NCBI GenBank assembly: GCA_043820105.1
Contig: JBDREC010000075.1
Location: 1-53,179 of the forward strand
Origin: JBDREC01 sp043820105 [NCBI: Pseudomonadota bacterium]
GTDB lineage: Bacteria > Bdellovibrionota_F > JAHFAK01
Direction: 5' to 3'
DNA length: 53,179 bases
Part shown: in pieces, positions 1 to 53,179 of the stretch
Layout of the letters: every line of letters starts with the position of its first letter
Position numbering within the stretch: position 1 is the stretch's first letter
Made by a program: the position numbers and the translations under genes
The notes under the pieces: generated by a model
The model's input: only the letters and a program-made list of their open reading frames with translations
Databases searched by the model: none
What the model was told of the DNA's origin: nothing

Positions 1-15
1 TCAAAGGAGAACACT

Positions 16-525
16 ATGAAGAAAAAAGGCTTTACACTGGTCGAACTCATGATTGTTGTTGCAATCATCGGTATTTTAGCAGCAATTGCTATTCCATCTT
101 TTATGGCTTACATTAAAAAATCAAAAAAATCTGAAGTTAATGCGTTAATCAATGGTATTTTCGCAGCTGAAGCGGATTACAACATCGATAATGCTAGATT
201 TCATGGCATTGGAAGCCCTGTTCCAACTGGCAACGCCAATGAACTAGATGGAAATAAAAAAGCTGGATCCCAGGCCGCCTTCGCAAATGACACTAATGGC
301 TTTAAAATAATTGGCTTTGTTCCAGATCAAGATACATATGGCGGCGCCGGAGTTGACTGCACAAACGATGCTTTTAACCCATTAACATGGTGTGCAATAT
401 TTGTAGTGCAGGATTTAGATGATGATAACAGCGCGGGAATCTATGCTCAGTTGATACGAAGAGACAATACGGGAAGCGATAATGCTTATAAAGATGGCTC
501 AGTAATAAATTCCAGTGAAGACTAA
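16..525 (+). CDS. pilA: type IV pilin (major pilin-like, PilA family)
   Basis: Subunit of a type IV pilus or related pseudopilus. The N-terminus has a short basic leader (MKKKG) followed by [20 protein letters not shown], the classical prepilin peptidase site (cleavage after Gly5, Phe1 and Glu5 of the mature protein) and hydrophobic helix. The 169-residue length suits a pilin. Two Cys residues (in the GVDCTND and TWCAIF segments) could form the C-terminal disulfide loop. AAGGAGA lies 5-6 bases before the ATG. The stop overlaps the stop of the convergent symporter gene by 4 bp. Whether it is the major pilin or a minor pseudopilin cannot be told because upstream genes are outside the window. 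Confidence 0.93.
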
Positions 526-2357
526 ATCACCAACTCAACCTTAACAATTTCATCAAAAACAAGCTTCCCATCTTCAATATCATTCTTATTTAAATAAATA
601 ATATCTTCTAAAGCTTCATTTATAGAAGAAATATTTACTCTGGAGGAGCGAAGACCACCATACCAAAATCTTTTATCTTCAACAAAAAGCATGTCTTTAA
701 TTTCTGCTGACAAGCTTTGGGCTGATTTTGTGGTAATTACTGCAAAGCCTTCTTCAACATCAGCAGATGCTTTTAAAAGCATCTTTATCTTTTTGCCAGC
801 ATTTGGGTTTGCCTTTGATCCTTTGAAAAAGGATCTGGCTGCATCTAAAGTCCAAATTGTTAAACCTTTTATAGCTGAATCTTCTTGAGGTTTTGTTAAC
901 AAAGTAAAAACAACGCCAACGAGGCCGGAAATAAAGAAAGAATAGCATGCTCGAATGTATAAAAGCCCTTCATTCGGGTCTACACCATGACTAAATGGTA
1001 AAATTAAATGTGGGAAAATAGTAGATAAAAAAGTTAACACTGAGCCAAGAGTTAAAGTTAAAAAAGCACCTGTAATATTATATCTTTTCCAAAAAGCACC
1101 CAACAAAATAGCGACGATAAGTGGAGGTGAAACGGCTGCAACAAAGGCTCCGTGGGCTGCATAAATTGATTTGAATTGAGCAAATAAAGGAACAAGCAAA
1201 ACTCCAATAAAGGCTGTTAATATTGAAGCGTATCGTGCTACCTTCAAATAATATTTATCTTCTCTATTTTTGACAAAATAAGGTCTAACAACATCATTAA
1301 CTGTAACCGCTGCTACAGCGTTTATTAAGGTGTCAATAGTGGACATTAAAGCAGCGATCAAAGCTGCTAATATAAGCCCGAAAATACCAGGCTTACAAAT
1401 CATGTTTGTTACAATAACAAAAACTTCTTTTGAATTAATGCCATCCGGAATTATACCCATGCCATTCATTGCTCTTCCTATCCAACCCACATTACAAACA
1501 GCAATGGTTGTAAGTGGTGTTAAAACAAGGATCATAGCGATCATTGCTTTTCTTCCTTCTCTTACTGAACGCGCTGATAAAAAACGCATAATCATGCCTT
1601 GATTCATAAAATATAGAGCCAAGGTTGAACCAATGGCATCCTGCCAAAAAATTCCAACAAAATTAAATTCTGAAGGTTTATTAAAATCAGCTAAAGCAAA
1701 TCTATATTTTTCTGGAAAATACTGCCAGAAAACATCAAAGCCGCCAAGATAATGAATGCCCATTAGGAAAAGCGCAAATCCCGCTATTAACAATAAAAAA
1801 CCCTGCAATAAATCTGTCATAACAACTGAGGTCTGGCCTCCAGCTGTAACATAAATAGCACAAATTACAGCAACAATAATTGCCCACCAATAAACACCCA
1901 TGGGAATGAGGGCATTAAAAGCAACACCTAATGTATAAAGATTAATTCCTATATATCCAATCATATAAAGAAGTAAAATGACTGTTGCTGCCACTCTTGT
2001 TTTTTCATCAAAGCGCTTTTGAAAATACTCAGGGATTGATTGGATACGACCGAAATAAATTATTGGCAGCCAGCCAAACATCCAAAGAGGCATGAAAAAC
2101 CAATCATTCATGTAAGTCATGGTTGATGAAAAGCCAAAGCGATAAGCAACATCAGCGTATTTTATAAAACTATAAGAACCAACTAAGGTAGCGACACAGC
2201 TCATTGAAATAAACCACCAGGAAAAGCGCTGCCCTGAAAAGAAAAAATCTTTTGTATTTTTTGTAAAGCGTCCGAAATAAGAACCAAAGCCTAAAATGGC
2301 AATAAAATAAACTACAATAATAGCTGTATCAATTACACTTATTCCAACTTTATCCAT
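522..2357 (-). CDS. sodium:solute symporter family (SSS/SLC5) transporter
   Basis: Inner-membrane sodium-coupled uptake transporter of 611 residues with about 13-14 hydrophobic segments and a cytoplasmic C-terminal tail of about 100 residues. The N-terminal [17 protein letters not shown] segment matches the SSS pattern in which a filter or gating motif follows TM1; [10 protein letters not shown] in the middle is also typical of the SGLT-like branch. SD AAGGAAA precedes the ATG. It lies downstream of a 66-residue membrane protein and of galT, so a sugar (galactose or glucose) substrate is plausible, but substrate is inferred from context only. Confidence 0.9.
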
Positions 2358-2377
2358 GATATTTTCCTTTCTATTAA

Positions 2378-2578
2378 TTAAATGTAGGGAATTACAAAAA
2401 CAAATAAGGCATGAATAAAGAAATAAAGAAAATATCCACCTATTAAAATCGCCAGTGCATATTTTCCTTTTTTGGTTTTAAAGCTTAGTTCTTTTGATAA
2501 CAAAACAATGATAAGGCCAATTAAAAAGACAATTCCACCAACTCCATATTGGTAGATAAAAGAAATATTCGCACCCAT
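2378..2578 (-). CDS. small two-TM membrane protein, probable partner of the symporter
   Basis: 66 residues with two hydrophobic segments (about residues 14-30 and 41-63) separated by a short basic loop (KTKKGK). It ends 20 bases before the symporter start and has its own SD (AAGAGG), so the two are probably co-transcribed. Small accessory proteins next to SSS transporters are known (for example YhdT with PanF), but this one shows no sequence I can assign to such a family. Confidence 0.7.
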   Translation of the reverse strand: MGANISFIYQYGVGGIVFLIGLIIVLLSKELSFKTKKGKYALAILIGGYFLYFFIHALFVFVIPYI

Positions 2579-2645
2579 TAAATACCTCTTTGTAATGATT
2601 AGATTGAAATGAGAAAATAAAAACAGAAGGCAAAAGTCAAACTAT

Positions 2646-3641
2646 TTAAATTTCAAGTTCTCTCAAATATTTAGCTGAATCTTCTGGTGGTGTTGGATTA
2701 ATATAAAATCCTGAGCCAAGCTCAAAACCAGCGAATCCAATGAGCTTCGGAATGATCTCAAGGTGATAGTGATAATGGGCACAGGGTCCTTCCTGCAAAG
2801 GAGAAGTATGTAAAATAAAATTATATGGTGCATGATTAAGGGCTTTATCAATTTTCTTTATAGTTACATCAAGAATTGAAGCTAAATCTGAAATTTCTGT
2901 ATCTGAGATTGATTCAAAATGACTCGCATGTTTCTTTGGCAAAATCCAGGTCTCAAAAGAAAATCTCGGGGCGTAGGGTGATATAGAAACAAAATTTTTT
3001 TGATCTTCAATTATTCTTTTTCCATCTTTAATTTCATGCTTAACAATGTCGCAAAAAACACATCTTTCTTTATATTCATAATAACTTTTTGCGCCTAATA
3101 TTTCATCTTCAACGGTTACTGGAACAATAGGAAGAGCAATTAGCTGTGAATGAGAATGCTCTAAAGAAGCCCCTGCAATTTTTCCCTGGTTTTTAAAAAT
3201 CAAAACATATTTAAATCTCGTATCATTTTTTAAATCAAGAATTCGAGCCTGGTAGGCTTTAAGAATTAGAGCAATCCTATCTTTCCCAAGATTGGAAAGA
3301 AGTCTTTCATGCTCTGGTGATTCAATAATTACTTCATGAGCTCCAACCCCATTCATCTTATCATAAATTCCATCTGCTTCTTTATCAAGCCCTCCTTCTA
3401 TTCTCAATGCTGGAAATTTATTCGGGACAACCCTAACAGACCATTTATTATCTTTCTCTTTACCTTTATCAAAATATGTTAAAACAGGATTCGGAGTTTT
3501 ATCTTCATGTCCTGAGCAAAATGGACAAAAGGTTGATTTTAACTCATCATTTTCAAAATTAAAATCATGCGGTCTTTTGGCTCTTTCTGTTGAAATAATA
3601 ACCCATCTGCCTATTACAGGATCCTTGCGAAGTTCTGGCAT
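2646..3641 (-). CDS. galT: galactose-1-phosphate uridylyltransferase
   Basis: Leloir pathway enzyme that exchanges UMP between UDP-glucose and galactose-1-phosphate. The 331-residue length and the start (RKDPVIGRWVIISTERAKRP) are typical of the family. Visible motifs: CPFC near residue 39 and CVFC near residue 194, and the catalytic loop HSHSQLIALP, in which the second His is the uridylylated nucleophile (HPHGQ in many homologues). HYHYHLEIIP near the C-terminus is another family signature. SD AGGA precedes the ATG. It lies between a LysR regulator and an SSS transporter, all on the minus strand, suggesting a small galactose operon; galK and galE are not in the window. Confidence 0.93.
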   Translation of the reverse strand: MPELRKDPVIGRWVIISTERAKRPHDFNFENDELKSTFCPFCSGHEDKTPNPVLTYFDKGKEKDNKWSVRVVPNKFPALRIEGGLDKEADGIYDKMNGVGAHEVIIESPEHERLLSNLGKDRIALILKAYQARILDLKNDTRFKYVLIFKNQGKIAGASLEHSHSQLIALPIVPVTVEDEILGAKSYYEYKERCVFCDIVKHEIKDGKRIIEDQKNFVSISPYAPRFSFETWILPKKHASHFESISDTEISDLASILDVTIKKIDKALNHAPYNFILHTSPLQEGPCAHYHYHLEIIPKLIGFAGFELGSGFYINPTPPEDSAKYLRELEI

Positions 3642-3712
3642 ATTTTTTCCTAGAATAATTTGATAAATTGAAAAAATGACTTAAATAAAAAAAAATGTAA
3701 AGACAAATGAAT

Positions 3713-4630
3713 CTACTTGCTACTTAGTTTTTGACTTAAAAAAGTCATAAGATTATTGCTTGCATGAGAAAGAGATTTTCCCTCAACATGAGCAATTGAT
3801 ATACTGTTTTTTAGCTTTTTTTTCTTTCCGATAAAACAATATAGATCCCTGGAAGCTTCTTTCAACCTTGAAACATGATGCCTGGGCAAAACACCTGCTC
3901 CCATTTTTGTCATAATAAATCTGGCGACTGATTGCACATCTGAAACATAAACCTTATTATTAAGATTTATATTTTTAATATTGTAATGATAATCCATCCA
4001 TTTTCTAATTACAGGAGTATTTTTGTCATAGGCAATATAATCAAAAGATTCAAAAAATTCCTTGTTATTATTTTGTTTTGGTTTTTTGCCTGCGACTAAG
4101 TCTTTATGCACATATAACTCAAGAATTTCATCATATACTTTTTCAATTTTAATGCTTTTATCCATTGAAAATTCATCAACCAGAGCAAAATCAAGATCCC
4201 CATTAATAAGCATTCTATTCATTTCATAGGCAAATCCATATTTAATAACAAACCTGATATTAGGATTAATTTTTGAAAAATCCGAAAGCAGAGGAATAAT
4301 AACATTTTTACCAAATTCAACGGGCAAACCAATAGAAATTGTACCTGAGAGTCTGGCCTCGCTACCCCTTACGGTAACAAGGGCTTTTTCTAGCTGATTC
4401 AGCCCTTTTAAACAGTCTTCATAAAATCCATCTGCTTCTTTTGTGGGAAGTAGTTTTTTTCTAAATCTGTCAAACAACCTTAGACCCAGCATATCCTCCA
4501 GGGTTTTTATATGCTGGCTAACCCCTGATTGAGTTAGATGCAGTTCTTTTGAGGCTAAAGTCATATTTAGAGTCCTATAAACTGACTCAAAAACCCTAAG
4601 TTGGTTCAAATTTATCTCGTCAATATTCAT
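3713..4630 (-). CDS. LysR family transcriptional regulator
   Basis: 305 residues: N-terminal winged helix-turn-helix (residues about 5-65, with LTQSGVSQHIKTLED as the recognition region) followed by a periplasmic-binding-protein-like effector domain (about 90-295). It is divergent from the secreted-protein gene starting at 4806 and directly upstream of galT. LysR regulators commonly control the divergent gene and their own operon, so either could be a target. The effector is unknown. No clear SD is seen before the ATG, which is preceded by an AT-rich intergenic stretch. Confidence 0.9.
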   Translation of the reverse strand: MNIDEINLNQLRVFESVYRTLNMTLASKELHLTQSGVSQHIKTLEDMLGLRLFDRFRKKLLPTKEADGFYEDCLKGLNQLEKALVTVRGSEARLSGTISIGLPVEFGKNVIIPLLSDFSKINPNIRFVIKYGFAYEMNRMLINGDLDFALVDEFSMDKSIKIEKVYDEILELYVHKDLVAGKKPKQNNNKEFFESFDYIAYDKNTPVIRKWMDYHYNIKNINLNNKVYVSDVQSVARFIMTKMGAGVLPRHHVSRLKEASRDLYCFIGKKKKLKNSISIAHVEGKSLSHASNNLMTFLSQKLSSK

Positions 4631-4756
4631 TAGTTTAACTTATCAACTTATATTATTATGAATAATTTTACATAATGATTTGTTTTGATTATAAGTCAAG
4701 CAGTTTCAAACAACCTTCCGAATAAATAAATTACATATAACAATTATTTATTTTTT

Positions 4757-4791
4757 AATTTTGAATTATTAATTTTGAATTTTGAATTACC
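4757..4791 (+). repeat. heptamer array, five units of AATTTTG type
   Basis: Five 7-bp units in register (aattttg, aattatt, aattttg, aattttg, aattacc) immediately before the Shine-Dalgarno of the next gene. Member of the intergenic heptamer class described in the findings. Confidence 0.75.
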
Positions 4792-4805
4792 AAGGAGGGG
4801 TCCTA

Positions 4806-5357
4806 ATGAGAAAATTAATCACAATTACAATTTTATCTTTTCTGTTTTTATCCATTTCATCTTTTGCTTTTTTTGATCCTGGTTTTGAAAGACCAATATT
4901 AAAAGCGAATATGGCTAAATCAAATCCAACAGGGCACTTTGCCTATACACAGAATATTGTTATTACTCTAAAGAAACTGGATGCATCTGAATATCCAACA
5001 GGTCTTGATCTTTATTATGATTCTCCATATTTTTGTACAACTGAAGCAGATTGCCTGCCATCATCACCTGCAATTTATAACTTAAAAATCCAAAAAGAAA
5101 ACATTAAAGACCTGGGCTGTGGATCATGGCAATATATGGCAACTGGCATTTTGCCATTTGAATATAATTCAAAAGGTGAAGTTACTTACTGGAGAAATAT
5201 TGTTGTAACCTTACAAGATAACTTTCAATACTTTTGCGAAAACATTATAGATGCTAAATGGAAGGCAACTGTCACAGAAGGCTATAGCTCTGAAGAAGAA
5301 TTTGACTCAACTGTAAATCTATTGGGTGAACCAGACCTAATTTTTTCAACACTCTAA
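4806..5357 (+). CDS. small secreted protein of unknown function
   Basis: 183 residues beginning with a Sec signal peptide (MRKLITITILSFLFLSISSF, probable cleavage after SFAF). The ATG at 4806 is chosen over an in-frame ATG at 4782 because AAGGAGGGG lies 5 bases upstream of it and because the signal peptide then starts at residue 1. The mature part holds four Cys residues (FCTTEADC, LGCGSW, FCEN), compatible with two periplasmic disulfides. I do not recognise a family. It is divergent from the LysR regulator, which may control it. Confidence 0.75.
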   Translation: MRKLITITILSFLFLSISSFAFFDPGFERPILKANMAKSNPTGHFAYTQNIVITLKKLDASEYPTGLDLYYDSPYFCTTEADCLPSSPAIYNLKIQKENIKDLGCGSWQYMATGILPFEYNSKGEVTYWRNIVVTLQDNFQYFCENIIDAKWKATVTEGYSSEEEFDSTVNLLGEPDLIFSTL

Positions 5358-5382
5358 GCTGAAAAACTTCAGACCTCATCCT

Positions 5383-6261
5383 TTATGCTCCATAAGGCTC
5401 AACATGAACAGTAGCTTCTATTAAGAAATTGTCCTTTAAACTCTTTTCAATCCTATTTGCAATCTCATGTCCTTCCTGAATTGAAATGATAGCTGGAAGA
5501 TTTATATGAAAGGTTATTTCCACATGATCACCATATTTATGATAATGGAAATGATGAACCTCTGAAATTCTTGAGTCAATCTTGTAAATCTTCTCCAAAA
5601 TACTTTCTTTTAAATCCACACTAAGCTTTTCACCCATTAAATTATTCGAATTTTTTATAATTGTTTCAAGTGCAATATATAATATAATAAGTGAAACGAT
5701 TATGCCCAATATACCATCTATCCACCAGTGCTTGGTACCAAAGATAAAACCAAATAGAATAATTAAAGAGGCAAAAGCATCGCTTCTGTGGTGCCATCCA
5801 TCAACTATAAGAGATTTTGAGTTTAGTTTTTTTCCAAGCCTTATAGTAAAAAAAGCAATGGCCTCTTTTAACAAAACAGACGAAACAAAAACCCAAACTG
5901 TAAAACTATTATAAACAAAGGTTTTCTTTGAAATAAGTTGCAAAACAGAATCTTTAAAAAAGGATATGCCTACAATTGCTAAAAGTGTTCCAATGATAAT
6001 GGCAGCAATAGATTCAGCCCTTTGATGGCCGAATGGATGTTGTGAATCAGCTGGTTTTTCTGAAATAAAAAATCCACCAATTACAATTACTGATGTAAAT
6101 GAATCCGATAGAGTATGCCAGGCATCCGCCATCACGGCCACTGAGCCTGTTAAAATTCCCGCTACTAATTTTAAAACAAATAAAACAATATTAAGCACAA
6201 TGGAAAAATAAGAAATAAAACAGCCTTGAGTCTTTTTCGAATATGTATTAAATTTTTTCAA
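5383..6261 (-). CDS. cation diffusion facilitator (CDF) metal exporter
   Basis: Proton-coupled efflux of divalent metals across the inner membrane. 292 residues with six predicted TM segments and a cytoplasmic C-terminal domain (about 205-292) containing the His-rich VHHFHYHKYGDHVEI segment. The transport-site motifs are ADAWHTLSD in TM2 and DGWHHRSD in TM5, giving a His/Asp pair in each, the arrangement usual in zinc-type CDF proteins. Start codon is TTG, preceded by AAAGGAATAGG. It is 15 bases downstream of the metallopeptidase-like gene, probably the last gene of a three-gene operon. Confidence 0.92.
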   Translation of the reverse strand: MKKFNTYSKKTQGCFISYFSIVLNIVLFVLKLVAGILTGSVAVMADAWHTLSDSFTSVIVIGGFFISEKPADSQHPFGHQRAESIAAIIIGTLLAIVGISFFKDSVLQLISKKTFVYNSFTVWVFVSSVLLKEAIAFFTIRLGKKLNSKSLIVDGWHHRSDAFASLIILFGFIFGTKHWWIDGILGIIVSLIILYIALETIIKNSNNLMGEKLSVDLKESILEKIYKIDSRISEVHHFHYHKYGDHVEITFHINLPAIISIQEGHEIANRIEKSLKDNFLIEATVHVEPYGA

Positions 6262-6276
6262 ATTAAACCTATTCCT

Positions 6277-7500
6277 TTAAATCATATTTTGTAAAATTGC
6301 TGGCGTTAATTGTTCTGTAAACAAAGTCTTAATAATCTGACTTTTATCAAATCCACTCGCAGTTGCTTTATTTGTATATTCTGAGACATATTTACTTCCA
6401 TATGGATAATTAAATAAATAGGTTGCATACATTGGATGTGTAATAAAAGACATTGTATGCTTTACAACAAGCGGATCAAAGGCCAGCCATTTATTAAGAT
6501 ATTCAATTGTAAAATCTTTATTCTTATTTTCTACATATAACAAAAAGCAAGCATTGGTTTTAACATTATCAAATTTTTTAACAATATTTTGAATTTCGAA
6601 AACCTCCTGGGGATCAAAAGAATTAGCAGCAAGATCATTACAATATTCAAGGGCATTTCGCGTCCCACCTTCAAACATTAAATCAAGCCCCATTGTTGCA
6701 ATGCCTTCAGAGATTGTGAATTTAGGAGTATTGTAAGTTAAAATTGCTTCTTCAAAAAAGTTGAGATCAAATACATATTTTTGTTCTTTTAATATTTGCT
6801 CAAGATGATGCCCGCTATAGGTTTCATGGCTAGCAACATCTAGAAGACGATAAAATGTTAAAGGTCTATCAATGTTGATTACAATTTTAGAAACTCCTTC
6901 TCCCTTGAAATAATTATAACCTCCCCAAGGCTTGTCACGCACTAAATCCACTTCAACAGTTTCATTCTCAGGAAGTGTAAAATAATTTTTAGCGACCACG
7001 CGCATGTGATTTATCATTTCATCAAGGAGGATTTTGATTCTATCTTGTTTTACAATTTGAGCCTCTTTACATTTCTGAAATCGATCTATTATGCTACCGC
7101 TTCCACCAAGAGCATTATTTAATTCAGATGTATATTCTGAAAGCTCATCATCTTCAATAAACCTGGGTTTAATGCCATAAAAAGCTTCAACCTTTTCTAA
7201 ATATGACAATTCTTCATCATTAAGCATCTGTAAACTAAAAGAAAGGCCTTTGAGCATTTGATGCAAAAACTCTTGTCTTGTTTCAGAAAAAATCGTGCTT
7301 TCACCATTAATATTATCAATCAGCTGGGCGCAAATATCTTTTAATTCTGTAACAGTTGGAACTTGCTCTTGCTTATCAGATAGTGCTTTCATTGAATCAG
7401 GGCCATCAATAAATTCAGAACCATCCCATTTATCCTTAATTTTTCTATCTATACCTAGACAAAGCTTAATATAATTTTGACCGAATTCTTGTTCATGCAT
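6277..7500 (-). CDS. DUF885-like putative metallopeptidase
   Basis: 407 residues, no signal peptide. The stretch ASHETYSGHHLE (about residues 225-236) resembles the HExxPGHH motif of DUF885 proteins, and SEGIATMGLDLM (about 265-276) resembles the downstream glutamate helix of that family (EGWA...). These would supply two His and one Glu for a zinc site. The protein is shorter than typical DUF885 members (about 550-600). SD AAGGAAC lies before the ATG. It sits between a small membrane protein and a CDF transporter. The peptidase assignment rests on motif similarity only. Confidence 0.6.
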   Translation of the reverse strand: MHEQEFGQNYIKLCLGIDRKIKDKWDGSEFIDGPDSMKALSDKQEQVPTVTELKDICAQLIDNINGESTIFSETRQEFLHQMLKGLSFSLQMLNDEELSYLEKVEAFYGIKPRFIEDDELSEYTSELNNALGGSGSIIDRFQKCKEAQIVKQDRIKILLDEMINHMRVVAKNYFTLPENETVEVDLVRDKPWGGYNYFKGEGVSKIVINIDRPLTFYRLLDVASHETYSGHHLEQILKEQKYVFDLNFFEEAILTYNTPKFTISEGIATMGLDLMFEGGTRNALEYCNDLAANSFDPQEVFEIQNIVKKFDNVKTNACFLLYVENKNKDFTIEYLNKWLAFDPLVVKHTMSFITHPMYATYLFNYPYGSKYVSEYTNKATASGFDKSQIIKTLFTEQLTPAILQNMI

Positions 7501-7517
7501 AATTTGTTCCTTTTTAA

Positions 7518-7982
7518 CTAAAGATTATCAACTGTACACTGTGATATTTCATCTAGTAAATCGCTGCCATTAGGCAAGCAATTAGTATCTAATTCATTTT
7601 CCAGGTCCTTAATTTCAAAATTTTCCTCAAGCTTTTCAAGGTCCTTTATTTTACACAACAAATCCTCAGGAGTCATATTACATTCTCGGGCAATTTTTCC
7701 AAAGGTTGTATTCTTATCATTAATATTTATTCCGATTTTTGAAAACCTATCGATTAACTCATTTGATTCAATATTAAGCTTACTCGCTAGTTGATTTATT
7801 GAAAGTTTTTCAGCATTTGAAGAAGACATCTTAATAAAAAGAAAAACACCTGATATAATTATCGTGATAATAACAATAAAAATTGTAAAAAATCGCAAAT
7901 TAAGCTTTATTTTCATATTTAACAAACAACTCAAAATAAGTTTGGTGAAAAAAATCTTCTCAATCCAAACAAAATTAGTCAA
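7518..7982 (-). CDS. membrane-anchored protein with short helical repeats
   Basis: One N-terminal TM segment followed by a soluble region with two similar short helical motifs: LSINQLASKLNIESNELIDR and TFGKIARECNMTPEDLLCKI. Each looks like the small three-helix unit found in IF2_N-like domains and at the ends of some membrane proteins. The annotated start is TTG at 7982; an ATG at 7916 (MKIKLNLRFF) would place the TM segment directly at the N-terminus and is equally likely. It ends 17 bases before the DUF885-like start and is probably first in that operon. Function unknown. Confidence 0.6.
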   Translation of the reverse strand: MTNFVWIEKIFFTKLILSCLLNMKIKLNLRFFTIFIVIITIIISGVFLFIKMSSSNAEKLSINQLASKLNIESNELIDRFSKIGININDKNTTFGKIARECNMTPEDLLCKIKDLEKLEENFEIKDLENELDTNCLPNGSDLLDEISQCTVDNL

Positions 7983-8069
7983 GTTAATCTAGTTTATACT
8001 GAAGCAAGTTACCAGATCGCCAGAGCACCAGTCGCCAGAAAATTATTTCACTCTTATAAACATTTTAAA

Positions 8070-8125
8070 ATCGAGCATCGAGCATCCCCCCACTTACCAC
8101 TTACCACTTACCACTTACCACTTAT
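8070..8125. repeat. mixed heptamer arrays (ATCGAGC x2, CACTTAC x5)
   Basis: Two adjacent 7-bp arrays with different units: atcgagc twice (8070-8083) and cacttac five times (8091-8125), running into the end of the FHA-like protein gene. The bases just before (about 8010-8040) hold a weaker third pattern of similar period. CACTTAC is a rotation of the reverse complement of the GTGGTAA unit of the pdxJ array. Confidence 0.8.
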
Positions 8126-10026
8126 TCACTATATTGATCCGTTCTTTCATAAATAGGCCTAAAAACCTCTATCCCTGCTGGAAATCCTCCCATTGCTCTA
8201 TTAAATGCAGGGTGAAACACATCATAGCCAAGCTCATGAAGGTTCGTTGCATATTCATCAAAAATTATACCAATATCTATTTCTTCTCCTCTTGCCCTTG
8301 CTTCAAGACCTTCTGCCGTATAAGATGAAGCATTATATAGGGCCTTAGCGTGTCCTGAACCAAAAGAATGGTGAACAGATAAAGGATCTTGAGCGAAAGC
8401 AAGCCCTGGAATTGGCTCTTTATCTTCATATAAAACTTGAGCGGTCATTGCCGGAATTCCTTCATTAGTCCAGGCATCCTGCCTTATCATTTCAGTTAAA
8501 GTAGCTAATAAGTATTCTGAAGCAGCTGGAGGAAAATACAAAACAAAGCAATCTTTTCTTTTGCTTCTAACAGACGGCATAACTGCCATTTTATGCTGAG
8601 TTGTATAACCCGAACTTGCTAATTTTACAGCAAGCAAGCTGAAAAAATCTTCAGCTGCGCCAGTTTTTAAGTTAATAAAAAATCGACCAATACCGCCAGG
8701 ATATGAATATTGCATAACTTCATTAAAACTTGAAAAGAAATAAATCCAGTTATTGTCAAAAGAATGGACCTGGAAAAGCCCTTCTGAACCAAGATCATCT
8801 AAAGCTTTTCTTCTTAATCGCCTCCTAACATTTGAAGGATCAGTTTCAGCTGCAAGTTCTGTCGCGGCTTCATCATAAGTATATTCTGCATAGAGTGTAT
8901 TTTCACTTGTATAAACTCCGTTACCTCCCCTTTTCGACCTAGTATTAATAACACTTTCAACATCTCTCATTCTTGGAAAATCTTTTCTTGTGCGCTCAAC
9001 AAGAGATAAAGGCGCATCAATTAGTCCTGATCCCAATTCTTCCCATGGATTCAAAACATAAAATTCATATAACAACTTTGTTCTTTTCTCTTTAATTTGA
9101 ACAATATCTCCATCTTTTAATAAAATTGCATTTTGTTTATAATCAACTGATCGGCCATTTAAAAAAACAGGCATCCTGGCGTTTTCTGTAATTAGATAAA
9201 ATTTTTTATTAAACTCAACAATTGAAAAATGTTTAATGGAAATGGATAAAGACTCTGGACTTAAAGGAATATTATATTGAGAATTAGAAAATGATCTTCC
9301 AAAATCAACAGATAATATTCTATTCCTTATACTTTCAGGAATCCTACCCAGCATTGAACTTGAAGAAACTACAGGTCCCATAAAATCAAGAATATCAGGC
9401 AAAAACAAATAATACCTTCCTATTGGTAAATAAGGAGAAGAACTATTATATTCTGAATACATTTTTTCATATCTACCAACAATTTCTAAAGTTGTATTTG
9501 CATCAAGAATAAGTTTCTGTGTTACAGAACTATCTAGCGATAATCGCAAACCCTTGCTTGGAACACCTTCTGGACCTTGGTCGCTTATTAACCCTACAGG
9601 ATTTGAACCTTTTCTATAAACACTTATTTTTCCATATTCATCAATATTTATTATGGCGTGACAGGCCGTTTGCCTAATGCGGCTAATTTTATCTTTTTCT
9701 GGATCAACTGTTAAGAAAACAACATGTTCTGTATTGGGAAATTCATTTAGAAATGGAATATCTTTTGGAAGCAGGCCATTTTCTCTTCCAATGATTATAA
9801 GTGTGTTTCTTTTAGCAGCTGAAATATCCAGGCGATGTGTATTAGAAAGTTTTATAACAGTTCTGGGCAGTGAAACTCTAAGGGACTGGGCTGTAATGCT
9901 TATTGAAACGTCCTCATAAGTATCAAATAAACTTCTGCAACCTGGACTTGCAAATAGCTTTCCAGGCTCAAATTGATCAATGCTTAAGATAGTGAATAAT
10001 AGAATTAACAAAACAGATCGTATCAC
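8122..10026 (-). CDS. large secreted protein with FHA-like domain
   Basis: 634 residues with a Sec signal peptide (MIRSVLLILLFTILSI, export likely). Around residues 255-325 there is a beta-rich segment with MPVFLNGRSVDYKQ and LLKDGDIVQI, the spacing of the asparagine-glycine and Gly-Asp turns of FHA domains, so a phosphothreonine-type or FHA-like fold is plausible, although an FHA domain outside the cytoplasm is unusual. The C-terminal half (about 400-634) is not recognised; it contains GHAKALYNASSYTAE and may be enzymatic. Start is GTG, with AGGGAA six bases upstream. A sigma-54-like element lies 38 bp upstream. Confidence 0.65.
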   Translation of the reverse strand: MIRSVLLILLFTILSIDQFEPGKLFASPGCRSLFDTYEDVSISITAQSLRVSLPRTVIKLSNTHRLDISAAKRNTLIIIGRENGLLPKDIPFLNEFPNTEHVVFLTVDPEKDKISRIRQTACHAIINIDEYGKISVYRKGSNPVGLISDQGPEGVPSKGLRLSLDSSVTQKLILDANTTLEIVGRYEKMYSEYNSSSPYLPIGRYYLFLPDILDFMGPVVSSSSMLGRIPESIRNRILSVDFGRSFSNSQYNIPLSPESLSISIKHFSIVEFNKKFYLITENARMPVFLNGRSVDYKQNAILLKDGDIVQIKEKRTKLLYEFYVLNPWEELGSGLIDAPLSLVERTRKDFPRMRDVESVINTRSKRGGNGVYTSENTLYAEYTYDEAATELAAETDPSNVRRRLRRKALDDLGSEGLFQVHSFDNNWIYFFSSFNEVMQYSYPGGIGRFFINLKTGAAEDFFSLLAVKLASSGYTTQHKMAVMPSVRSKRKDCFVLYFPPAASEYLLATLTEMIRQDAWTNEGIPAMTAQVLYEDKEPIPGLAFAQDPLSVHHSFGSGHAKALYNASSYTAEGLEARARGEEIDIGIIFDEYATNLHELGYDVFHPAFNRAMGGFPAGIEVFRPIYERTDQYSE

Positions 10027-10063
10027 AATATTTCCCTAATAATTTTACTATTTCCCAGAACTA

Positions 10064-10079
10064 TGCAATTTTGATACCA
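10064..10079 (-). promoter_or_regulatory. sigma-54 (-24/-12) promoter for the FHA-like protein
   Basis: Read on the minus strand: TGGTATCAAAATTGCA. GG and GC are ten bases apart and the -12 half is TTGCA. It is 38 bp upstream of the GTG at 10026. The TGGTAT variant of the -24 half also occurs at 17335-17350. The bases just upstream on this strand include CACCCCTT, also found upstream of the site at 27243. Confidence 0.7.
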
Positions 10080-10182
10080 AGTAAGGGGTGACTTTATCGT
10101 GTTTTATCAGTATATTACAAATGCTTAAATATCGTTTGTGCGACATTTTGAGAACAGGATGGTGCGAGATCTTTGACAAAGA

Positions 10183-10217
10183 ATTAATAATCAATAATTA
10201 TGAATTAATAATTAATT
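10183..10217. repeat. heptamer array, five units of ATTAATA type
   Basis: attaata, atcaata, attatga, attaata, attaatt in register, ending just before the ribosome-binding site of the sirtuin gene. Confidence 0.7.
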
Positions 10218-10229
10218 TCAAGGTGTATC

Positions 10230-10952
10230 ATGCAAAAATTGAAAGAATTTTTAAAATCTCAAGATAAAATAAAAATGGTCGTATTAACAGGTGCGGGTAT
10301 TAGTGCTGAGTCTGGGATAAAAACCTTTCGTGATAATAATGGTCTTTGGGAAACCCACAGAGTTGAAGAGGTGGCGACTCCCGAGGCATTTCAAAAGAAT
10401 GAAGAATTGGTCTATCGATTTTATAACTTAAGACGAACTCAGCTTTTGACCTGTGAACCCAATGAAGGTCATAAGGCATTAGTTGAAATTGAGGCTATGC
10501 TTGGAGATGATTATTTTTTGATTACACAAAATGTTGATGATCTTCATGAAAGAGCTGGCTCAAAAAGGCTCGTTCACATGCATGGAGAGATATTAAAAGC
10601 CAGATGTACTGTCTGTGAAAAAGTTTACGATTGGAAAGAAGACCTGGATCATACCCACAAATGTGTCTCCTGCCAAAACAAACTAAGACCACACATTGTT
10701 TGGTTTGGTGAGATGCCTTTTTATATGAATGAAATTTATAAGCTCATACAAAGCTGCAATCTTTTTGTTTCAATTGGAACTTCTGGAGCTGTTTATCCAG
10801 CTGCTGGCTTTTATCAGCTTGCTAAACAAAACAACGCCTTTACAGTTGAATTAAATGTAGAGGCTACTGGTGGAATGTTTGATGAAGTTATCCTTGGTAA
10901 AGCTTCTGAAGCAGTTGAAGTTTTAAAAGATGCTCTCTTAAAATGCACATGA
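10230..10952 (+). CDS. cobB: NAD-dependent protein deacylase, sirtuin family
   Basis: Sir2 enzyme removing acyl groups from lysines with NAD+. 240 residues. Motifs in order: GAGISAESGI and TFRDNNGLW (NAD binding), TQNVDDLHERAG, HMHGE with the catalytic His, a zinc ribbon formed by CTVC and CVSC, and RPHIVWFGE. The segment FYNLRR supplies the Tyr-x-x-Arg pair that in SIRT5/CobB-type (class III) sirtuins recognises negatively charged acyl groups, so desuccinylase or demalonylase activity is likely besides deacetylation. Preceded by CAAGGTG. Confidence 0.93.
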   Translation: MQKLKEFLKSQDKIKMVVLTGAGISAESGIKTFRDNNGLWETHRVEEVATPEAFQKNEELVYRFYNLRRTQLLTCEPNEGHKALVEIEAMLGDDYFLITQNVDDLHERAGSKRLVHMHGEILKARCTVCEKVYDWKEDLDHTHKCVSCQNKLRPHIVWFGEMPFYMNEIYKLIQSCNLFVSIGTSGAVYPAAGFYQLAKQNNAFTVELNVEATGGMFDEVILGKASEAVEVLKDALLKCT

Positions 10953-11041
10953 CTAACTCCTAATAAACCGATAAAAAGTCGTGACTTTCTATCAATACTG
11001 TGATAATATTACATCATTATAAAACAATACTTGGGCCTAAA

Positions 11042-12217
11042 ATGATCAATAGATATTTAAAAAATTCAATAATTAAAGATGCACTACTTGACAAGAAAAT
11101 TGCTTTTATTAGTGGACCAAGGCAAGTTGGAAAAACTACACTTGGATTATCTTTACTAAATAACATGGAGAACCATTTCCTTTGGGATGATGATATTTTC
11201 AAAAAAGACTGGGCAAAATCACCTTCAAACTCGATTATAAAAAGAAATGACGGCCCAATCCTATTAGATGAAATTCACAAAGATAGAAAATGGAAAACAA
11301 AACTCAAAGGAATTTATGATAAAGATAAAAACAAGCTATCAATAATTGTCACAGGAAGCGCTAAACCAGACCTTTATAGAAAGAGTAGTGATAGCTTGCT
11401 TGGAAGATATATTCCTTATTCTTTACACCCATTCACAGTGTCTGAAAGCGACAAGCCAATTGGTCCTGATGAAATATTAAAAAGAAAAAAAATAAATTTT
11501 CCATGGAAAGACCTTATTAATCTTGGGGGTTTCCCAGAACCCTTACTAGGTGGAAGTGAAAATAAAGCAAAGCGCTGGTCAAGGCTAAGATTAGAAAAAA
11601 TTATTTATGAAGATGTAAGAGACCTAATTAACATTCAAGATTATAACGCTCTAAAAGTCTTATTACAGCTAGTTCCAGATAAAGTAGGTTCATTGTTATC
11701 AATAAACTCTATAAAAAAAGATATGAATATTGCATATGCCACTACAAGAAGCTGGGTTTATATGCTAAAAGATCTTTATTATTGTTTTTTTATAAAACCC
11801 TATAGCAAAAAAATTAATCGAGCATTAAGAGCTGAACCTAAATTATATTTATTTGACATTATGCAAATTCCCAAAGAAAAACACTGGGCAAGATTGGAAA
11901 ATCTAGCTGCTCTTCACCTTTTAAAGGCATGCCAATATTGGACAGATTTAGCTTTTGGTGAATATGACCTTCATTTTATTAGAGATAAAGAAGGCAAAGA
12001 AGTTGATTTTTTAATAACAAAAGATGGCATTCCCTGGATTACAATTGAATGCAAAACAAAGGACAAAGAACCTTCAAAGCCATTAATATATTTTTCAGAT
12101 AAATTAAACGTTAACAGGAGATACCAGTTAGTGGACATTGATAAATATAAGAGAAATTACCCTGGATTAAATTTAATGGTAATTAATTATGAAGATTTTT
12201 TTGCAGGATGGTTGTAG
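11042..12217 (+). CDS. AAA ATPase with C-terminal DUF4143 domain (copy 1)
   Basis: 391 residues from the ATG at 11042 (an in-frame GTG at 11000 would add 14 residues; the ATG gives an N-terminus like that of the paralogue at 22673). Walker A GPRQVGKTT, Walker B PILLDEIHK, sensor-like IIVTGSAKPD, then the DUF4143 region ending in a PD-(D/E)xK-like pattern (GKEVDFLI... TIECKTKD). The family is widespread and largely uncharacterised. A paralogue lies at 22673 and degraded relatives at 27761 and 28017. A possible promoter is GTGACT (10981-10986) with TAATAT (11004-11009), 17 bp apart. Confidence 0.88.
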   Translation: MINRYLKNSIIKDALLDKKIAFISGPRQVGKTTLGLSLLNNMENHFLWDDDIFKKDWAKSPSNSIIKRNDGPILLDEIHKDRKWKTKLKGIYDKDKNKLSIIVTGSAKPDLYRKSSDSLLGRYIPYSLHPFTVSESDKPIGPDEILKRKKINFPWKDLINLGGFPEPLLGGSENKAKRWSRLRLEKIIYEDVRDLINIQDYNALKVLLQLVPDKVGSLLSINSIKKDMNIAYATTRSWVYMLKDLYYCFFIKPYSKKINRALRAEPKLYLFDIMQIPKEKHWARLENLAALHLLKACQYWTDLAFGEYDLHFIRDKEGKEVDFLITKDGIPWITIECKTKDKEPSKPLIYFSDKLNVNRRYQLVDIDKYKRNYPGLNLMVINYEDFFAGWL

Positions 12218-12220
12218 AAT

Positions 12221-13891
12221 TTAATATCCAAAAACATACCATTTATCATTTGAAGAAGTTGAATATCTTGCAATTCCAAATTCCTCTTTTCCATCACCAT
12301 CTACATCGCCAGCTGCTACTGAAGTAACATAAGCACCTTCACCCCATCCATTTTGTGATTCTTCTACACTACAATCATGATATGTTGGATTTCCTCCACC
12401 ACATAATAAAATCGAGGCATCACTTTTATAAACATACCATCTTGGGTCTGCCTGGGCTGAAAATTCATTATTTGAATCTGCTAATCCTATAATAATTTCA
12501 TCATTTCCGTCCCCATTAAGATCTCCAAAAGAAAAATCATTTGCATAAATACCATCATTAAGATCAGAACCAAGTTCAACAACAATATTTCCATCTATAT
12601 CATAGGTTTTTAGTCTGCTATTTCCTGTTGTTGTCGTTTTTCTTGATATACCAACAACATTCGTACCGTCAATAACTCCAAAATCAATTCCAGTAACATT
12701 GGCTTCCCTTGAAACTCCGCCATTACCCTTTAGTAAATTCGTTAAACTACCACCATCATATTTATATACAAAAAATTTATCTGCCGTTGAGTTTTCAATT
12801 TTTCGCGCAATTCCAATCTCATCATTCCCATCACCGTCAAAATCCCCCATGGCGACATCTGTGGTATAGCTGGAAGTTGACCAGTTGGTTTCCGAAGTAA
12901 TCATGCAAGGATAATCACCATCATCATTATTTCCACCGCCACAAAATGTTTCGTCAAAAGAACCATTAATATATTTATAAACTGACCATCTGGGATATTT
13001 ATTATCACTAAATTCCGCTTCCTCTCCAAGATTATTAACGTCAACTTTCATTCTGCCTACCAATATTTCATCCGTGCCATCTCCATCAATATCACCCATG
13101 GCGATACTTGTGGGAACAATATACAAACCATATTCTGCCATTTCATAAAGATTGGTTCCCTGAGAGTTGTATATACGAACTGTAGGCCAAGCCAGCCCAT
13201 CTATTCCAGAATATGTTGCAACTGCCATGACATTTTCACCTGCGACAACACCAAACGCTGTGTCTACTACCCATTCATCAGCATCACATTCTGCTGTTCC
13301 ATCTATTATTTTTGTCTTATTTCCTTCAGAAACAAATTCATATGAAAAAAATCTTTTTGTTGTTGAATTACTTATAGCATATCTTGAAACACCAATATTC
13401 ATTTGATCATCATTTTCCAGATAGCCAAACGAAATTGAGGTTGCATAGTTACTGCTTCCCCATTCACCAGCCCCACCACCCGATAACAGTTCCTTGAAAT
13501 CACCAAAAATATTGGAAACTGCCTGAGGTGTTCTTTCTTTAATGGCTATTCCATTATCATCATCGTCGGCAGCACCACTTTCATCATCACAGGCATCACC
13601 AATTCCATCAGCATCTGTATCTGCCTGATCTTCATTTGCTATATCTACACAGTTATCTTCATCATCTAAAATACCATCAACATCAGTGTCAATATCAATA
13701 TCTCCATCTCCGTCTCCATCTCCGTCTCCATCTCCATTTCCGTCTCCGGGCGGTAATAACCCTGCTCCGCCTGGAGTTATATCCTCCGGAGTGTCAGGTT
13801 TTACAGATATGCCATTTGAACTGCATGAAAGGAAAGAAAAGAAGAAAAGGCTTATTATGATAACAAGTGAAATTTTGATTATAAGTTTCAT
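12221..13891 (-). CDS. lipoprotein with (GD)n spacer, TSP3 repeat and FG-GAP/VCBS repeats
   Basis: 556 residues. Signal peptide with lipobox FLSC (lipidated Cys23), then a spacer of about eight Gly-Asp pairs, then a calcium-type thrombospondin-3 repeat (DTDVDGILDDEDNC ... DADGIGDACDDE), then several FG-GAP-like repeats each with a D-x-D-G-D-G calcium loop (GDIDGDGTDEI, GDFDGDGNDEI, GDLNGDGNDEI, GDVDGDGKEEF) that should form a beta-propeller. Shares its propeller with the paralogue at 19293, including a closing NDKWYVF motif. SD GGGGG lies before the ATG. Probably surface-exposed. Confidence 0.85.
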   Translation of the reverse strand: MKLIIKISLVIIISLFFFSFLSCSSNGISVKPDTPEDITPGGAGLLPPGDGNGDGDGDGDGDGDIDIDTDVDGILDDEDNCVDIANEDQADTDADGIGDACDDESGAADDDDNGIAIKERTPQAVSNIFGDFKELLSGGGAGEWGSSNYATSISFGYLENDDQMNIGVSRYAISNSTTKRFFSYEFVSEGNKTKIIDGTAECDADEWVVDTAFGVVAGENVMAVATYSGIDGLAWPTVRIYNSQGTNLYEMAEYGLYIVPTSIAMGDIDGDGTDEILVGRMKVDVNNLGEEAEFSDNKYPRWSVYKYINGSFDETFCGGGNNDDGDYPCMITSETNWSTSSYTTDVAMGDFDGDGNDEIGIARKIENSTADKFFVYKYDGGSLTNLLKGNGGVSREANVTGIDFGVIDGTNVVGISRKTTTTGNSRLKTYDIDGNIVVELGSDLNDGIYANDFSFGDLNGDGNDEIIIGLADSNNEFSAQADPRWYVYKSDASILLCGGGNPTYHDCSVEESQNGWGEGAYVTSVAAGDVDGDGKEEFGIARYSTSSNDKWYVFGY

Positions 13892-13910
13892 ATACGTCCC
13901 CCTGGTTTTA

Positions 13911-13938
13911 GCTGTAAGCTGTAAGCTTTAAGCTATAA
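13911..13938. repeat. heptamer array, four units of GCTGTAA type
   Basis: gctgtaa, gctgtaa, gctttaa, gctataa, located between a lipoprotein start and its sigma-54 site. Same unit type as the array at 20742. Confidence 0.8.
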
Positions 13939-14030
13939 GCAAATTTAAGAAAGTTTATACAAAATTAGTGTCTTTGATTTTGAATTGTTTTATTTAAGGT
14001 TTGATTTTTGATTAATTCATTTAAGTATAT

Positions 14031-14046
14031 TGCAAGTCTTGTGCCA
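14031..14046 (-). promoter_or_regulatory. sigma-54 promoter for the lipoprotein ending at 12221
   Basis: Minus strand TGGCACAAGACTTGCA: full agreement with TGGCAC-N5-TTGCA, ten bases from GG to GC. It is 140 bp upstream of the ATG at 13891; the gene-free stretch 13892-14158 otherwise holds only a heptamer array. Confidence 0.82.
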
Positions 14047-14158
14047 TAGGCAAGAACGATATGTTGTTGATTTTATTGCCTTATGAAGGCACTAACTTTT
14101 CAAAGAAAAAAAGAGGTGAGCAAATCAAAGGCATTCGCTTGATAATGGTATTTGAATA

Positions 14159-15307
14159 TTATTGTGCCATAATGCTATTATATAGTCTTTCAATATTTAA
14201 ATCGATTTTAGCTTCTGTAAGGGTTGCTGTTCCTGAAATATGAGCTTCAATTGGAAAAACTAAAATGTCAAATAACTCTTGTCCATAAGTTTGATCATCA
14301 TAACTTGATCCATCTGGGTTTTCTATATAAAGAGACCCTTCATCAACACCGGCAGCTCCATGAATCCCATTTTCAACTTTTAAATCAAAAGAAAGGCCTT
14401 CACTTGAATAGTCAGCTATAATATCAACAATTGCATCCCTAAAATATGTATGATAGCCAAATTCATTTGGTTCCTTACAATCCATCTGTCCTAGGCATAC
14501 CATTTCAATATTTCCATTATCATGGGTAACCTTCAATAATTCAACAGCTCCATTGCCTATATAAATTAAGGTAACATAAGGCATAGGACTCTCATCACAG
14601 ACATCGCCAATTCCATCTAAATCAGTATCCAGCTGGTCATCGTTTGAAACCAGAGCACAATTATCTTCAGCATCAACAAATAAATCATCATCATCATTGT
14701 CATCACAAGCATCACCCATTCCATCAGCATCGGTATCAACTTGATCTTCATTGTCGATTAATACGCAATTATCACTTATATCTTCAATTGAATCATTGTC
14801 ATTATTTGTATCACAGGCATCACCAATACCATCGGCATCTATATCTGCCTGGTCTTCATTGTCAATTAATGCACAATTATCACTGGTATCTTCAAATGAA
14901 TCGTTGTCATTATTTGTATCACAGGCATCATCGAGCCCATCTAAGTCTATGTCAGTTCCAATTCTGACAGATTCAGGACAAGCCTCCTCTGAATCATCGT
15001 CTTCTTCAGGTATTTGATTTTCTGGAAGCTCAACTTCTTCATCTTTATCTGGAGCTGGATCCTGAACTTCAGCCTCACAATGATCATAAACATTATTGGC
15101 ATTTAAATCTTCTGAGCTTTCGTCAAAAGTTCCTGCTTCCGTGTTTTCCAAATCTTCTAATGCAAGATCTATACTTACATAACATTCTTCAGGATATTCT
15201 AAAGTATCAAGTAAAGCTCGTTTTCCTTCATTGTTTCCACAGCTATAAAACAATGCAAATGAAGCGAATAAGATTAATAATAAAGATAATTTTAATAAAT
15301 GTTTCAT
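14159..15307 (-). CDS. lipoprotein with multiple TSP3 calcium-binding repeats
   Basis: 382 residues. Lipobox FYSC (Cys23), an acidic region (about 60-110), then five tandem TSP3-like repeats (pattern DNCALIDNEDQADIDADGIG, then DACD), and a C-terminal domain of about 150 residues (from about 235) that I do not recognise and that lacks the Cys-closed domain of its neighbours. SD AAGGAGG. It starts 84 bp downstream of the lipoprotein stop at 15392 and has no sigma-54 site of its own, so it is probably the second gene of that unit. Confidence 0.82.
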   Translation of the reverse strand: MKHLLKLSLLLILFASFALFYSCGNNEGKRALLDTLEYPEECYVSIDLALEDLENTEAGTFDESSEDLNANNVYDHCEAEVQDPAPDKDEEVELPENQIPEEDDDSEEACPESVRIGTDIDLDGLDDACDTNNDNDSFEDTSDNCALIDNEDQADIDADGIGDACDTNNDNDSIEDISDNCVLIDNEDQVDTDADGMGDACDDNDDDDLFVDAEDNCALVSNDDQLDTDLDGIGDVCDESPMPYVTLIYIGNGAVELLKVTHDNGNIEMVCLGQMDCKEPNEFGYHTYFRDAIVDIIADYSSEGLSFDLKVENGIHGAAGVDEGSLYIENPDGSSYDDQTYGQELFDILVFPIEAHISGTATLTEAKIDLNIERLYNSIMAQ

Positions 15308-15391
15308 AAGGATCCTCCTTGTTTGGTTTATAAAGTAACAAGCTTTATAATGAGTCTTTAATTTTTACAGAATACTGCGTTTGAGAAGCTT

Positions 15392-17185
15392 CTATTTTTG
15401 TCCACCTCCCCAACCCTGACCCTGACATACATTACCAACACCATTATTATCATCATCTAGTTGTAGTGGATTAAAATTGTTTGGACAATTGTCAAAGGCA
15501 TCAATGATCCCATCTCCATCTGCATCATTATGTGCATTAGGTTCAGGTTCATTTGCCTGACAAAGTGCTAATTGCACTGGAACAAAAGCTTCATAAGCTG
15601 TAAATTCTGTATATTCTGCATTTTGTGAATCATATCCAGCGATTCTTATATAAAGTTCTTCCTCGTGAGATGATTCAAAGGCCACATTTTCAAAAACACA
15701 ATCAACTTCCCCATTATCAATATTACAGGAATAGAATGTATCTTGATGGGGTGACCAAAACAATGGGTCTCCATATGTTTCGAGATTATTCCCATCAACT
15801 GAATATCCCAACGGTCTGGTAGCATCACCGTTATTAATATCATAGAAATAAGTGTACTCAAAGTGATTAATTTGAGTTGTAATAACATAGTGATCAATTC
15901 CTTCAATAGAGACAAAAGAAATCACACTTCCAGTATATCCATCATTATCATAATCTTCTTCTGACATACAAAATTCAACATTTTCAACCATATTAAGAGG
16001 ATCATTTGAAAAGATAACTGATTGTGTTGTTAAAACAGTGGCAGCATAACCTGAAATTGGGTTCGCTATTGCTTCAATAATTACTGAAACAGAAGCAATT
16101 AGATCACTTGCAACAAGATTAATTAGCACACTATTTTCGGTAATTGAATAAACAATTTCAATATCATCTGATTGGTTAATATACTCAATGCTGTCAAAAT
16201 CTACTTGTGAATTATCTCTAAAAAGAATTTGACCTGTCATTGAAATCTCAAATGAATCAAACAAATTTGAATCAAGCAGATTCCCTTGATCATCATTTAC
16301 CATAATATCAAAGTCCATTGTCGAAGTATTTGTATTATGATCAGTATTGAGCATTAAGTTTTCAATAGATATAGAATATATCGTTGCAACTCCATCTATT
16401 TCAACAGCAACTACTGGAGCAAAATTTTCATCAACTGAAAAACTTAGATTTGAACAACCATCATTAGAACTAAGAATAAAATCATGTCTATAATTATTGC
16501 TTCCTTCTTCAGTTATTTCAAAACTCTGGGCAATATTATTTGATTCTCCAAGCATTGGAAGATCTTGAGTTGCAGTTTCAATATCATTAACAAAATATGT
16601 CATTTCAATTAAATATTCTGTCAAATCAATTTGAGCGCCATTATTATCAAATAAGGTAACTGATACATCCTTTTGATTTACTGCCACGTCTTCATAAACA
16701 GGAACAATTGATACTAGCTGAGTTGCGCCCAGACAAGTATTATCTTCTGTACCAATAAAAATTTCTATAGTAAGAGATTGAGAATCTACTCCTGGTTCTG
16801 AAGTAATAACAACTGAACTTTCAGTAAATGTAAGAGTTTCATTTCCATCACTAACTAAAATAGTAATATCAACTGTGATTCCTTTTTCTAAAAAGATTTC
16901 ACTAGCTGGTAAAAAAGAACCAGAGTCAAAAGTCATTGACATTGAATCATATAAAATCTCGCCATCATCTCTTGTAATAGTAATTGTAGCTGAAAGATCA
17001 TCACCTGTGATATCAGCTGCAAAAGATGCCTTAGCTGCAAAAGATAATGCTACCATTCCTTCTGGAGTAGCAATGACTTGATTGTTTGAATCATTTCCAG
17101 GATTAACGCTTGAATTATTGCCACTTGTACATCCTACAGTAAAAACAATAATAAAGCATAGAAAAGTTGATAATAACGTTTTCAT
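15392..17185 (-). CDS. large lipoprotein with FN3-like region and terminal TSP3 motif
   Basis: 597 residues. Lipobox TVGC (Cys19). Residues about 40-400 are beta-rich and Thr/Ser/Asp-rich, probably several Ig- or FN3-like domains. From about residue 400 (VEFCMSEEDYDNDG) a domain resembles the Cys-closed C-terminal domain of the neighbouring paralogues (ISFVSIEGIDHYVI, LYIRIAGYDSQNAEYTEF). It ends with a single TSP3 motif (DADGDGIIDAFDNCPNNFN). No (GD)n spacer. SD AGGGGGA. First gene of its transcription unit. Confidence 0.8.
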   Translation of the reverse strand: MKTLLSTFLCFIIVFTVGCTSGNNSSVNPGNDSNNQVIATPEGMVALSFAAKASFAADITGDDLSATITITRDDGEILYDSMSMTFDSGSFLPASEIFLEKGITVDITILVSDGNETLTFTESSVVITSEPGVDSQSLTIEIFIGTEDNTCLGATQLVSIVPVYEDVAVNQKDVSVTLFDNNGAQIDLTEYLIEMTYFVNDIETATQDLPMLGESNNIAQSFEITEEGSNNYRHDFILSSNDGCSNLSFSVDENFAPVVAVEIDGVATIYSISIENLMLNTDHNTNTSTMDFDIMVNDDQGNLLDSNLFDSFEISMTGQILFRDNSQVDFDSIEYINQSDDIEIVYSITENSVLINLVASDLIASVSVIIEAIANPISGYAATVLTTQSVIFSNDPLNMVENVEFCMSEEDYDNDGYTGSVISFVSIEGIDHYVITTQINHFEYTYFYDINNGDATRPLGYSVDGNNLETYGDPLFWSPHQDTFYSCNIDNGEVDCVFENVAFESSHEEELYIRIAGYDSQNAEYTEFTAYEAFVPVQLALCQANEPEPNAHNDADGDGIIDAFDNCPNNFNPLQLDDDNNGVGNVCQGQGWGGGQK

Positions 17186-17242
17186 AGCCTGTTCCCCCTT
17201 AGTTTGATTGATTTAGCCAGACGTAAGAGCAGTATATTAAAT

Positions 17243-17277
17243 ACTTATAACTTACGACTTACGACTTATGACTTATC
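17243..17277. repeat. heptamer array, five units of ACTTACG type
   Basis: acttata, acttacg, acttacg, acttatg, acttatc. The gap 17186-17508 holds this array and the sigma-54 site; I see nothing else in it. Confidence 0.8.
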
Positions 17278-17334
17278 ATTGGATTTATGTATGAGTTGTG
17301 GATTAAGACACAAGATCTTAATAATTCTTTCTTT

Positions 17335-17350
17335 TGCAAAATTTATACCA
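17335..17350 (-). promoter_or_regulatory. sigma-54 promoter for the lipoproteins at 15392 and 14159
   Basis: Minus strand TGGTATAAATTTTGCA: GG to GC ten bases, -12 half TTGCA, -24 half TGGTAT as at 10064. It is 150 bp upstream of the ATG at 17185. Confidence 0.68.
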
Positions 17351-17508
17351 TGAGCATGAATTTGCATAAGGTGTTTAAAATATAGTAGAATTCTTAATTA
17401 TTGGCAATTTTGAATATATGAATTGTGATCATTTCTTCAGCAAGTGCTTATTTTTTACTCAAACTTTGTTGTAATAAGCAGCATACTATTTAATCTTCAT
17501 CATATTAA

Positions 17509-17898
17509 TCATAATCCAATATGATCTGAAACGAGTTCAAGTATTTCATTCCCATAATCCATTTTAAAAGAAAATTTCTCCAAAATATTATTACCTATAA
17601 AACCATTAATACCAAATTTGTTCTTTATATCTCCAAATTCTATCTTAATATTTTCTATTTTTCTATTATCAATAATCAAACAATCTATTTTTTGTTCTAT
17701 CACAGACTCACTTCCTCCAATTCCTGTCAAATGTTTAAATATTCCACCTTTATTATAATCAAAATCAATCAAATCAATATCAATTGCTGTACCTCCTGAT
17801 CCTGTATCAAGGATACAGTTTGGAATTAAATGGTTTTTTTGATTATAAATAATTTCTATGCTTATGAAAATAAGTCCATTTTTATACTTAATTTCCAT
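17509..17898 (-). CDS. retropepsin-like aspartic protease
   Basis: 129 residues, a single-lobe aspartic protease that would act as a homodimer. The catalytic motif is ILDTGSGGTAID (about residues 30-41), and a second family block is FIGNNILEKFSFKMDYGNEI near the C-terminus. No signal peptide. It overlaps the upstream gene by 11 bp, so the two are translated together. This kind of small protease next to a short helper gene is seen in many bacteria; substrates are unknown. Confidence 0.8.
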   Translation of the reverse strand: MEIKYKNGLIFISIEIIYNQKNHLIPNCILDTGSGGTAIDIDLIDFDYNKGGIFKHLTGIGGSESVIEQKIDCLIIDNRKIENIKIEFGDIKNKFGINGFIGNNILEKFSFKMDYGNEILELVSDHIGL

Positions 17899-18145
17899 TG
17901 TTAATGACAGTCATGAAAGGTATTTCTTCAATTATAAGGTCTTCATCTTTTGTGTTAAAAAAAACTAGTTTTTTTGCTTTTCTTTTTTTATATTCTTTAT
18001 ATAAACTTTTCAAGTCACTTGACGCAAGCTCAACTTCAGCTTCTAAAATTCTAAAATGTCTATCATCAAGCCGATCTTCTTTATAATTTTTAAGCAATAA
18101 AAATTGATTTGGATATTTTTCTCTTATTAATTTCCAAGATAACAT
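17888..18145 (-). CDS. small conserved protein paired with the aspartic protease
   Basis: 85 residues starting MLSWKLIREKYPNQFLLLKN, with a YPNQ(F/W)-type start, a central Leu/Glu-rich helix and a KKLVFFNTKDEDLII strand near the end. I recall this pattern from short proteins encoded next to small aspartic proteases, but give no function. Overlaps the protease gene by 11 bp. Confidence 0.7.
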   Translation of the reverse strand: MLSWKLIREKYPNQFLLLKNYKEDRLDDRHFRILEAEVELASSDLKSLYKEYKKRKAKKLVFFNTKDEDLIIEEIPFMTVINNGN

Positions 18146-18283
18146 ATGTTTTACCCTTTGATGCGTTTAATTGTTTAAAAGATATAACAAAGAAAAGTAT
18201 TTTTCAAACTAATAATATCTTAATCTTCATCATATTCCAAATTTTTGTGCCTTCTTCCTGCTTTATTTTTGTTTTTCGCTCAT

Positions 18284-19219
18284 TTATTGGCATTCTTCTA
18301 ACTCATGTGGCGTAATTGCTTGGGCAAACTCTGTAAAGGAAGTATAATCATCAACACTATTATATCCTGCTATTCTAATATGCAAAGAATCATCTCCAAC
18401 ACCATCATTTGTACTATCCCAGGCATATGCATCAATAAAGGCATAAACATACAAGCCATATAAAGCAAAAGAAAAATAATAGGAGCTTGTTGATTCAGTA
18501 AATTCTATTTCTGATAATTTTTTTACTTCAGATTCTGTCTTAAAAACATTATATTCCCATTGCAAACTAGTTGAAGCCGCAACTTTATAATAAACAAAAT
18601 CCGAAACAGAGCCATCATTTGATGCTGATCTGTCAACTTCAATCACATAATAAGCATATCCAGTATCAGGAAAAGAAATTTTTGTTGCTTTGCCTGTATC
18701 ATTATATCTGTCATCATAATCTCCATAGCCATTTGCGTAATCTTCATAACAAAATTCATTTATTGACTCCCAGCCAGGATCATCACAAAGCTGTTCTGAA
18801 TGATAAGAGTCAAATTCAGATCTACATAATAATGAAATTTCAGGTCCTGATTCACCATTGTATCCTGAGCCATAAGTTGTAAAATCCAACGAATTAATAT
18901 TTTGATTTAAATAGCCTGTTTTATTAATTCCACAGATCTCGTCATCACCCTCGCCATCACCCTCGCCATCACCCTCACTGTCACCCTCGTCGTCACCATC
19001 ACCATCGTCGTCACCATCACCATCTCCATCGCCGTCACCATCACCATCGCTGTCACCATCGCCGTCACCATCTCCATCGCCGTTGCCATCTGTATCTATA
19101 GTTGAAGAATCGCCAGCAACTTTAAGTTCGCCACTAGAACAAGAAATAATAAATGAAGAAAGAATTATTATGCTTGAAAAAAAACATAAAAAGATAAAAA
19201 GATTTGATAAACGTTTCAT
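18284..19219 (-). CDS. lipoprotein with acidic (GD)n spacer and Cys-closed FN3-like domain
   Basis: 311 residues. Lipobox IISC (Cys27), then an acidic spacer of about 50 residues of Gly-Asp pairs mixed with SD, DD, EG and SEGD units, then the shared domain from ISLLCRSEFDSYHS to the final HELEECQ. Landmarks: ATKISFPDTGYAYYVIEVDR, DFVYYKVAA, LHIRIAGYNSVDDYTSF. Closest to the protein at 28581. SD GGGGGG. It starts 73 bp after the stop of the gene at 19293, with only a heptamer array between, so it is probably second in that unit. Confidence 0.83.
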   Translation of the reverse strand: MKRLSNLFIFLCFFSSIIILSSFIISCSSGELKVAGDSSTIDTDGNGDGDGDGDGDSDGDGDGDGDGDGDDDGDGDDEGDSEGDGEGDGEGDDEICGINKTGYLNQNINSLDFTTYGSGYNGESGPEISLLCRSEFDSYHSEQLCDDPGWESINEFCYEDYANGYGDYDDRYNDTGKATKISFPDTGYAYYVIEVDRSASNDGSVSDFVYYKVAASTSLQWEYNVFKTESEVKKLSEIEFTESTSSYYFSFALYGLYVYAFIDAYAWDSTNDGVGDDSLHIRIAGYNSVDDYTSFTEFAQAITPHELEECQ

Positions 19220-19260
19220 AAATTCCCCCCATAGTTTAAACCAATAAATACGCTCTTAAC

Positions 19261-19288
19261 GCCGTACGCTGTACACTGTACGCCGTAC
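19261..19288. repeat. heptamer array, four units of GCTGTAC type
   Basis: gccgtac, gctgtac, actgtac, gccgtac, abutting the stop codon of the FG-GAP lipoprotein. Same unit type as at 24892 and 45714. Confidence 0.8.
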
Positions 19289-19292
19289 GCTA

Positions 19293-20723
19293 TTAAAAGT
19301 CATAAACAAACCACTTATCATTAGATCCTGTGGCATATCTTGCAATACCGATTTCATCTCTGCCATCACCATCAACATCACCCATTGCAACATCAGAAGT
19401 ATAAAAATCTTCTCCCCAGCCTGACATATCTTCAACCATACACTGGTCATAACTTACTTCTCCACCACCGCAGAAAAGTTCATTTCCATCTTTATCGTAA
19501 ACATTCCATCTGGAATATTTTTTATCTGAAAATTCGCCGTCTTCATCATTTCTGCCAACTACAAATTCGTCATTTCCATCACCATCAATATCACCAAAGG
19601 CAATATCTGTTGCATAAATTGTTCCACCCCAGGCAGAACCGGCTTTTGTTACGCTATCTGCTGACATATCATAAACAACAATTCTATCAGAACCATTTGT
19701 AGTTTCATTTAAAGAAACACCAACAACTCCTTTTCCTTCGAAATATCCAAGGTCAATGCCTGTTGGCCAAGTATTAGATTTTGGGGTTGTGCCTGAAATA
19801 ACAAGGTCTAAAGCGCCATCATTATATTCATAAACAAACCATTTATCATTGTCGCCATCCTGTTTCCTTGCAATAGCGATTTCGGCCATTCCGTCGCCAT
19901 CAATATCTTTTACAGCTAAGTCTGTAACATAAGAAGTTTCTCCCCAACTTGTTGCGCTATTAACCATGCAATCATTATAATCAGGAGCTCCGCCACCACA
20001 GAAAAGTGCATTTCCATCTTTATCATAAATATACCATCTGGCTTGTTCGCTTGATGAAAACTCATCTCCTGTATGTCTTCTTCCAACTATTATTTCGTCA
20101 TTACCATCACCATCTATATCACCAGCCACCAGAGCTGAAGCGTAAATACCTTCTCCCCAGCCTTCAGCCATTCCAAAAACTTTAGATCCATTTTCATCAT
20201 AAGCTTTTATTCTTTCTTGGCCATTTGTATAAATACTTCTTGCCATAACAGCCACTTTTTGACCATCAACCTCAGCAAATGCCATTCCTGTTACTACAAC
20301 ATCACCTGTTGAGCCAGCAGCGCCTGATTCAACCAAAGAAATATCTGAGCCGTCATATTCATAAGCATACCAACGGTCGCCACTTCTTTCAGAGCTTGCT
20401 ACTCCAATTTCCATTGAACCATTAGATGTAAATTGACCAAAGGTTATTACCCTTGTATAAAGGTCAGAAGCCCATTGACCATCTCCACCGCCAGATGCGA
20501 TTAAGTCTAAATCTCCGTCATAGCTTCCATCATAATCTTCACCATCATCATCTTCAGGATCATTGTCACCATCGCCATCGCCATCTCCGTCACCAGAATC
20601 ACCATCTCCGTCACCTTGAACGATTGGATCTTCTGAATTTTTTGTTTCTGAACATGACATAATTGATGTTGCCGCAAAGGCAAAAATTAGAAATAGAATA
20701 GATAATTTAATAAATTCCCTCAT
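19293..20723 (-). CDS. lipoprotein with (GD)n spacer and FG-GAP propeller
   Basis: 476 residues. Lipobox IMSC (Cys24), a short Gly-Asp spacer interrupted by S and N, an NDPEDDD acidic linker also seen in the protein at 24924, then FG-GAP repeats with calcium loops (GDIDGDGNDEI, KDIDGDGMAEI, GDIDGDGNDEF, GDVDGDGRDEI). Repeats alternate with an FCGGG motif. Paralogue of the protein at 12221. SD AAGGAGC. First gene of its unit. Confidence 0.85.
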   Translation of the reverse strand: MREFIKLSILFLIFAFAATSIMSCSETKNSEDPIVQGDGDGDSGDGDGDGDGDNDPEDDDGEDYDGSYDGDLDLIASGGGDGQWASDLYTRVITFGQFTSNGSMEIGVASSERSGDRWYAYEYDGSDISLVESGAAGSTGDVVVTGMAFAEVDGQKVAVMARSIYTNGQERIKAYDENGSKVFGMAEGWGEGIYASALVAGDIDGDGNDEIIVGRRHTGDEFSSSEQARWYIYDKDGNALFCGGGAPDYNDCMVNSATSWGETSYVTDLAVKDIDGDGMAEIAIARKQDGDNDKWFVYEYNDGALDLVISGTTPKSNTWPTGIDLGYFEGKGVVGVSLNETTNGSDRIVVYDMSADSVTKAGSAWGGTIYATDIAFGDIDGDGNDEFVVGRNDEDGEFSDKKYSRWNVYDKDGNELFCGGGEVSYDQCMVEDMSGWGEDFYTSDVAMGDVDGDGRDEIGIARYATGSNDKWFVYDF

Positions 20724-20741
20724 TATATGCTCCTTCTTTTG

Positions 20742-20769
20742 GCTTTAAGCTGTAAGCTATAAGCTTTAA
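20742..20769. repeat. heptamer array, four units of GCTTTAA/GCTGTAA type
   Basis: gctttaa, gctgtaa, gctataa, gctttaa between the lipoprotein start and its sigma-54 site. Confidence 0.8.
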
Positions 20770-20822
20770 GATTAAATATTTTACAATATTATAGAGTCTG
20801 TTAACCCTTCGACATAGAATAG

Positions 20823-20838
20823 AGCAATTATCGTGCCA
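20823..20838 (-). promoter_or_regulatory. sigma-54 promoter for the lipoproteins at 19293 and 18284
   Basis: Minus strand TGGCACGATAATTGCT: matches TGGCACG-N4-TTGCT, GG to GC ten bases. About 100 bp upstream of the ATG at 20723. The rest of the gap to hipB (20840-21000) shows nothing I can name. Confidence 0.85.
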
Positions 20839-21004
20839 TAGAGATGTTTTACCCATAACATGCTGGATTAATAAGACAATCAAAATAACACCTTTTCAAA
20901 AACCCCAGTAAAGAACAGAAGTATTCGAGCAAATTATAGGCATTTTGGGACATTTGATGGACAAAGTTTTCAAATTGTCATCCACCGGTACCCTAAAAAA
21001 TCAT

Positions 21005-21095
21005 TACACCCGTTGGGGTATAATACTAAAATTTTACCATTGACACTACACCCTTTATGGTATAATATTAATAATTATACACCTGATAAGGTATA
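21005..21095 (+). promoter_or_regulatory. hipBST promoter with three HipB-type operators
   Basis: Three copies of an 18-bp near-palindrome, TACACC-N6-GGTATA, at 21005-21022, 21047-21064 and 21078-21095. Half-sites are identical in all three; only the central six bases differ. The middle copy lies inside a promoter with -35 TTGACA (21040-21045) and -10 TATAAT (21061-21066; TAATAT at 21063 gives a 17-bp spacer). The third ends 5 bases before the hipB ATG. This is the arrangement expected for autorepression by HipB. Confidence 0.8.
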
Positions 21096-21100
21096 CTACT

Positions 21101-21307
21101 ATGGATTTTAAAATTTTTATAATAAAAAGGCGAAAAGAAGAGGGCTATTCTCAAGTTGAACTAGCTAAAATCGCAGGCGTTGGTTTGCGATTTTTAAGAG
21201 AATTGGAGCAAGGTAAAAAAACACTTCGAATTGATAAGGTTAATCAAGTTTTAAAACTTTTCGGAAAAAAGTTGGGGCCAGTTAATTTAATTGAGGATGA
21301 AAAATGA
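21101..21307 (+). CDS. hipB: HipB-like antitoxin/repressor of a HipBST system
   Basis: 68 residues, XRE-type helix-turn-helix (RRKEEGYSQVELAKIAGVGL ... LRELEQGKKTLRIDKVNQVL). DNA-binding component of the toxin-antitoxin module; its operators lie directly upstream. No strong SD: the third operator occupies that position. The stop overlaps the hipS start in ATGA. Confidence 0.9.
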   Translation: MDFKIFIIKRRKEEGYSQVELAKIAGVGLRFLRELEQGKKTLRIDKVNQVLKLFGKKLGPVNLIEDEK

Positions 21308-21633
21308 ATAAAAATAATTCAGCAAAAGTATATTATAATGACGTGTTAGCTGGAAAACTCAAAAAGGAAAATAATACTTATGTTTTTATTTATGATGTTT
21401 TGTACCTTAATAAAAATATTTCCGAAGCAATTAGCCTGAGCTTACCCTTGAAAGCCGAGGCATATAAAAGTGCAAAGCTATTTCCTTTTTTTACAGGATT
21501 AATTCCTGAAGGCTGGTTATTAAAGCTAAACTCTAAAACATTAAAAATTGATCCAGATAATCACTTCGATATGCTATTAGAAGTGGGAAAGGATTGTATT
21601 GGCGCAGTTAAAGTTATCAGGGAGGACAAATGA
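21304..21633 (+). CDS. hipS: HipS-like antitoxin (separate HipA N-terminal subdomain)
   Basis: 109 residues equivalent to the N-terminal subdomain 1 of full-length HipA (KVYYNDVLAGKL, LSLPLKAEAY, FFTGLIPEGWLL, CIGAVKVI). In the characterised E. coli O127 HipBST system this fragment is a separate protein that neutralises the kinase HipT. Four-base overlaps on both sides indicate tight translational coupling. Confidence 0.88.
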   Translation: MNKNNSAKVYYNDVLAGKLKKENNTYVFIYDVLYLNKNISEAISLSLPLKAEAYKSAKLFPFFTGLIPEGWLLKLNSKTLKIDPDNHFDMLLEVGKDCIGAVKVIREDK

Positions 21634-22568
21634 AAATCTGCCTAGCTTGTGAAAAAGAAATTACAGAAAAAACCAATTACAACTTTCATAAATCCTGTTT
21701 GAAAAAAACTTTTAATAGCTCTTATCTCCCTGAAATAACATTCGGCTATGCTGATTTAAATAAAGAGGCTTTAAATATTGTGGGTCTTATGTCTATTTCA
21801 GGGGCACAAATTAAACTCCCTGTTAAAATAATTAAAAAAGTGTTTACTGTTACTGCCTATGAAACTTCACATATTCTAAAACCCTCTCCATCTGAATATC
21901 CATATCTGGCTGAAAATGAAAACTTATGCATGAACATGTATGAAAAGTTTGATAGTCCAAGAGAAACAGCAATCCATTCTTTAATAGAATTAAAAGACGG
22001 TAAATATGCTTATATTGTAAAAAGATTTGATAGAGACTATGAGGGTAAAAACCAATTCAAAATACATGTGGAAGATTTTTGTCAGTTGCTTGAAAAAGAT
22101 GATAAATATATTGGTTCCATTGAACAAATTGGAAAATTTATTTTAGCGAATTCAGCCATTCCTCATATTGACACCCAAAAATTATTTTTAAGATGCATCT
22201 TTAATTTTTTGATAGGAAATGGTGATGCCCATCTTAAAAATTTTTCCCTGAGAAAACATCCAAGTTATGGTTATCGCCTGTCTCCAGTATATGATTTAGT
22301 ATGTTCAAAAATTTACTTAAAGAATGAAGATGATTCCGCTCTTTCCATAAATGGAAAGAAAAATAATCTTAACAAAAATGATTTCAAAAATCTGGCAACT
22401 TATCTGGAAATAGAAAACAGAAGGTATTTTGAACTAATGAATCGCGCTTCATATTTTTATGATAATGAATTACAACAACATCTTAATAATTCTTTTCTGC
22501 CTGAAAACATAAAAATAGAGTTTAAAAAAATTATTGATGACCGTTTTAACAGATTATTTTCATGTTAA
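21630..22568 (+). CDS. hipT: HipT-like serine/threonine kinase toxin
   Basis: 312 residues, the short HipA-like kinase. N-terminus has a Cys motif (CLAC ... FHKSC). The Gly-rich-loop region reads MSISGAQIKL with the Ser-Ile-Ser pair that is autophosphorylated in HipT. Catalytic loop GNGDAHLKNFSL and metal-binding PVYDLV follow. In the E. coli system HipT phosphorylates tryptophanyl-tRNA synthetase; the target here is not known. Third gene of hipB-hipS-hipT with ATGA overlaps. Confidence 0.9.
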   Translation: MKICLACEKEITEKTNYNFHKSCLKKTFNSSYLPEITFGYADLNKEALNIVGLMSISGAQIKLPVKIIKKVFTVTAYETSHILKPSPSEYPYLAENENLCMNMYEKFDSPRETAIHSLIELKDGKYAYIVKRFDRDYEGKNQFKIHVEDFCQLLEKDDKYIGSIEQIGKFILANSAIPHIDTQKLFLRCIFNFLIGNGDAHLKNFSLRKHPSYGYRLSPVYDLVCSKIYLKNEDDSALSINGKKNNLNKNDFKNLATYLEIENRRYFELMNRASYFYDNELQQHLNNSFLPENIKIEFKKIIDDRFNRLFSC

Positions 22569-22638
22569 AAAATGTTTAATATGCCTTATAAGATGGCACA
22601 GGAAGTGCGACCAATTAAAAGTCAACTTTAAATTAGTC

Positions 22639-22666
22639 TTGACTTTTTGCAAGTTTACTTTATAAT
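22639..22666 (+). promoter_or_regulatory. sigma-70 promoter giving a leaderless mRNA
   Basis: TTGACT (22639-22644), 16-bp spacer, TATAAT (22661-22666). The ATG of the ATPase begins 7 bases after the -10 element, exactly where transcription should start, and there is no SD, so the mRNA would be leaderless. Confidence 0.7.
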
Positions 22667-22672
22667 AGTCGT

Positions 22673-23794
22673 ATGAAAAGAAAACAAGAAGAAAGCATAA
22701 TCAAGGACTTAAAAGAAAAATATGTTTTTTTAGCTGGACCTCGTCAAGCTGGAAAAACTACCCTTGCCAGGCAACTTTTTGAAAAACTAAAATACCAGTA
22801 TCTCAGTTATGATTTAGCAGAAGATAGACAGATAATTATAAAAGGTAATTGGTCCAGGGAAAAAAACCTGATTATACTCGATGAATTTCATAAACATGTA
22901 GCGTGGAAAACTTTTTTAAAAGGCTATTATGATACAGAGGGAAATCACCCCTCTATATTGGTAACGGGTAGTGCAAAAATGAATGTTTTTCGAAAAGGAA
23001 ACGATTCAATGGTAGGTCGATATTTCTACCATAGATTATTACCTCTTTCTGTGGTTGAACTAAAAGACCAGCTTAATGCAAATGAAGCAGTTTCTAACCT
23101 CTTGCAATATGGCAATTTCCCTGAACCTTTTTTAAAGTCTTCCAAAGTGGCATTAAAACGTTGGCAACATCAATATTTAGAAAGAGTCGCCAGAGAAGAT
23201 GTTTCAGATCTATCTAATGTTAAGAATTTAACTAAGATTCAATTATTAATTGACTTATTAAGAGCAAGAGTAGGATCTACAATATCATATTCTTCATTAG
23301 CCCAGGACATTGAAGTCGCCCCACAAACTGTAAAAGAATGGATTAACCTCTTAGAGCAACTATACATTGTCTTTAGAGTCACTCCATATCATCACAACAT
23401 AGCTCGCTCAATTCTAAAAGAGCCAAAGGTATATTTTTTTGACTGCACAATGGCTTTTGATGAAAAAGCACATTTAGAAAATCTTGTAGCTATTTCTTTA
23501 TTAAAGCATTTATGGTTTCAGGAAGACACAATGGGTATTAATGGAAGCCTGTATTTCATGCGAACCAAAGATGGCAAGGAAATTGACTTCCTAACTGTTC
23601 AAGATAATAAAACTATACATGCCATTGAAGTTAAAAGATCAGATGAAAAGCTACATCCAGGATTTAAGTACTTTTCAAAATTTATAAATCCTGCGAAAAA
23701 GTATCAATTGCTGCTAAATCTTAGACAAACCCAAACAATTGACGATGTACAAATAAAGTCTGTTGCTGATTATTTGAGTAAATTGAGTATTTAA
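22673..23794 (+). CDS. AAA ATPase with C-terminal DUF4143 domain (copy 2)
   Basis: 373 residues, paralogue of the protein at 11042. Walker A GPRQAGKTT near residue 20, Walker B LIILDEFHK, sensor SILVTGSAKMN, DUF4143 region with GKEIDFLTV and IHAIEVKRSD, a nuclease-like Glu-x-Lys pattern typical of the family. Follows the HipBST operon by about 100 bp but has its own promoter. Function of these ATPases is unknown; they are often found near toxin-antitoxin and repeat-rich loci. Confidence 0.88.
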   Translation: MKRKQEESIIKDLKEKYVFLAGPRQAGKTTLARQLFEKLKYQYLSYDLAEDRQIIIKGNWSREKNLIILDEFHKHVAWKTFLKGYYDTEGNHPSILVTGSAKMNVFRKGNDSMVGRYFYHRLLPLSVVELKDQLNANEAVSNLLQYGNFPEPFLKSSKVALKRWQHQYLERVAREDVSDLSNVKNLTKIQLLIDLLRARVGSTISYSSLAQDIEVAPQTVKEWINLLEQLYIVFRVTPYHHNIARSILKEPKVYFFDCTMAFDEKAHLENLVAISLLKHLWFQEDTMGINGSLYFMRTKDGKEIDFLTVQDNKTIHAIEVKRSDEKLHPGFKYFSKFINPAKKYQLLLNLRQTQTIDDVQIKSVADYLSKLSI

Positions 23795-23955
23795 AGGATA
23801 GCAAATTATCACTAAGACAAATTGCAGGCATACTAGAAACAAGCCCAAATCAAATTTATGAAATTTTATCAATGGAAAAAAGAAATAGACATTTAGTACA
23901 GCTTTTGAAATTGCTCTCACTTCTTGGATTAAAAATGGAAATAAAGGCTTCTTAA
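23782..23955 (+). pseudogene. remnant of an XRE-type helix-turn-helix gene
   Basis: Open frame without a start codon, overlapping the end of the ATPase in another frame. It translates to LKDSKLSLRQIAGILETSPN ... YEILSMEKRNRHL followed by LLKLLSLLGLKMEIKAS, the shape of a HigA-like or XRE antitoxin C-terminal half. The frame opens right after a TAA at 23779, with no RBS, so it reads as a 5'-deleted gene. Confidence 0.6.
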
Positions 23956-24043
23956 TTGTTTTCAAAATCAGGTCAATCCTATAAACTGCACTGGTCAGCA
24001 TATCTCCCAACAAGTTAATAAAATAGTCAAAATATAGAGGAAC

Positions 24044-24064
24044 AGCTTAAGCTATAAGCTAGTA
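24044..24064. repeat. short heptamer array (GCTATAA type)
   Basis: agcttaa, gctataa, gctagta; a weak three-unit relative of the arrays at 13911 and 20742. The gap 23956-24082 holds nothing else I recognise. Confidence 0.45.
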
Positions 24065-24082
24065 AAAATGAGATTAAGACAA

Positions 24083-24235
24083 TTAGCTCATTTTGCTGAG
24101 CATTTTAACGATTTGAAGTAGTTGATCTTTAAAGTAGAAATATTCTTGATCTGATAAAAGATTAAATGCTTCTAGAAGATCAAAGATTGCTGAAGCCTCT
24201 GAAGCTGATGCTTTAGCAATATCAAAAAAGATGCC
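24083..24235 (-). pseudogene. truncated four-helix-bundle (23S IVS-like) gene, C-terminal half
   Basis: Minus-strand translation gives FFDIAKASASEASAIFDLLE ... FKDQLLQIVKMLSKMS and a stop at 24083. This matches the second half of the four-helix-bundle/23S rRNA intervening-sequence protein family (pattern FYDIALGSxxEC..ILDLL ... IVxMLxxLI). The 5' half is missing: the reading breaks at about 24235, exactly where the plus-strand homologue begins. Confidence 0.65.
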
Positions 24236-24488
24236 ACGTGGGTATGCTTATCTCGTTGATCATTTGAAAAGAGCAGCAGTTTCTTCAATCTTAAATCTAG
24301 CTGAAGGTAATGGAAAAACAAGCCTAAAGGATAGAAAAAGGTTCTTCGAAATCTCTCTTGGATCTATAGCTGAAGTTTGTGCTTGTCTTGACTGTCTAAA
24401 TTCTTTTGATCTTTTGTCTAATTCTAAATTCTTAAATCTTAAGTCCAGATTCAATTCTATTTATTCAATGATCTTCAAACTAAAATAA
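24231..24488 (+). pseudogene. four-helix-bundle (23S IVS-like) protein, N-terminally truncated
   Basis: 85 residues with the family core LKRAAVSSILNLAEGNG and RKRFFEISLGSIAEVCACLD. Family members are usually about 115-125 residues and begin with a further helix of about 30 residues, absent here. The ATG has no SD. Placed head to head with a C-terminal fragment of a different copy, so it may no longer be expressed. Confidence 0.65.
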
Positions 24489-24692
24489 TAAATTTATAAA
24501 ATTAATTATTTATTCTAAAAAGCATAATTTTTGCTTACCATTCCAGTTTTTACGCGTATAATTGACTTATGATGTATTTTCCAAAGGTTGTTCCTGATTA
24601 TTCGAACCTTAGGCCTAAATAAAATTTAACTCTATAAAAAAGCTAACATTTAATTTTTACAATGGTGAGATTTTATAAAACAAAGTTAATCA

Positions 24693-24860
24693 TCAGAAAA
24701 CATTTAAAACCTCATCACAGGCATCCCCAAGCGCATCTTTGTCTGTATCAATCTGATCAGGGTTGTAAACAGTAACACAATTATCATCATAATCCAAAAT
24801 CCCATCATTATCAATGTCAGCATCTAAAAAAGGACCGCATCTATGAGAAAGCTTATTCAC
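24693..24860 (-). CDS. 55-residue TSP3-repeat peptide, possible gene fragment
   Basis: GTG start with a strong SD (AAGGAGGAC). The product lacks a signal peptide and contains one complete TSP3 unit: [16 protein letters not shown] ... [13 protein letters not shown]. It lies after the lipoprotein at 24924 on the same strand. It could be a short calcium-binding protein or, more likely, the leftover of a lipoprotein gene. The rest of 24489-24692 shows no gene. Confidence 0.4.
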
Positions 24861-24891
24861 ATGTCCTCCTTCAATAAACTCTTCTTTCCAC

Positions 24892-24919
24892 GCCGTACGC
24901 TGTACGCTGTACTCTGTGC
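24892..24919. repeat. heptamer array, four units of GCTGTAC type
   Basis: gccgtac, gctgtac, gctgtac, tctgtgc directly after the stop of the lipoprotein at 24924. Same unit as at 19261, also abutting a lipoprotein stop. Confidence 0.8.
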
Positions 24920-24923
24920 GCCC

Positions 24924-25670
24924 TTAACAATCATCAATATCACGATGATATTTCTCCCCAGTTGATGATCCCCATCCAGAGGAATCAATTTGCCCATCAT
25001 CCAAATTAAAACCCTGGACTCTGATTTCCATTAGCTGATCATAGTCACCGTCTTGGTCTGCATCCATTTGACCATCATCCATGTGAATCCAGGTGTATTC
25101 ACCGTGTTCAATAAAATAATAATAATCACCCTTTTCGTAACCTGCATTCAAGCCCTTTTGAGAAATCTCCTCATCACCATATTGTTCATAGTATTTATTC
25201 CACTCATTGGCATCTTTGGCATTTATTTTATAATAGCGATATTCACTTTTGCTATTATTATTTTCATATAATGGTCTTCTAACTTCAATCACATAGTATT
25301 CATATTCAAGATTTGGAATACGAATTCGCATAGCATTTCCATCTCTAACAGTGAGGTCAGAAAAGTCACCATGACCATCGGAAAGGTAGGTTCCCCAATC
25401 TAAAAAATGATCATAAGAATCATAAGGTGACCAACAAACACCGTAAACTTTCGGTGTTGAAGGTTCAGATTCATCATCAGCTGTTGGATCATCGTCTTCA
25501 GGATTATGATCGCCGTCGCCATCACCGTCACCGTCGCCGTCGCCGTCGCCATCGCCATCACCTTCGACTTGTGGGTTTTCCGAATCCCTTGTGTCACCAC
25601 AAGAAATCACCAATGTACTTACCATAAAAATAAGTGCGATTAAAAATAGGATTTTAATTAAAGTTTTCAT
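24924..25670 (-). CDS. lipoprotein with (GD)n spacer and Cys-closed FN3-like domain
   Basis: 248 residues from the ATG at 25670, chosen because GGGAG lies just upstream and the signal peptide (MKTLIKILFLIALIF) then starts at residue 1; an upstream in-frame ATG at 25700 would add ten residues before it. Lipobox VISC (Cys24), about nine Gly-Asp pairs, HNPEDDD linker, then the shared domain from YGVCWSPYDSYDH to the terminal RDIDDC, with MRIRIPNLEYEYYVIEVRR, YRYYKINAK and MEIRVQGFNLDD. Closest to the C-terminal part of the protein at 25723, from which it is 52 bp away. Confidence 0.83.
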   Translation of the reverse strand: MKTLIKILFLIALIFMVSTLVISCGDTRDSENPQVEGDGDGDGDGDGDGDGDGDHNPEDDDPTADDESEPSTPKVYGVCWSPYDSYDHFLDWGTYLSDGHGDFSDLTVRDGNAMRIRIPNLEYEYYVIEVRRPLYENNNSKSEYRYYKINAKDANEWNKYYEQYGDEEISQKGLNAGYEKGDYYYFIEHGEYTWIHMDDGQMDADQDGDYDQLMEIRVQGFNLDDGQIDSSGWGSSTGEKYHRDIDDC

Positions 25671-25722
25671 TTTTATCTCCCAAGATTTAAAATAATACAA
25701 TATTATATTTAGGTTTTAATTT

Positions 25723-27084
25723 TTAAAGTTCATGATACCATTGAATATCGCTATGAAACAACTCGCCACTTGATTGTCCCCAAGAACTCTTTGTACCATC
25801 AGAGTTTAATCCCATGACTTTAATTTCAAATTTATCATCAGTATTATAGTCATCATCATCAGCATCCAACATCTTATTATCAATGAATATATATGTACTT
25901 GAATCATCATGTGTTATATAATAAAAATAGTCTCCCTGACTAAAATTTTGGCCATTCATGCTTTTCTCACTAATATCATTAGAGGCAAATTTAAATTCCA
26001 AGTTTTCCCAATCATCATCACTGGTCCCATTTAAATTTCCATTAATCTTGTAATAGACATATTGATTTGAATCGCCAGCTAAATTCATTCTATCAACTTC
26101 AATAATATAATAATCATATTCCAACCTATCAACCTCGATCCGCATAGCATTACCAAAAGGTAGGTTTGCAAAATCATACACTATATCACTTATTTCACCA
26201 TGTCCTTCTGATACCCAATCATAATGAATGCCAGTAATATCAAGATAAATATATGCCTCTCCTAAATCCCAATAAGAATCTTTATTTGACCAGCATAAAG
26301 AGTCTGGGGAAATGTCCGGTGCAACCAAATCATCATCTCCATCTCCATCTCCATCTCCATCACCATCTCCACCATTATCATTATCACATGCATCGCCGAT
26401 TCCATCACCATCAGAATCGACTTGATACATCCCCATGATAACATTTGAAACAGAGGGGCAATTATCATCACAATCGCCAAACCCATCACCGTCACTATCC
26501 GCATTACAATCAACATCACCGTCTCCATCACCGTCTCCATCTCCATCTCCATCACCATCTCCACCATTATCATTATCACATGAATCGCCAATTCCATCAC
26601 CATCAGAATCATATTGAGTTGAATTTATCACATCAACACAGTTATCATAACAATCCATAATAGTATCTCCGTCTGTATCAATTTCACAGCTTGGATCAGT
26701 AGCACTCGTTGCATCTGTTCCATCACAATCCTGATCAATCCCATCATCCATTACATCCGTTGCTCCAATATAAATAGTAGGTTCAGCATCATCACAGTCA
26801 CCTTCGTCTTCAGTAAATCCATCACCATCATCATCTGCTGAAGGATCTCCTTCATCACCGTCACCCGGAGTCTCACAAAGATCACCAATCCCATTGCCAT
26901 CACTATCTAATTGGCTTGGATTGACAATTAAAGGACAGTTATCAACATCATCTGTCCAGGTGTCACCATCTGAATCCATCTTAGCTGGATCAACAGTGAT
27001 ATCTCCGCCAGAACATGATATAAGTGATGTAATGATAAAAATAAGAACAGTTAATAAAGAAATGCTTTGAATCATACGTTTCAT
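25723..27084 (-). CDS. lipoprotein with TSP3 repeats, two (GD)n spacers and FN3-like domain
   Basis: 453 residues from the ATG at 27084 (SD AAGGGGG; an upstream ATG at 27168 would run through a heptamer array). Lipobox LISC (Cys24). Several TSP3 repeats (DSDGDTWTDDVDNC, DTDGDTIMDCYDNC, DSDGDGFGDCDDNC), a MopE-like DCDDAEPTIYIGATD ... IDQDCDG motif, two separate (GD)n runs each following a DNDNGG sequence, then the shared domain (LCWSNKDSYW, MRIEVDRLEYDYYIIEVDR, YVYYKING, FEIKVMGLNSDG). It ends HSDIQWYHEL, so the closing Cys of its paralogues is missing. Confidence 0.85.
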   Translation of the reverse strand: MKRMIQSISLLTVLIFIITSLISCSGGDITVDPAKMDSDGDTWTDDVDNCPLIVNPSQLDSDGNGIGDLCETPGDGDEGDPSADDDGDGFTEDEGDCDDAEPTIYIGATDVMDDGIDQDCDGTDATSATDPSCEIDTDGDTIMDCYDNCVDVINSTQYDSDGDGIGDSCDNDNGGDGDGDGDGDGDGDGDVDCNADSDGDGFGDCDDNCPSVSNVIMGMYQVDSDGDGIGDACDNDNGGDGDGDGDGDGDDDLVAPDISPDSLCWSNKDSYWDLGEAYIYLDITGIHYDWVSEGHGEISDIVYDFANLPFGNAMRIEVDRLEYDYYIIEVDRMNLAGDSNQYVYYKINGNLNGTSDDDWENLEFKFASNDISEKSMNGQNFSQGDYFYYITHDDSSTYIFIDNKMLDADDDDYNTDDKFEIKVMGLNSDGTKSSWGQSSGELFHSDIQWYHEL

Positions 27085-27102
27085 AGTGCCCCCTTGGTTT
27101 GA

Positions 27103-27130
27103 GTCGTAAGTCGTAAGTGGTAAGTTGTAA
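27103..27130. repeat. heptamer array, four units of GTCGTAA/GTGGTAA type
   Basis: gtcgtaa, gtcgtaa, gtggtaa, gttgtaa, between lipoprotein start and sigma-54 site. Confidence 0.8.
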
Positions 27131-27242
27131 GTAAGGCTCACCACAAACAAAAAAAAGGCTTCCAGCATTAAAGCAAAAAAATCTTGCCTAATACTAAAAA
27201 CCCCTCATTACTTATAAAAATAAGTATTCTGAAGATCTTTAG

Positions 27243-27258
27243 TGCAAACTTGGTGCCA
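27243..27258 (-). promoter_or_regulatory. sigma-54 promoter for the lipoproteins at 25723 and 24924
   Basis: Minus strand TGGCACCAAGTTTGCA: TGGCAC, ten bases GG to GC, TTGCA. About 160 bp upstream of the ATG at 27084. Confidence 0.8.
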
Positions 27259-27465
27259 GAAAAGGGGTGCGATGATAACTTGTTGTATTTGCAATATGTT
27301 TTTGAGATTTGTGATCTGTGTCATGTTTTAAAGCTGGGCAAAAACAAAGCAATATTAAAGGGCTCTTTTTTATTTTTGTGCAATGGCAAGGCCATGGGGT
27401 TCCTTTAGTCTATGCTTGGTATTTTTTTATGAGTGATTTTTGGTTAATTGGATGTTTTTCGGGAA

Positions 27466-27630
27466 CCACAGGGGCACAGGGACACAGAGGGAGGAAAAAA
27501 ATGGATTTAAAGGGGAACTTTAAATTCATTTTTTGGGTGTTTTAAAGTTAGGTATAAACTCCTAAAAAAGAATTTTAAATTCAATTTAAAATACTTTTTT
27601 TCTTCCCCCTGTGTCTCTGTGCCCCTGTGG
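27466..27630. repeat. 165-bp imperfect palindrome (foldback or MITE-like)
   Basis: The outer arms begin CCACAGGGGCACAG on the plus strand (27466) and on the minus strand (27630) and match at about 35 of the first 38 positions, continuing through GGAAAAAAA. The inner part is also roughly self-complementary (TTAAATTC and TTTTTTGGG stretches). The arms are themselves octamer repeats (ccacaggg, gcacaggg, acacagag). No open frame inside. The rest of 27259-27760 contains no gene I can support. Confidence 0.75.
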
Positions 27631-27760
27631 TAAAATTAACAACATTAAAATAAACAAGAAGCCTGCCAATATATAAGTGACTGAATATACGTGGAAAGAA
27701 TGGGCCTTTGTTATTGCCTAAAATCTAGCTATTAAAATGGCTTTTGAGCCTAATTTTTAG

Positions 27761-27928
27761 TCGCAAAGCACTCTGAATAGAGAAATAGAACCATTAATCT
27801 CTGCTTCAAAATATTTTGGAATTAAGGAAAACTTTATTCTTACGCTTAATCAGGAAAAAGAATTTAAGATAGGTTCAGTTAAAATAAAAGCTTTACCAGC
27901 CTGGAAATGGATATCTCGGATGGAGTAA
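27761..27928 (+). pseudogene. C-terminal remnant of a DUF4143-type ATPase
   Basis: Open frame without start: LNREIEPLISASKYFGIKEN ... IKALPAWKWISRME. The phrase 'NREI..LI.A..YF' and the closing 'LPAWKWI' are typical of the C-terminus of DUF4143 ATPases. Upstream in the same frame are residues of similar character interrupted by TAG (27758) and TAA, so the gene is decayed. Confidence 0.6.
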
Positions 27929-28016
27929 GAAATTGCAAAAAGCCATCATTTTTCTGATTTTAATAGGTCCAATTAGAGCTCAACTGTTCAAATTGAAGCA
28001 CAAGACAAATTGAAGG

Positions 28017-28334
28017 TTAAAGGCTCAAAATACCACTGGCCATAATCGGAGGAACTATTTTGATATCATCAGAAAATTTCATTGGTTTATTAAAAACAAG
28101 GGCAAATGCTTCATTTACGTTATAATGTGAACAAAAACTTTTTAATCCTCTTAGCTTTTTCAGAGAGTTTAAGGATAATTTTATTTCAACTGGAAGAATT
28201 TTATTTTCTTTTTTAATAATTAAATCAACCTTTGTTCCCTGTTTGTCGGGCACCGATTAAAATGAACTGTTTTGTTTTTCCAAATCTTTTCTCTATTTTG
28301 TTTAGTATGGGTCTAAAAATTAATGAACTCATGA
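28017..28334 (-). pseudogene. DUF4143-type ATPase with a large internal deletion
   Basis: The ATG at 28334 starts an ATPase N-terminus (FRPILNKIEKRF, then QFILIGARQTG of the Walker A loop), but after ARQTG the frame breaks. In the next frame the sequence continues directly as KQGTKVDLIIKKENKILPVE, the nuclease-like C-terminal block of the same family, and runs to the stop at 28017. The join lies in CAAACAGGGAA, which can encode both RQTGK and KQG(T), so a deletion of most of the protein between short matching sequences is likely. Confidence 0.7.
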
Positions 28335-28433
28335 AAACATACCTTATCTTGGTTTTATTATGTATTTATTATATTTTATCTTGGTATTTTTGTAAATTAT
28401 TTAAATATTATCCAAATTAAACAGCGAAAGATT

Positions 28434-28535
28434 GAATTTCTCTAAGTGCGTCTGGTGCTTTCTTTTTTTTCTTCCAGATTCTTGAAACCAGTGGAATGTA
28501 AATGAGGTTTTATGAAGGTTCGTCCTCTGTTTTTC
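28434..28535 (-). other. possible coding remnant, unassigned
   Basis: Minus strand, no start: LIYIPLVSRIWKKKKKAPDA then LREIQSFAV and a stop. Looks protein-like but I cannot assign it. The remainder of 28335-28580 shows nothing recognisable. Confidence 0.25.
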
Positions 28536-28580
28536 TAGCAACTATCAACCAGCAACTGATTTCAGGACAGGATTAGAGTA

Positions 28581-29474
28581 TCAGCAGCCATCCAAATCTG
28601 CTGGAGTTATATAGCCATCATATAATGTGAAACTTGTATAATCAGATTCTGAATTGTAGCCAGCTACTTTTATTTCAAGATCATCGTCACCATCGCCATC
28701 ATCATCAGAGTCCCAAATTGATGTATCAATAAAAAAAGCATTTTCAAGACCCGGCAGATAAAAGGACTGATAATAATAGGTTCCTGTATTGAAAACAATA
28801 TCTGATAAATTCATTTCTTCTGTGGAGTTTGCTACTTTATAATGTATCCAGCTATTATAACTGTTTGCTTCTAATTTAAAATAATAGTATTTACCATCTT
28901 CTCCGTCTATAAATTCTGTCCTGTTTACTTGAATTACATAATAATCATATTCAATAGTGCTGAGAGAAATTCTGGTAGCCTTGCCATCTTCCCGCATGAA
29001 GTCAATCATTTCACCGTGTCCATCGCTAGAGCTGCAATAGTTTTCACCCCAAATATTTTCCTCCCATGAACCATCATGACACAAACTTTCATTATGAAAA
29101 GAATCAAGAGTTGATTTACAAAATCCATTAATTTCTGGTCCTGCCTCTCTAATTGGAATGGGCCTAAAAGGCAATCTGCCATCACCATCGCCATCGCCAT
29201 CGCCATCGCCGTCACCGTCGCCATCTCCATCACCATCACCGTCGCCATCTCCATCGCCATCGCCATCGCCATCGCCATCTCCATCACCGTCGCCGTCGCC
29301 ATCTCCATCACCGTCGCCATCACCGTCGCCGTCGCCTGAAAACAATCCTGATCCACCATCCTGTTCTTGCTCATTAACCTTAATTTCAGATCCACCACAG
29401 GACATGATCATTAGAAATGAGAAAAGACTTAATAAAATAAAAATTACCGAAAAGATTTTAAATAGCTTTTTCAT
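28581..29474 (-). CDS. lipoprotein with 26 Gly-Asp pairs and Cys-closed FN3-like domain
   Basis: 297 residues. Lipobox IMSC (Cys26), a short linker, then an uninterrupted run of 26 Gly-Asp pairs (29181-29336), then the shared domain from EINGFCKSTLDSFHNE to the last residues ADLDGC. Landmarks: ATRISLSTIEYDYYVIQVNR, YYYFKLEAN, LEIKVAGYNSESDYTSF. Closest to the protein at 18284 (also GPEI... start and DYTSFT... end). SD AGGGGAG. Its own sigma-54 site lies 186 bp upstream. Confidence 0.85.
   Translation of the reverse strand: MKKLFKIFSVIFILLSLFSFLMIMSCGGSEIKVNEQEQDGGSGLFSGDGDGDGDGDGDGDGDGDGDGDGDGDGDGDGDGDGDGDGDGDGDGDGDGDGDGRLPFRPIPIREAGPEINGFCKSTLDSFHNESLCHDGSWEENIWGENYCSSSDGHGEMIDFMREDGKATRISLSTIEYDYYVIQVNRTEFIDGEDGKYYYFKLEANSYNSWIHYKVANSTEEMNLSDIVFNTGTYYYQSFYLPGLENAFFIDTSIWDSDDDGDGDDDLEIKVAGYNSESDYTSFTLYDGYITPADLDGC
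29181..29336 (-). repeat. hexanucleotide coding repeat, 26 x GGNGAY
   Basis: 26 tandem 6-bp units encoding (Gly-Asp)26. Third-position variation (GGT/GGC/GGA with GAT/GAC) shows several expansion events rather than one. Confidence 0.95.
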
Positions 29475-29491
29475 GACTTTCTCCCCTAATC

Positions 29492-29526
29492 ATTGAAAAT
29501 TGACAATTGATTATTGATTATTGATT
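29492..29526. repeat. heptamer array, five units of ATTGATT type
   Basis: attgaaa, attgaca, attgatt, attgatt, attgatt. Confidence 0.8.
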
Positions 29527-29536
29527 ATTCAATTGT

Positions 29537-29572
29537 ACTCATTGGATCCTGAAACGAGTTCAGGATGACATT
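29537..29572. repeat. dispersed palindromic repeat, copy 1
   Basis: 36 bp with perfect 8-bp arms ATCCTGAA (29546-29553) and TTCAGGAT (29559-29566) around ACGAG. A second copy at 33855-33890 matches at 33 of 36 positions; a partial third copy ends ftsH (36063). Confidence 0.8.
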
Positions 29573-29574
29573 CC

Positions 29575-29606
29575 CTTGTTCTCTTGCGCTCTTGTTCTCT
29601 TGTTCT
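29575..29606. repeat. octamer array, four units of CTTGTTCT type
   Basis: cttgttct, cttgcgct, cttgttct, cttgttct. The same octamer type occurs upstream of greA (43493). Confidence 0.75.
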
Positions 29607-29659
29607 CTTGATTAGTTTAGGATGTGAAATATAGAATTTTAAGTTTCAGGTTTAGTTTT

Positions 29660-29675
29660 TGCAAAGATTGTGCCA
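29660..29675 (-). promoter_or_regulatory. sigma-54 promoter for the lipoprotein at 28581
   Basis: Minus strand TGGCACAATCTTTGCA: TGGCAC, ten bases GG to GC, TTGCA. Confidence 0.82.
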
Positions 29676-29934
29676 GACACACTAGTTATAACCGATCGAT
29701 ATTGTTGACAATTTAAAAGCGACATTTCAAGATTATGTCAAACTTGCCTAAATAAAGCAAAATAATTGAAGGACTGCCTGATATTAACACAATTGAGAAT
29801 ATTGTCCCCTCACACATTATTCTAAACAATAAATATTACATTTTATTAAACCAATAAAATTTTTTACAACTAAAGCAAAACAACAGAAGCTTCATAATCT
29901 AAACCCAAACCAACACCGTTTCGAAGACCAAACC

Positions 29935-29977
29935 GTGACGGCACCGAAGCCGAGAGACGATACGGGCTTCGTCACCG
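29935..29977. other. GC-rich stem-loop, possible structured RNA
   Basis: A GC-rich island (about 29910-29985) in otherwise very AT-rich DNA. Stem GTGA/TCAC (29935-29938 with 29972-29975) and CGAAGCC/GGCTTCG (29945-29951 with 29965-29971), 6-nt bulge, 13-nt loop. It lies just downstream of the lipoprotein stop at 30027 on that strand. No U-run follows, so it is not a standard terminator. The rest of 29676-29910 has no gene. Confidence 0.4.
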
Positions 29978-30026
29978 AAACCGGAGATTTTAATATTTTA
30001 AAAAAATTTATAAGGACGACCTATCG

Positions 30027-31421
30027 CTAACAAAGTGGCACGCTATTCACATCAGACGGTGTCCCAACAGGAATCTCTTCGCTCCAGTCACTTAATACTA
30101 ACGCATTAGGATCAAAGGCTCTTATTCTGATTGTCAGCTCATCATCATAAAGACCATTATCATCACGATTGTCTGTTATCCAGCTATCAACATAAAAACT
30201 TGAATAATCATTGTCACGTTCACTTTTGTAATATCTTGATATAACGCCAAACTCAGCTGCAATTAATTCATCATCAGTAGCTTCAATGGTATCAGAAGAA
30301 TAATAATTAATATCCTGCCAATCATTTACATATTTATTAAATTTATAATAAACATAATTATCATTATTTGTTCCGCTTTGATAAAACTCTATAATATACC
30401 ATCTAAAATTCATAACATGATTAAAGCTTATTTTTAAAGCTTCATAGCCAACACTATAATCTGAATCCTCGGCAGACATACAAAAAGAAATTTCGTTTGG
30501 CATATCATTGTCACCATGATATTGATCTGCGCCGTCTAAGACACCATCATCATCTGAGTCAGCATCATTTGGATTTAAGTGAGCAGGATGATTTATTTCT
30601 TCATAATCTGTTAAACCATCAAAATCTGAATCTGCTTCATTTGGATTCGGATGTGAAGGATGATTAACTTCTTCATAATCTGTCATAAGATCACCATCTG
30701 TATCAGCTTCACTTGGGTCTGTACTTGGGCCACCTTCTACGACTTCTTCGTAATCTGTTAGACCGTCATCATCAGTATCTGCATCATTTGGATCTGAGAT
30801 ATAAGAATCCTGTTCAAAAAGATAATTTAATTCTTCCCTATCTGTTAATAAATCGCCATCAGTATCAGCATTTAATGGGTCAATATTATAATCAGCATAA
30901 GTTATAATTTCTTCATAATCAGTAAAGCCATCCCCGTCAGTGTCTTGAACTAATGGATCTGTTCCATGAAGAGCTTCATCTTCGTCACTCAAGCCATCTT
31001 CATCTGTGTCAATATCTTCATCTCCATCACCATCACCATCACCGTCGCCGTCACCGTCTCCATCTCCATCTCCATCGCCATCTCCATCGCCATCGCCATC
31101 GCTATCACCATCACCGTCTCCGTCTCCATCTCCATCGCCATCGCCATCACCATCTCCGTCACCGTCGCCATCGCCGTCACCATCACCGTCGCCGTCACCG
31201 ACTGGATCTTCAACAACTACACAACAAGTCAAAAAAGCTACATCTTCCTCACTCGTTATGTCTTCATAAACAACTTCAATTTCATCAAGGCAAACTAAAT
31301 CACAAGTTTCAACTAGCATTTCAAGATCCAAGGTTTTTAATTCTTCTCCGTTGTTTCCTGAAGAACAGGAAAATAATAAGATTGAAAGAATGGATAATAA
31401 AATAAAATAATGCTTTTTCAT
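30027..31421 (-). CDS. lipoprotein with 30-unit GD spacer, calcium repeats and FN3-like domain
   Basis: 464 residues. Lipobox LFSC (Cys19); a short Cys-rich block ([14 protein letters not shown] ... DITSEED ... CC) shared with the protein at 31497; a run of 30 dipeptides (29 GD and one SD; 31020-31199); then about six TSP3/EF-hand-like repeats of the [12 protein letters not shown] type, as in adhesion proteins; finally the Cys-closed domain ([43 protein letters not shown], final Cys). SD AGGGGGA. Probably last gene of the 32413-31497-30027 unit. Confidence 0.85.
31020..31199 (-). repeat. hexanucleotide coding repeat, 30 units
   Basis: 30 tandem 6-bp units encoding Gly-Asp, one changed to Ser-Asp. 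Confidence 0.95.
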
Positions 31422-31496
31422 AAAATTCCCCCTAAATGGTTATATTTTTTTAATCCCCCATGCCTAAGCTTGTATTTTTTTTAATAAATAAAATTA

Positions 31497-32372
31497 TTAG
31501 CAGTCATCAATATCAGTGCCTGGAATCCCAAGTCCCAATTCTACACTACTTTCAGAATAGCTAGCAACTCCAAACCTTCCAAAACCTGGAGCAAATCCTG
31601 AAATTGATATAGAAACAGATCTTTCATAGTTTTGCTCACTAAGATACCCTGTAAAAAAAGCACAACTGAATGTATCTTCATCAATATCTTCACAAAAATA
31701 TTCGCTATAAGAATCAAAAATAAAATCATTATCATTAAGATCATCTTTTGAATACATGTCATTAACGACATCAAGTTGTGTTATATTAAACCTAAAATAT
31801 TCAAGATGACTTCCTGATTCTTCTGTTAAAATATAATAGGAATCGAAATATAATGCTTTATTAAATGTTATTTTAATTCCATCATTAACATAATTTGTAG
31901 TTAGGCAATAAGATGTAATTACTGGATATTCTAATAGTAGATCGCCATCGCCGTCGCCGTCGCCGTCGCCATCACCATCGCCATCACCGTCTCCATCGCC
32001 GTCACCATCACCGTCGCCATCGCCGTCACCGTCGCCATCACCATCGCCATCACCGTCTCCATCGCCGTCACCATCACCGTCTCCATCGCCGTCACCATCA
32101 CCGTCGCCATCGCCGTCACCGTCACCGTCGCCGTCGCCATCACCTGCTACATTTGCACAGCAATATTGAAAATAAGCATTTTCTTCACTTGTAATGTCAG
32201 CATATTCAACAGAAAAACTATCCAGGCAACTTGCATCACACATATCAACAAGCATTTCTTGAGTTAATACACCTTCTGTTTCCTTACCATTTTCAATAGT
32301 TGCTTCTCCTGAACATGCTAAATAAGTGAATGATAAAGATGTTAAAAATAATGTTAGTAATAACTTTTTCAT
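31497..32372 (-). CDS. lipoprotein with 34 Gly-Asp pairs and FN3-like domain
   Basis: 291 residues. Lipobox YLAC (Cys20); Cys-rich block MLVDMCDASCLDSF ... DITSEEN ... CC, as in the protein at 30027; 34 uninterrupted Gly-Asp pairs (31941-32144); then the shared domain (ITSYCLTTNYVNDG, YFDSYYILTEESG, VSISISGFAPGFG, final IDDC). SD GGGGGAG. Between genes at 30027 and 32413 with gaps of 75 and 40 bp. Confidence 0.84.
   Translation of the reverse strand: MKKLLLTLFLTSLSFTYLACSGEATIENGKETEGVLTQEMLVDMCDASCLDSFSVEYADITSEENAYFQYCCANVAGDGDGDGDGDGDGDGDGDGDGDGDGDGDGDGDGDGDGDGDGDGDGDGDGDGDGDGDGDGDGDGDGDGDLLLEYPVITSYCLTTNYVNDGIKITFNKALYFDSYYILTEESGSHLEYFRFNITQLDVVNDMYSKDDLNDNDFIFDSYSEYFCEDIDEDTFSCAFFTGYLSEQNYERSVSISISGFAPGFGRFGVASYSESSVELGLGIPGTDIDDC
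31941..32144 (-). repeat. hexanucleotide coding repeat, 34 units, with higher-order duplication
   Basis: 34 tandem 6-bp units encoding (Gly-Asp)34. A block starting at 31965 is repeated from 32031 (66-bp period, identical for about 50 bp), and the second block holds a further 24-bp internal duplication, so recent expansion happened in multi-unit steps. Confidence 0.93.
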
Positions 32373-32412
32373 TTTTACTCCCCCAAAAATATATATCTAC
32401 TAATTTTAAACC

Positions 32413-33288
32413 TTAAATTACTCCTAAATAAACACAGATTCGGGCACTAACAGTGACGCTTTCAATATCACTATCATATGAAACATCACCATTTGCACTA
32501 TTTGACTCAACTACATAGAAACTATGAACAGAATCATCACTTAAACCTACAATTGGCTGTAGATCAGGAAAAAAGATGTATGAATCAACAGAGCAAATAA
32601 TTTCAGTTCCTTCAACACTACATGTAAAGCTAGAACTTCCTGGATCATTAGATGAATATGCAACTCTGGTAGTACTTTCATCGGTAACATAATAAACTAT
32701 GTATTCATCATAGTCAGCTAAAGTAGTCCAAGAAAGCGTAATCCCTAATACACCTCCTGTACTACAAGATGATGCATTGATGTCTGAAGGTTTTTCACTA
32801 ATTAATGGATCATACCCAAGTGCTATTTCATCATTATCATTTACACCATCACCATCTGTATCTAAAATCGCAGGATCAGTTCCGTTAAATCTCTCAATCT
32901 CATCACTTATTCCATCACTATCACTATCATCACAAGCATCACCAATTAAATCGGCATCATAATCTTCTTGATCTATATTAATAATACTTTCACAATTATC
33001 ACAAAGATCACCTAGGCCATCGCCATCTGTATCTAGTTGGTCTAGGTTTTCGATATCAACACAATTATCTTCTGTATCAATTATTGTGTCTCCATCAGTG
33101 TCAATATCAACATCGCCATCACCATCTCCATCGCCATCACCATCTCCGTCACCATCTCCATCACCGACAATTTGGGCATTGGGGTCAGTTAATGGAACGG
33201 ATGCTTCTCCAGAACAAGATAATAAAATTAATTGTGTCATGAAAAGGATTGCAATGATAATTACAATATATAATGATTTGCTTTTCAT
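32413..33288 (-). CDS. lipoprotein with (GD)n spacer, TSP3 repeats and FN3-like domain
   Basis: 291 residues. Lipobox LLSC (Cys25), about nine Gly-Asp pairs, TSP3 repeats (DTDGDTIIDTEDNC, DADLIGDACDDS, DTDGDGVNDNDE), then a domain of about 125 residues (SSCSTGGVLGITLSWTTLAD, YDEYIVYYV, HSFYVVESNSANG) that follows the fibronectin type III pattern more closely than its paralogues and suggests what their shared domain is. SD AGGGGG. First gene of a three-gene unit. Confidence 0.84.
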   Translation of the reverse strand: MKSKSLYIVIIIAILFMTQLILLSCSGEASVPLTDPNAQIVGDGDGDGDGDGDGDGDGDVDIDTDGDTIIDTEDNCVDIENLDQLDTDGDGLGDLCDNCESIINIDQEDYDADLIGDACDDSDSDGISDEIERFNGTDPAILDTDGDGVNDNDEIALGYDPLISEKPSDINASSCSTGGVLGITLSWTTLADYDEYIVYYVTDESTTRVAYSSNDPGSSSFTCSVEGTEIICSVDSYIFFPDLQPIVGLSDDSVHSFYVVESNSANGDVSYDSDIESVTVSARICVYLGVI

Positions 33289-33378
33289 ATTTGCCCCCTA
33301 AGTACAAAACCCCGTGAAAAACTCACGCGATGACTTAAATAAATTAAATAACTATTTTAAAGTTTCATGCATTTATTA

Positions 33379-33394
33379 AGCAATTCACATGCCA
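33379..33394 (-). promoter_or_regulatory. sigma-54 promoter for the lipoproteins at 32413, 31497 and 30027
   Basis: Minus strand TGGCATGTGAATTGCT: ten bases GG to GC, TTGCT; one change in the -24 half. 90 bp upstream of the ATG at 33288. Confidence 0.75.
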
Positions 33395-33680
33395 ATATGA
33401 AACTTGACAGATAAGTTCTTGAAAACTAATAGTGTTTTAATCGATAAGAGGATCTCTAAAATTTCATAAAATTGTGCTTATAAATAGCACTTTCTCTTTT
33501 TTTGCTCAAAAAAGGCTCAATTCCCCACTGCTTTTTTCAAATAATTTTAAGTAAAAACAAAAAAATTTATTATTAAAAAAGTGCTAAATTTTCGCCACAG
33601 GCCTTTCTTTCCTTGAAAATAAAAAACTTGCAAAATAAATATAAAAATATTATCTCAATTTTGCTTTTATATAAGACCCT

Positions 33681-33696
33681 TGGCACAATTTTTGAA
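33681..33696 (+). promoter_or_regulatory. sigma-54-like element with imperfect -12 half
   Basis: TGGCACAATTTTTGAA. The -24 half is perfect and the spacing correct, but -12 reads GA instead of GC, which usually lowers activity strongly. It points to the small ORF at 33738. Confidence 0.4.
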
Positions 33697-33737
33697 TAAC
33701 AAAGCTATATCAAGGGAACTTTAAAACGAGGAAGAAT

Positions 33738-33812
33738 ATGTTTAAATTTTATTTAATAACAGGTTTAATGCTAATGTTGGTTGTAATCAATGAACTCCCA
33801 GCAATGATATAG
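33738..33812 (+). CDS. 24-residue hydrophobic peptide
   Basis: MFKFYLITGLMLMLVVINEL followed by PAMI. SD GAGGAAG precedes the ATG by 4-5 bases. It could be a small membrane peptide or the start of a decayed gene, since a signal-peptide-like sequence ends abruptly. The rest of 33395-33680 holds no gene. Confidence 0.4.
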   Translation: MFKFYLITGLMLMLVVINELPAMI

Positions 33813-33816
33813 AATT

Positions 33817-33844
33817 AATTCAAAATTCAAAATTCAAAATTTTA
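33817..33844. repeat. heptamer array, four units of AATTCAA type
   Basis: aattcaa three times, then aatttta. Reverse-complement relative of the TTGAATT-type arrays at 4757 and 44155. Confidence 0.8.
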
Positions 33845-33854
33845 AATCTAATAA

Positions 33855-33890
33855 ACTCATTGGATCCTGAATCAAGTTCATGATGACATT
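33855..33890. repeat. dispersed palindromic repeat, copy 2
   Basis: Matches the copy at 29537 at 33 of 36 positions; arms ATCCTGAA and TTCATGAT (one mismatch). Confidence 0.8.
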
Positions 33891-33960
33891 GTTTTAGCAT
33901 CAACTACTTACCACTTACTCTAACTGGTCACCTGTGCACCAGTGAGACAATTAAACCATA

Positions 33961-33986
33961 TACCAAATACCAAATACCAAATACCA
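33961..33986. repeat. heptamer array, TACCAAA x3 plus partial
   Basis: taccaaa at 33961, 33968 and 33975, then tacca. An unrelated short palindrome, ACTGGT ... ACCAGT, lies just upstream (about 33920-33942). Confidence 0.8.
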
Positions 33987-34022
33987 TTTTCACCAATTAT
34001 TTCCCATCAATGCCATTAATTC

Positions 34023-34050
34023 TTGCATTTCATCAATAACTTGCTATAAA
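34023..34050 (+). promoter_or_regulatory. probable sigma-70 promoter of ftsH
   Basis: TTGCAT (34023-34028), 16-bp spacer, TATAAA (34045-34050), 34 bases before the ftsH ATG. Confidence 0.5.
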
Positions 34051-34083
34051 CTTAGGTGTTTTTAATTACATTACTAGAGAAAT

Positions 34084-36087
34084 ATGAAAAATTCACACAA
34101 AACTATTGCTCTTTGGATCTTTTTGTTTTTGCTTGTAGTTGTGGTTTATAATTTTATGAACCTGCAAAAACAAGCCTTTATAACTATCAAATATTCAGAT
34201 TTTTATAATGATATTGTTGATAAAAAGGTTAATTTTGTAAAAATTCGTGGTAAAGAATTAATTGGTGAGTATAAAGATGGAACAAAGTTCAAGTCATTAG
34301 GACCTGAGGTTGATTCTGCCTTTACTCAATTCTTGTTAAGCAATGATGTTCCTTATGAATTTGAACAGGAAATTGACTCCCCCTGGTGGCAACAGCTTCT
34401 TTACTCATGGCTTCCTATGTTGTTTTTATTATTCCTGTTTTTCTTTTTCATGCGTCAAATTCAAGCAGGTGGTGGCAAAGCTATGTCCTTTGGAAAAAGT
34501 AAGGCAAAACTTTTGTCAGAAAATTCAAAAAAGGTAACCTTTAGAGATGTAGCTGGAATTGATGAGGCAAAAGAAGAATTAGAAGAAATTATTGAATTTT
34601 TACAAGATCCTAAAAAATTCACAAAACTAGGTGGCAGAATTCCAAAGGGTGTTTTATTAATGGGTGCTCCCGGAACTGGAAAAACACTACTGGCCAGAGC
34701 AATAGCTGGTGAAGCTGGTGTTCCATTTTTTAGTATATCAGGTTCTGATTTTGTTGAGATGTTTGTTGGTGTTGGGGCATCTCGTGTTAGAGATCTATTT
34801 GATCAGGGAAAGAAAAATGCACCCTGCATTGTTTTTATAGATGAAATAGATGCCGTTGGAAGACACAGAGGAGCAGGCTTAGGCGGAGGACATGACGAAA
34901 GAGAACAAACCTTAAACCAATTACTTGTTGAAATGGATGGCTTTGAATCAAATGAAGGTGTAATAATAATTGCAGCTACCAACAGGCCTGATGTATTAGA
35001 TCCTGCTTTATTGCGTCCAGGAAGATTTGATAGAAGAGTAATTGTACCAACTCCAGATGTTAAAGGAAGAGAAGGAATTTTAAAAGTCCATTCAAAAAAA
35101 GTTCCTTTAAGCGATAATGTAAACCTGGGCATAGTTTCTAAGGGAACGCCTGGTTTTTCAGGTGCGGACCTTGCTAACCTGGTTAATGAAGCTGCCCTAA
35201 TTGCAGCAAGGTTTAATAAACAAAACGTTAGCATGCATGATTTTGAAATGGCAAAAGATAAAATTTTAATGGGAGTTGAAAGACGATCTTTAGTATTAAG
35301 TGATGAACAAAAGAGAACAACAGCTTTTCATGAAGCAGGGCATGCTCTTGTTGCCAAACTTATTCCTGGAACTGACCCTATTCATAAAGTTACAATTATT
35401 CCAAGAGGCAGGGCCTTAGGGGTTACTCAACAACTTCCAATAGAAGATAAATACACTATATCAAAAGAGTTTGCAGAAAATGACATTACCATCTTGCTTG
35501 GTGGAAGAGCTGCTGAAGAATTAATTTTCAACCAAAAAACAACTGGAGCTGGAAATGATATTGAAAGAGCCACTGAGATTGCCAGGAAAATGGTCTGTGA
35601 ATGGGGCATGAGTGAAAAAATGGGACCCTTAACTTTTGGAAAAAAAGAAGAACAGATTTTTCTTGGAAAAGAAATTGGAAGACAAAAAGATTATAGTGAA
35701 AAAACCAGCATTGATATTGACGCTGAAATAAAAAAGATTGTTTCAGAAAACCATAAACGAGCAAAGGACCTTTTAAAAGCCAACCTTAATATACTTCATA
35801 AAATTTCAGAAAACCTATTAATATATGAAGTGTTGTCTGGAGCAGATATTGATAATATCATCAAAGGCAAAGAACTTAATAAAGAAGTTGAGGAAGATAA
35901 GAAGGAACATGTCAATAACATGAAAATAAAGGTTAATGAAGAAGGCTTTAAAAAGACTGCTTATAAAGAACCCGTTCTAGAAGAAAAAGAAATTTCAGAG
36001 GACTTAAAGAAAGAGCACGAGCCTTTAAATAATAAGCCTAAAGAAGATATAATAGAAAAGAAGGATCCTGAATCAAATTCAGAATAA
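34084..36087 (+). CDS. ftsH: ATP-dependent zinc metalloprotease FtsH
   Basis: Membrane-anchored AAA+ protease for quality control of membrane and short-lived regulatory proteins. 667 residues: TM1 (about 9-27), periplasmic segment, TM2 (about 105-125), AAA domain with Walker A GAPGTGKT (194-201), Walker [15 protein letters not shown] and second-region RPGRFDRRV, then the M41 protease domain with HEAGH (416-420). The C-terminal about 70 residues are Lys/Glu-rich and low complexity; the last residues DPESNSE are encoded by a copy of the dispersed palindromic repeat. First gene of the housekeeping operon. Confidence 0.97.
36063..36087 (+). repeat. dispersed palindromic repeat, partial copy 3, inside ftsH
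   Basis: Starts GGATCCTGAATCAA, identical to copy 2 over 14 bases, then ATTCAGAATAA. It supplies the final codons and stop of ftsH. Confidence 0.6.
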
Positions 36088-36093
36088 ATAATT

Positions 36094-36885
36094 ATGTACG
36101 ATGTAATTAGCAATTTATTCCAAAATTTCAGACTAGTTGATGTTATAGACATCATTATTCTAGCCTTTGCGATATATTGGATGTTAACTATAATAAAAGG
36201 CACTAAAGCTGTTTACATGCTAATAGGTCTTGGCTTTGGCTTTATTGGAGTTTGGCTTTCATCAATTGAAGGGCTTGAATTATATGCTGCAAACTGGATT
36301 TTAAAAGTCTTTTTTGCAAACTTGCCTTTAATAATTATCGTTTTATTTCAGCATGAAATCAGAAGAGCTTTAACCCAAATAGGCAGAAGGCCTTTCTTTT
36401 CTTCAATTACTTCCTATGCTCGCGGTTCAGTAATTGAAGAAGTTGTTAAGGCTTCAGCTAACCTTTCAGGTAAAAATGTTGGTGCTTTAATAGTCATTGA
36501 AAAACAAGCGGACTTAACTGATCACCTGGAAACAGGTGTTTTAATTGACTCAAATGTTACAAAGGACTTGATAGTTAGCATTTTCATGCCCAATTCGCCA
36601 ATTCATGATGGCGCGATTATCATTCAAAAAGACAGAATAGCAAAGGCTGGATGTTTCTTGCCATTAACAATGGATCCAAGGGTTAGCAAAGAAATTGGTT
36701 CCCGCCATAGAGCTGCAATTGGCCTAACAGAAGAAGTGGATGCTGTAGTGGTTGTTGTATCTGAAGAAACAGGAACAATCTCAGTAGTCATTGATGGAAA
36801 AATGACTAAGAACTTAGACTCTGGTACTGAAAGAACAATATTACAGAATTACTTAATGCCAAAAAAAAAGGCAAAGAAAAGATAA
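36094..36885 (+). CDS. cdaA: diadenylate cyclase CdaA (c-di-AMP synthase)
   Basis: Makes c-di-AMP from two ATP at the inner membrane. 263 residues: three N-terminal TM helices (about 15-85) and a DisA_N domain with the catalytic motifs DGA (172-174) and RHR (204-206). Six bases after ftsH, followed by cdaR and glmM, the conserved cda-glm arrangement. In Firmicutes CdaR and GlmM modulate CdaA. Confidence 0.95.
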   Translation: MYDVISNLFQNFRLVDVIDIIILAFAIYWMLTIIKGTKAVYMLIGLGFGFIGVWLSSIEGLELYAANWILKVFFANLPLIIIVLFQHEIRRALTQIGRRPFFSSITSYARGSVIEEVVKASANLSGKNVGALIVIEKQADLTDHLETGVLIDSNVTKDLIVSIFMPNSPIHDGAIIIQKDRIAKAGCFLPLTMDPRVSKEIGSRHRAAIGLTEEVDAVVVVVSEETGTISVVIDGKMTKNLDSGTERTILQNYLMPKKKAKKR

Positions 36886-36907
36886 AATAAAAATATAAAG
36901 GTGGTAT

Positions 36908-37870
36908 TTGGCTTTGAAAAAAATCTTGTTTTATAATTGGCAACATAAGCTCATTGCAGTACTTACTGCAGTTGTAATTTGGTCAGTAATAAGCAGTAGT
37001 CAAAAAACTAAACAGATTATTAATGCTGAAGTAAAAATAAACATCCCATCTTCATATGTAATTACTAATCAAAATATTTCGGAAATATCTGTTTCTGTTT
37101 CAGGGCAAAAAAACCTTGTTAGGAGTTTACAAAGAAAAAATCTTCTTGCAATCGTTGATATTAAAATACCTATAGTAGGACTATCATCTCAAAGGATTCA
37201 TGTTAATAACATAGACCTTCCAAAGGGTTTAGAAATCCTGTCCATTACACCATCAACAGTTCTTCTTAACATTGATTCTGTTAGAGAGAAGTTTATAAAA
37301 TTAATTCCCCAATTAGATGAAAATTTACCAGCAGGTTATTCAATTGCAGATATAAAGGTTAGCCCAGCTCAAATACCTGTAAAAGGTGCTGCAAGCGAAC
37401 TAAACAAAATATCAAATCTCAACTTGTCAGGCATTTCACTTGAAGAAAGAACAAAATCATTTTCAACAGAAGATGTTAATATAAATTTTCCAAGTAAAAA
37501 TATTTGGACTAAAAGTGACAATAAAATTAAGGTAAGCATTTCAATAAAAGAAAACTTTTCTAATGTTAGTTTTTCAAATGTTCCAATTTCATTAAATACT
37601 TCATTGAAACTAAAAGGAGATATCTTCCCAACGAGTTTTGAAAGTGTTGTTTTATATGGATCTGAAGCAATACTCAAAAAGCTAAATCCAGAAGATATCA
37701 TTGTTGTAAAGGATATTGCTTCAATTACCAAGGGACAAACTTTAAAAATAAAAATAAACAAAGAAGATTTCAAACTGCCAACAAACATGAAGTTAATTGA
37801 ATTTTCTCCTCTTAATTTTGTTGTAAAGCTTTATGAAACAGAAACTGAGAGTACTCAAACCGGGAGATAA
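36908..37870 (+). CDS. cdaR: YbbR-domain protein CdaR, regulator of CdaA
   Basis: 320 residues: one N-terminal TM helix (about 12-28, HKLIAVLTAVVIWSVI) and an extracytoplasmic part of about four YbbR repeats, judged from repeating 'V.V.G....L' and 'I.....P..V.V' segments. Starts with TTG at 36908 or, better spaced from AAAGGTGG, TTG at 36914. Known partner of CdaA in Firmicutes; its position supports the same role. Confidence 0.9.
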   Translation: MALKKILFYNWQHKLIAVLTAVVIWSVISSSQKTKQIINAEVKINIPSSYVITNQNISEISVSVSGQKNLVRSLQRKNLLAIVDIKIPIVGLSSQRIHVNNIDLPKGLEILSITPSTVLLNIDSVREKFIKLIPQLDENLPAGYSIADIKVSPAQIPVKGAASELNKISNLNLSGISLEERTKSFSTEDVNINFPSKNIWTKSDNKIKVSISIKENFSNVSFSNVPISLNTSLKLKGDIFPTSFESVVLYGSEAILKKLNPEDIIVVKDIASITKGQTLKIKINKEDFKLPTNMKLIEFSPLNFVVKLYETETESTQTGR

Positions 37871-37873
37871 AAA

Positions 37874-39232
37874 ATGGAAAAATTATTTGGTACTGATGGC
37901 GTTAGGGGTGTTGCAAATATTCACCCAATGACTGCTGAAATTGCGTTGAAACTTGGCAGAGCCTCGGCTCATGTGCTAAAAGTTCATTCAGAAAACTCAA
38001 AAGTAATAATTGGAAAAGATACGCGCCTTTCATGCTACATGCTTGAACATGCTTTGTCTGCGGGCTTCTGTTCAATGGGAGTTGATGTATTATTAGTTGG
38101 TCCAATGCCAACCCCAGCTGTATCCTTTCTTGCTCAAAGCATGAAGTGTGGAGCTGGAGTAGTTATATCTGCTTCACATAATGCCTTTCAGGACAATGGA
38201 ATTAAATTTTTCTCAAAATCTGGATATAAGCTTGATGATGCAACAGAAGAAGAAATTGAAAAGTATGTTTTTTCAGATCAGCTCGATTCTTTCAGACCAA
38301 CAGCTAACAACGTCGGAAAAGCCTTTAGAATTGATGACGCCAAGGGAAGATATATTGAGTTTGCTAAAAGATCGTTCCCCTCACACCTTTCATTAAAAGG
38401 ATTAAAAATTGTTGTAGATTGTGCAAATGGAGCAACTTACAAAGTAGCACCAACCACCTTTCATGAGCTTGGAGCAGAAGTAATTCCAATAGGGATTAAC
38501 CCTAATGGTATAAATATTAATCTAGACTATGGTTCAACAGACCTTAGTAACTTAAAGGAAAAAGTTATTGAAGAAAAAGCCGACCTTGGCATTGCCTTTG
38601 ATGGTGATGGCGATAGAATGCTTGTTGTTGATAGAAATGCTGAAGAATTAGACGGTGATCAAATCATAGCAATTTGTGCAAATTCTATGATTAAAAATGG
38701 ACGCCTAAAAAAGAATGTGGTTGTTGCAACAGTTATGAGTAATATTGGACTAGACATCGCTTTAAAAGAAATGGGTGGTCATGTCGTTAGAACCCAAGTT
38801 GGTGATCGTTATGTAGTTGAAACAATGAAACATCAAGGCTACAATTTAGGTGGTGAGCAATCTGGACATCTCTTGTTTCTTGACAAACATAGAACAGGTG
38901 ATGGACTAATTTCATCACTTCAACTGCTTTCAGTTATTCAAGAATCTGGCAAAGACCTTACGGAGCTTAAAACTTTAATGACAAAATATCCCCAGGTATT
39001 AATAAATGTTCCAGTAAAAGAAAAAAAACCTATTGAAAATATGACAATCCTAAGCTCAGCAATTGATGAAATAAGTTCAATCCTGGGAAAAGAAGGTCGT
39101 GTTTTTGTCAGATATTCTGGAACCGAACCAAAACTAAGAGTAATGATTGAAGGAAAGGACATTGATGAAATCAATGTTTTTGCAAATAAATTAGTAGACA
39201 TTGTTAAAGATGGAGAAAGAAAGGAAGGTTAG
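37874..39232 (+). CDS. glmM: phosphoglucosamine mutase
   Basis: Converts glucosamine-6-phosphate to glucosamine-1-phosphate for peptidoglycan and LPS precursors. 452 residues. Start MEKLFGTDGVRGVAN is diagnostic; active serine in VVISASHNAFQDNG (Ser101), metal loop AFDGDGDRM, sugar-binding GGEQSGH, phosphate-binding VRYSGTEPKLRVM. Good SD GGGAGA, 3 bp after cdaR. Confidence 0.97.
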   Translation: MEKLFGTDGVRGVANIHPMTAEIALKLGRASAHVLKVHSENSKVIIGKDTRLSCYMLEHALSAGFCSMGVDVLLVGPMPTPAVSFLAQSMKCGAGVVISASHNAFQDNGIKFFSKSGYKLDDATEEEIEKYVFSDQLDSFRPTANNVGKAFRIDDAKGRYIEFAKRSFPSHLSLKGLKIVVDCANGATYKVAPTTFHELGAEVIPIGINPNGININLDYGSTDLSNLKEKVIEEKADLGIAFDGDGDRMLVVDRNAEELDGDQIIAICANSMIKNGRLKKNVVVATVMSNIGLDIALKEMGGHVVRTQVGDRYVVETMKHQGYNLGGEQSGHLLFLDKHRTGDGLISSLQLLSVIQESGKDLTELKTLMTKYPQVLINVPVKEKKPIENMTILSSAIDEISSILGKEGRVFVRYSGTEPKLRVMIEGKDIDEINVFANKLVDIVKDGERKEG

Positions 39233-39235
39233 AAT

Positions 39236-39958
39236 ATGCCAAGCCTTGGAGTTAACATAGACCATGTTGCAACCTTAAGACAAGCAAGAAAAGTCGAATA
39301 TCCAGATCCTGTTACAGCAGCAGCCCTTGCTGAACTTGGAGGTGCAGACAGCATTGTAATGCATCTTAGAGAAGACAGAAGACACATGCAAGATAGAGAT
39401 CTTAAGCTTTTGCGCCAAACAATTAAAACCAAACTAAACCTGGAAATGGCTGCTACTTCTGAAATGAGAGGAATAGCACTTGATATTAAGCCTGACACAG
39501 TTACTTTGGTTCCAGAAAGAAGGGAAGAGCTTACAACTGAAGGTGGACTCGATGTTCACATGAATCAAGAAATGTATTTAAAGTACAATCAAATTTTAAA
39601 AGAAGCTTCAATAAAAGTTTCTTTATTTATTGCACCTGATCTTGACCAAATAAAAGCTGCCTATAAAGTTAAAGCAGATATAGTTGAACTTCACACAGGA
39701 AAGCTTGCTGAAGCAAAAACAGAAGCAGCTTATTACAAAGAGCTGGAAAATATTATGAACGCTGCGAAAATGGCGAAAAAATTCAATCTAAAAGTTAGTG
39801 CTGGCCATGGCTTGCATTATAACAATATGCAAGATCTTTTAAAAATTGAAGAAATAGAAGAATACAATATTGGTCACAGCATTATTGCAAGAGCTGTGTT
39901 TTCAGGAATGGAAAAGGCGGTTCGGGATATGAAGGAAGTGGTAAGTGGTAAGTGGTAA
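39236..39958 (+). CDS. pdxJ: pyridoxine 5'-phosphate synthase
   Basis: Final ring-closing step of vitamin B6 synthesis (DXP-dependent route). 240 residues, TIM barrel with GVNIDHVATLRQAR at the start and SAGHGLHYNN near the end. The last seven residues (VVSGKW and stop) are encoded by the first units of a GTGGTAA array, so the native C-terminus has been replaced or extended by repeat sequence. 3 bp after glmM. Confidence 0.96.
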   Translation: MPSLGVNIDHVATLRQARKVEYPDPVTAAALAELGGADSIVMHLREDRRHMQDRDLKLLRQTIKTKLNLEMAATSEMRGIALDIKPDTVTLVPERREELTTEGGLDVHMNQEMYLKYNQILKEASIKVSLFIAPDLDQIKAAYKVKADIVELHTGKLAEAKTEAAYYKELENIMNAAKMAKKFNLKVSAGHGLHYNNMQDLLKIEEIEEYNIGHSIIARAVFSGMEKAVRDMKEVVSGKW

Positions 39959-40049
39959 GTGGTAAGTGGTAAGTGGTAAGTGGTAAGTGATAAGTGATAA
40001 GTGATAAGTGGTAAGTGGTAAGTGGTAAGTGGTAAGTGGTAAGTGGTAA
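39938..40049 (+). repeat. heptamer array, 16 units of GTGGTAA/GTGATAA
   Basis: Seven gtggtaa, three gtgataa, six gtggtaa in perfect register. Because each unit contains TAA and 7 is not a multiple of 3, translation entering in any frame stops within three units. It begins inside pdxJ and ends just before the SD of the next gene. Confidence 0.97.
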
Positions 40050-40070
40050 GAAAACAAGGATGGTTTTTAT

Positions 40071-41717
40071 ATGCAAGCAATTTCTGTTGAATTGATGAAA
40101 AAAGTTGATGCTCAAGCGATTAATGATATTGGTATACCTTCTTGTGTATTAATGGAAAATGCTGGTCGCAGCATATATCAACAAATCTGCAAAATATTTC
40201 AAGCTGATATTTTTAATAAAACTTTTTTAATTCTTGCAGGATGTGGAAATAATGGCGGGGATGGCTTTGTTTTGGCAAAATATTTTTTATTAGATAAAAT
40301 CAAACACACTGTTTTTACTATTTCACCAAAGAACACTTTTTCAAAAGATGCTGCTTTAAATAAGATAATTTATGAAAACCTGGGCGGCAAAAGCCAATTA
40401 ATTCAAAATGAAAATGATTTAAAAGAATTAGAAAATAACATTGAGCAATGCAATATCATAGTAGATTCAATTTTTGGAACTGGCCTATCAAAAGATATCA
40501 CTGGTATTTACAAAAATGCAATTGATCTAATGAATGCCAGAAAAGAGAATCAAGCTCTTATTTCTATTGATATTCCATCTGGTCTTAATGGTAACACTGG
40601 ACTACCACAAGGGGTCTCGGTTAGGGCTGATCATACAATTACAATGGCTTTTCCAAAAATAGGTTTTTTCCAAGGTTTATCATCATCATCTGTTGGCGAT
40701 ATCTACATTGCTGATATTGGGATTGAAAGGCAGCTTGAAACAAAAGACGCGGTCATTGCTGATATAATAAACTATAAAAAATTTCAGGAAACCTTTATCC
40801 CACTAATAACTGATCGTAGTCTTTCCTCGCATAAAGGCACTTTTGGTCATTTGTATACAATTGGTGGAAGTGAAGGCAAATTGGGTGCAGTAAAGCTTGC
40901 CACTAGGTCTGCTTTAAAATCAGGCACCGGCTTATCAACGGCTTTGATTCCAAGATCATTAATGCCTGCATACCAGCAAACATCTCTAGAAGACATGTCT
41001 GTTGGACTTGAAGACAATTATGGTTTTATTTCAGAAAAATCAATTGATCATGTTTTAGAGATTCTAGAAACAGCTAATGCATTAGTATTAGGACCTGGAT
41101 TATCCTTTAGAAAAGAACTTTTCAGTTTTATTGATAAAATTATTGCTTCTCTTAATGTTCCTATACTTATTGATGCTGATGGCCTAAATATTCTCAGCAC
41201 AAACATAAATATTTTAGACAAAAAGAAAAACGAACTAATCCTCACTCCACATCCAAAAGAAATGGCCAGGCTAATAAACAAAGATGTGTCTTTTGTACAG
41301 AACAATAGAATTCAAGTAGCTCAAGAATTTTCAAATAAATTTGGCCTTACTGTTGTTTTAAAAGGTTATAGGACAATTGTTGCAAATAAAAACGGTGAAA
41401 CAAGCATTATTACATCAGGTAACCCAGGCATGGCAACAGCGGGTTCTGGTGACGTTCTATCTGGAATAATCGGCTCTTTTCTTGCAATGAAAATTGCCCC
41501 ATATACAGCTTCTGTTAACGGAGCTTTTTTACATGGTGCCTGTGGGGATCTTGCCTCTATTACACATGGAGAAGAAAGCATGACTGCAAAAGATATTTAT
41601 GAAAATTTACCTATTGTATTAAAACTTTTAAAGGACAAATCCTCATGGAGCTTCGAATCAAATCTGATTCCAGCAAAATCACAAAAAAATTGGGATTTTT
41701 ATTTGGGAAAATTTTAA
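40071..41717 (+). CDS. nnr: bifunctional NAD(P)H-hydrate epimerase/dehydratase
   Basis: Repairs hydrated NADH and NADPH. 548 residues: N-terminal epimerase (NnrE/YjeF_N, GCGNNGGDGFVLAKY, about 55-70; IPSGLNGNTG) and C-terminal ADP-dependent dehydratase (NnrD, carbohydrate-kinase-like; GPGLSFR, DADGLN, and NPGMATAGSGDVLSGIIG). The last about 25 residues overlap the tsaE start by 73 nt and look unlike the family's usual end, so the stop may have moved. SD AAGGATGG. Confidence 0.95.
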   Translation: MQAISVELMKKVDAQAINDIGIPSCVLMENAGRSIYQQICKIFQADIFNKTFLILAGCGNNGGDGFVLAKYFLLDKIKHTVFTISPKNTFSKDAALNKIIYENLGGKSQLIQNENDLKELENNIEQCNIIVDSIFGTGLSKDITGIYKNAIDLMNARKENQALISIDIPSGLNGNTGLPQGVSVRADHTITMAFPKIGFFQGLSSSSVGDIYIADIGIERQLETKDAVIADIINYKKFQETFIPLITDRSLSSHKGTFGHLYTIGGSEGKLGAVKLATRSALKSGTGLSTALIPRSLMPAYQQTSLEDMSVGLEDNYGFISEKSIDHVLEILETANALVLGPGLSFRKELFSFIDKIIASLNVPILIDADGLNILSTNINILDKKKNELILTPHPKEMARLINKDVSFVQNNRIQVAQEFSNKFGLTVVLKGYRTIVANKNGETSIITSGNPGMATAGSGDVLSGIIGSFLAMKIAPYTASVNGAFLHGACGDLASITHGEESMTAKDIYENLPIVLKLLKDKSSWSFESNLIPAKSQKNWDFYLGKF

Positions 41718-42118
41718 ATAGCGCTACAATCATTGGTTTAACTGGAGACTTGGGAACAGGTAAAACTGTTTTTGTTTCAGGCCTGGCTGAGGGCATGCAA
41801 ATTCCAAAAAATAATTATGTTCACAGCCCTACCTTTTCTATATTAAATGTTTATAAGGGCATTAAAAATCTTTATCATTTAGACTTGTACAGAATTAAAG
41901 AAAGCTATGATTTAGAGTTTACAGGTTTTTATGATTTCGCCGGAAAAGATGGAGTTACTGCAATTGAATGGTATGATAATTTATTAGATATTGAAATCGA
42001 AATAGATATAAAAGTTGAAATAAAATATTTAGGTGAAAACAAAAGAGAAATCATTGTAACTTTTAAAAGTACTAGAGAAGATTTTAATAATATTGCCCTA
42101 CAAGCTAGAATGGAGTAA
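41645..42118 (+). CDS. tsaE: tRNA threonylcarbamoyladenosine biosynthesis ATPase TsaE
   Basis: P-loop protein needed with TsaB and TsaD for the t6A37 tRNA modification. 157 residues; Walker A GDLGTGKTVF, HSPTFSILNVY, HLDLYRI, AIEWYD are the family signatures. The N-terminus before the P-loop has normal length, so the 73-nt overlap with nnr appears real. Confidence 0.95.
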   Translation: MELRIKSDSSKITKKLGFLFGKILNSATIIGLTGDLGTGKTVFVSGLAEGMQIPKNNYVHSPTFSILNVYKGIKNLYHLDLYRIKESYDLEFTGFYDFAGKDGVTAIEWYDNLLDIEIEIDIKVEIKYLGENKREIIVTFKSTREDFNNIALQARME

Positions 42119-42120
42119 AC

Positions 42121-43488
42121 ATGACAAAATATGACCTCATAATTATTGGCGCAGGAGTCGGGGGATATACAGCGGCCATTAAAGCAGCGCAAGAAGGTTT
42201 AAAAACAGCAATAATTGAAAAAGATAAATTTGGCGGGGTTTGTCTTAACAAAGGTTGTATTCCTGTAAAAAGATTTTTTGAAGTTTCAAAAAGAATACTT
42301 GATATGAATAAATCTGAAACCATTGGAATAAAATCAAGCTATGAATTTGACTGGCAACAAATTCTGCAAAGCAAAGATCAGATTGTTAAAAAACTATCTA
42401 CTGGAGTAGAGTTTTTATTAAAAGGGCATATGATAGACAGCTATAAAGATGAAGCTAAAATAATAGATAAGAATAAGATACAAGTCGGAGAAGAAATACT
42501 TGAAACAGATAATTTAATTCTCGCCTGTGGTTCAAGACCATTGGCAGTTCTTTCAAACCTTCCTTGCCAAGATAAAATTATAAACTCTGACGGCGTTTTT
42601 AACCTGGAGGCTCTACCAGCTTCAATATTAATAGTAGGCGGTGGTGTAATAGGGGTTGAATTTGCAAATATTTTTTCTGCTCTTGGTGTTAATACATCTT
42701 TAGTAGAATTAATGCCAGAAATATTACCTGGAATTGATAATGAATTTGTTCGCCTGGCAAAAAGAGAATATCAAAAAAGAGGTATAAAGTTTCACACCTC
42801 AACTAAGATAGATAAATTAGAAAAAAATGAAAATAATATTACAGCCATTTGCTCAAACGGACAAGAAATTCAATGTGACCTCATACTCGAGGCAGTAGGC
42901 AGAACGCCAAATATGGATATCCCGCTTGCTCTTGAGCTAGAGCTTGATAATAATGGACGCATAAAAGTAGACAAAAAAATGCTAACATCAATTCCAAATG
43001 TATATGCAATTGGAGATATTACAGGAAGCTGGTTGCTTGCACATGTTGCAGCCCATGAAGGAATTGTTGCAGTTGAAAACATTTGTAAAAAAGAAAGTGA
43101 AATGAATTATGAACACATTCCACTATCAATTTTCACAGTCCCAGAAATATCATGGATTGGGAAAACTGAAGACGACTTTATTAAAGAATCAAGAACAATA
43201 AAGATTGGCAAATTCCTAATGGCAGCCAATGGGAAAGCGCTGACAATGGATAAAAAAGAAGGAATGGTAAAACTAATTGCTGATGAAAAAGATGGAATTA
43301 TTCTAGCTGGCGGCGTCATAGGAGCTGACGCTTCAAGCTTAATTGGAGAAATCGGCCTTGCCTGCAAAAACAAACTAAAAGCAACCGACATTTATAAAAC
43401 AATCCACTCCCACCCAACTCTAACGGAAACCATCCTAGAAGCAGCAATGGACATCGACAAAAAAGCCATACACAAAGTTTACAGATAA
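42121..43488 (+). CDS. lpdA: dihydrolipoyl dehydrogenase (E3)
   Basis: FAD enzyme reoxidising dihydrolipoamide of 2-oxoacid dehydrogenase or glycine cleavage complexes. 455 residues; FAD-binding IIGAGVGGYTAAI at the N-terminus, redox disulfide GGVCLNKGCIP (Cys41 and Cys46), NAD-binding VGGGVIGVEFA, FAD-binding NVYAIGDITG, C-terminal catalytic HSHPTLTE with the His-Glu pair near the end. Starts 3 bases after tsaE. Confidence 0.94.
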   Translation: MTKYDLIIIGAGVGGYTAAIKAAQEGLKTAIIEKDKFGGVCLNKGCIPVKRFFEVSKRILDMNKSETIGIKSSYEFDWQQILQSKDQIVKKLSTGVEFLLKGHMIDSYKDEAKIIDKNKIQVGEEILETDNLILACGSRPLAVLSNLPCQDKIINSDGVFNLEALPASILIVGGGVIGVEFANIFSALGVNTSLVELMPEILPGIDNEFVRLAKREYQKRGIKFHTSTKIDKLEKNENNITAICSNGQEIQCDLILEAVGRTPNMDIPLALELELDNNGRIKVDKKMLTSIPNVYAIGDITGSWLLAHVAAHEGIVAVENICKKESEMNYEHIPLSIFTVPEISWIGKTEDDFIKESRTIKIGKFLMAANGKALTMDKKEGMVKLIADEKDGIILAGGVIGADASSLIGEIGLACKNKLKATDIYKTIHSHPTLTETILEAAMDIDKKAIHKVYR

Positions 43489-43492
43489 ACCC

Positions 43493-43524
43493 TTGTTCCC
43501 CTGTTCTCTTGTTCTCTTGTTCCC
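43493..43524. repeat. octamer array, four units of TTGTTCTC type
   Basis: ttgttccc, ctgttctc, ttgttctc, ttgttccc. Located between lpdA and greA. Confidence 0.75.
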
Positions 43525-43594
43525 CAAAATTCCCTTGCTTTCAAGCCCATTTTATTGTAAACAAGCCAGCTTAACAATATTAAGGATAAGATGT

Positions 43595-44074
43595 ATGTCA
43601 GATGAACAAAGACCTATTACTGTCCAAGGCTTTGAAGCCTTAAGGGCAGAAGTTGAAAGACTGATTAAAGAAGAACGACCTAAGGTTATTGCTGCCATAG
43701 CAGAAGCAAGAGGACATGGGGATTTGTCTGAAAACGCTGAATATGATGCTGCAAAAAATGAACAAGCCTTATTAGAAAAAAAGATCAGTCAAATGCAATC
43801 CAATATCGCAAATTCACAGATTATAGATATCTCAGACATAAAAGAAGATAAAATTGTATTTGGTGCAACCGTTACAATACAAAACACTGAAACAGATGAA
43901 AAAAGAATCTTTCAAATAGTTGGTGAAGATGAAGCTGATCTAAAAAAAGGCAAGATATCAATTAAAGCTCCAATAGCAAAAGCACTAATTGGAAAAAGAA
44001 TTGAGGATGAAGTGATTGTTAGTGCCCCAGGCGGTGAGATAGAGTATGTTATAATCAACTTTAAATACCTTTAA
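43595..44074 (+). CDS. greA: transcription elongation factor GreA
   Basis: Rescues backtracked RNA polymerase by stimulating transcript cleavage. 159 residues from the ATG at 43595 (SD AAGGATAAG; a longer frame from 43493 runs through the octamer array and is not homologous). N-terminal coiled coil with the acidic tip in HGDLSENAEYDAAK, C-terminal FKBP-like domain (VFGATVTIQN, SIKAPIAKALIGK). Confidence 0.96.
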   Translation: MSDEQRPITVQGFEALRAEVERLIKEERPKVIAAIAEARGHGDLSENAEYDAAKNEQALLEKKISQMQSNIANSQIIDISDIKEDKIVFGATVTIQNTETDEKRIFQIVGEDEADLKKGKISIKAPIAKALIGKRIEDEVIVSAPGGEIEYVIINFKYL

Positions 44075-44077
44075 TTA

Positions 44078-44175
44078 ATCTTAAATCTTAAATCCTGAAT
44101 CTTAAATCTTAAATCTTAAATCCTGAATCTTAAATCTTAAATCTTAAATCTTGAATTTTGAATTTTGAATTTTGA
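44078..44175. repeat. heptamer array, 14 units (ATCTTAA, ATCCTGA, ATTTTGA)
   Basis: Fills the whole gap between the convergent greA and ffh genes. Units change gradually from atcttaa (interrupted by atcctga) to attttga without loss of register. Confidence 0.95.
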
Positions 44176-44180
44176 ATTTA

Positions 44181-45698
44181 TTATCTCCGCCCCTTCTTCC
44201 TAGCCTTTTTTTCTCTTTTTCTTTTGTTTTTATTTTTCTCTCTATCTTCTTTTGACTGAAAAGTAACCTGAGGTTTATTAATTCCTGCTCTTTTCTTTCC
44301 CATCATGCTTGAAAGGTCCATGTTTTTAAGGTTTTTGAGTTTAGATAGTTGACTTAATCCAGGTATTTTTCCCATTAGACCAGAACCACCAAGCTTAGCC
44401 ATCATATTTTTCATCATGGTAAACTTGTTTATTAGTTCATTTACTTCGCCTTCAAGGCGTCCGCTACCTTTTGCGATTCTGCTCATACGGGATGGTGTTT
44501 TTTTGATAAGATCTGGGTTTGCTCTTTCAGCTTTTGTCATGGAGTTAATCATTGCCTCAACTTTCACAAGCTCCCTATCGTCAAGAACGGCGCCTTCTGG
44601 AACCATGTCTGAAAAACCAGGCATTTTTTCAAAGACTGTTTGCAAAGGACCCATTTGCTTTATCATTTTTATTTGTTCCAAAAAATCCATAAAGGTGAAT
44701 TTTCCTTTTAGCATTCTTTTGGCATCTTCTTCTGCTTTTTTTTCATCAATAACTTTTTCAAAATCCTGAACAAGCCCAACAACATCACCCATTCCAAGAA
44801 TTCTAGTGGCTAAGCCTTCTGGCCTAAACTCCTCCAGGCTATCAAGATGCTCTCCCATTCCTAAAAACTTAATTGGTTTGCCTGTAACTTCTTTTATAGA
44901 AAGAGCAGCTCCACCTCTTGAATCACCATCAAGCTTCGTTACAATAAAGCCATCAACAGGAAGCTGGTTATTAAATTCCCGAGCTGTGGTCACGGCATCC
45001 TGACCAACCATTGCATCACAAACCATAAAAATATTATCTGGACTTGTCTTTTCATTGATAAGTCTAAGCTCTTTCATCATTTCTTCATCAATGCTTAACC
45101 TGCCTGCTGTATCAAACAGGATAATGTCATGATGATTTTTCTTTGCAAAACTAATGGCGTTGTTACAGATATTGAGGGGATCTTTGCCTTCGCTAAAAAC
45201 TGGAATACTCAATTGATTTCCAAGAACCATTAACTGCTGAGTAGCTGCAGGCCTGTAAACATCACCAGCCACAAATAATGGAGATTTGCCCTTATCTTTT
45301 AAATACGATCCAAGCTTAGCTATAGTTGTTGTTTTGCCACAGCCCTGAAGCCCAACAAGCATTATAATGGTAGGTCTTAGTGGATTATAATTGATTGAAG
45401 CATCAGCAGGTCCCATAAAAGATTCAAGCTCATCCTGGCAAATTTTTATAAACATATCCCCTGGGGTTAGCTTATAAGCCTTGTCTTTATGCTTAACTCT
45501 AAAATCAACAATCTCGCCAATAGCTTTTTCTTTAATATTATCAATAAAGCGCTTTACAACTGAATATTCAACATCAGCCTCAAGCAAAGAAACTCGAATT
45601 GAGCTGATAGCTTCCTGGATATTGTCTTCACTAATTTCAATCTTGCCCTGCATTCTCTGCCTGGCAGATCTAAATCCCTTTGAAATAACTTCTAGCAT
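44181..45698 (-). CDS. ffh: signal recognition particle protein Ffh
   Basis: GTPase that binds signal sequences with SRP RNA. 505 residues: N domain, G domain with P-loop GLQGCGKTTT (116-125), DTAGR, TKLDGDSRGG, and the Met-rich M domain (about 325-460). The C-terminus ends in a highly basic tail (KNKRKREKKARKKGRR), longer than usual. No SRP RNA gene seen nearby. Confidence 0.97.
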   Translation of the reverse strand: MLEVISKGFRSARQRMQGKIEISEDNIQEAISSIRVSLLEADVEYSVVKRFIDNIKEKAIGEIVDFRVKHKDKAYKLTPGDMFIKICQDELESFMGPADASINYNPLRPTIIMLVGLQGCGKTTTIAKLGSYLKDKGKSPLFVAGDVYRPAATQQLMVLGNQLSIPVFSEGKDPLNICNNAISFAKKNHHDIILFDTAGRLSIDEEMMKELRLINEKTSPDNIFMVCDAMVGQDAVTTAREFNNQLPVDGFIVTKLDGDSRGGAALSIKEVTGKPIKFLGMGEHLDSLEEFRPEGLATRILGMGDVVGLVQDFEKVIDEKKAEEDAKRMLKGKFTFMDFLEQIKMIKQMGPLQTVFEKMPGFSDMVPEGAVLDDRELVKVEAMINSMTKAERANPDLIKKTPSRMSRIAKGSGRLEGEVNELINKFTMMKNMMAKLGGSGLMGKIPGLSQLSKLKNLKNMDLSSMMGKKRAGINKPQVTFQSKEDREKNKNKRKREKKARKKGRR

Positions 45699-45713
45699 TT
45701 AGCAATCCTTTTT

Positions 45714-45728
45714 GCGTACAGCGTACGG
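45714..45728. repeat. two heptamer units GCGTACA/GCGTACG
   Basis: Short relative of the GCTGTAC arrays, just upstream of ffh. Confidence 0.4.
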
Positions 45729-45817
45729 CATTAATATTAAATAAACTTTCAAAATCAGATACATTATCTTTAGAAATCGGTCAAGATTACAATTGACTTT
45801 TTATGCTACTAAAAAAA

Positions 45818-45850
45818 GAATATCCAATACTGAATAGCGAATACTAACTA

Positions 45851-45852
<2 letters not shown>
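45818..45852. repeat. heptamer array next to tRNA-Gly
   Basis: gaatatc, caatact, gaatagc, gaatact, aactagc; the last unit reaches the first bases of the tRNA. Confidence 0.65.
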
Positions 45853-45922
<70 letters not shown>

Positions 45923-46020
45923 TTTATTAAATAGCCATTATTAGATATTATTATGGTTGTAATTTGTTATTATAATTTATAAAATTTTTTTACTTAAATT
46001 ATTAAGAGCACAATGCAAAA

Positions 46021-47901
46021 ATGACTGCAAAAATTGAAATAGTACTTATTGCAAAAAATAAAAACATTTTCATAAAGCTCATAAACCTTTTTGACAAAAA
46101 GGTTTTTATGCTTTCCCATATATCTGATGACACTTCCTTGGCTAAAGTAATTAAAAAAGCAAGCCTTCTTGTTTACTTTAAAAGTGATTTTGAAGATTCT
46201 CCTAAATTAAGCAAAAAAATTGAAAACTTACTTTCACCCCTTTTAATTCCAGTTGTTGTAATGAGCAATTCAATTCAAAATGAATTTAACAATAAGAACC
46301 ACCTTCAATTAATAAATGATACTATTTCAAATGAAAACCTTCTGCAAATTTGCAGATCATTATTAAATTTTTATGAAAAAGAAAAAACTCACTGTTTAAT
46401 CATAGCTGAGCTTTTAACAGCTGTTAATGAAACTCTATATGGGGTCTTGTGTTTTGACTCTTTTGATCAATTAATATTATTTAATAAAAAAGCCGAAGAA
46501 TTGACATCTATGGATTTAAAATCTAAGACATTAACTTCTTCAAAGTTTTTTGAATTAATGAATCTTTCTCAAAAAGAAATTATTAGATTAAATGATAAAA
46601 ATTCTTTGGCTATAAATACTGAGATCCTTGGAAACAGTATTAACTTAAAGATGATGCCACTTAATTCAGATGACAATAATGCAAGCGGAAAACTTCTTAT
46701 ATTAAGAGATAATACTGAGGCTGATTCAGAAAGAATGAAATCAGCTTTTTTATCTGTTGTTTCCCATGAACTAAGAACACCTTTAACAGTTATTAAAAAT
46801 GTTTTTGAAATTTTAACAACAATGATCCATGAGTCCTTGCCTCCTGAGCAAAAAAATGAAGTTTTAAATCTCGGGGTTAAGAACTCAAAACGCCTTTCAC
46901 AAATCATTGATGACTTGCTTGATATTTCCTTAATTGAATCTCAAACAATGGAGCTTAACTATCAGGCATTTGATTTATACTCTCTATTAAAAACTATTGG
47001 AGAAGATTATAGCAAGAAGTATGACTTTAAAAATATTAATTTTATTCAAAAAATAGATGCTAAACTAAATTCCGTACCTGGAGATCCAGAAAGAATAAAA
47101 CAGATTCTTTTAAAGATCATTAGTAATGCCATAAAATTTTCTCCAACGGAAGCGAAAATAGAACTAAAAGGCAAGTTATGCTCTGGAAAAGAAATCAATG
47201 GTTTATATAAAGATTACCTTCTTCCAAATACAATCCCAATTGAAGCTAAAAGGAAGTATGCAGTCATCTCTGTCAAAGATGAAGGGGTTGGAATTGGAAA
47301 AGAAGATCTCAATAAAATCTTTTTAAAATTTCAACAAGTAGAAGACATAGACACCAGAAAGTTTCAGGGCATTGGGCTTGGCTTATCAATTATTAAAGCA
47401 TTAATTGAAAAGCATGATGGAACTATTTTCATAAAAAGTGAAAAAGATAAAGGGACTGCCTTTATTTTTACAATTCCCATGTTAACCTCTCAAGAGCTTC
47501 TACATAAAATTATAAGCGAAAAAGTGGGGGCAGCTGCAAGAAATAATATGAATCTTTTAGCAATCTCAATTCAAATTACTAACTATCCAAAACTTGATAA
47601 AAATCTAATCAAAATAATTAAAAATAAACTTGAAAAGAATCTAGAAGCCCTTATCTCACACTCTCTTTTCAGGTCGTCAGATGCTGCATATTATAATCAA
47701 AAAACAAAGCAGATGATCCTTGTTGTAACTGGAAGCAAAAAAGAAAATGCTCCTAAAATCGTTGATAGGGTTATAAATAATTTAAATACCTTTTTAAAGG
47801 ATCATGAAATAGCCTGGAAAATGGATTTTATAACTAAAGCAAGTGGTTTCCCTGAAGATGCCTCTGATGCCAAAAGTTTTTTAAATTGCATATTTGAATA
47901 A
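46021..47901 (+). CDS. soluble hybrid-like sensor histidine kinase
   Basis: 626 residues, no TM segment. N-terminal about 120 residues look like a receiver-fold domain without the phospho-acceptor Asp; a PAS-like segment follows (about 140-235); HisKA with VVSHELRTP (His249) and HATPase_c with N box IISNAIKFSP, G1 VKDEGVGIG and G2 GIGLGLS. The C-terminal about 140 residues (from about 490) resemble a degenerate GGDEF fold (LLAISIQITNYPKL ... MILVVTGSKKE). Followed 105 bp later by a single-domain response regulator, its likely partner. Confidence 0.88.
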   Translation: MTAKIEIVLIAKNKNIFIKLINLFDKKVFMLSHISDDTSLAKVIKKASLLVYFKSDFEDSPKLSKKIENLLSPLLIPVVVMSNSIQNEFNNKNHLQLINDTISNENLLQICRSLLNFYEKEKTHCLIIAELLTAVNETLYGVLCFDSFDQLILFNKKAEELTSMDLKSKTLTSSKFFELMNLSQKEIIRLNDKNSLAINTEILGNSINLKMMPLNSDDNNASGKLLILRDNTEADSERMKSAFLSVVSHELRTPLTVIKNVFEILTTMIHESLPPEQKNEVLNLGVKNSKRLSQIIDDLLDISLIESQTMELNYQAFDLYSLLKTIGEDYSKKYDFKNINFIQKIDAKLNSVPGDPERIKQILLKIISNAIKFSPTEAKIELKGKLCSGKEINGLYKDYLLPNTIPIEAKRKYAVISVKDEGVGIGKEDLNKIFLKFQQVEDIDTRKFQGIGLGLSIIKALIEKHDGTIFIKSEKDKGTAFIFTIPMLTSQELLHKIISEKVGAAARNNMNLLAISIQITNYPKLDKNLIKIIKNKLEKNLEALISHSLFRSSDAAYYNQKTKQMILVVTGSKKENAPKIVDRVINNLNTFLKDHEIAWKMDFITKASGFPEDASDAKSFLNCIFE

Positions 47902-48005
47902 AATTAAGTAAATTTTTATGGCTATTGTGAATAAATTAATTGTTTGTGCTTATTTAAGATATAAGGTAAAATTAAAAACTTTTTGAAAAAGAACAAGGAA
48001 AATAA

Positions 48006-48374
48006 ATGTCTGACAAAAAAATTCTAATTGTTGATGATGAAATAGATATTTTAGCATCCATTAAAATTGTCTTAGAAGGAAATGGCTATTTGGTCAAAAC
48101 AACTACAAATGGTGATAATGTCATTAATATAATGACCAATGACACTCCTGACCTTGTGCTTCTTGATGTTATGCTTCCTGGAATCAGTGGTTATAGCATT
48201 TGTTGGCAAATAAAAAATAATGAAAAACTTAAAAGCATCCCAGTGGTATTTATTACAGCGAAAAGCAACGAATCCGACAAGTTAATGGGAGAACAAATGA
48301 AGGGTGATGGATATATAAATAAACCTTTTGAAAAAGATGAGCTTCTTTCAGTAATTAAATCTTTCATTGGCTAA
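48006..48374 (+). CDS. single-domain response regulator
   Basis: 122 residues, receiver domain only: acidic pocket ILIVDDEID, phospho-acceptor Asp54 in LLDVMLPG, Thr and Lys switch residues in FITAKS, PFEKDEL at the end. With no output domain it must act through protein contacts, in a phosphorelay or as a CheY/DivK-like switch. SD AAGGAAA. Confidence 0.94.
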   Translation: MSDKKILIVDDEIDILASIKIVLEGNGYLVKTTTNGDNVINIMTNDTPDLVLLDVMLPGISGYSICWQIKNNEKLKSIPVVFITAKSNESDKLMGEQMKGDGYINKPFEKDELLSVIKSFIG

Positions 48375-48420
48375 TCCCACCCCTTCTATTCAAAGAGGAA
48401 AGGAATTCATACAAAATACA

Positions 48421-49263
48421 ATGCCTGGCAAAATAAAAGTTAAATTTTGGGGTGTTCGCGGATCTATTCCTACTCCAGGAAAAGAAACCATTAGATATGG
48501 TGGCAACACATCTTGTGTTGAAATAAGAGTAGCTGATAAAATTTTAATCTTTGATGGTGGCACCGGATTGCGCCTTCTTGGAGAAGAACTATTAAAGGAA
48601 AAAACGGTTTCAGCATCAATCTTTTTTTCTCATTTTCACTGGGATCACATTCAGGGATTCCCATTTTTCACTCCAGCTTTTCTTTCTAAAAATCATTTCG
48701 AAATTTTTGGCGAAAAGAAAATGACCTTTACCTTAAAAGACGCCCTTTCAGGACAAATGACAACAAATCATTTTCCAGTTACAATAAAACAAATGGAAAG
48801 CTTACTGAAATTTAACAATATAAATCCTGGCAATATAATTAATCTGGGAGATGATATCAAAATATATACACACAAGTTGAATCATCCTGGTGGAAGCATG
48901 GCTTATAAGGTTGAATATCATAATAAACATATTGTTTTTGCTACAGATCATGAGCATTCAAGTGAAAGAATAAATATTTCACTTTCTTCATTTATTCAGG
49001 ATGCTGATTTGCTTATATATGACTGCACTTATACTGAAGATGAATACATGGGAACAAATGGCAAGTTGTCAAAAAAAGGCTTTGGTCATTCAACATGGCA
49101 AGAGGCAGTTAGGCTTTGCAAAAATAACAATGCAAAAAGATTGGCTTTATTTCATCATGACCCATCCCATAATGATGCCTTTCTTGATAATCTTGAGAAA
49201 GTGTGTCAGAAAGTATTTCCATTATCAAAAGTATCTTATGAAGGTCTTGAGTTAGAAATATAA
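48421..49263 (+). CDS. metallo-beta-lactamase-fold hydrolase
   Basis: 280 residues from the ATG at 48421; the family normally starts just before KIKVKFWGVRGSIPTPG. A TTG at 48367 would add 18 residues and overlap the regulator gene. Metal ligands: HFHWDH (HxHxDH), FATDHEHS and the C-terminal HHDPSH. Belongs to the COG1235/PhnP-like group, which includes cyclic nucleotide phosphodiesterases. Next to a two-component pair, so a role in signalling is possible but unproven. Confidence 0.88.
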   Translation: MPGKIKVKFWGVRGSIPTPGKETIRYGGNTSCVEIRVADKILIFDGGTGLRLLGEELLKEKTVSASIFFSHFHWDHIQGFPFFTPAFLSKNHFEIFGEKKMTFTLKDALSGQMTTNHFPVTIKQMESLLKFNNINPGNIINLGDDIKIYTHKLNHPGGSMAYKVEYHNKHIVFATDHEHSSERINISLSSFIQDADLLIYDCTYTEDEYMGTNGKLSKKGFGHSTWQEAVRLCKNNNAKRLALFHHDPSHNDAFLDNLEKVCQKVFPLSKVSYEGLELEI

Positions 49264-49281
49264 GAAAGAAATAAAATATCA

Positions 49282-49491
49282 ATGAACCCCGTAAATCAAA
49301 ATATTAAATTGTCAATTTTCATGACTTTATTTATCTTTATTTTTATACAAATACCATTCTTATCCATTTATAATTTCTCAATCACAACCAAGTATAAATA
49401 TTTTATATTCTCAACAATCGCCTTTGTTTCTATATGTTTTATTACTGCTGTTTTATTTTTAATTCTTGAAAATAAGCGGGATAATTCCTGA
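49282..49491 (+). CDS. small two-TM membrane protein, possibly NuoA-like
   Basis: 69 residues with two TM segments (about 10-28 and 39-62). The second (KYKYFIFSTIAFVSICFITA) has the spacing of the second TM of NuoA (RFYLVAxxFxxFDxExxFL) but lacks its Asp and Glu. NuoA normally has about 120 residues and three TM segments. Assigned only because the next two genes resemble NuoH and NuoJ. Function unknown. Confidence 0.5.
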   Translation: MNPVNQNIKLSIFMTLFIFIFIQIPFLSIYNFSITTKYKYFIFSTIAFVSICFITAVLFLILENKRDNS

Positions 49492-49495
49492 AATT

Positions 49496-50509
49496 ATGAT
49501 AACTATTATTTTAAAATTATTATTACTCGTTTTTTTTCAAGTTATATTCATTTACCCAGGCTTATTGTATTTTGAAGAAGTCATATTAAATATCTTAAAT
49601 AATAAAAACCAAAGGGAAGAAAGACCCTCTCTTTTCAAGCCCTTGCTTGGCCACTATCATATTTTCAGAAGAGAATTAAAAACATATAAACCCTTACATA
49701 TTATAAAATTTTATTTTTCCCCTCTTCTGGGATTGCTTTCTATATTACTAATTTTTCCTTTATTATCTGTAAATATCTTTATAGATCTCAGCTCATTATT
49801 TAGTATAAAAGCAAATTTATTTGTATGTTCATTTGAAATTTCTATGACTATAATTTGTTTATTTTTGTTCTTTAACCAAGTATTGTATTTGCTGTATTAT
49901 CTTTTAAGTGATAGCAAAGAATCTAAAGAAAATAAAAGTAAAATAATTGAACAAAGCACTACTTTTATAATACCTGCTTTCATTAGCATTTTGACCTTGG
50001 CTTTTTTTTCAAGTGCTTTTTCATTAGATAATATTTGCTTACAAGTAGAAAGTCTTCTGTTTATATTTTCATTTTTAATTGCCTTCTTAATAATATGTTT
50101 ATTTTTATTTGTATCAATTCCCATAAACCAAAACCTTTTCACTAAAGATTCTTGTGCAAACCACCTTGTAAATATGAATAACTACCTTCAGATATTTGCA
50201 TGCCTCTCAATAATTGTAGTTTTATTTTTCGCTGGAGAAAACTTAAGTTCTTCTATAAGCTTTCAAGATATTTTCTCGCTTATTGGAATTGAAAAAGAAT
50301 ATTTTTTCAAATATCTATTCTTTATTCCATTCTTTTTCCTAATTATAAAAAATTTTTTGGCTTTCTTTTTATATAAAATATTGTGCTTTTCTTTTCCAAA
50401 AGTGAATTTTGATAAGATGATTTCATATTTTAATTATAAATTACTCTTATTGAGTTTATTAAATCTACTGTTACTTATTATTCTAATCTTTGTTAGCGAG
50501 GGATTTTAA
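49496..50509 (+). CDS. very diverged NuoH/HycD-like membrane protein
   Basis: 337 residues from ATG 49496 (an in-frame TTG at 49466 adds ten), about eight TM segments. Landmarks line up in order with NuoH: a first TM ending PGLLYFEEVILNIL (NuoH ERR region), RPSLFKPLLGHYHIFRRELK (QP.AD.lKLl.KE), PLLGLLSILLIFPLL (AP.lal...l..lP), NNYLQIFACLSIIVVLFFAG (EYan......ttLFLGG), and FPKVNFDKMISYFNYKLLLL (lPR.RyDqLM.lgWK.lLP). Conserved quinone-site and proton-path acidic residues appear mostly lost. Not orthologous to a normal complex I gene; possible derived module. Confidence 0.5.
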   Translation: MITIILKLLLLVFFQVIFIYPGLLYFEEVILNILNNKNQREERPSLFKPLLGHYHIFRRELKTYKPLHIIKFYFSPLLGLLSILLIFPLLSVNIFIDLSSLFSIKANLFVCSFEISMTIICLFLFFNQVLYLLYYLLSDSKESKENKSKIIEQSTTFIIPAFISILTLAFFSSAFSLDNICLQVESLLFIFSFLIAFLIICLFLFVSIPINQNLFTKDSCANHLVNMNNYLQIFACLSIIVVLFFAGENLSSSISFQDIFSLIGIEKEYFFKYLFFIPFFFLIIKNFLAFFLYKILCFSFPKVNFDKMISYFNYKLLLLSLLNLLLLIILIFVSEGF

Positions 50510-50992
50510 ATGGCAAATCTATTAGAACTTTTCTTGTTTATTTGCCTAATTATCATTAATTTTTATATTTGCTCTAATGTAAATAACTTAAAAAAAATAT
50601 GCGCCTTATTCCTTTTATATACGCTAATTGCAATCGCTTTTCTGTTTTGTCTAAACCTAAGCTTTATACCTATGTTATTGTTTATTACACTTTTACCAAT
50701 AATCGCATATTTTTCAATAAGCACTTCCACATTATCAAAAGAAAATTTTGAGGATATTAAGGGCAAATTAAAGTTTAAAGTTTTATTATATATTATTATT
50801 TGCTTAAGTCTTATTTTTTATATTTCTTTTTTCATAAGCTCATTTTTACCTTCTCAGGATTTTATAAGTGATAGTCCAACCAGCCTTGCCTATCTACTTT
50901 TTTCTAAGTATATCGTACACTTATTTCTTGTAAGCTCTTTTATATTAACATTTATTTTTATTATTAGTACAATTAAAAAAGATTTAAGCTAA
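50510..50992 (+). CDS. very diverged NuoJ-like membrane protein
   Basis: 160 residues, about five TM segments, starting at the base after the previous stop. Length fits NuoJ (about 165). The C-terminal SLAYLLFSKYIVHLFLVSSF, then ILTFIFIIS and KKDL, matches the NuoJ end (lG..Lf..Y..pFe..s.lLl.a.iGai.l..k). The typical Gly/Ala-rich TM3 (VYaGAvmvLF) is replaced by LLFITLLPIIAYFSI. Together with the previous gene it suggests a membrane module derived from a complex I or group 4 hydrogenase. Confidence 0.45.
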   Translation: MANLLELFLFICLIIINFYICSNVNNLKKICALFLLYTLIAIAFLFCLNLSFIPMLLFITLLPIIAYFSISTSTLSKENFEDIKGKLKFKVLLYIIICLSLIFYISFFISSFLPSQDFISDSPTSLAYLLFSKYIVHLFLVSSFILTFIFIISTIKKDLS

Positions 50993-51050
50993 AAAAGTTT
51001 TTTATTTTTTAATTGAATATTTATGGCAAGGTGTGTTACAAGCATAAATT

Positions 51051-51389
51051 ATGAAATACAGAAAACGTGAAAAAGAAAAAGAACTAGGTGAAATATTATC
51101 TAGTGTTTTACCAAACCATCTCTCAGATTTCTATTTAATATCTGCAAAATGGGCTGATTTAGTTGGTGATTTGCTAGCATCAAAAACAAAGGTAGATTCT
51201 ATTTATGGAAATATTATTAATATAAATGTTGAAAATCATGCCTGGCTTCAGCAAATTCAGTTTTTAAAAAAAGAACTTCAAGATAAGCTCTCAAGCCTTC
51301 CCTTAAATAAATTCTATGAAATGAAATTTAGAGTTAAACACGATTCATGGGATAACTATCACAAATATAATAAAAACAAGTTGACTTGA
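51051..51389 (+). CDS. DciA-like (DUF721) protein
   Basis: 112 residues. Pattern of the DUF721 family: W-x-x-L-V-G-D-x-L-A in the first half and INVENHAWLQQIQFLKKELQ in the second. DciA loads or operates the replicative helicase DnaB in bacteria without DnaC. Short C-terminal extension. Confidence 0.8.
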   Translation: MKYRKREKEKELGEILSSVLPNHLSDFYLISAKWADLVGDLLASKTKVDSIYGNIININVENHAWLQQIQFLKKELQDKLSSLPLNKFYEMKFRVKHDSWDNYHKYNKNKLT

Positions 51390-51394
51390 AAATG

Positions 51395-51422
51395 GTATTC
51401 AGTATTCAGTATTTAGTATTCG
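51395..51422. repeat. heptamer array, four units of GTATTCA type
   Basis: gtattca, gtattca, gtattta, gtattcg, between the DciA-like gene and hemL. Confidence 0.8.
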
Positions 51423-51445
51423 GTTAAACACAAAGGATACTAGAC

Positions 51446-52729
51446 ATGACTTCAAAATCATCCGTTTTATTTGAAAAGGCTTTAAAATATATTCCTGGAG
51501 GTGTTAATTCACCTGTTAGGGCATATAATTCTGTTGGTGGAAATCCTTTTTATGTGAAATCTGCTAAGGGTTCAAAAATTTACACTGAAGATGATAAAGA
51601 ATTGATTGATTATATTTGTTCGTGGGGACCCAATATTCTGGGTCATGCAAACCCAACAGTCTTAGAGGCTGTTAATAAGGCCTGTGAAAAGGGCTTAAGC
51701 TTTGGAGCTAATCACGAAGGCGAGATTATATTAGCTGAAATGCTTGTTAATGCTTTGCCTTCTGTTGATAAGGTTCGACTTGTTAGCTCTGGAACAGAGG
51801 CAACAATGTCAGCGATTCGCCTGGCTCGTGGATATACCAAAAGAGATTTAGTTGTTAAGTTTGAAGGCTGCTATCATGGTCATGTTGACGGTCTTTTAAT
51901 AAAAGCAGGTTCAGGAGCAATGACCTTAGGTGAACCAGATTCTGCTGGCATTCCCAAAGATTATGCAAAAAACACAATCTTAGCCAAATACAATAATATT
52001 GAAAATCTGCAAACTGTTTTTTCCAAATACAGCGACCAAATCGCAGCAATCATCATAGAGCCTGTTGCTGGCAACATGGGTGTAGTTCTACCAAACCTTG
52101 ATTTTTTAAAAGCATGCCGTGATTTAACAAAAAAGCACAATTCCTTATTAATTTTTGATGAAGTAATTACAGGTTTTAGACTTTGTTACGGTGGAGCTCA
52201 AAACTACTATGATATTATCCCTGATTTAACATGCCTCGGAAAAATCATAGGCGGCGGAATGCCAATTGGCGCCTATGGTGGCAGGGCTGAAATCATGAAC
52301 CTAGTCTCGCCCCTTGGCCCGGTTTACCAGGCAGGGACATTGTCTGGCAATCCGGTAGCTGTGGCCGCTGGCATTGCAACCCTAAAGGAACTTCAAAAAG
52401 ATAATTTCTATGAAACTCTGGAAGGCAAAAGAAAGCTAATAACAGATACTTTAGCTGAAGAAATTGAAAAACAAGGAATTGAAGCTAACATCAATTTTAT
52501 AGGTTCTGCTTTTACTCTCTTCAATACAAAAGAAAAAGTGAAAGACTTTGATTCAGCTATGACCTGTAATACTGAAAGATTTGGAATACTTTTTAATTTG
52601 CTGCTTGAAAAAGGAATATTAATACCACCATCACAGTTTGAAGCTAATTTTGTGTCCCAGGCTCATACCAATGAAGACCTTGAAAGAACTGTTATAATTT
52701 ATAAAGAGTGTCTTAATAGTTTGAGTTAA
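51446..52729 (+). CDS. hemL: glutamate-1-semialdehyde 2,1-aminomutase
   Basis: PLP enzyme making 5-aminolevulinate in the C5 heme pathway. 427 residues: start FEKALKYIPGGVNSPVRA, YHGHVDGLLIKAGSGAMTLG, FDEVITGFR, PLP lysine in CLGKIIGGGMPIGAYGG (Lys266). The SD is weak (AAAGGATACTAGAC). Confidence 0.96.
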   Translation: MTSKSSVLFEKALKYIPGGVNSPVRAYNSVGGNPFYVKSAKGSKIYTEDDKELIDYICSWGPNILGHANPTVLEAVNKACEKGLSFGANHEGEIILAEMLVNALPSVDKVRLVSSGTEATMSAIRLARGYTKRDLVVKFEGCYHGHVDGLLIKAGSGAMTLGEPDSAGIPKDYAKNTILAKYNNIENLQTVFSKYSDQIAAIIIEPVAGNMGVVLPNLDFLKACRDLTKKHNSLLIFDEVITGFRLCYGGAQNYYDIIPDLTCLGKIIGGGMPIGAYGGRAEIMNLVSPLGPVYQAGTLSGNPVAVAAGIATLKELQKDNFYETLEGKRKLITDTLAEEIEKQGIEANINFIGSAFTLFNTKEKVKDFDSAMTCNTERFGILFNLLLEKGILIPPSQFEANFVSQAHTNEDLERTVIIYKECLNSLS

Positions 52730-53003
52730 AACAGGTATTGCCTATTCATTGTAAATATTTATAGGAGTTATTCTAAATTCATCACAAACAATCCTAAAAT
52801 CACTATTAATTAGCACCATCCATATCTCATAAGTTTTTTATATTTCAGTCATATTTTCTGACACATTAACATAAAAAACAAAACTACCGCTTTTTAACTG
52901 GCTGATAATATAAATATTAATGGAGCATTAAAAATGGCTTTCCAATTGCTCTTATAGACTCCAAAAGAATTTTTTAAAAATTAATTTAATGTGGGATGGT
53001 GGT

Positions 53004-53171
53004 ATGTCTTTTAAAAAATCTAATTTAATTTCCTTATCAATGCTCCTTCTTCTAATGTTTCAAACAATATTATCTGCACAAACTGCCGAGGTAAGGGTTA
53101 ATCCCGAAAGATCCAGAACATCGACTTTCCTTAATTATAAAATAAGGCTTGATAAAAGTAATAATAGATAA
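53004..53171 (+). CDS. short secreted protein or broken gene at window end
   Basis: 55 residues from ATG 53004 (SD GGGATGGTGG; an ATG at 52989 adds five). Sec signal peptide SLSMLLLLMFQTILSAQT, then EVRVNPERSRTSTFLNYKIR and a stop after only about 30 mature residues. The mature part looks like the start of a larger beta protein, so truncation by a frameshift or at a contig end is likely. The gap 52730-53003 shows no gene. Confidence 0.45.
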   Translation: MSFKKSNLISLSMLLLLMFQTILSAQTAEVRVNPERSRTSTFLNYKIRLDKSNNR

Positions 53172-53179
53172 TATAATAA

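What the first reader, a model, noticed from the sequence alone, without database searches (positions are those of the whole stretch)
10064..33394. A sigma-54 regulon of lipoproteins: seven -24/-12 promoters, one per transcription unit
On the minus strand I find TGGCAC/TGGTAT plus TTGCA/T with exactly ten bases between GG and GC at 10064, 14031, 17335, 20823, 27243, 29660 and 33379. The last six sit 90-190 bp upstream of the first gene of every lipoprotein unit and together cover all eleven lipoproteins; the first precedes the FHA-like exported protein. Housekeeping genes in the window show no such site. This implies coordinated, enhancer-dependent expression of the whole lipoprotein set. The activator is not in the window.
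Basis: partly seen in the sequence, partly recalled or inferred. Interest (0 to 1): 0.85.

Follow-up and report, generated by a model that had tools for sequence, protein, structure and literature searches.

The report
Sigma-54 promoters driving surface lipoprotein cluster
In a 23-kilobase stretch of an unplaced bacterium, every transcription unit for eleven lipoproteins starts with the same rare promoter type (sigma-54), so the cell probably switches this lipoprotein coat on together; the parts are ordinary, but seeing that sigma factor directly in charge of a whole lipoprotein set is unusual.

Summary
TGGYA-N6-TTGCW occurs exactly seven times in the window, at the stated coordinates, all minus strand; shuffles average 0.76, and the 14 other spacers tried give 0-2 each. 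All 6 lipoprotein units have a site 74-185 bp upstream, against 1 of 16 other units. The five TGGCAC/TGGCAT sites are the five best sigma-54 matrix matches in the window. The two TGGTAT sites (17335, 10064) are weak by sequence: 17335 rests on position, and 10064 is the least certain.

The sigma-54 reading is well supported, but rpoN could not be tested in this organism (no genome held). It is present in 54 of 56 genomes of a related phylum. In four of those genomes, intergenic copies of the strict motif point into genes (57 with a gene start in their direction, 2 only the other way) and precede lipoprotein genes three times more often than background (18/70 vs 61/725, p = 5e-5). That signal comes mainly from two genomes.

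One shared activator is inference: no activator signature is in the window, and no shared upstream element was found. Sigma-54 control of the cell exterior is a known theme; direct control of a whole lipoprotein cluster is a less usual instance.

The parts
10064..10079 (-). -24/-12 site TGGTATCAAAATTGCA, 37 bp before the FHA/HopA1-domain protein
   Evidence: weak by matrix (14.2 bits): least certain member
14031..14046 (-). -24/-12 site TGGCACAAGACTTGCA, unit A
   Evidence: (19.7 bits)
17335..17350 (-). -24/-12 site TGGTATAAATTTTGCA, unit C-B
   Evidence: weak by matrix (14.2 bits), supported by position
20823..20838 (-). -24/-12 site TGGCACGATAATTGCT, unit E-D
   Evidence: (20.6 bits, best in window)
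27243..27258 (-). -24/-12 site TGGCACCAAGTTTGCA, unit G-F
   Evidence: (19.6 bits)
29660..29675 (-). -24/-12 site TGGCACAATCTTTGCA, unit H
   Evidence: (19.7 bits)
33379..33394 (-). -24/-12 site TGGCATGTGAATTGCT, unit K-J-I
   Evidence: (18.3 bits)
12221..13891 (-). lipoprotein A: lipobox, GD run, FG-GAP beta-propeller
   Evidence: model of the propeller pLDDT 80, pTM 0.87; best PDB matches integrin alpha heads, other beta-propellers below them
14159..15307 (-). lipoprotein B: TSP3 (calcium-type) repeats
15392..17185 (-). lipoprotein C
18284..19219 (-). lipoprotein D: (GD)n stalk plus C-terminal domain shared with F, G, H
19293..20723 (-). lipoprotein E: GD run, FG-GAP propeller, 41% identical to A
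24924..25700 (-). lipoprotein F (true start probably Met11)
25723..27168 (-). lipoprotein G (true start probably Met29, at 27084): (GD)n and TSP3-like repeats
28581..29474 (-). lipoprotein H: long (GD)n stalk
30027..31421 (-). lipoprotein I: (GD)n plus bacterial TSP3 repeats
31497..32372 (-). lipoprotein J: (GD)n stalk of about 68 residues
   Evidence: the script classifier called it SP, lipobox YLAC read by eye
32413..33288 (-). lipoprotein K: GD run, TSP3-like repeats (below the Pfam cut-off)
8122..10026 (-). exported protein with FHA domain and HopA1-family domain (possible seventh unit)
   Evidence: Pfam PF00498 and PF17914

Best explanation
The six lipoprotein units are transcribed by RNA polymerase carrying sigma-54 (RpoN). 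Each -24/-12 site holds a closed complex that stays silent until an AAA+ enhancer-binding protein, itself turned on by some signal, melts it; the units therefore tend to be switched on together. The products are lipoproteins (type II signal peptide, Cys, no Asp at +2), most with an acidic, probably calcium-binding (GD)n/TSP3 stalk and some with a propeller or other predicted beta-rich head, so the switch most likely remodels the outer surface (adhesion, matrix or cell-cell contact). Shown: motif, spacing, polarity, position, lipoprotein signals, and recurrence of the association in some relatives. Inferred: that the organism's RpoN uses the sites, that an activator (probably one, possibly several) acts on them, surface location and adhesive role.
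For: Seven exact sites against 0.76 expected, all in gene orientation. Only the 6-base spacer is enriched. 6 of 6 lipoprotein units against 1 of 16 others (p 9.4e-5; 1 of 15 without the untestable edge gene). The top five matrix scores in the window are all lipoprotein sites. Upstream of the -24 box only A and E of 21 unit pairs align at p < 0.03, so the boxes are kept where the flanks are not. rpoN in 54 of 56 genomes of the phylum containing the Silvanigrellales record. In four genomes of that phylum with all sites examined, TGGCAYN5TTGCW exceeds its reversed control (G268 30 vs 9, G274 36 vs 3, G253 26 vs 6, G297 17 vs 1). Of their 109 sites 37 lie in genes; of the 72 others, 57 have a gene start in their direction, 2 only in the other, 13 none. 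Lipoprotein genes follow 18 of 70 sites that have a downstream gene, against 61 of 725 background genes (p = 5e-5) or 36 of 374 genes with an upstream gap of at least 80 bp (p = 5e-4). Strict sites: 5 in 53 kb here against 2.2-6.5 per Mb in nine genomes there. Sigma-54 as controller of the bacterial exterior, lipoproteins included: PMC3162934 (passages read).
Against: No genome is held, so rpoN and activators of this organism are unseen. No common upstream element was found in 220 bp upstream of the six lipoprotein sites. Two sites (17335, 10064) are TGGTAT and score at chance level without position. Sigma-70-like sites also lie in these AT-rich regions, for example at 17407-17379 upstream of C and 29665-29636 over the H site (112 found in 11900-31800 against 93.4 in shuffles), so sigma-70 transcription is not excluded. 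The lipoprotein families have no relative found: D/F/G/H domain 0 of 56 genomes at E 0.01 and 0 of 377 Myxococcota genomes at E 0.001, propeller 0 of 56 at E 1e-8, so the sites cannot be footprinted. In relatives the lipoprotein link is significant only in G268 (p 0.012) and G274 (p 0.0085), not in G253 (p 0.11) or G297 (p 0.43); in G268 exported proteins as a whole are not enriched (10/22 vs 87/231, p 0.31). In five further genomes, four of them sampled in part, 0 of 14 sites with a gene preceded a lipoprotein by the classifier. In the Myxococcota genome G178 the motif is hardly above control (13 vs 10) and precedes no lipoprotein.
Confidence: 0.87

Rival explanations
1. The sites are true sigma-54 promoters but there is no single regulon: several activators with different signals each serve one or two units, so the lipoproteins are alternatives, not a coordinated set. 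(This overlaps with the best explanation and disputes only the joint control.)
For: No shared upstream element. Relatives hold many PF00158 proteins: by my count of rows above 140 bits, 14 in G268 and 21 in G274 (not all need be sigma-54 activators; the family rings in all 14 control genomes). The units carry different heads (propeller, D/F/G/H domain, others).
Against: All units are in one cluster and on one strand with near-identical promoters; upstream elements of activators are often degenerate and some activators need none (recalled), so a negative search is weak.
Confidence: 0.4
2. The sites are copies carried along when lipoprotein genes duplicated in tandem, without meaning for present regulation.
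For: A and E are paralogues (41% identity) and align both upstream of the -24 box and in the leader; the leaders of A/G, A/H and C/G also show short matches at p < 0.03, partly 7-base repeats; D/F/G/H share a domain.
Against: No other of 21 pairs reached p < 0.03 upstream of the -24 box, while both boxes and the spacer are kept in all six units; unused inherited promoters would have drifted like their flanks.
Confidence: 0.06
3. The motif is a binding site of another regulator, or a repeat element, that resembles a -24/-12 promoter.
For: No transcription data exist.
Against: Fixed 6-base spacer, one orientation in the window and gene-ward orientation in relatives (57 vs 2); the site is not a palindrome (by eye).
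Confidence: 0.04
4. Chance matches in AT-rich DNA.
For: A matrix scan does give chance hits, and the two TGGTAT sites score no better than these.
Against: 0 of 100 shuffles reach seven; 6 of 7 random sites falling in the 250 bp before the six units has p about 5e-11.
Confidence: 0.01

Closest known systems
Sigma-54 (RpoN) regulons controlling the bacterial exterior (Francke et al. 2011, PMC3162934, passages read)
   Same: Sigma-54 promoters associated with genes for surface components, lipoproteins named among them
   Different: In the passages read the link is to transport and biosynthesis of precursors, inferred across genomes; here it is the structural lipoprotein genes themselves, six units in one cluster
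Borrelia RpoN-RpoS pathway (PMC3037356, start of abstract seen in search listings)
   Same: Sigma-54 and an enhancer-binding protein govern a set of membrane lipoproteins
   Different: There sigma-54 activates rpoS and RpoS controls the lipoprotein genes; here the -24/-12 sites lie directly before the lipoprotein units
Myxococcus surface proteins MtsC and CglD (NCBIfam names)
   Same: Acidic TSP3-type or GD-rich repeats in exported proteins
   Different: Matches cover repeats only and lie far below the curated cut-offs (76.9 against 350 bits for G and MtsC; 24.8 against 400 for I and CglD); no homology claimed
Predicted sigma-54 regulons over 33 bacterial classes (PMC12316311, abstract and passages read)
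   Same: Same promoter consensus (TGGCAC-N5-7-TTGCT) and a matrix approach
   Different: The main text names lipoproteins once and Bdellovibrio not at all

Membership tests
sigma-54-dependent promoter | GG and GC with ten bases between, within TGGCAC/TTGCW context | tested here: met
   7 of 7 sites; TGGTAT variant in two
sigma-54-dependent promoter | More frequent than chance, oriented and close upstream of genes | tested here: met
sigma-54-dependent promoter | rpoN in the genome | not testable with these tools
   no genome held; related phylum 54 of 56
sigma-54-dependent promoter | Enhancer-binding protein | tested here: inconclusive
   no GAFTGA- or ESELFGH-type signature in six frames of the window; relatives have PF00158 proteins; rest of the genome unseen
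sigma-54-dependent promoter | Upstream activator sites shared by co-regulated units | tested here: inconclusive
   dyad search no better than 12 shuffles
sigma-54-dependent promoter | Transcription start about 12 nt after the -12 box | not testable with these tools
   needs 5' end mapping
bacterial lipoprotein | Type II signal peptide with lipobox Cys | tested here: met
   10 of 11 by script, with 0 of 35 other window genes called; J by eye
Borrelia-type RpoN-RpoS cascade | -24/-12 site before rpoS rather than before the lipoprotein genes | tested here: not met
   -24/-12 sites lie directly upstream of the lipoprotein units; whether the organism has RpoS was not tested

The most novel reading that the evidence does not exclude
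In this lineage, and in some large-genome members of the related phylum containing the Silvanigrellales record, sigma-54 has become the standing sigma factor for outer-surface lipoproteins: a single signal and activator exchange the whole stalked, calcium-binding surface coat at once, for example on contact with prey, kin or a surface.
Probability: 0.25. Interest if true: 0.7.

Novelty: new member of a known kind. Interest (0 to 1): 0.5.

Why it matters
It ties a lipoprotein cluster of unknown function to one regulatory logic that can be tested, and gives a handle (the activator) for finding out when such cells change their surface. The enrichment in relatives (18/70 vs 61/725 over four genomes, carried by two) suggests that sigma-54 control of lipoprotein structural genes recurs in that neighbourhood of the tree. 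I did not see this stated in the papers found (searches, seen as listings; passages of PMC12316311 and PMC3162934).

Tried and rejected
Chance and wrong-spacer controls rejected coincidence. Tandem duplication of promoters was tested by pairwise local alignment with shuffles: supported for A/E only. A shared upstream element was sought by a 4+4 dyad count against shuffles: nothing. A sigma-70 and terminator scan was uninformative. Close relatives were sought with CdaA in genome contigs: 18 loci at 34-45% identity, none close. GlmM in 235 genomes of the Myxococcota sample and 58 of the Silvanigrellales phylum gave 57% at best among full-length listed matches. Gene order ftsH-cdaA-ybbR-glmM-pdxJ occurs in both; PdxJ is 46-52% in the second and 27-31% in the first among the loci compared, so I call the window an unplaced lineage near both; no tree was built. 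Lipoprotein profiles A1 and A2 found nothing in viral contigs, in 56 genomes (E 0.01 and 1e-8), or for A1 in 377 genomes; the tool warns that an empty answer without a positive control shows nothing. The FHA/HopA1 protein had no match in 56 genomes at E 1e-5. The model of the D/F/G/H domain was too poor to use (pLDDT 42). The Pfam match of GD runs to TrAA12 I take as low complexity. A possible DUF4143-type remnant at 27.3-28.6 kb was not confirmed (tblastn E 0.37).

Selection to note: I saw the lipoprotein link first in 9 of 30 sites of G268, then fetched all its sites, so the G268 test is partly post hoc; G274 (all 36 sites) is the cleaner one. G268, G274, G253 and G297 were my choice. Control counts of the other searched genomes: G246 4 vs 0, G266 20 vs 2, G248 23 vs 2, G270 17 vs 10, G271 18 vs 5, G178 13 vs 10. 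The G253 background comes from contigs that carry sites, which should raise it. The lipoprotein classifier was written from general rules and then checked on the window; it misses some lipoproteins (three more G268 sites look like lipoproteins by eye), and a relaxed variant gave the same direction. Background regions were picked at round coordinates, or as whole or nearly whole contigs for G253, plus the glmM regions already held (L049, L054, L056).
Full report
What was claimed.

The motif is there and is not chance. TGGYANNNNNNTTGCW has exactly seven matches in the window, at the seven coordinates given, all minus strand; 100 dinucleotide shuffles average 0.76 and never reach seven. Varying the spacer from 0 to 14 bases leaves only the canonical 6-base spacer enriched (7; each other 0-2), and the reversed pattern gives none. 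By a hand-made sigma-54 matrix whose weights I recalled, the five best sites in the window are the five TGGCAC/TGGCAT sites of lipoprotein units (18.3-20.6 bits; the next is 15.6). The two TGGTAT sites, 17335 and 10064, score 14.2; at 14 or more, 9 sites were seen and 2.2 expected from simulated sequence.

Position. Among ORFs of at least 100 aa a simple rule gives 22 transcription-unit starts. All 6 lipoprotein units have a site within 300 bp, 74-185 bp before the called start; 1 of the 16 others does, the FHA protein at 37 bp (exact p 9.4e-5). One of the 16, at the window edge, has no upstream sequence; without it the count is 1 of 15 (p about 1.3e-4, by hand). Gaps inside units (22-84 bp) lack sites. 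So 17335 is credible by position despite its sequence; 10064 is the least certain. A terminator-like scan gave no support for unit ends (4 against 8.7 in shuffles), and sigma-70-like sites are about as common as AT-rich sequence makes them (112 against 93.4, sd 9.5), some of them near the sigma-54 sites of C and H (11900-31800 only).

The genes. Eleven minus-strand ORFs carry a lipobox: a script classifier, the eleventh (J) is read by eye, and it calls none of the other 35 window genes. Nine have GD runs; several have TSP3-type repeats, and A and E have FG-GAP repeats. D, F, G and H share a C-terminal domain; A and E are 41% identical. The A propeller models well (pLDDT 80, pTM 0.87); its best PDB matches are integrin alpha heads (E about 1e-9, 12-14% identity, TM about 0.55), with other beta-propellers such as DDB1 close below. 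That is a resemblance of fold and suggests binding, not membership. The FHA protein also carries a HopA1-family domain (PF17914, E 1e-7).

Copied or kept? Of 21 pairs, only A and E align upstream of the -24 box at p < 0.03; the leaders align for A/E and more weakly or shortly for A/G, A/H and C/G. The boxes and spacer are nevertheless present in all six units, which fits selection on the promoter rather than recent copying. A search for a common upstream element found nothing beyond shuffles. No activator signature occurs in six frames of the window; regulators seen are a LysR protein, a histidine kinase and a receiver-only response regulator.

Relatives. No genome is held for the window. A CdaA scan of genome contigs found only 34-45% matches. 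The block ftsH-cdaA-ybbR-glmM-pdxJ is shared with Myxococcota (the phylum of a Sandaracinaceae record) and with the phylum of a Silvanigrellales record; PdxJ is closer to the latter. In that phylum rpoN is present in 54 of 56 genomes searched. The strict motif TGGCAYN5TTGCW occurs 30, 36, 26 and 17 times in genomes G268, G274, G253 and G297, against 9, 3, 6 and 1 for the reversed control. Of these 109 sites, 37 lie inside genes; 42 have a gene start only in their own direction, 15 on both sides, 2 only the other way and 13 none.

Lipoproteins in relatives. A second rule, used for the gene classes, sets aside 32 sites as coding and 7 without a gene. Of the remaining 70, 18 precede a lipoprotein gene against 61 of 725 background genes (p = 5e-5), or 36 of 374 genes with at least an 80-bp upstream gap (p = 5e-4). 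By genome: G268 7/22 vs 25/231 (p 0.012; exported proteins of any kind 10/22 vs 87/231, p 0.31); G274 6/23 vs 18/253 (p 0.0085; exported 15/23 vs 76/253, p 0.001); G253 4/15 vs 11/99 (p 0.11); G297 1/10 vs 7/142 (p 0.43). Against: in G246 (4 of 4 sites), G248 (6 of 23), G266 (9 of 20), G270 (6 of 17) and G271 (6 of 18) the classifier found a lipoprotein after 0 of 14 sites that have a gene. The Myxococcota genome G178 has 13 sites against 10 control and no lipoprotein. So the association recurs but is not universal.

What is known. Francke et al. [quoted passage not shown] In Borrelia sigma-54 controls lipoproteins through RpoS (PMC3037356, start of abstract in the listing). A 2025 survey (PMC12316311, abstract and passages) uses the same consensus. 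Direct sigma-54 control of a whole multi-unit lipoprotein cluster was not named in what I read.

Verdict. A real sigma-54 lipoprotein regulon: confidence 0.87 for sigma-54 use of the lipoprotein sites, about 0.6 for joint control by one activator, and about 0.6 for the FHA unit. The kind is known; the content and the density (5 strict sites in 53 kb against 2.2-6.5 per Mb in nine genomes of the related phylum) are unusual.

Noticed in passing
window 4752-4788, 8090-8124, 10182-10216, 13910-13940, 17243-17276, 19259-19291, 20742-20770, 24890-24921, 29506-29529, 33817-33841, 33955-33986, 39936-40050, 44077-44156, 51395-51421 (also 27102-27132): Fourteen intergenic tandem arrays with a 7-base unit (3.4-16.4 copies), nearly all with different unit sequences, in 8,250 bp of intergenic DNA; 30 simulated intergenic sequences gave none of period 7, and 20-kb regions of G268, G274 and G297 gave 0, 0 and 1. 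Five of six lipoprotein leaders have one, but so do other genes, so it looks like a genome-wide habit. Heptamer direct repeats of one unit are reported for marine Beggiatoaceae (PMC4679880, search listing only).
   Followed up: partly
window 8122-10026: Exported protein combining an FHA domain with a HopA1-family domain; no match in 56 genomes of the Silvanigrellales phylum at E 1e-5.
   Followed up: partly
window 21000-21098: Three near-copies of a palindrome of the form ATACC-N-GGTGTA shortly before two adjoining genes with the N-terminal and C-terminal HipA domains (21304-21633 and 21630-22568), as one would expect of an operator of a HipB-type regulator; read by eye.
   Followed up: no
window 27300-28500: 1.3-kb gap without a long ORF; by eye it may hold a broken AAA/DUF4143-type gene, but tblastn with the two such genes of the window is not significant (E 0.37).
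   Followed up: partly
loci L102, L107, L108 (genome G268): Three lipoproteins on different contigs, alike by eye, each preceded at 37-38 bp by a strict sigma-54 site.
   Followed up: no
window 24231-24488: Small protein of the 23S rRNA intervening-sequence family (PF05635); no search for rRNA genes was run.
   Followed up: no
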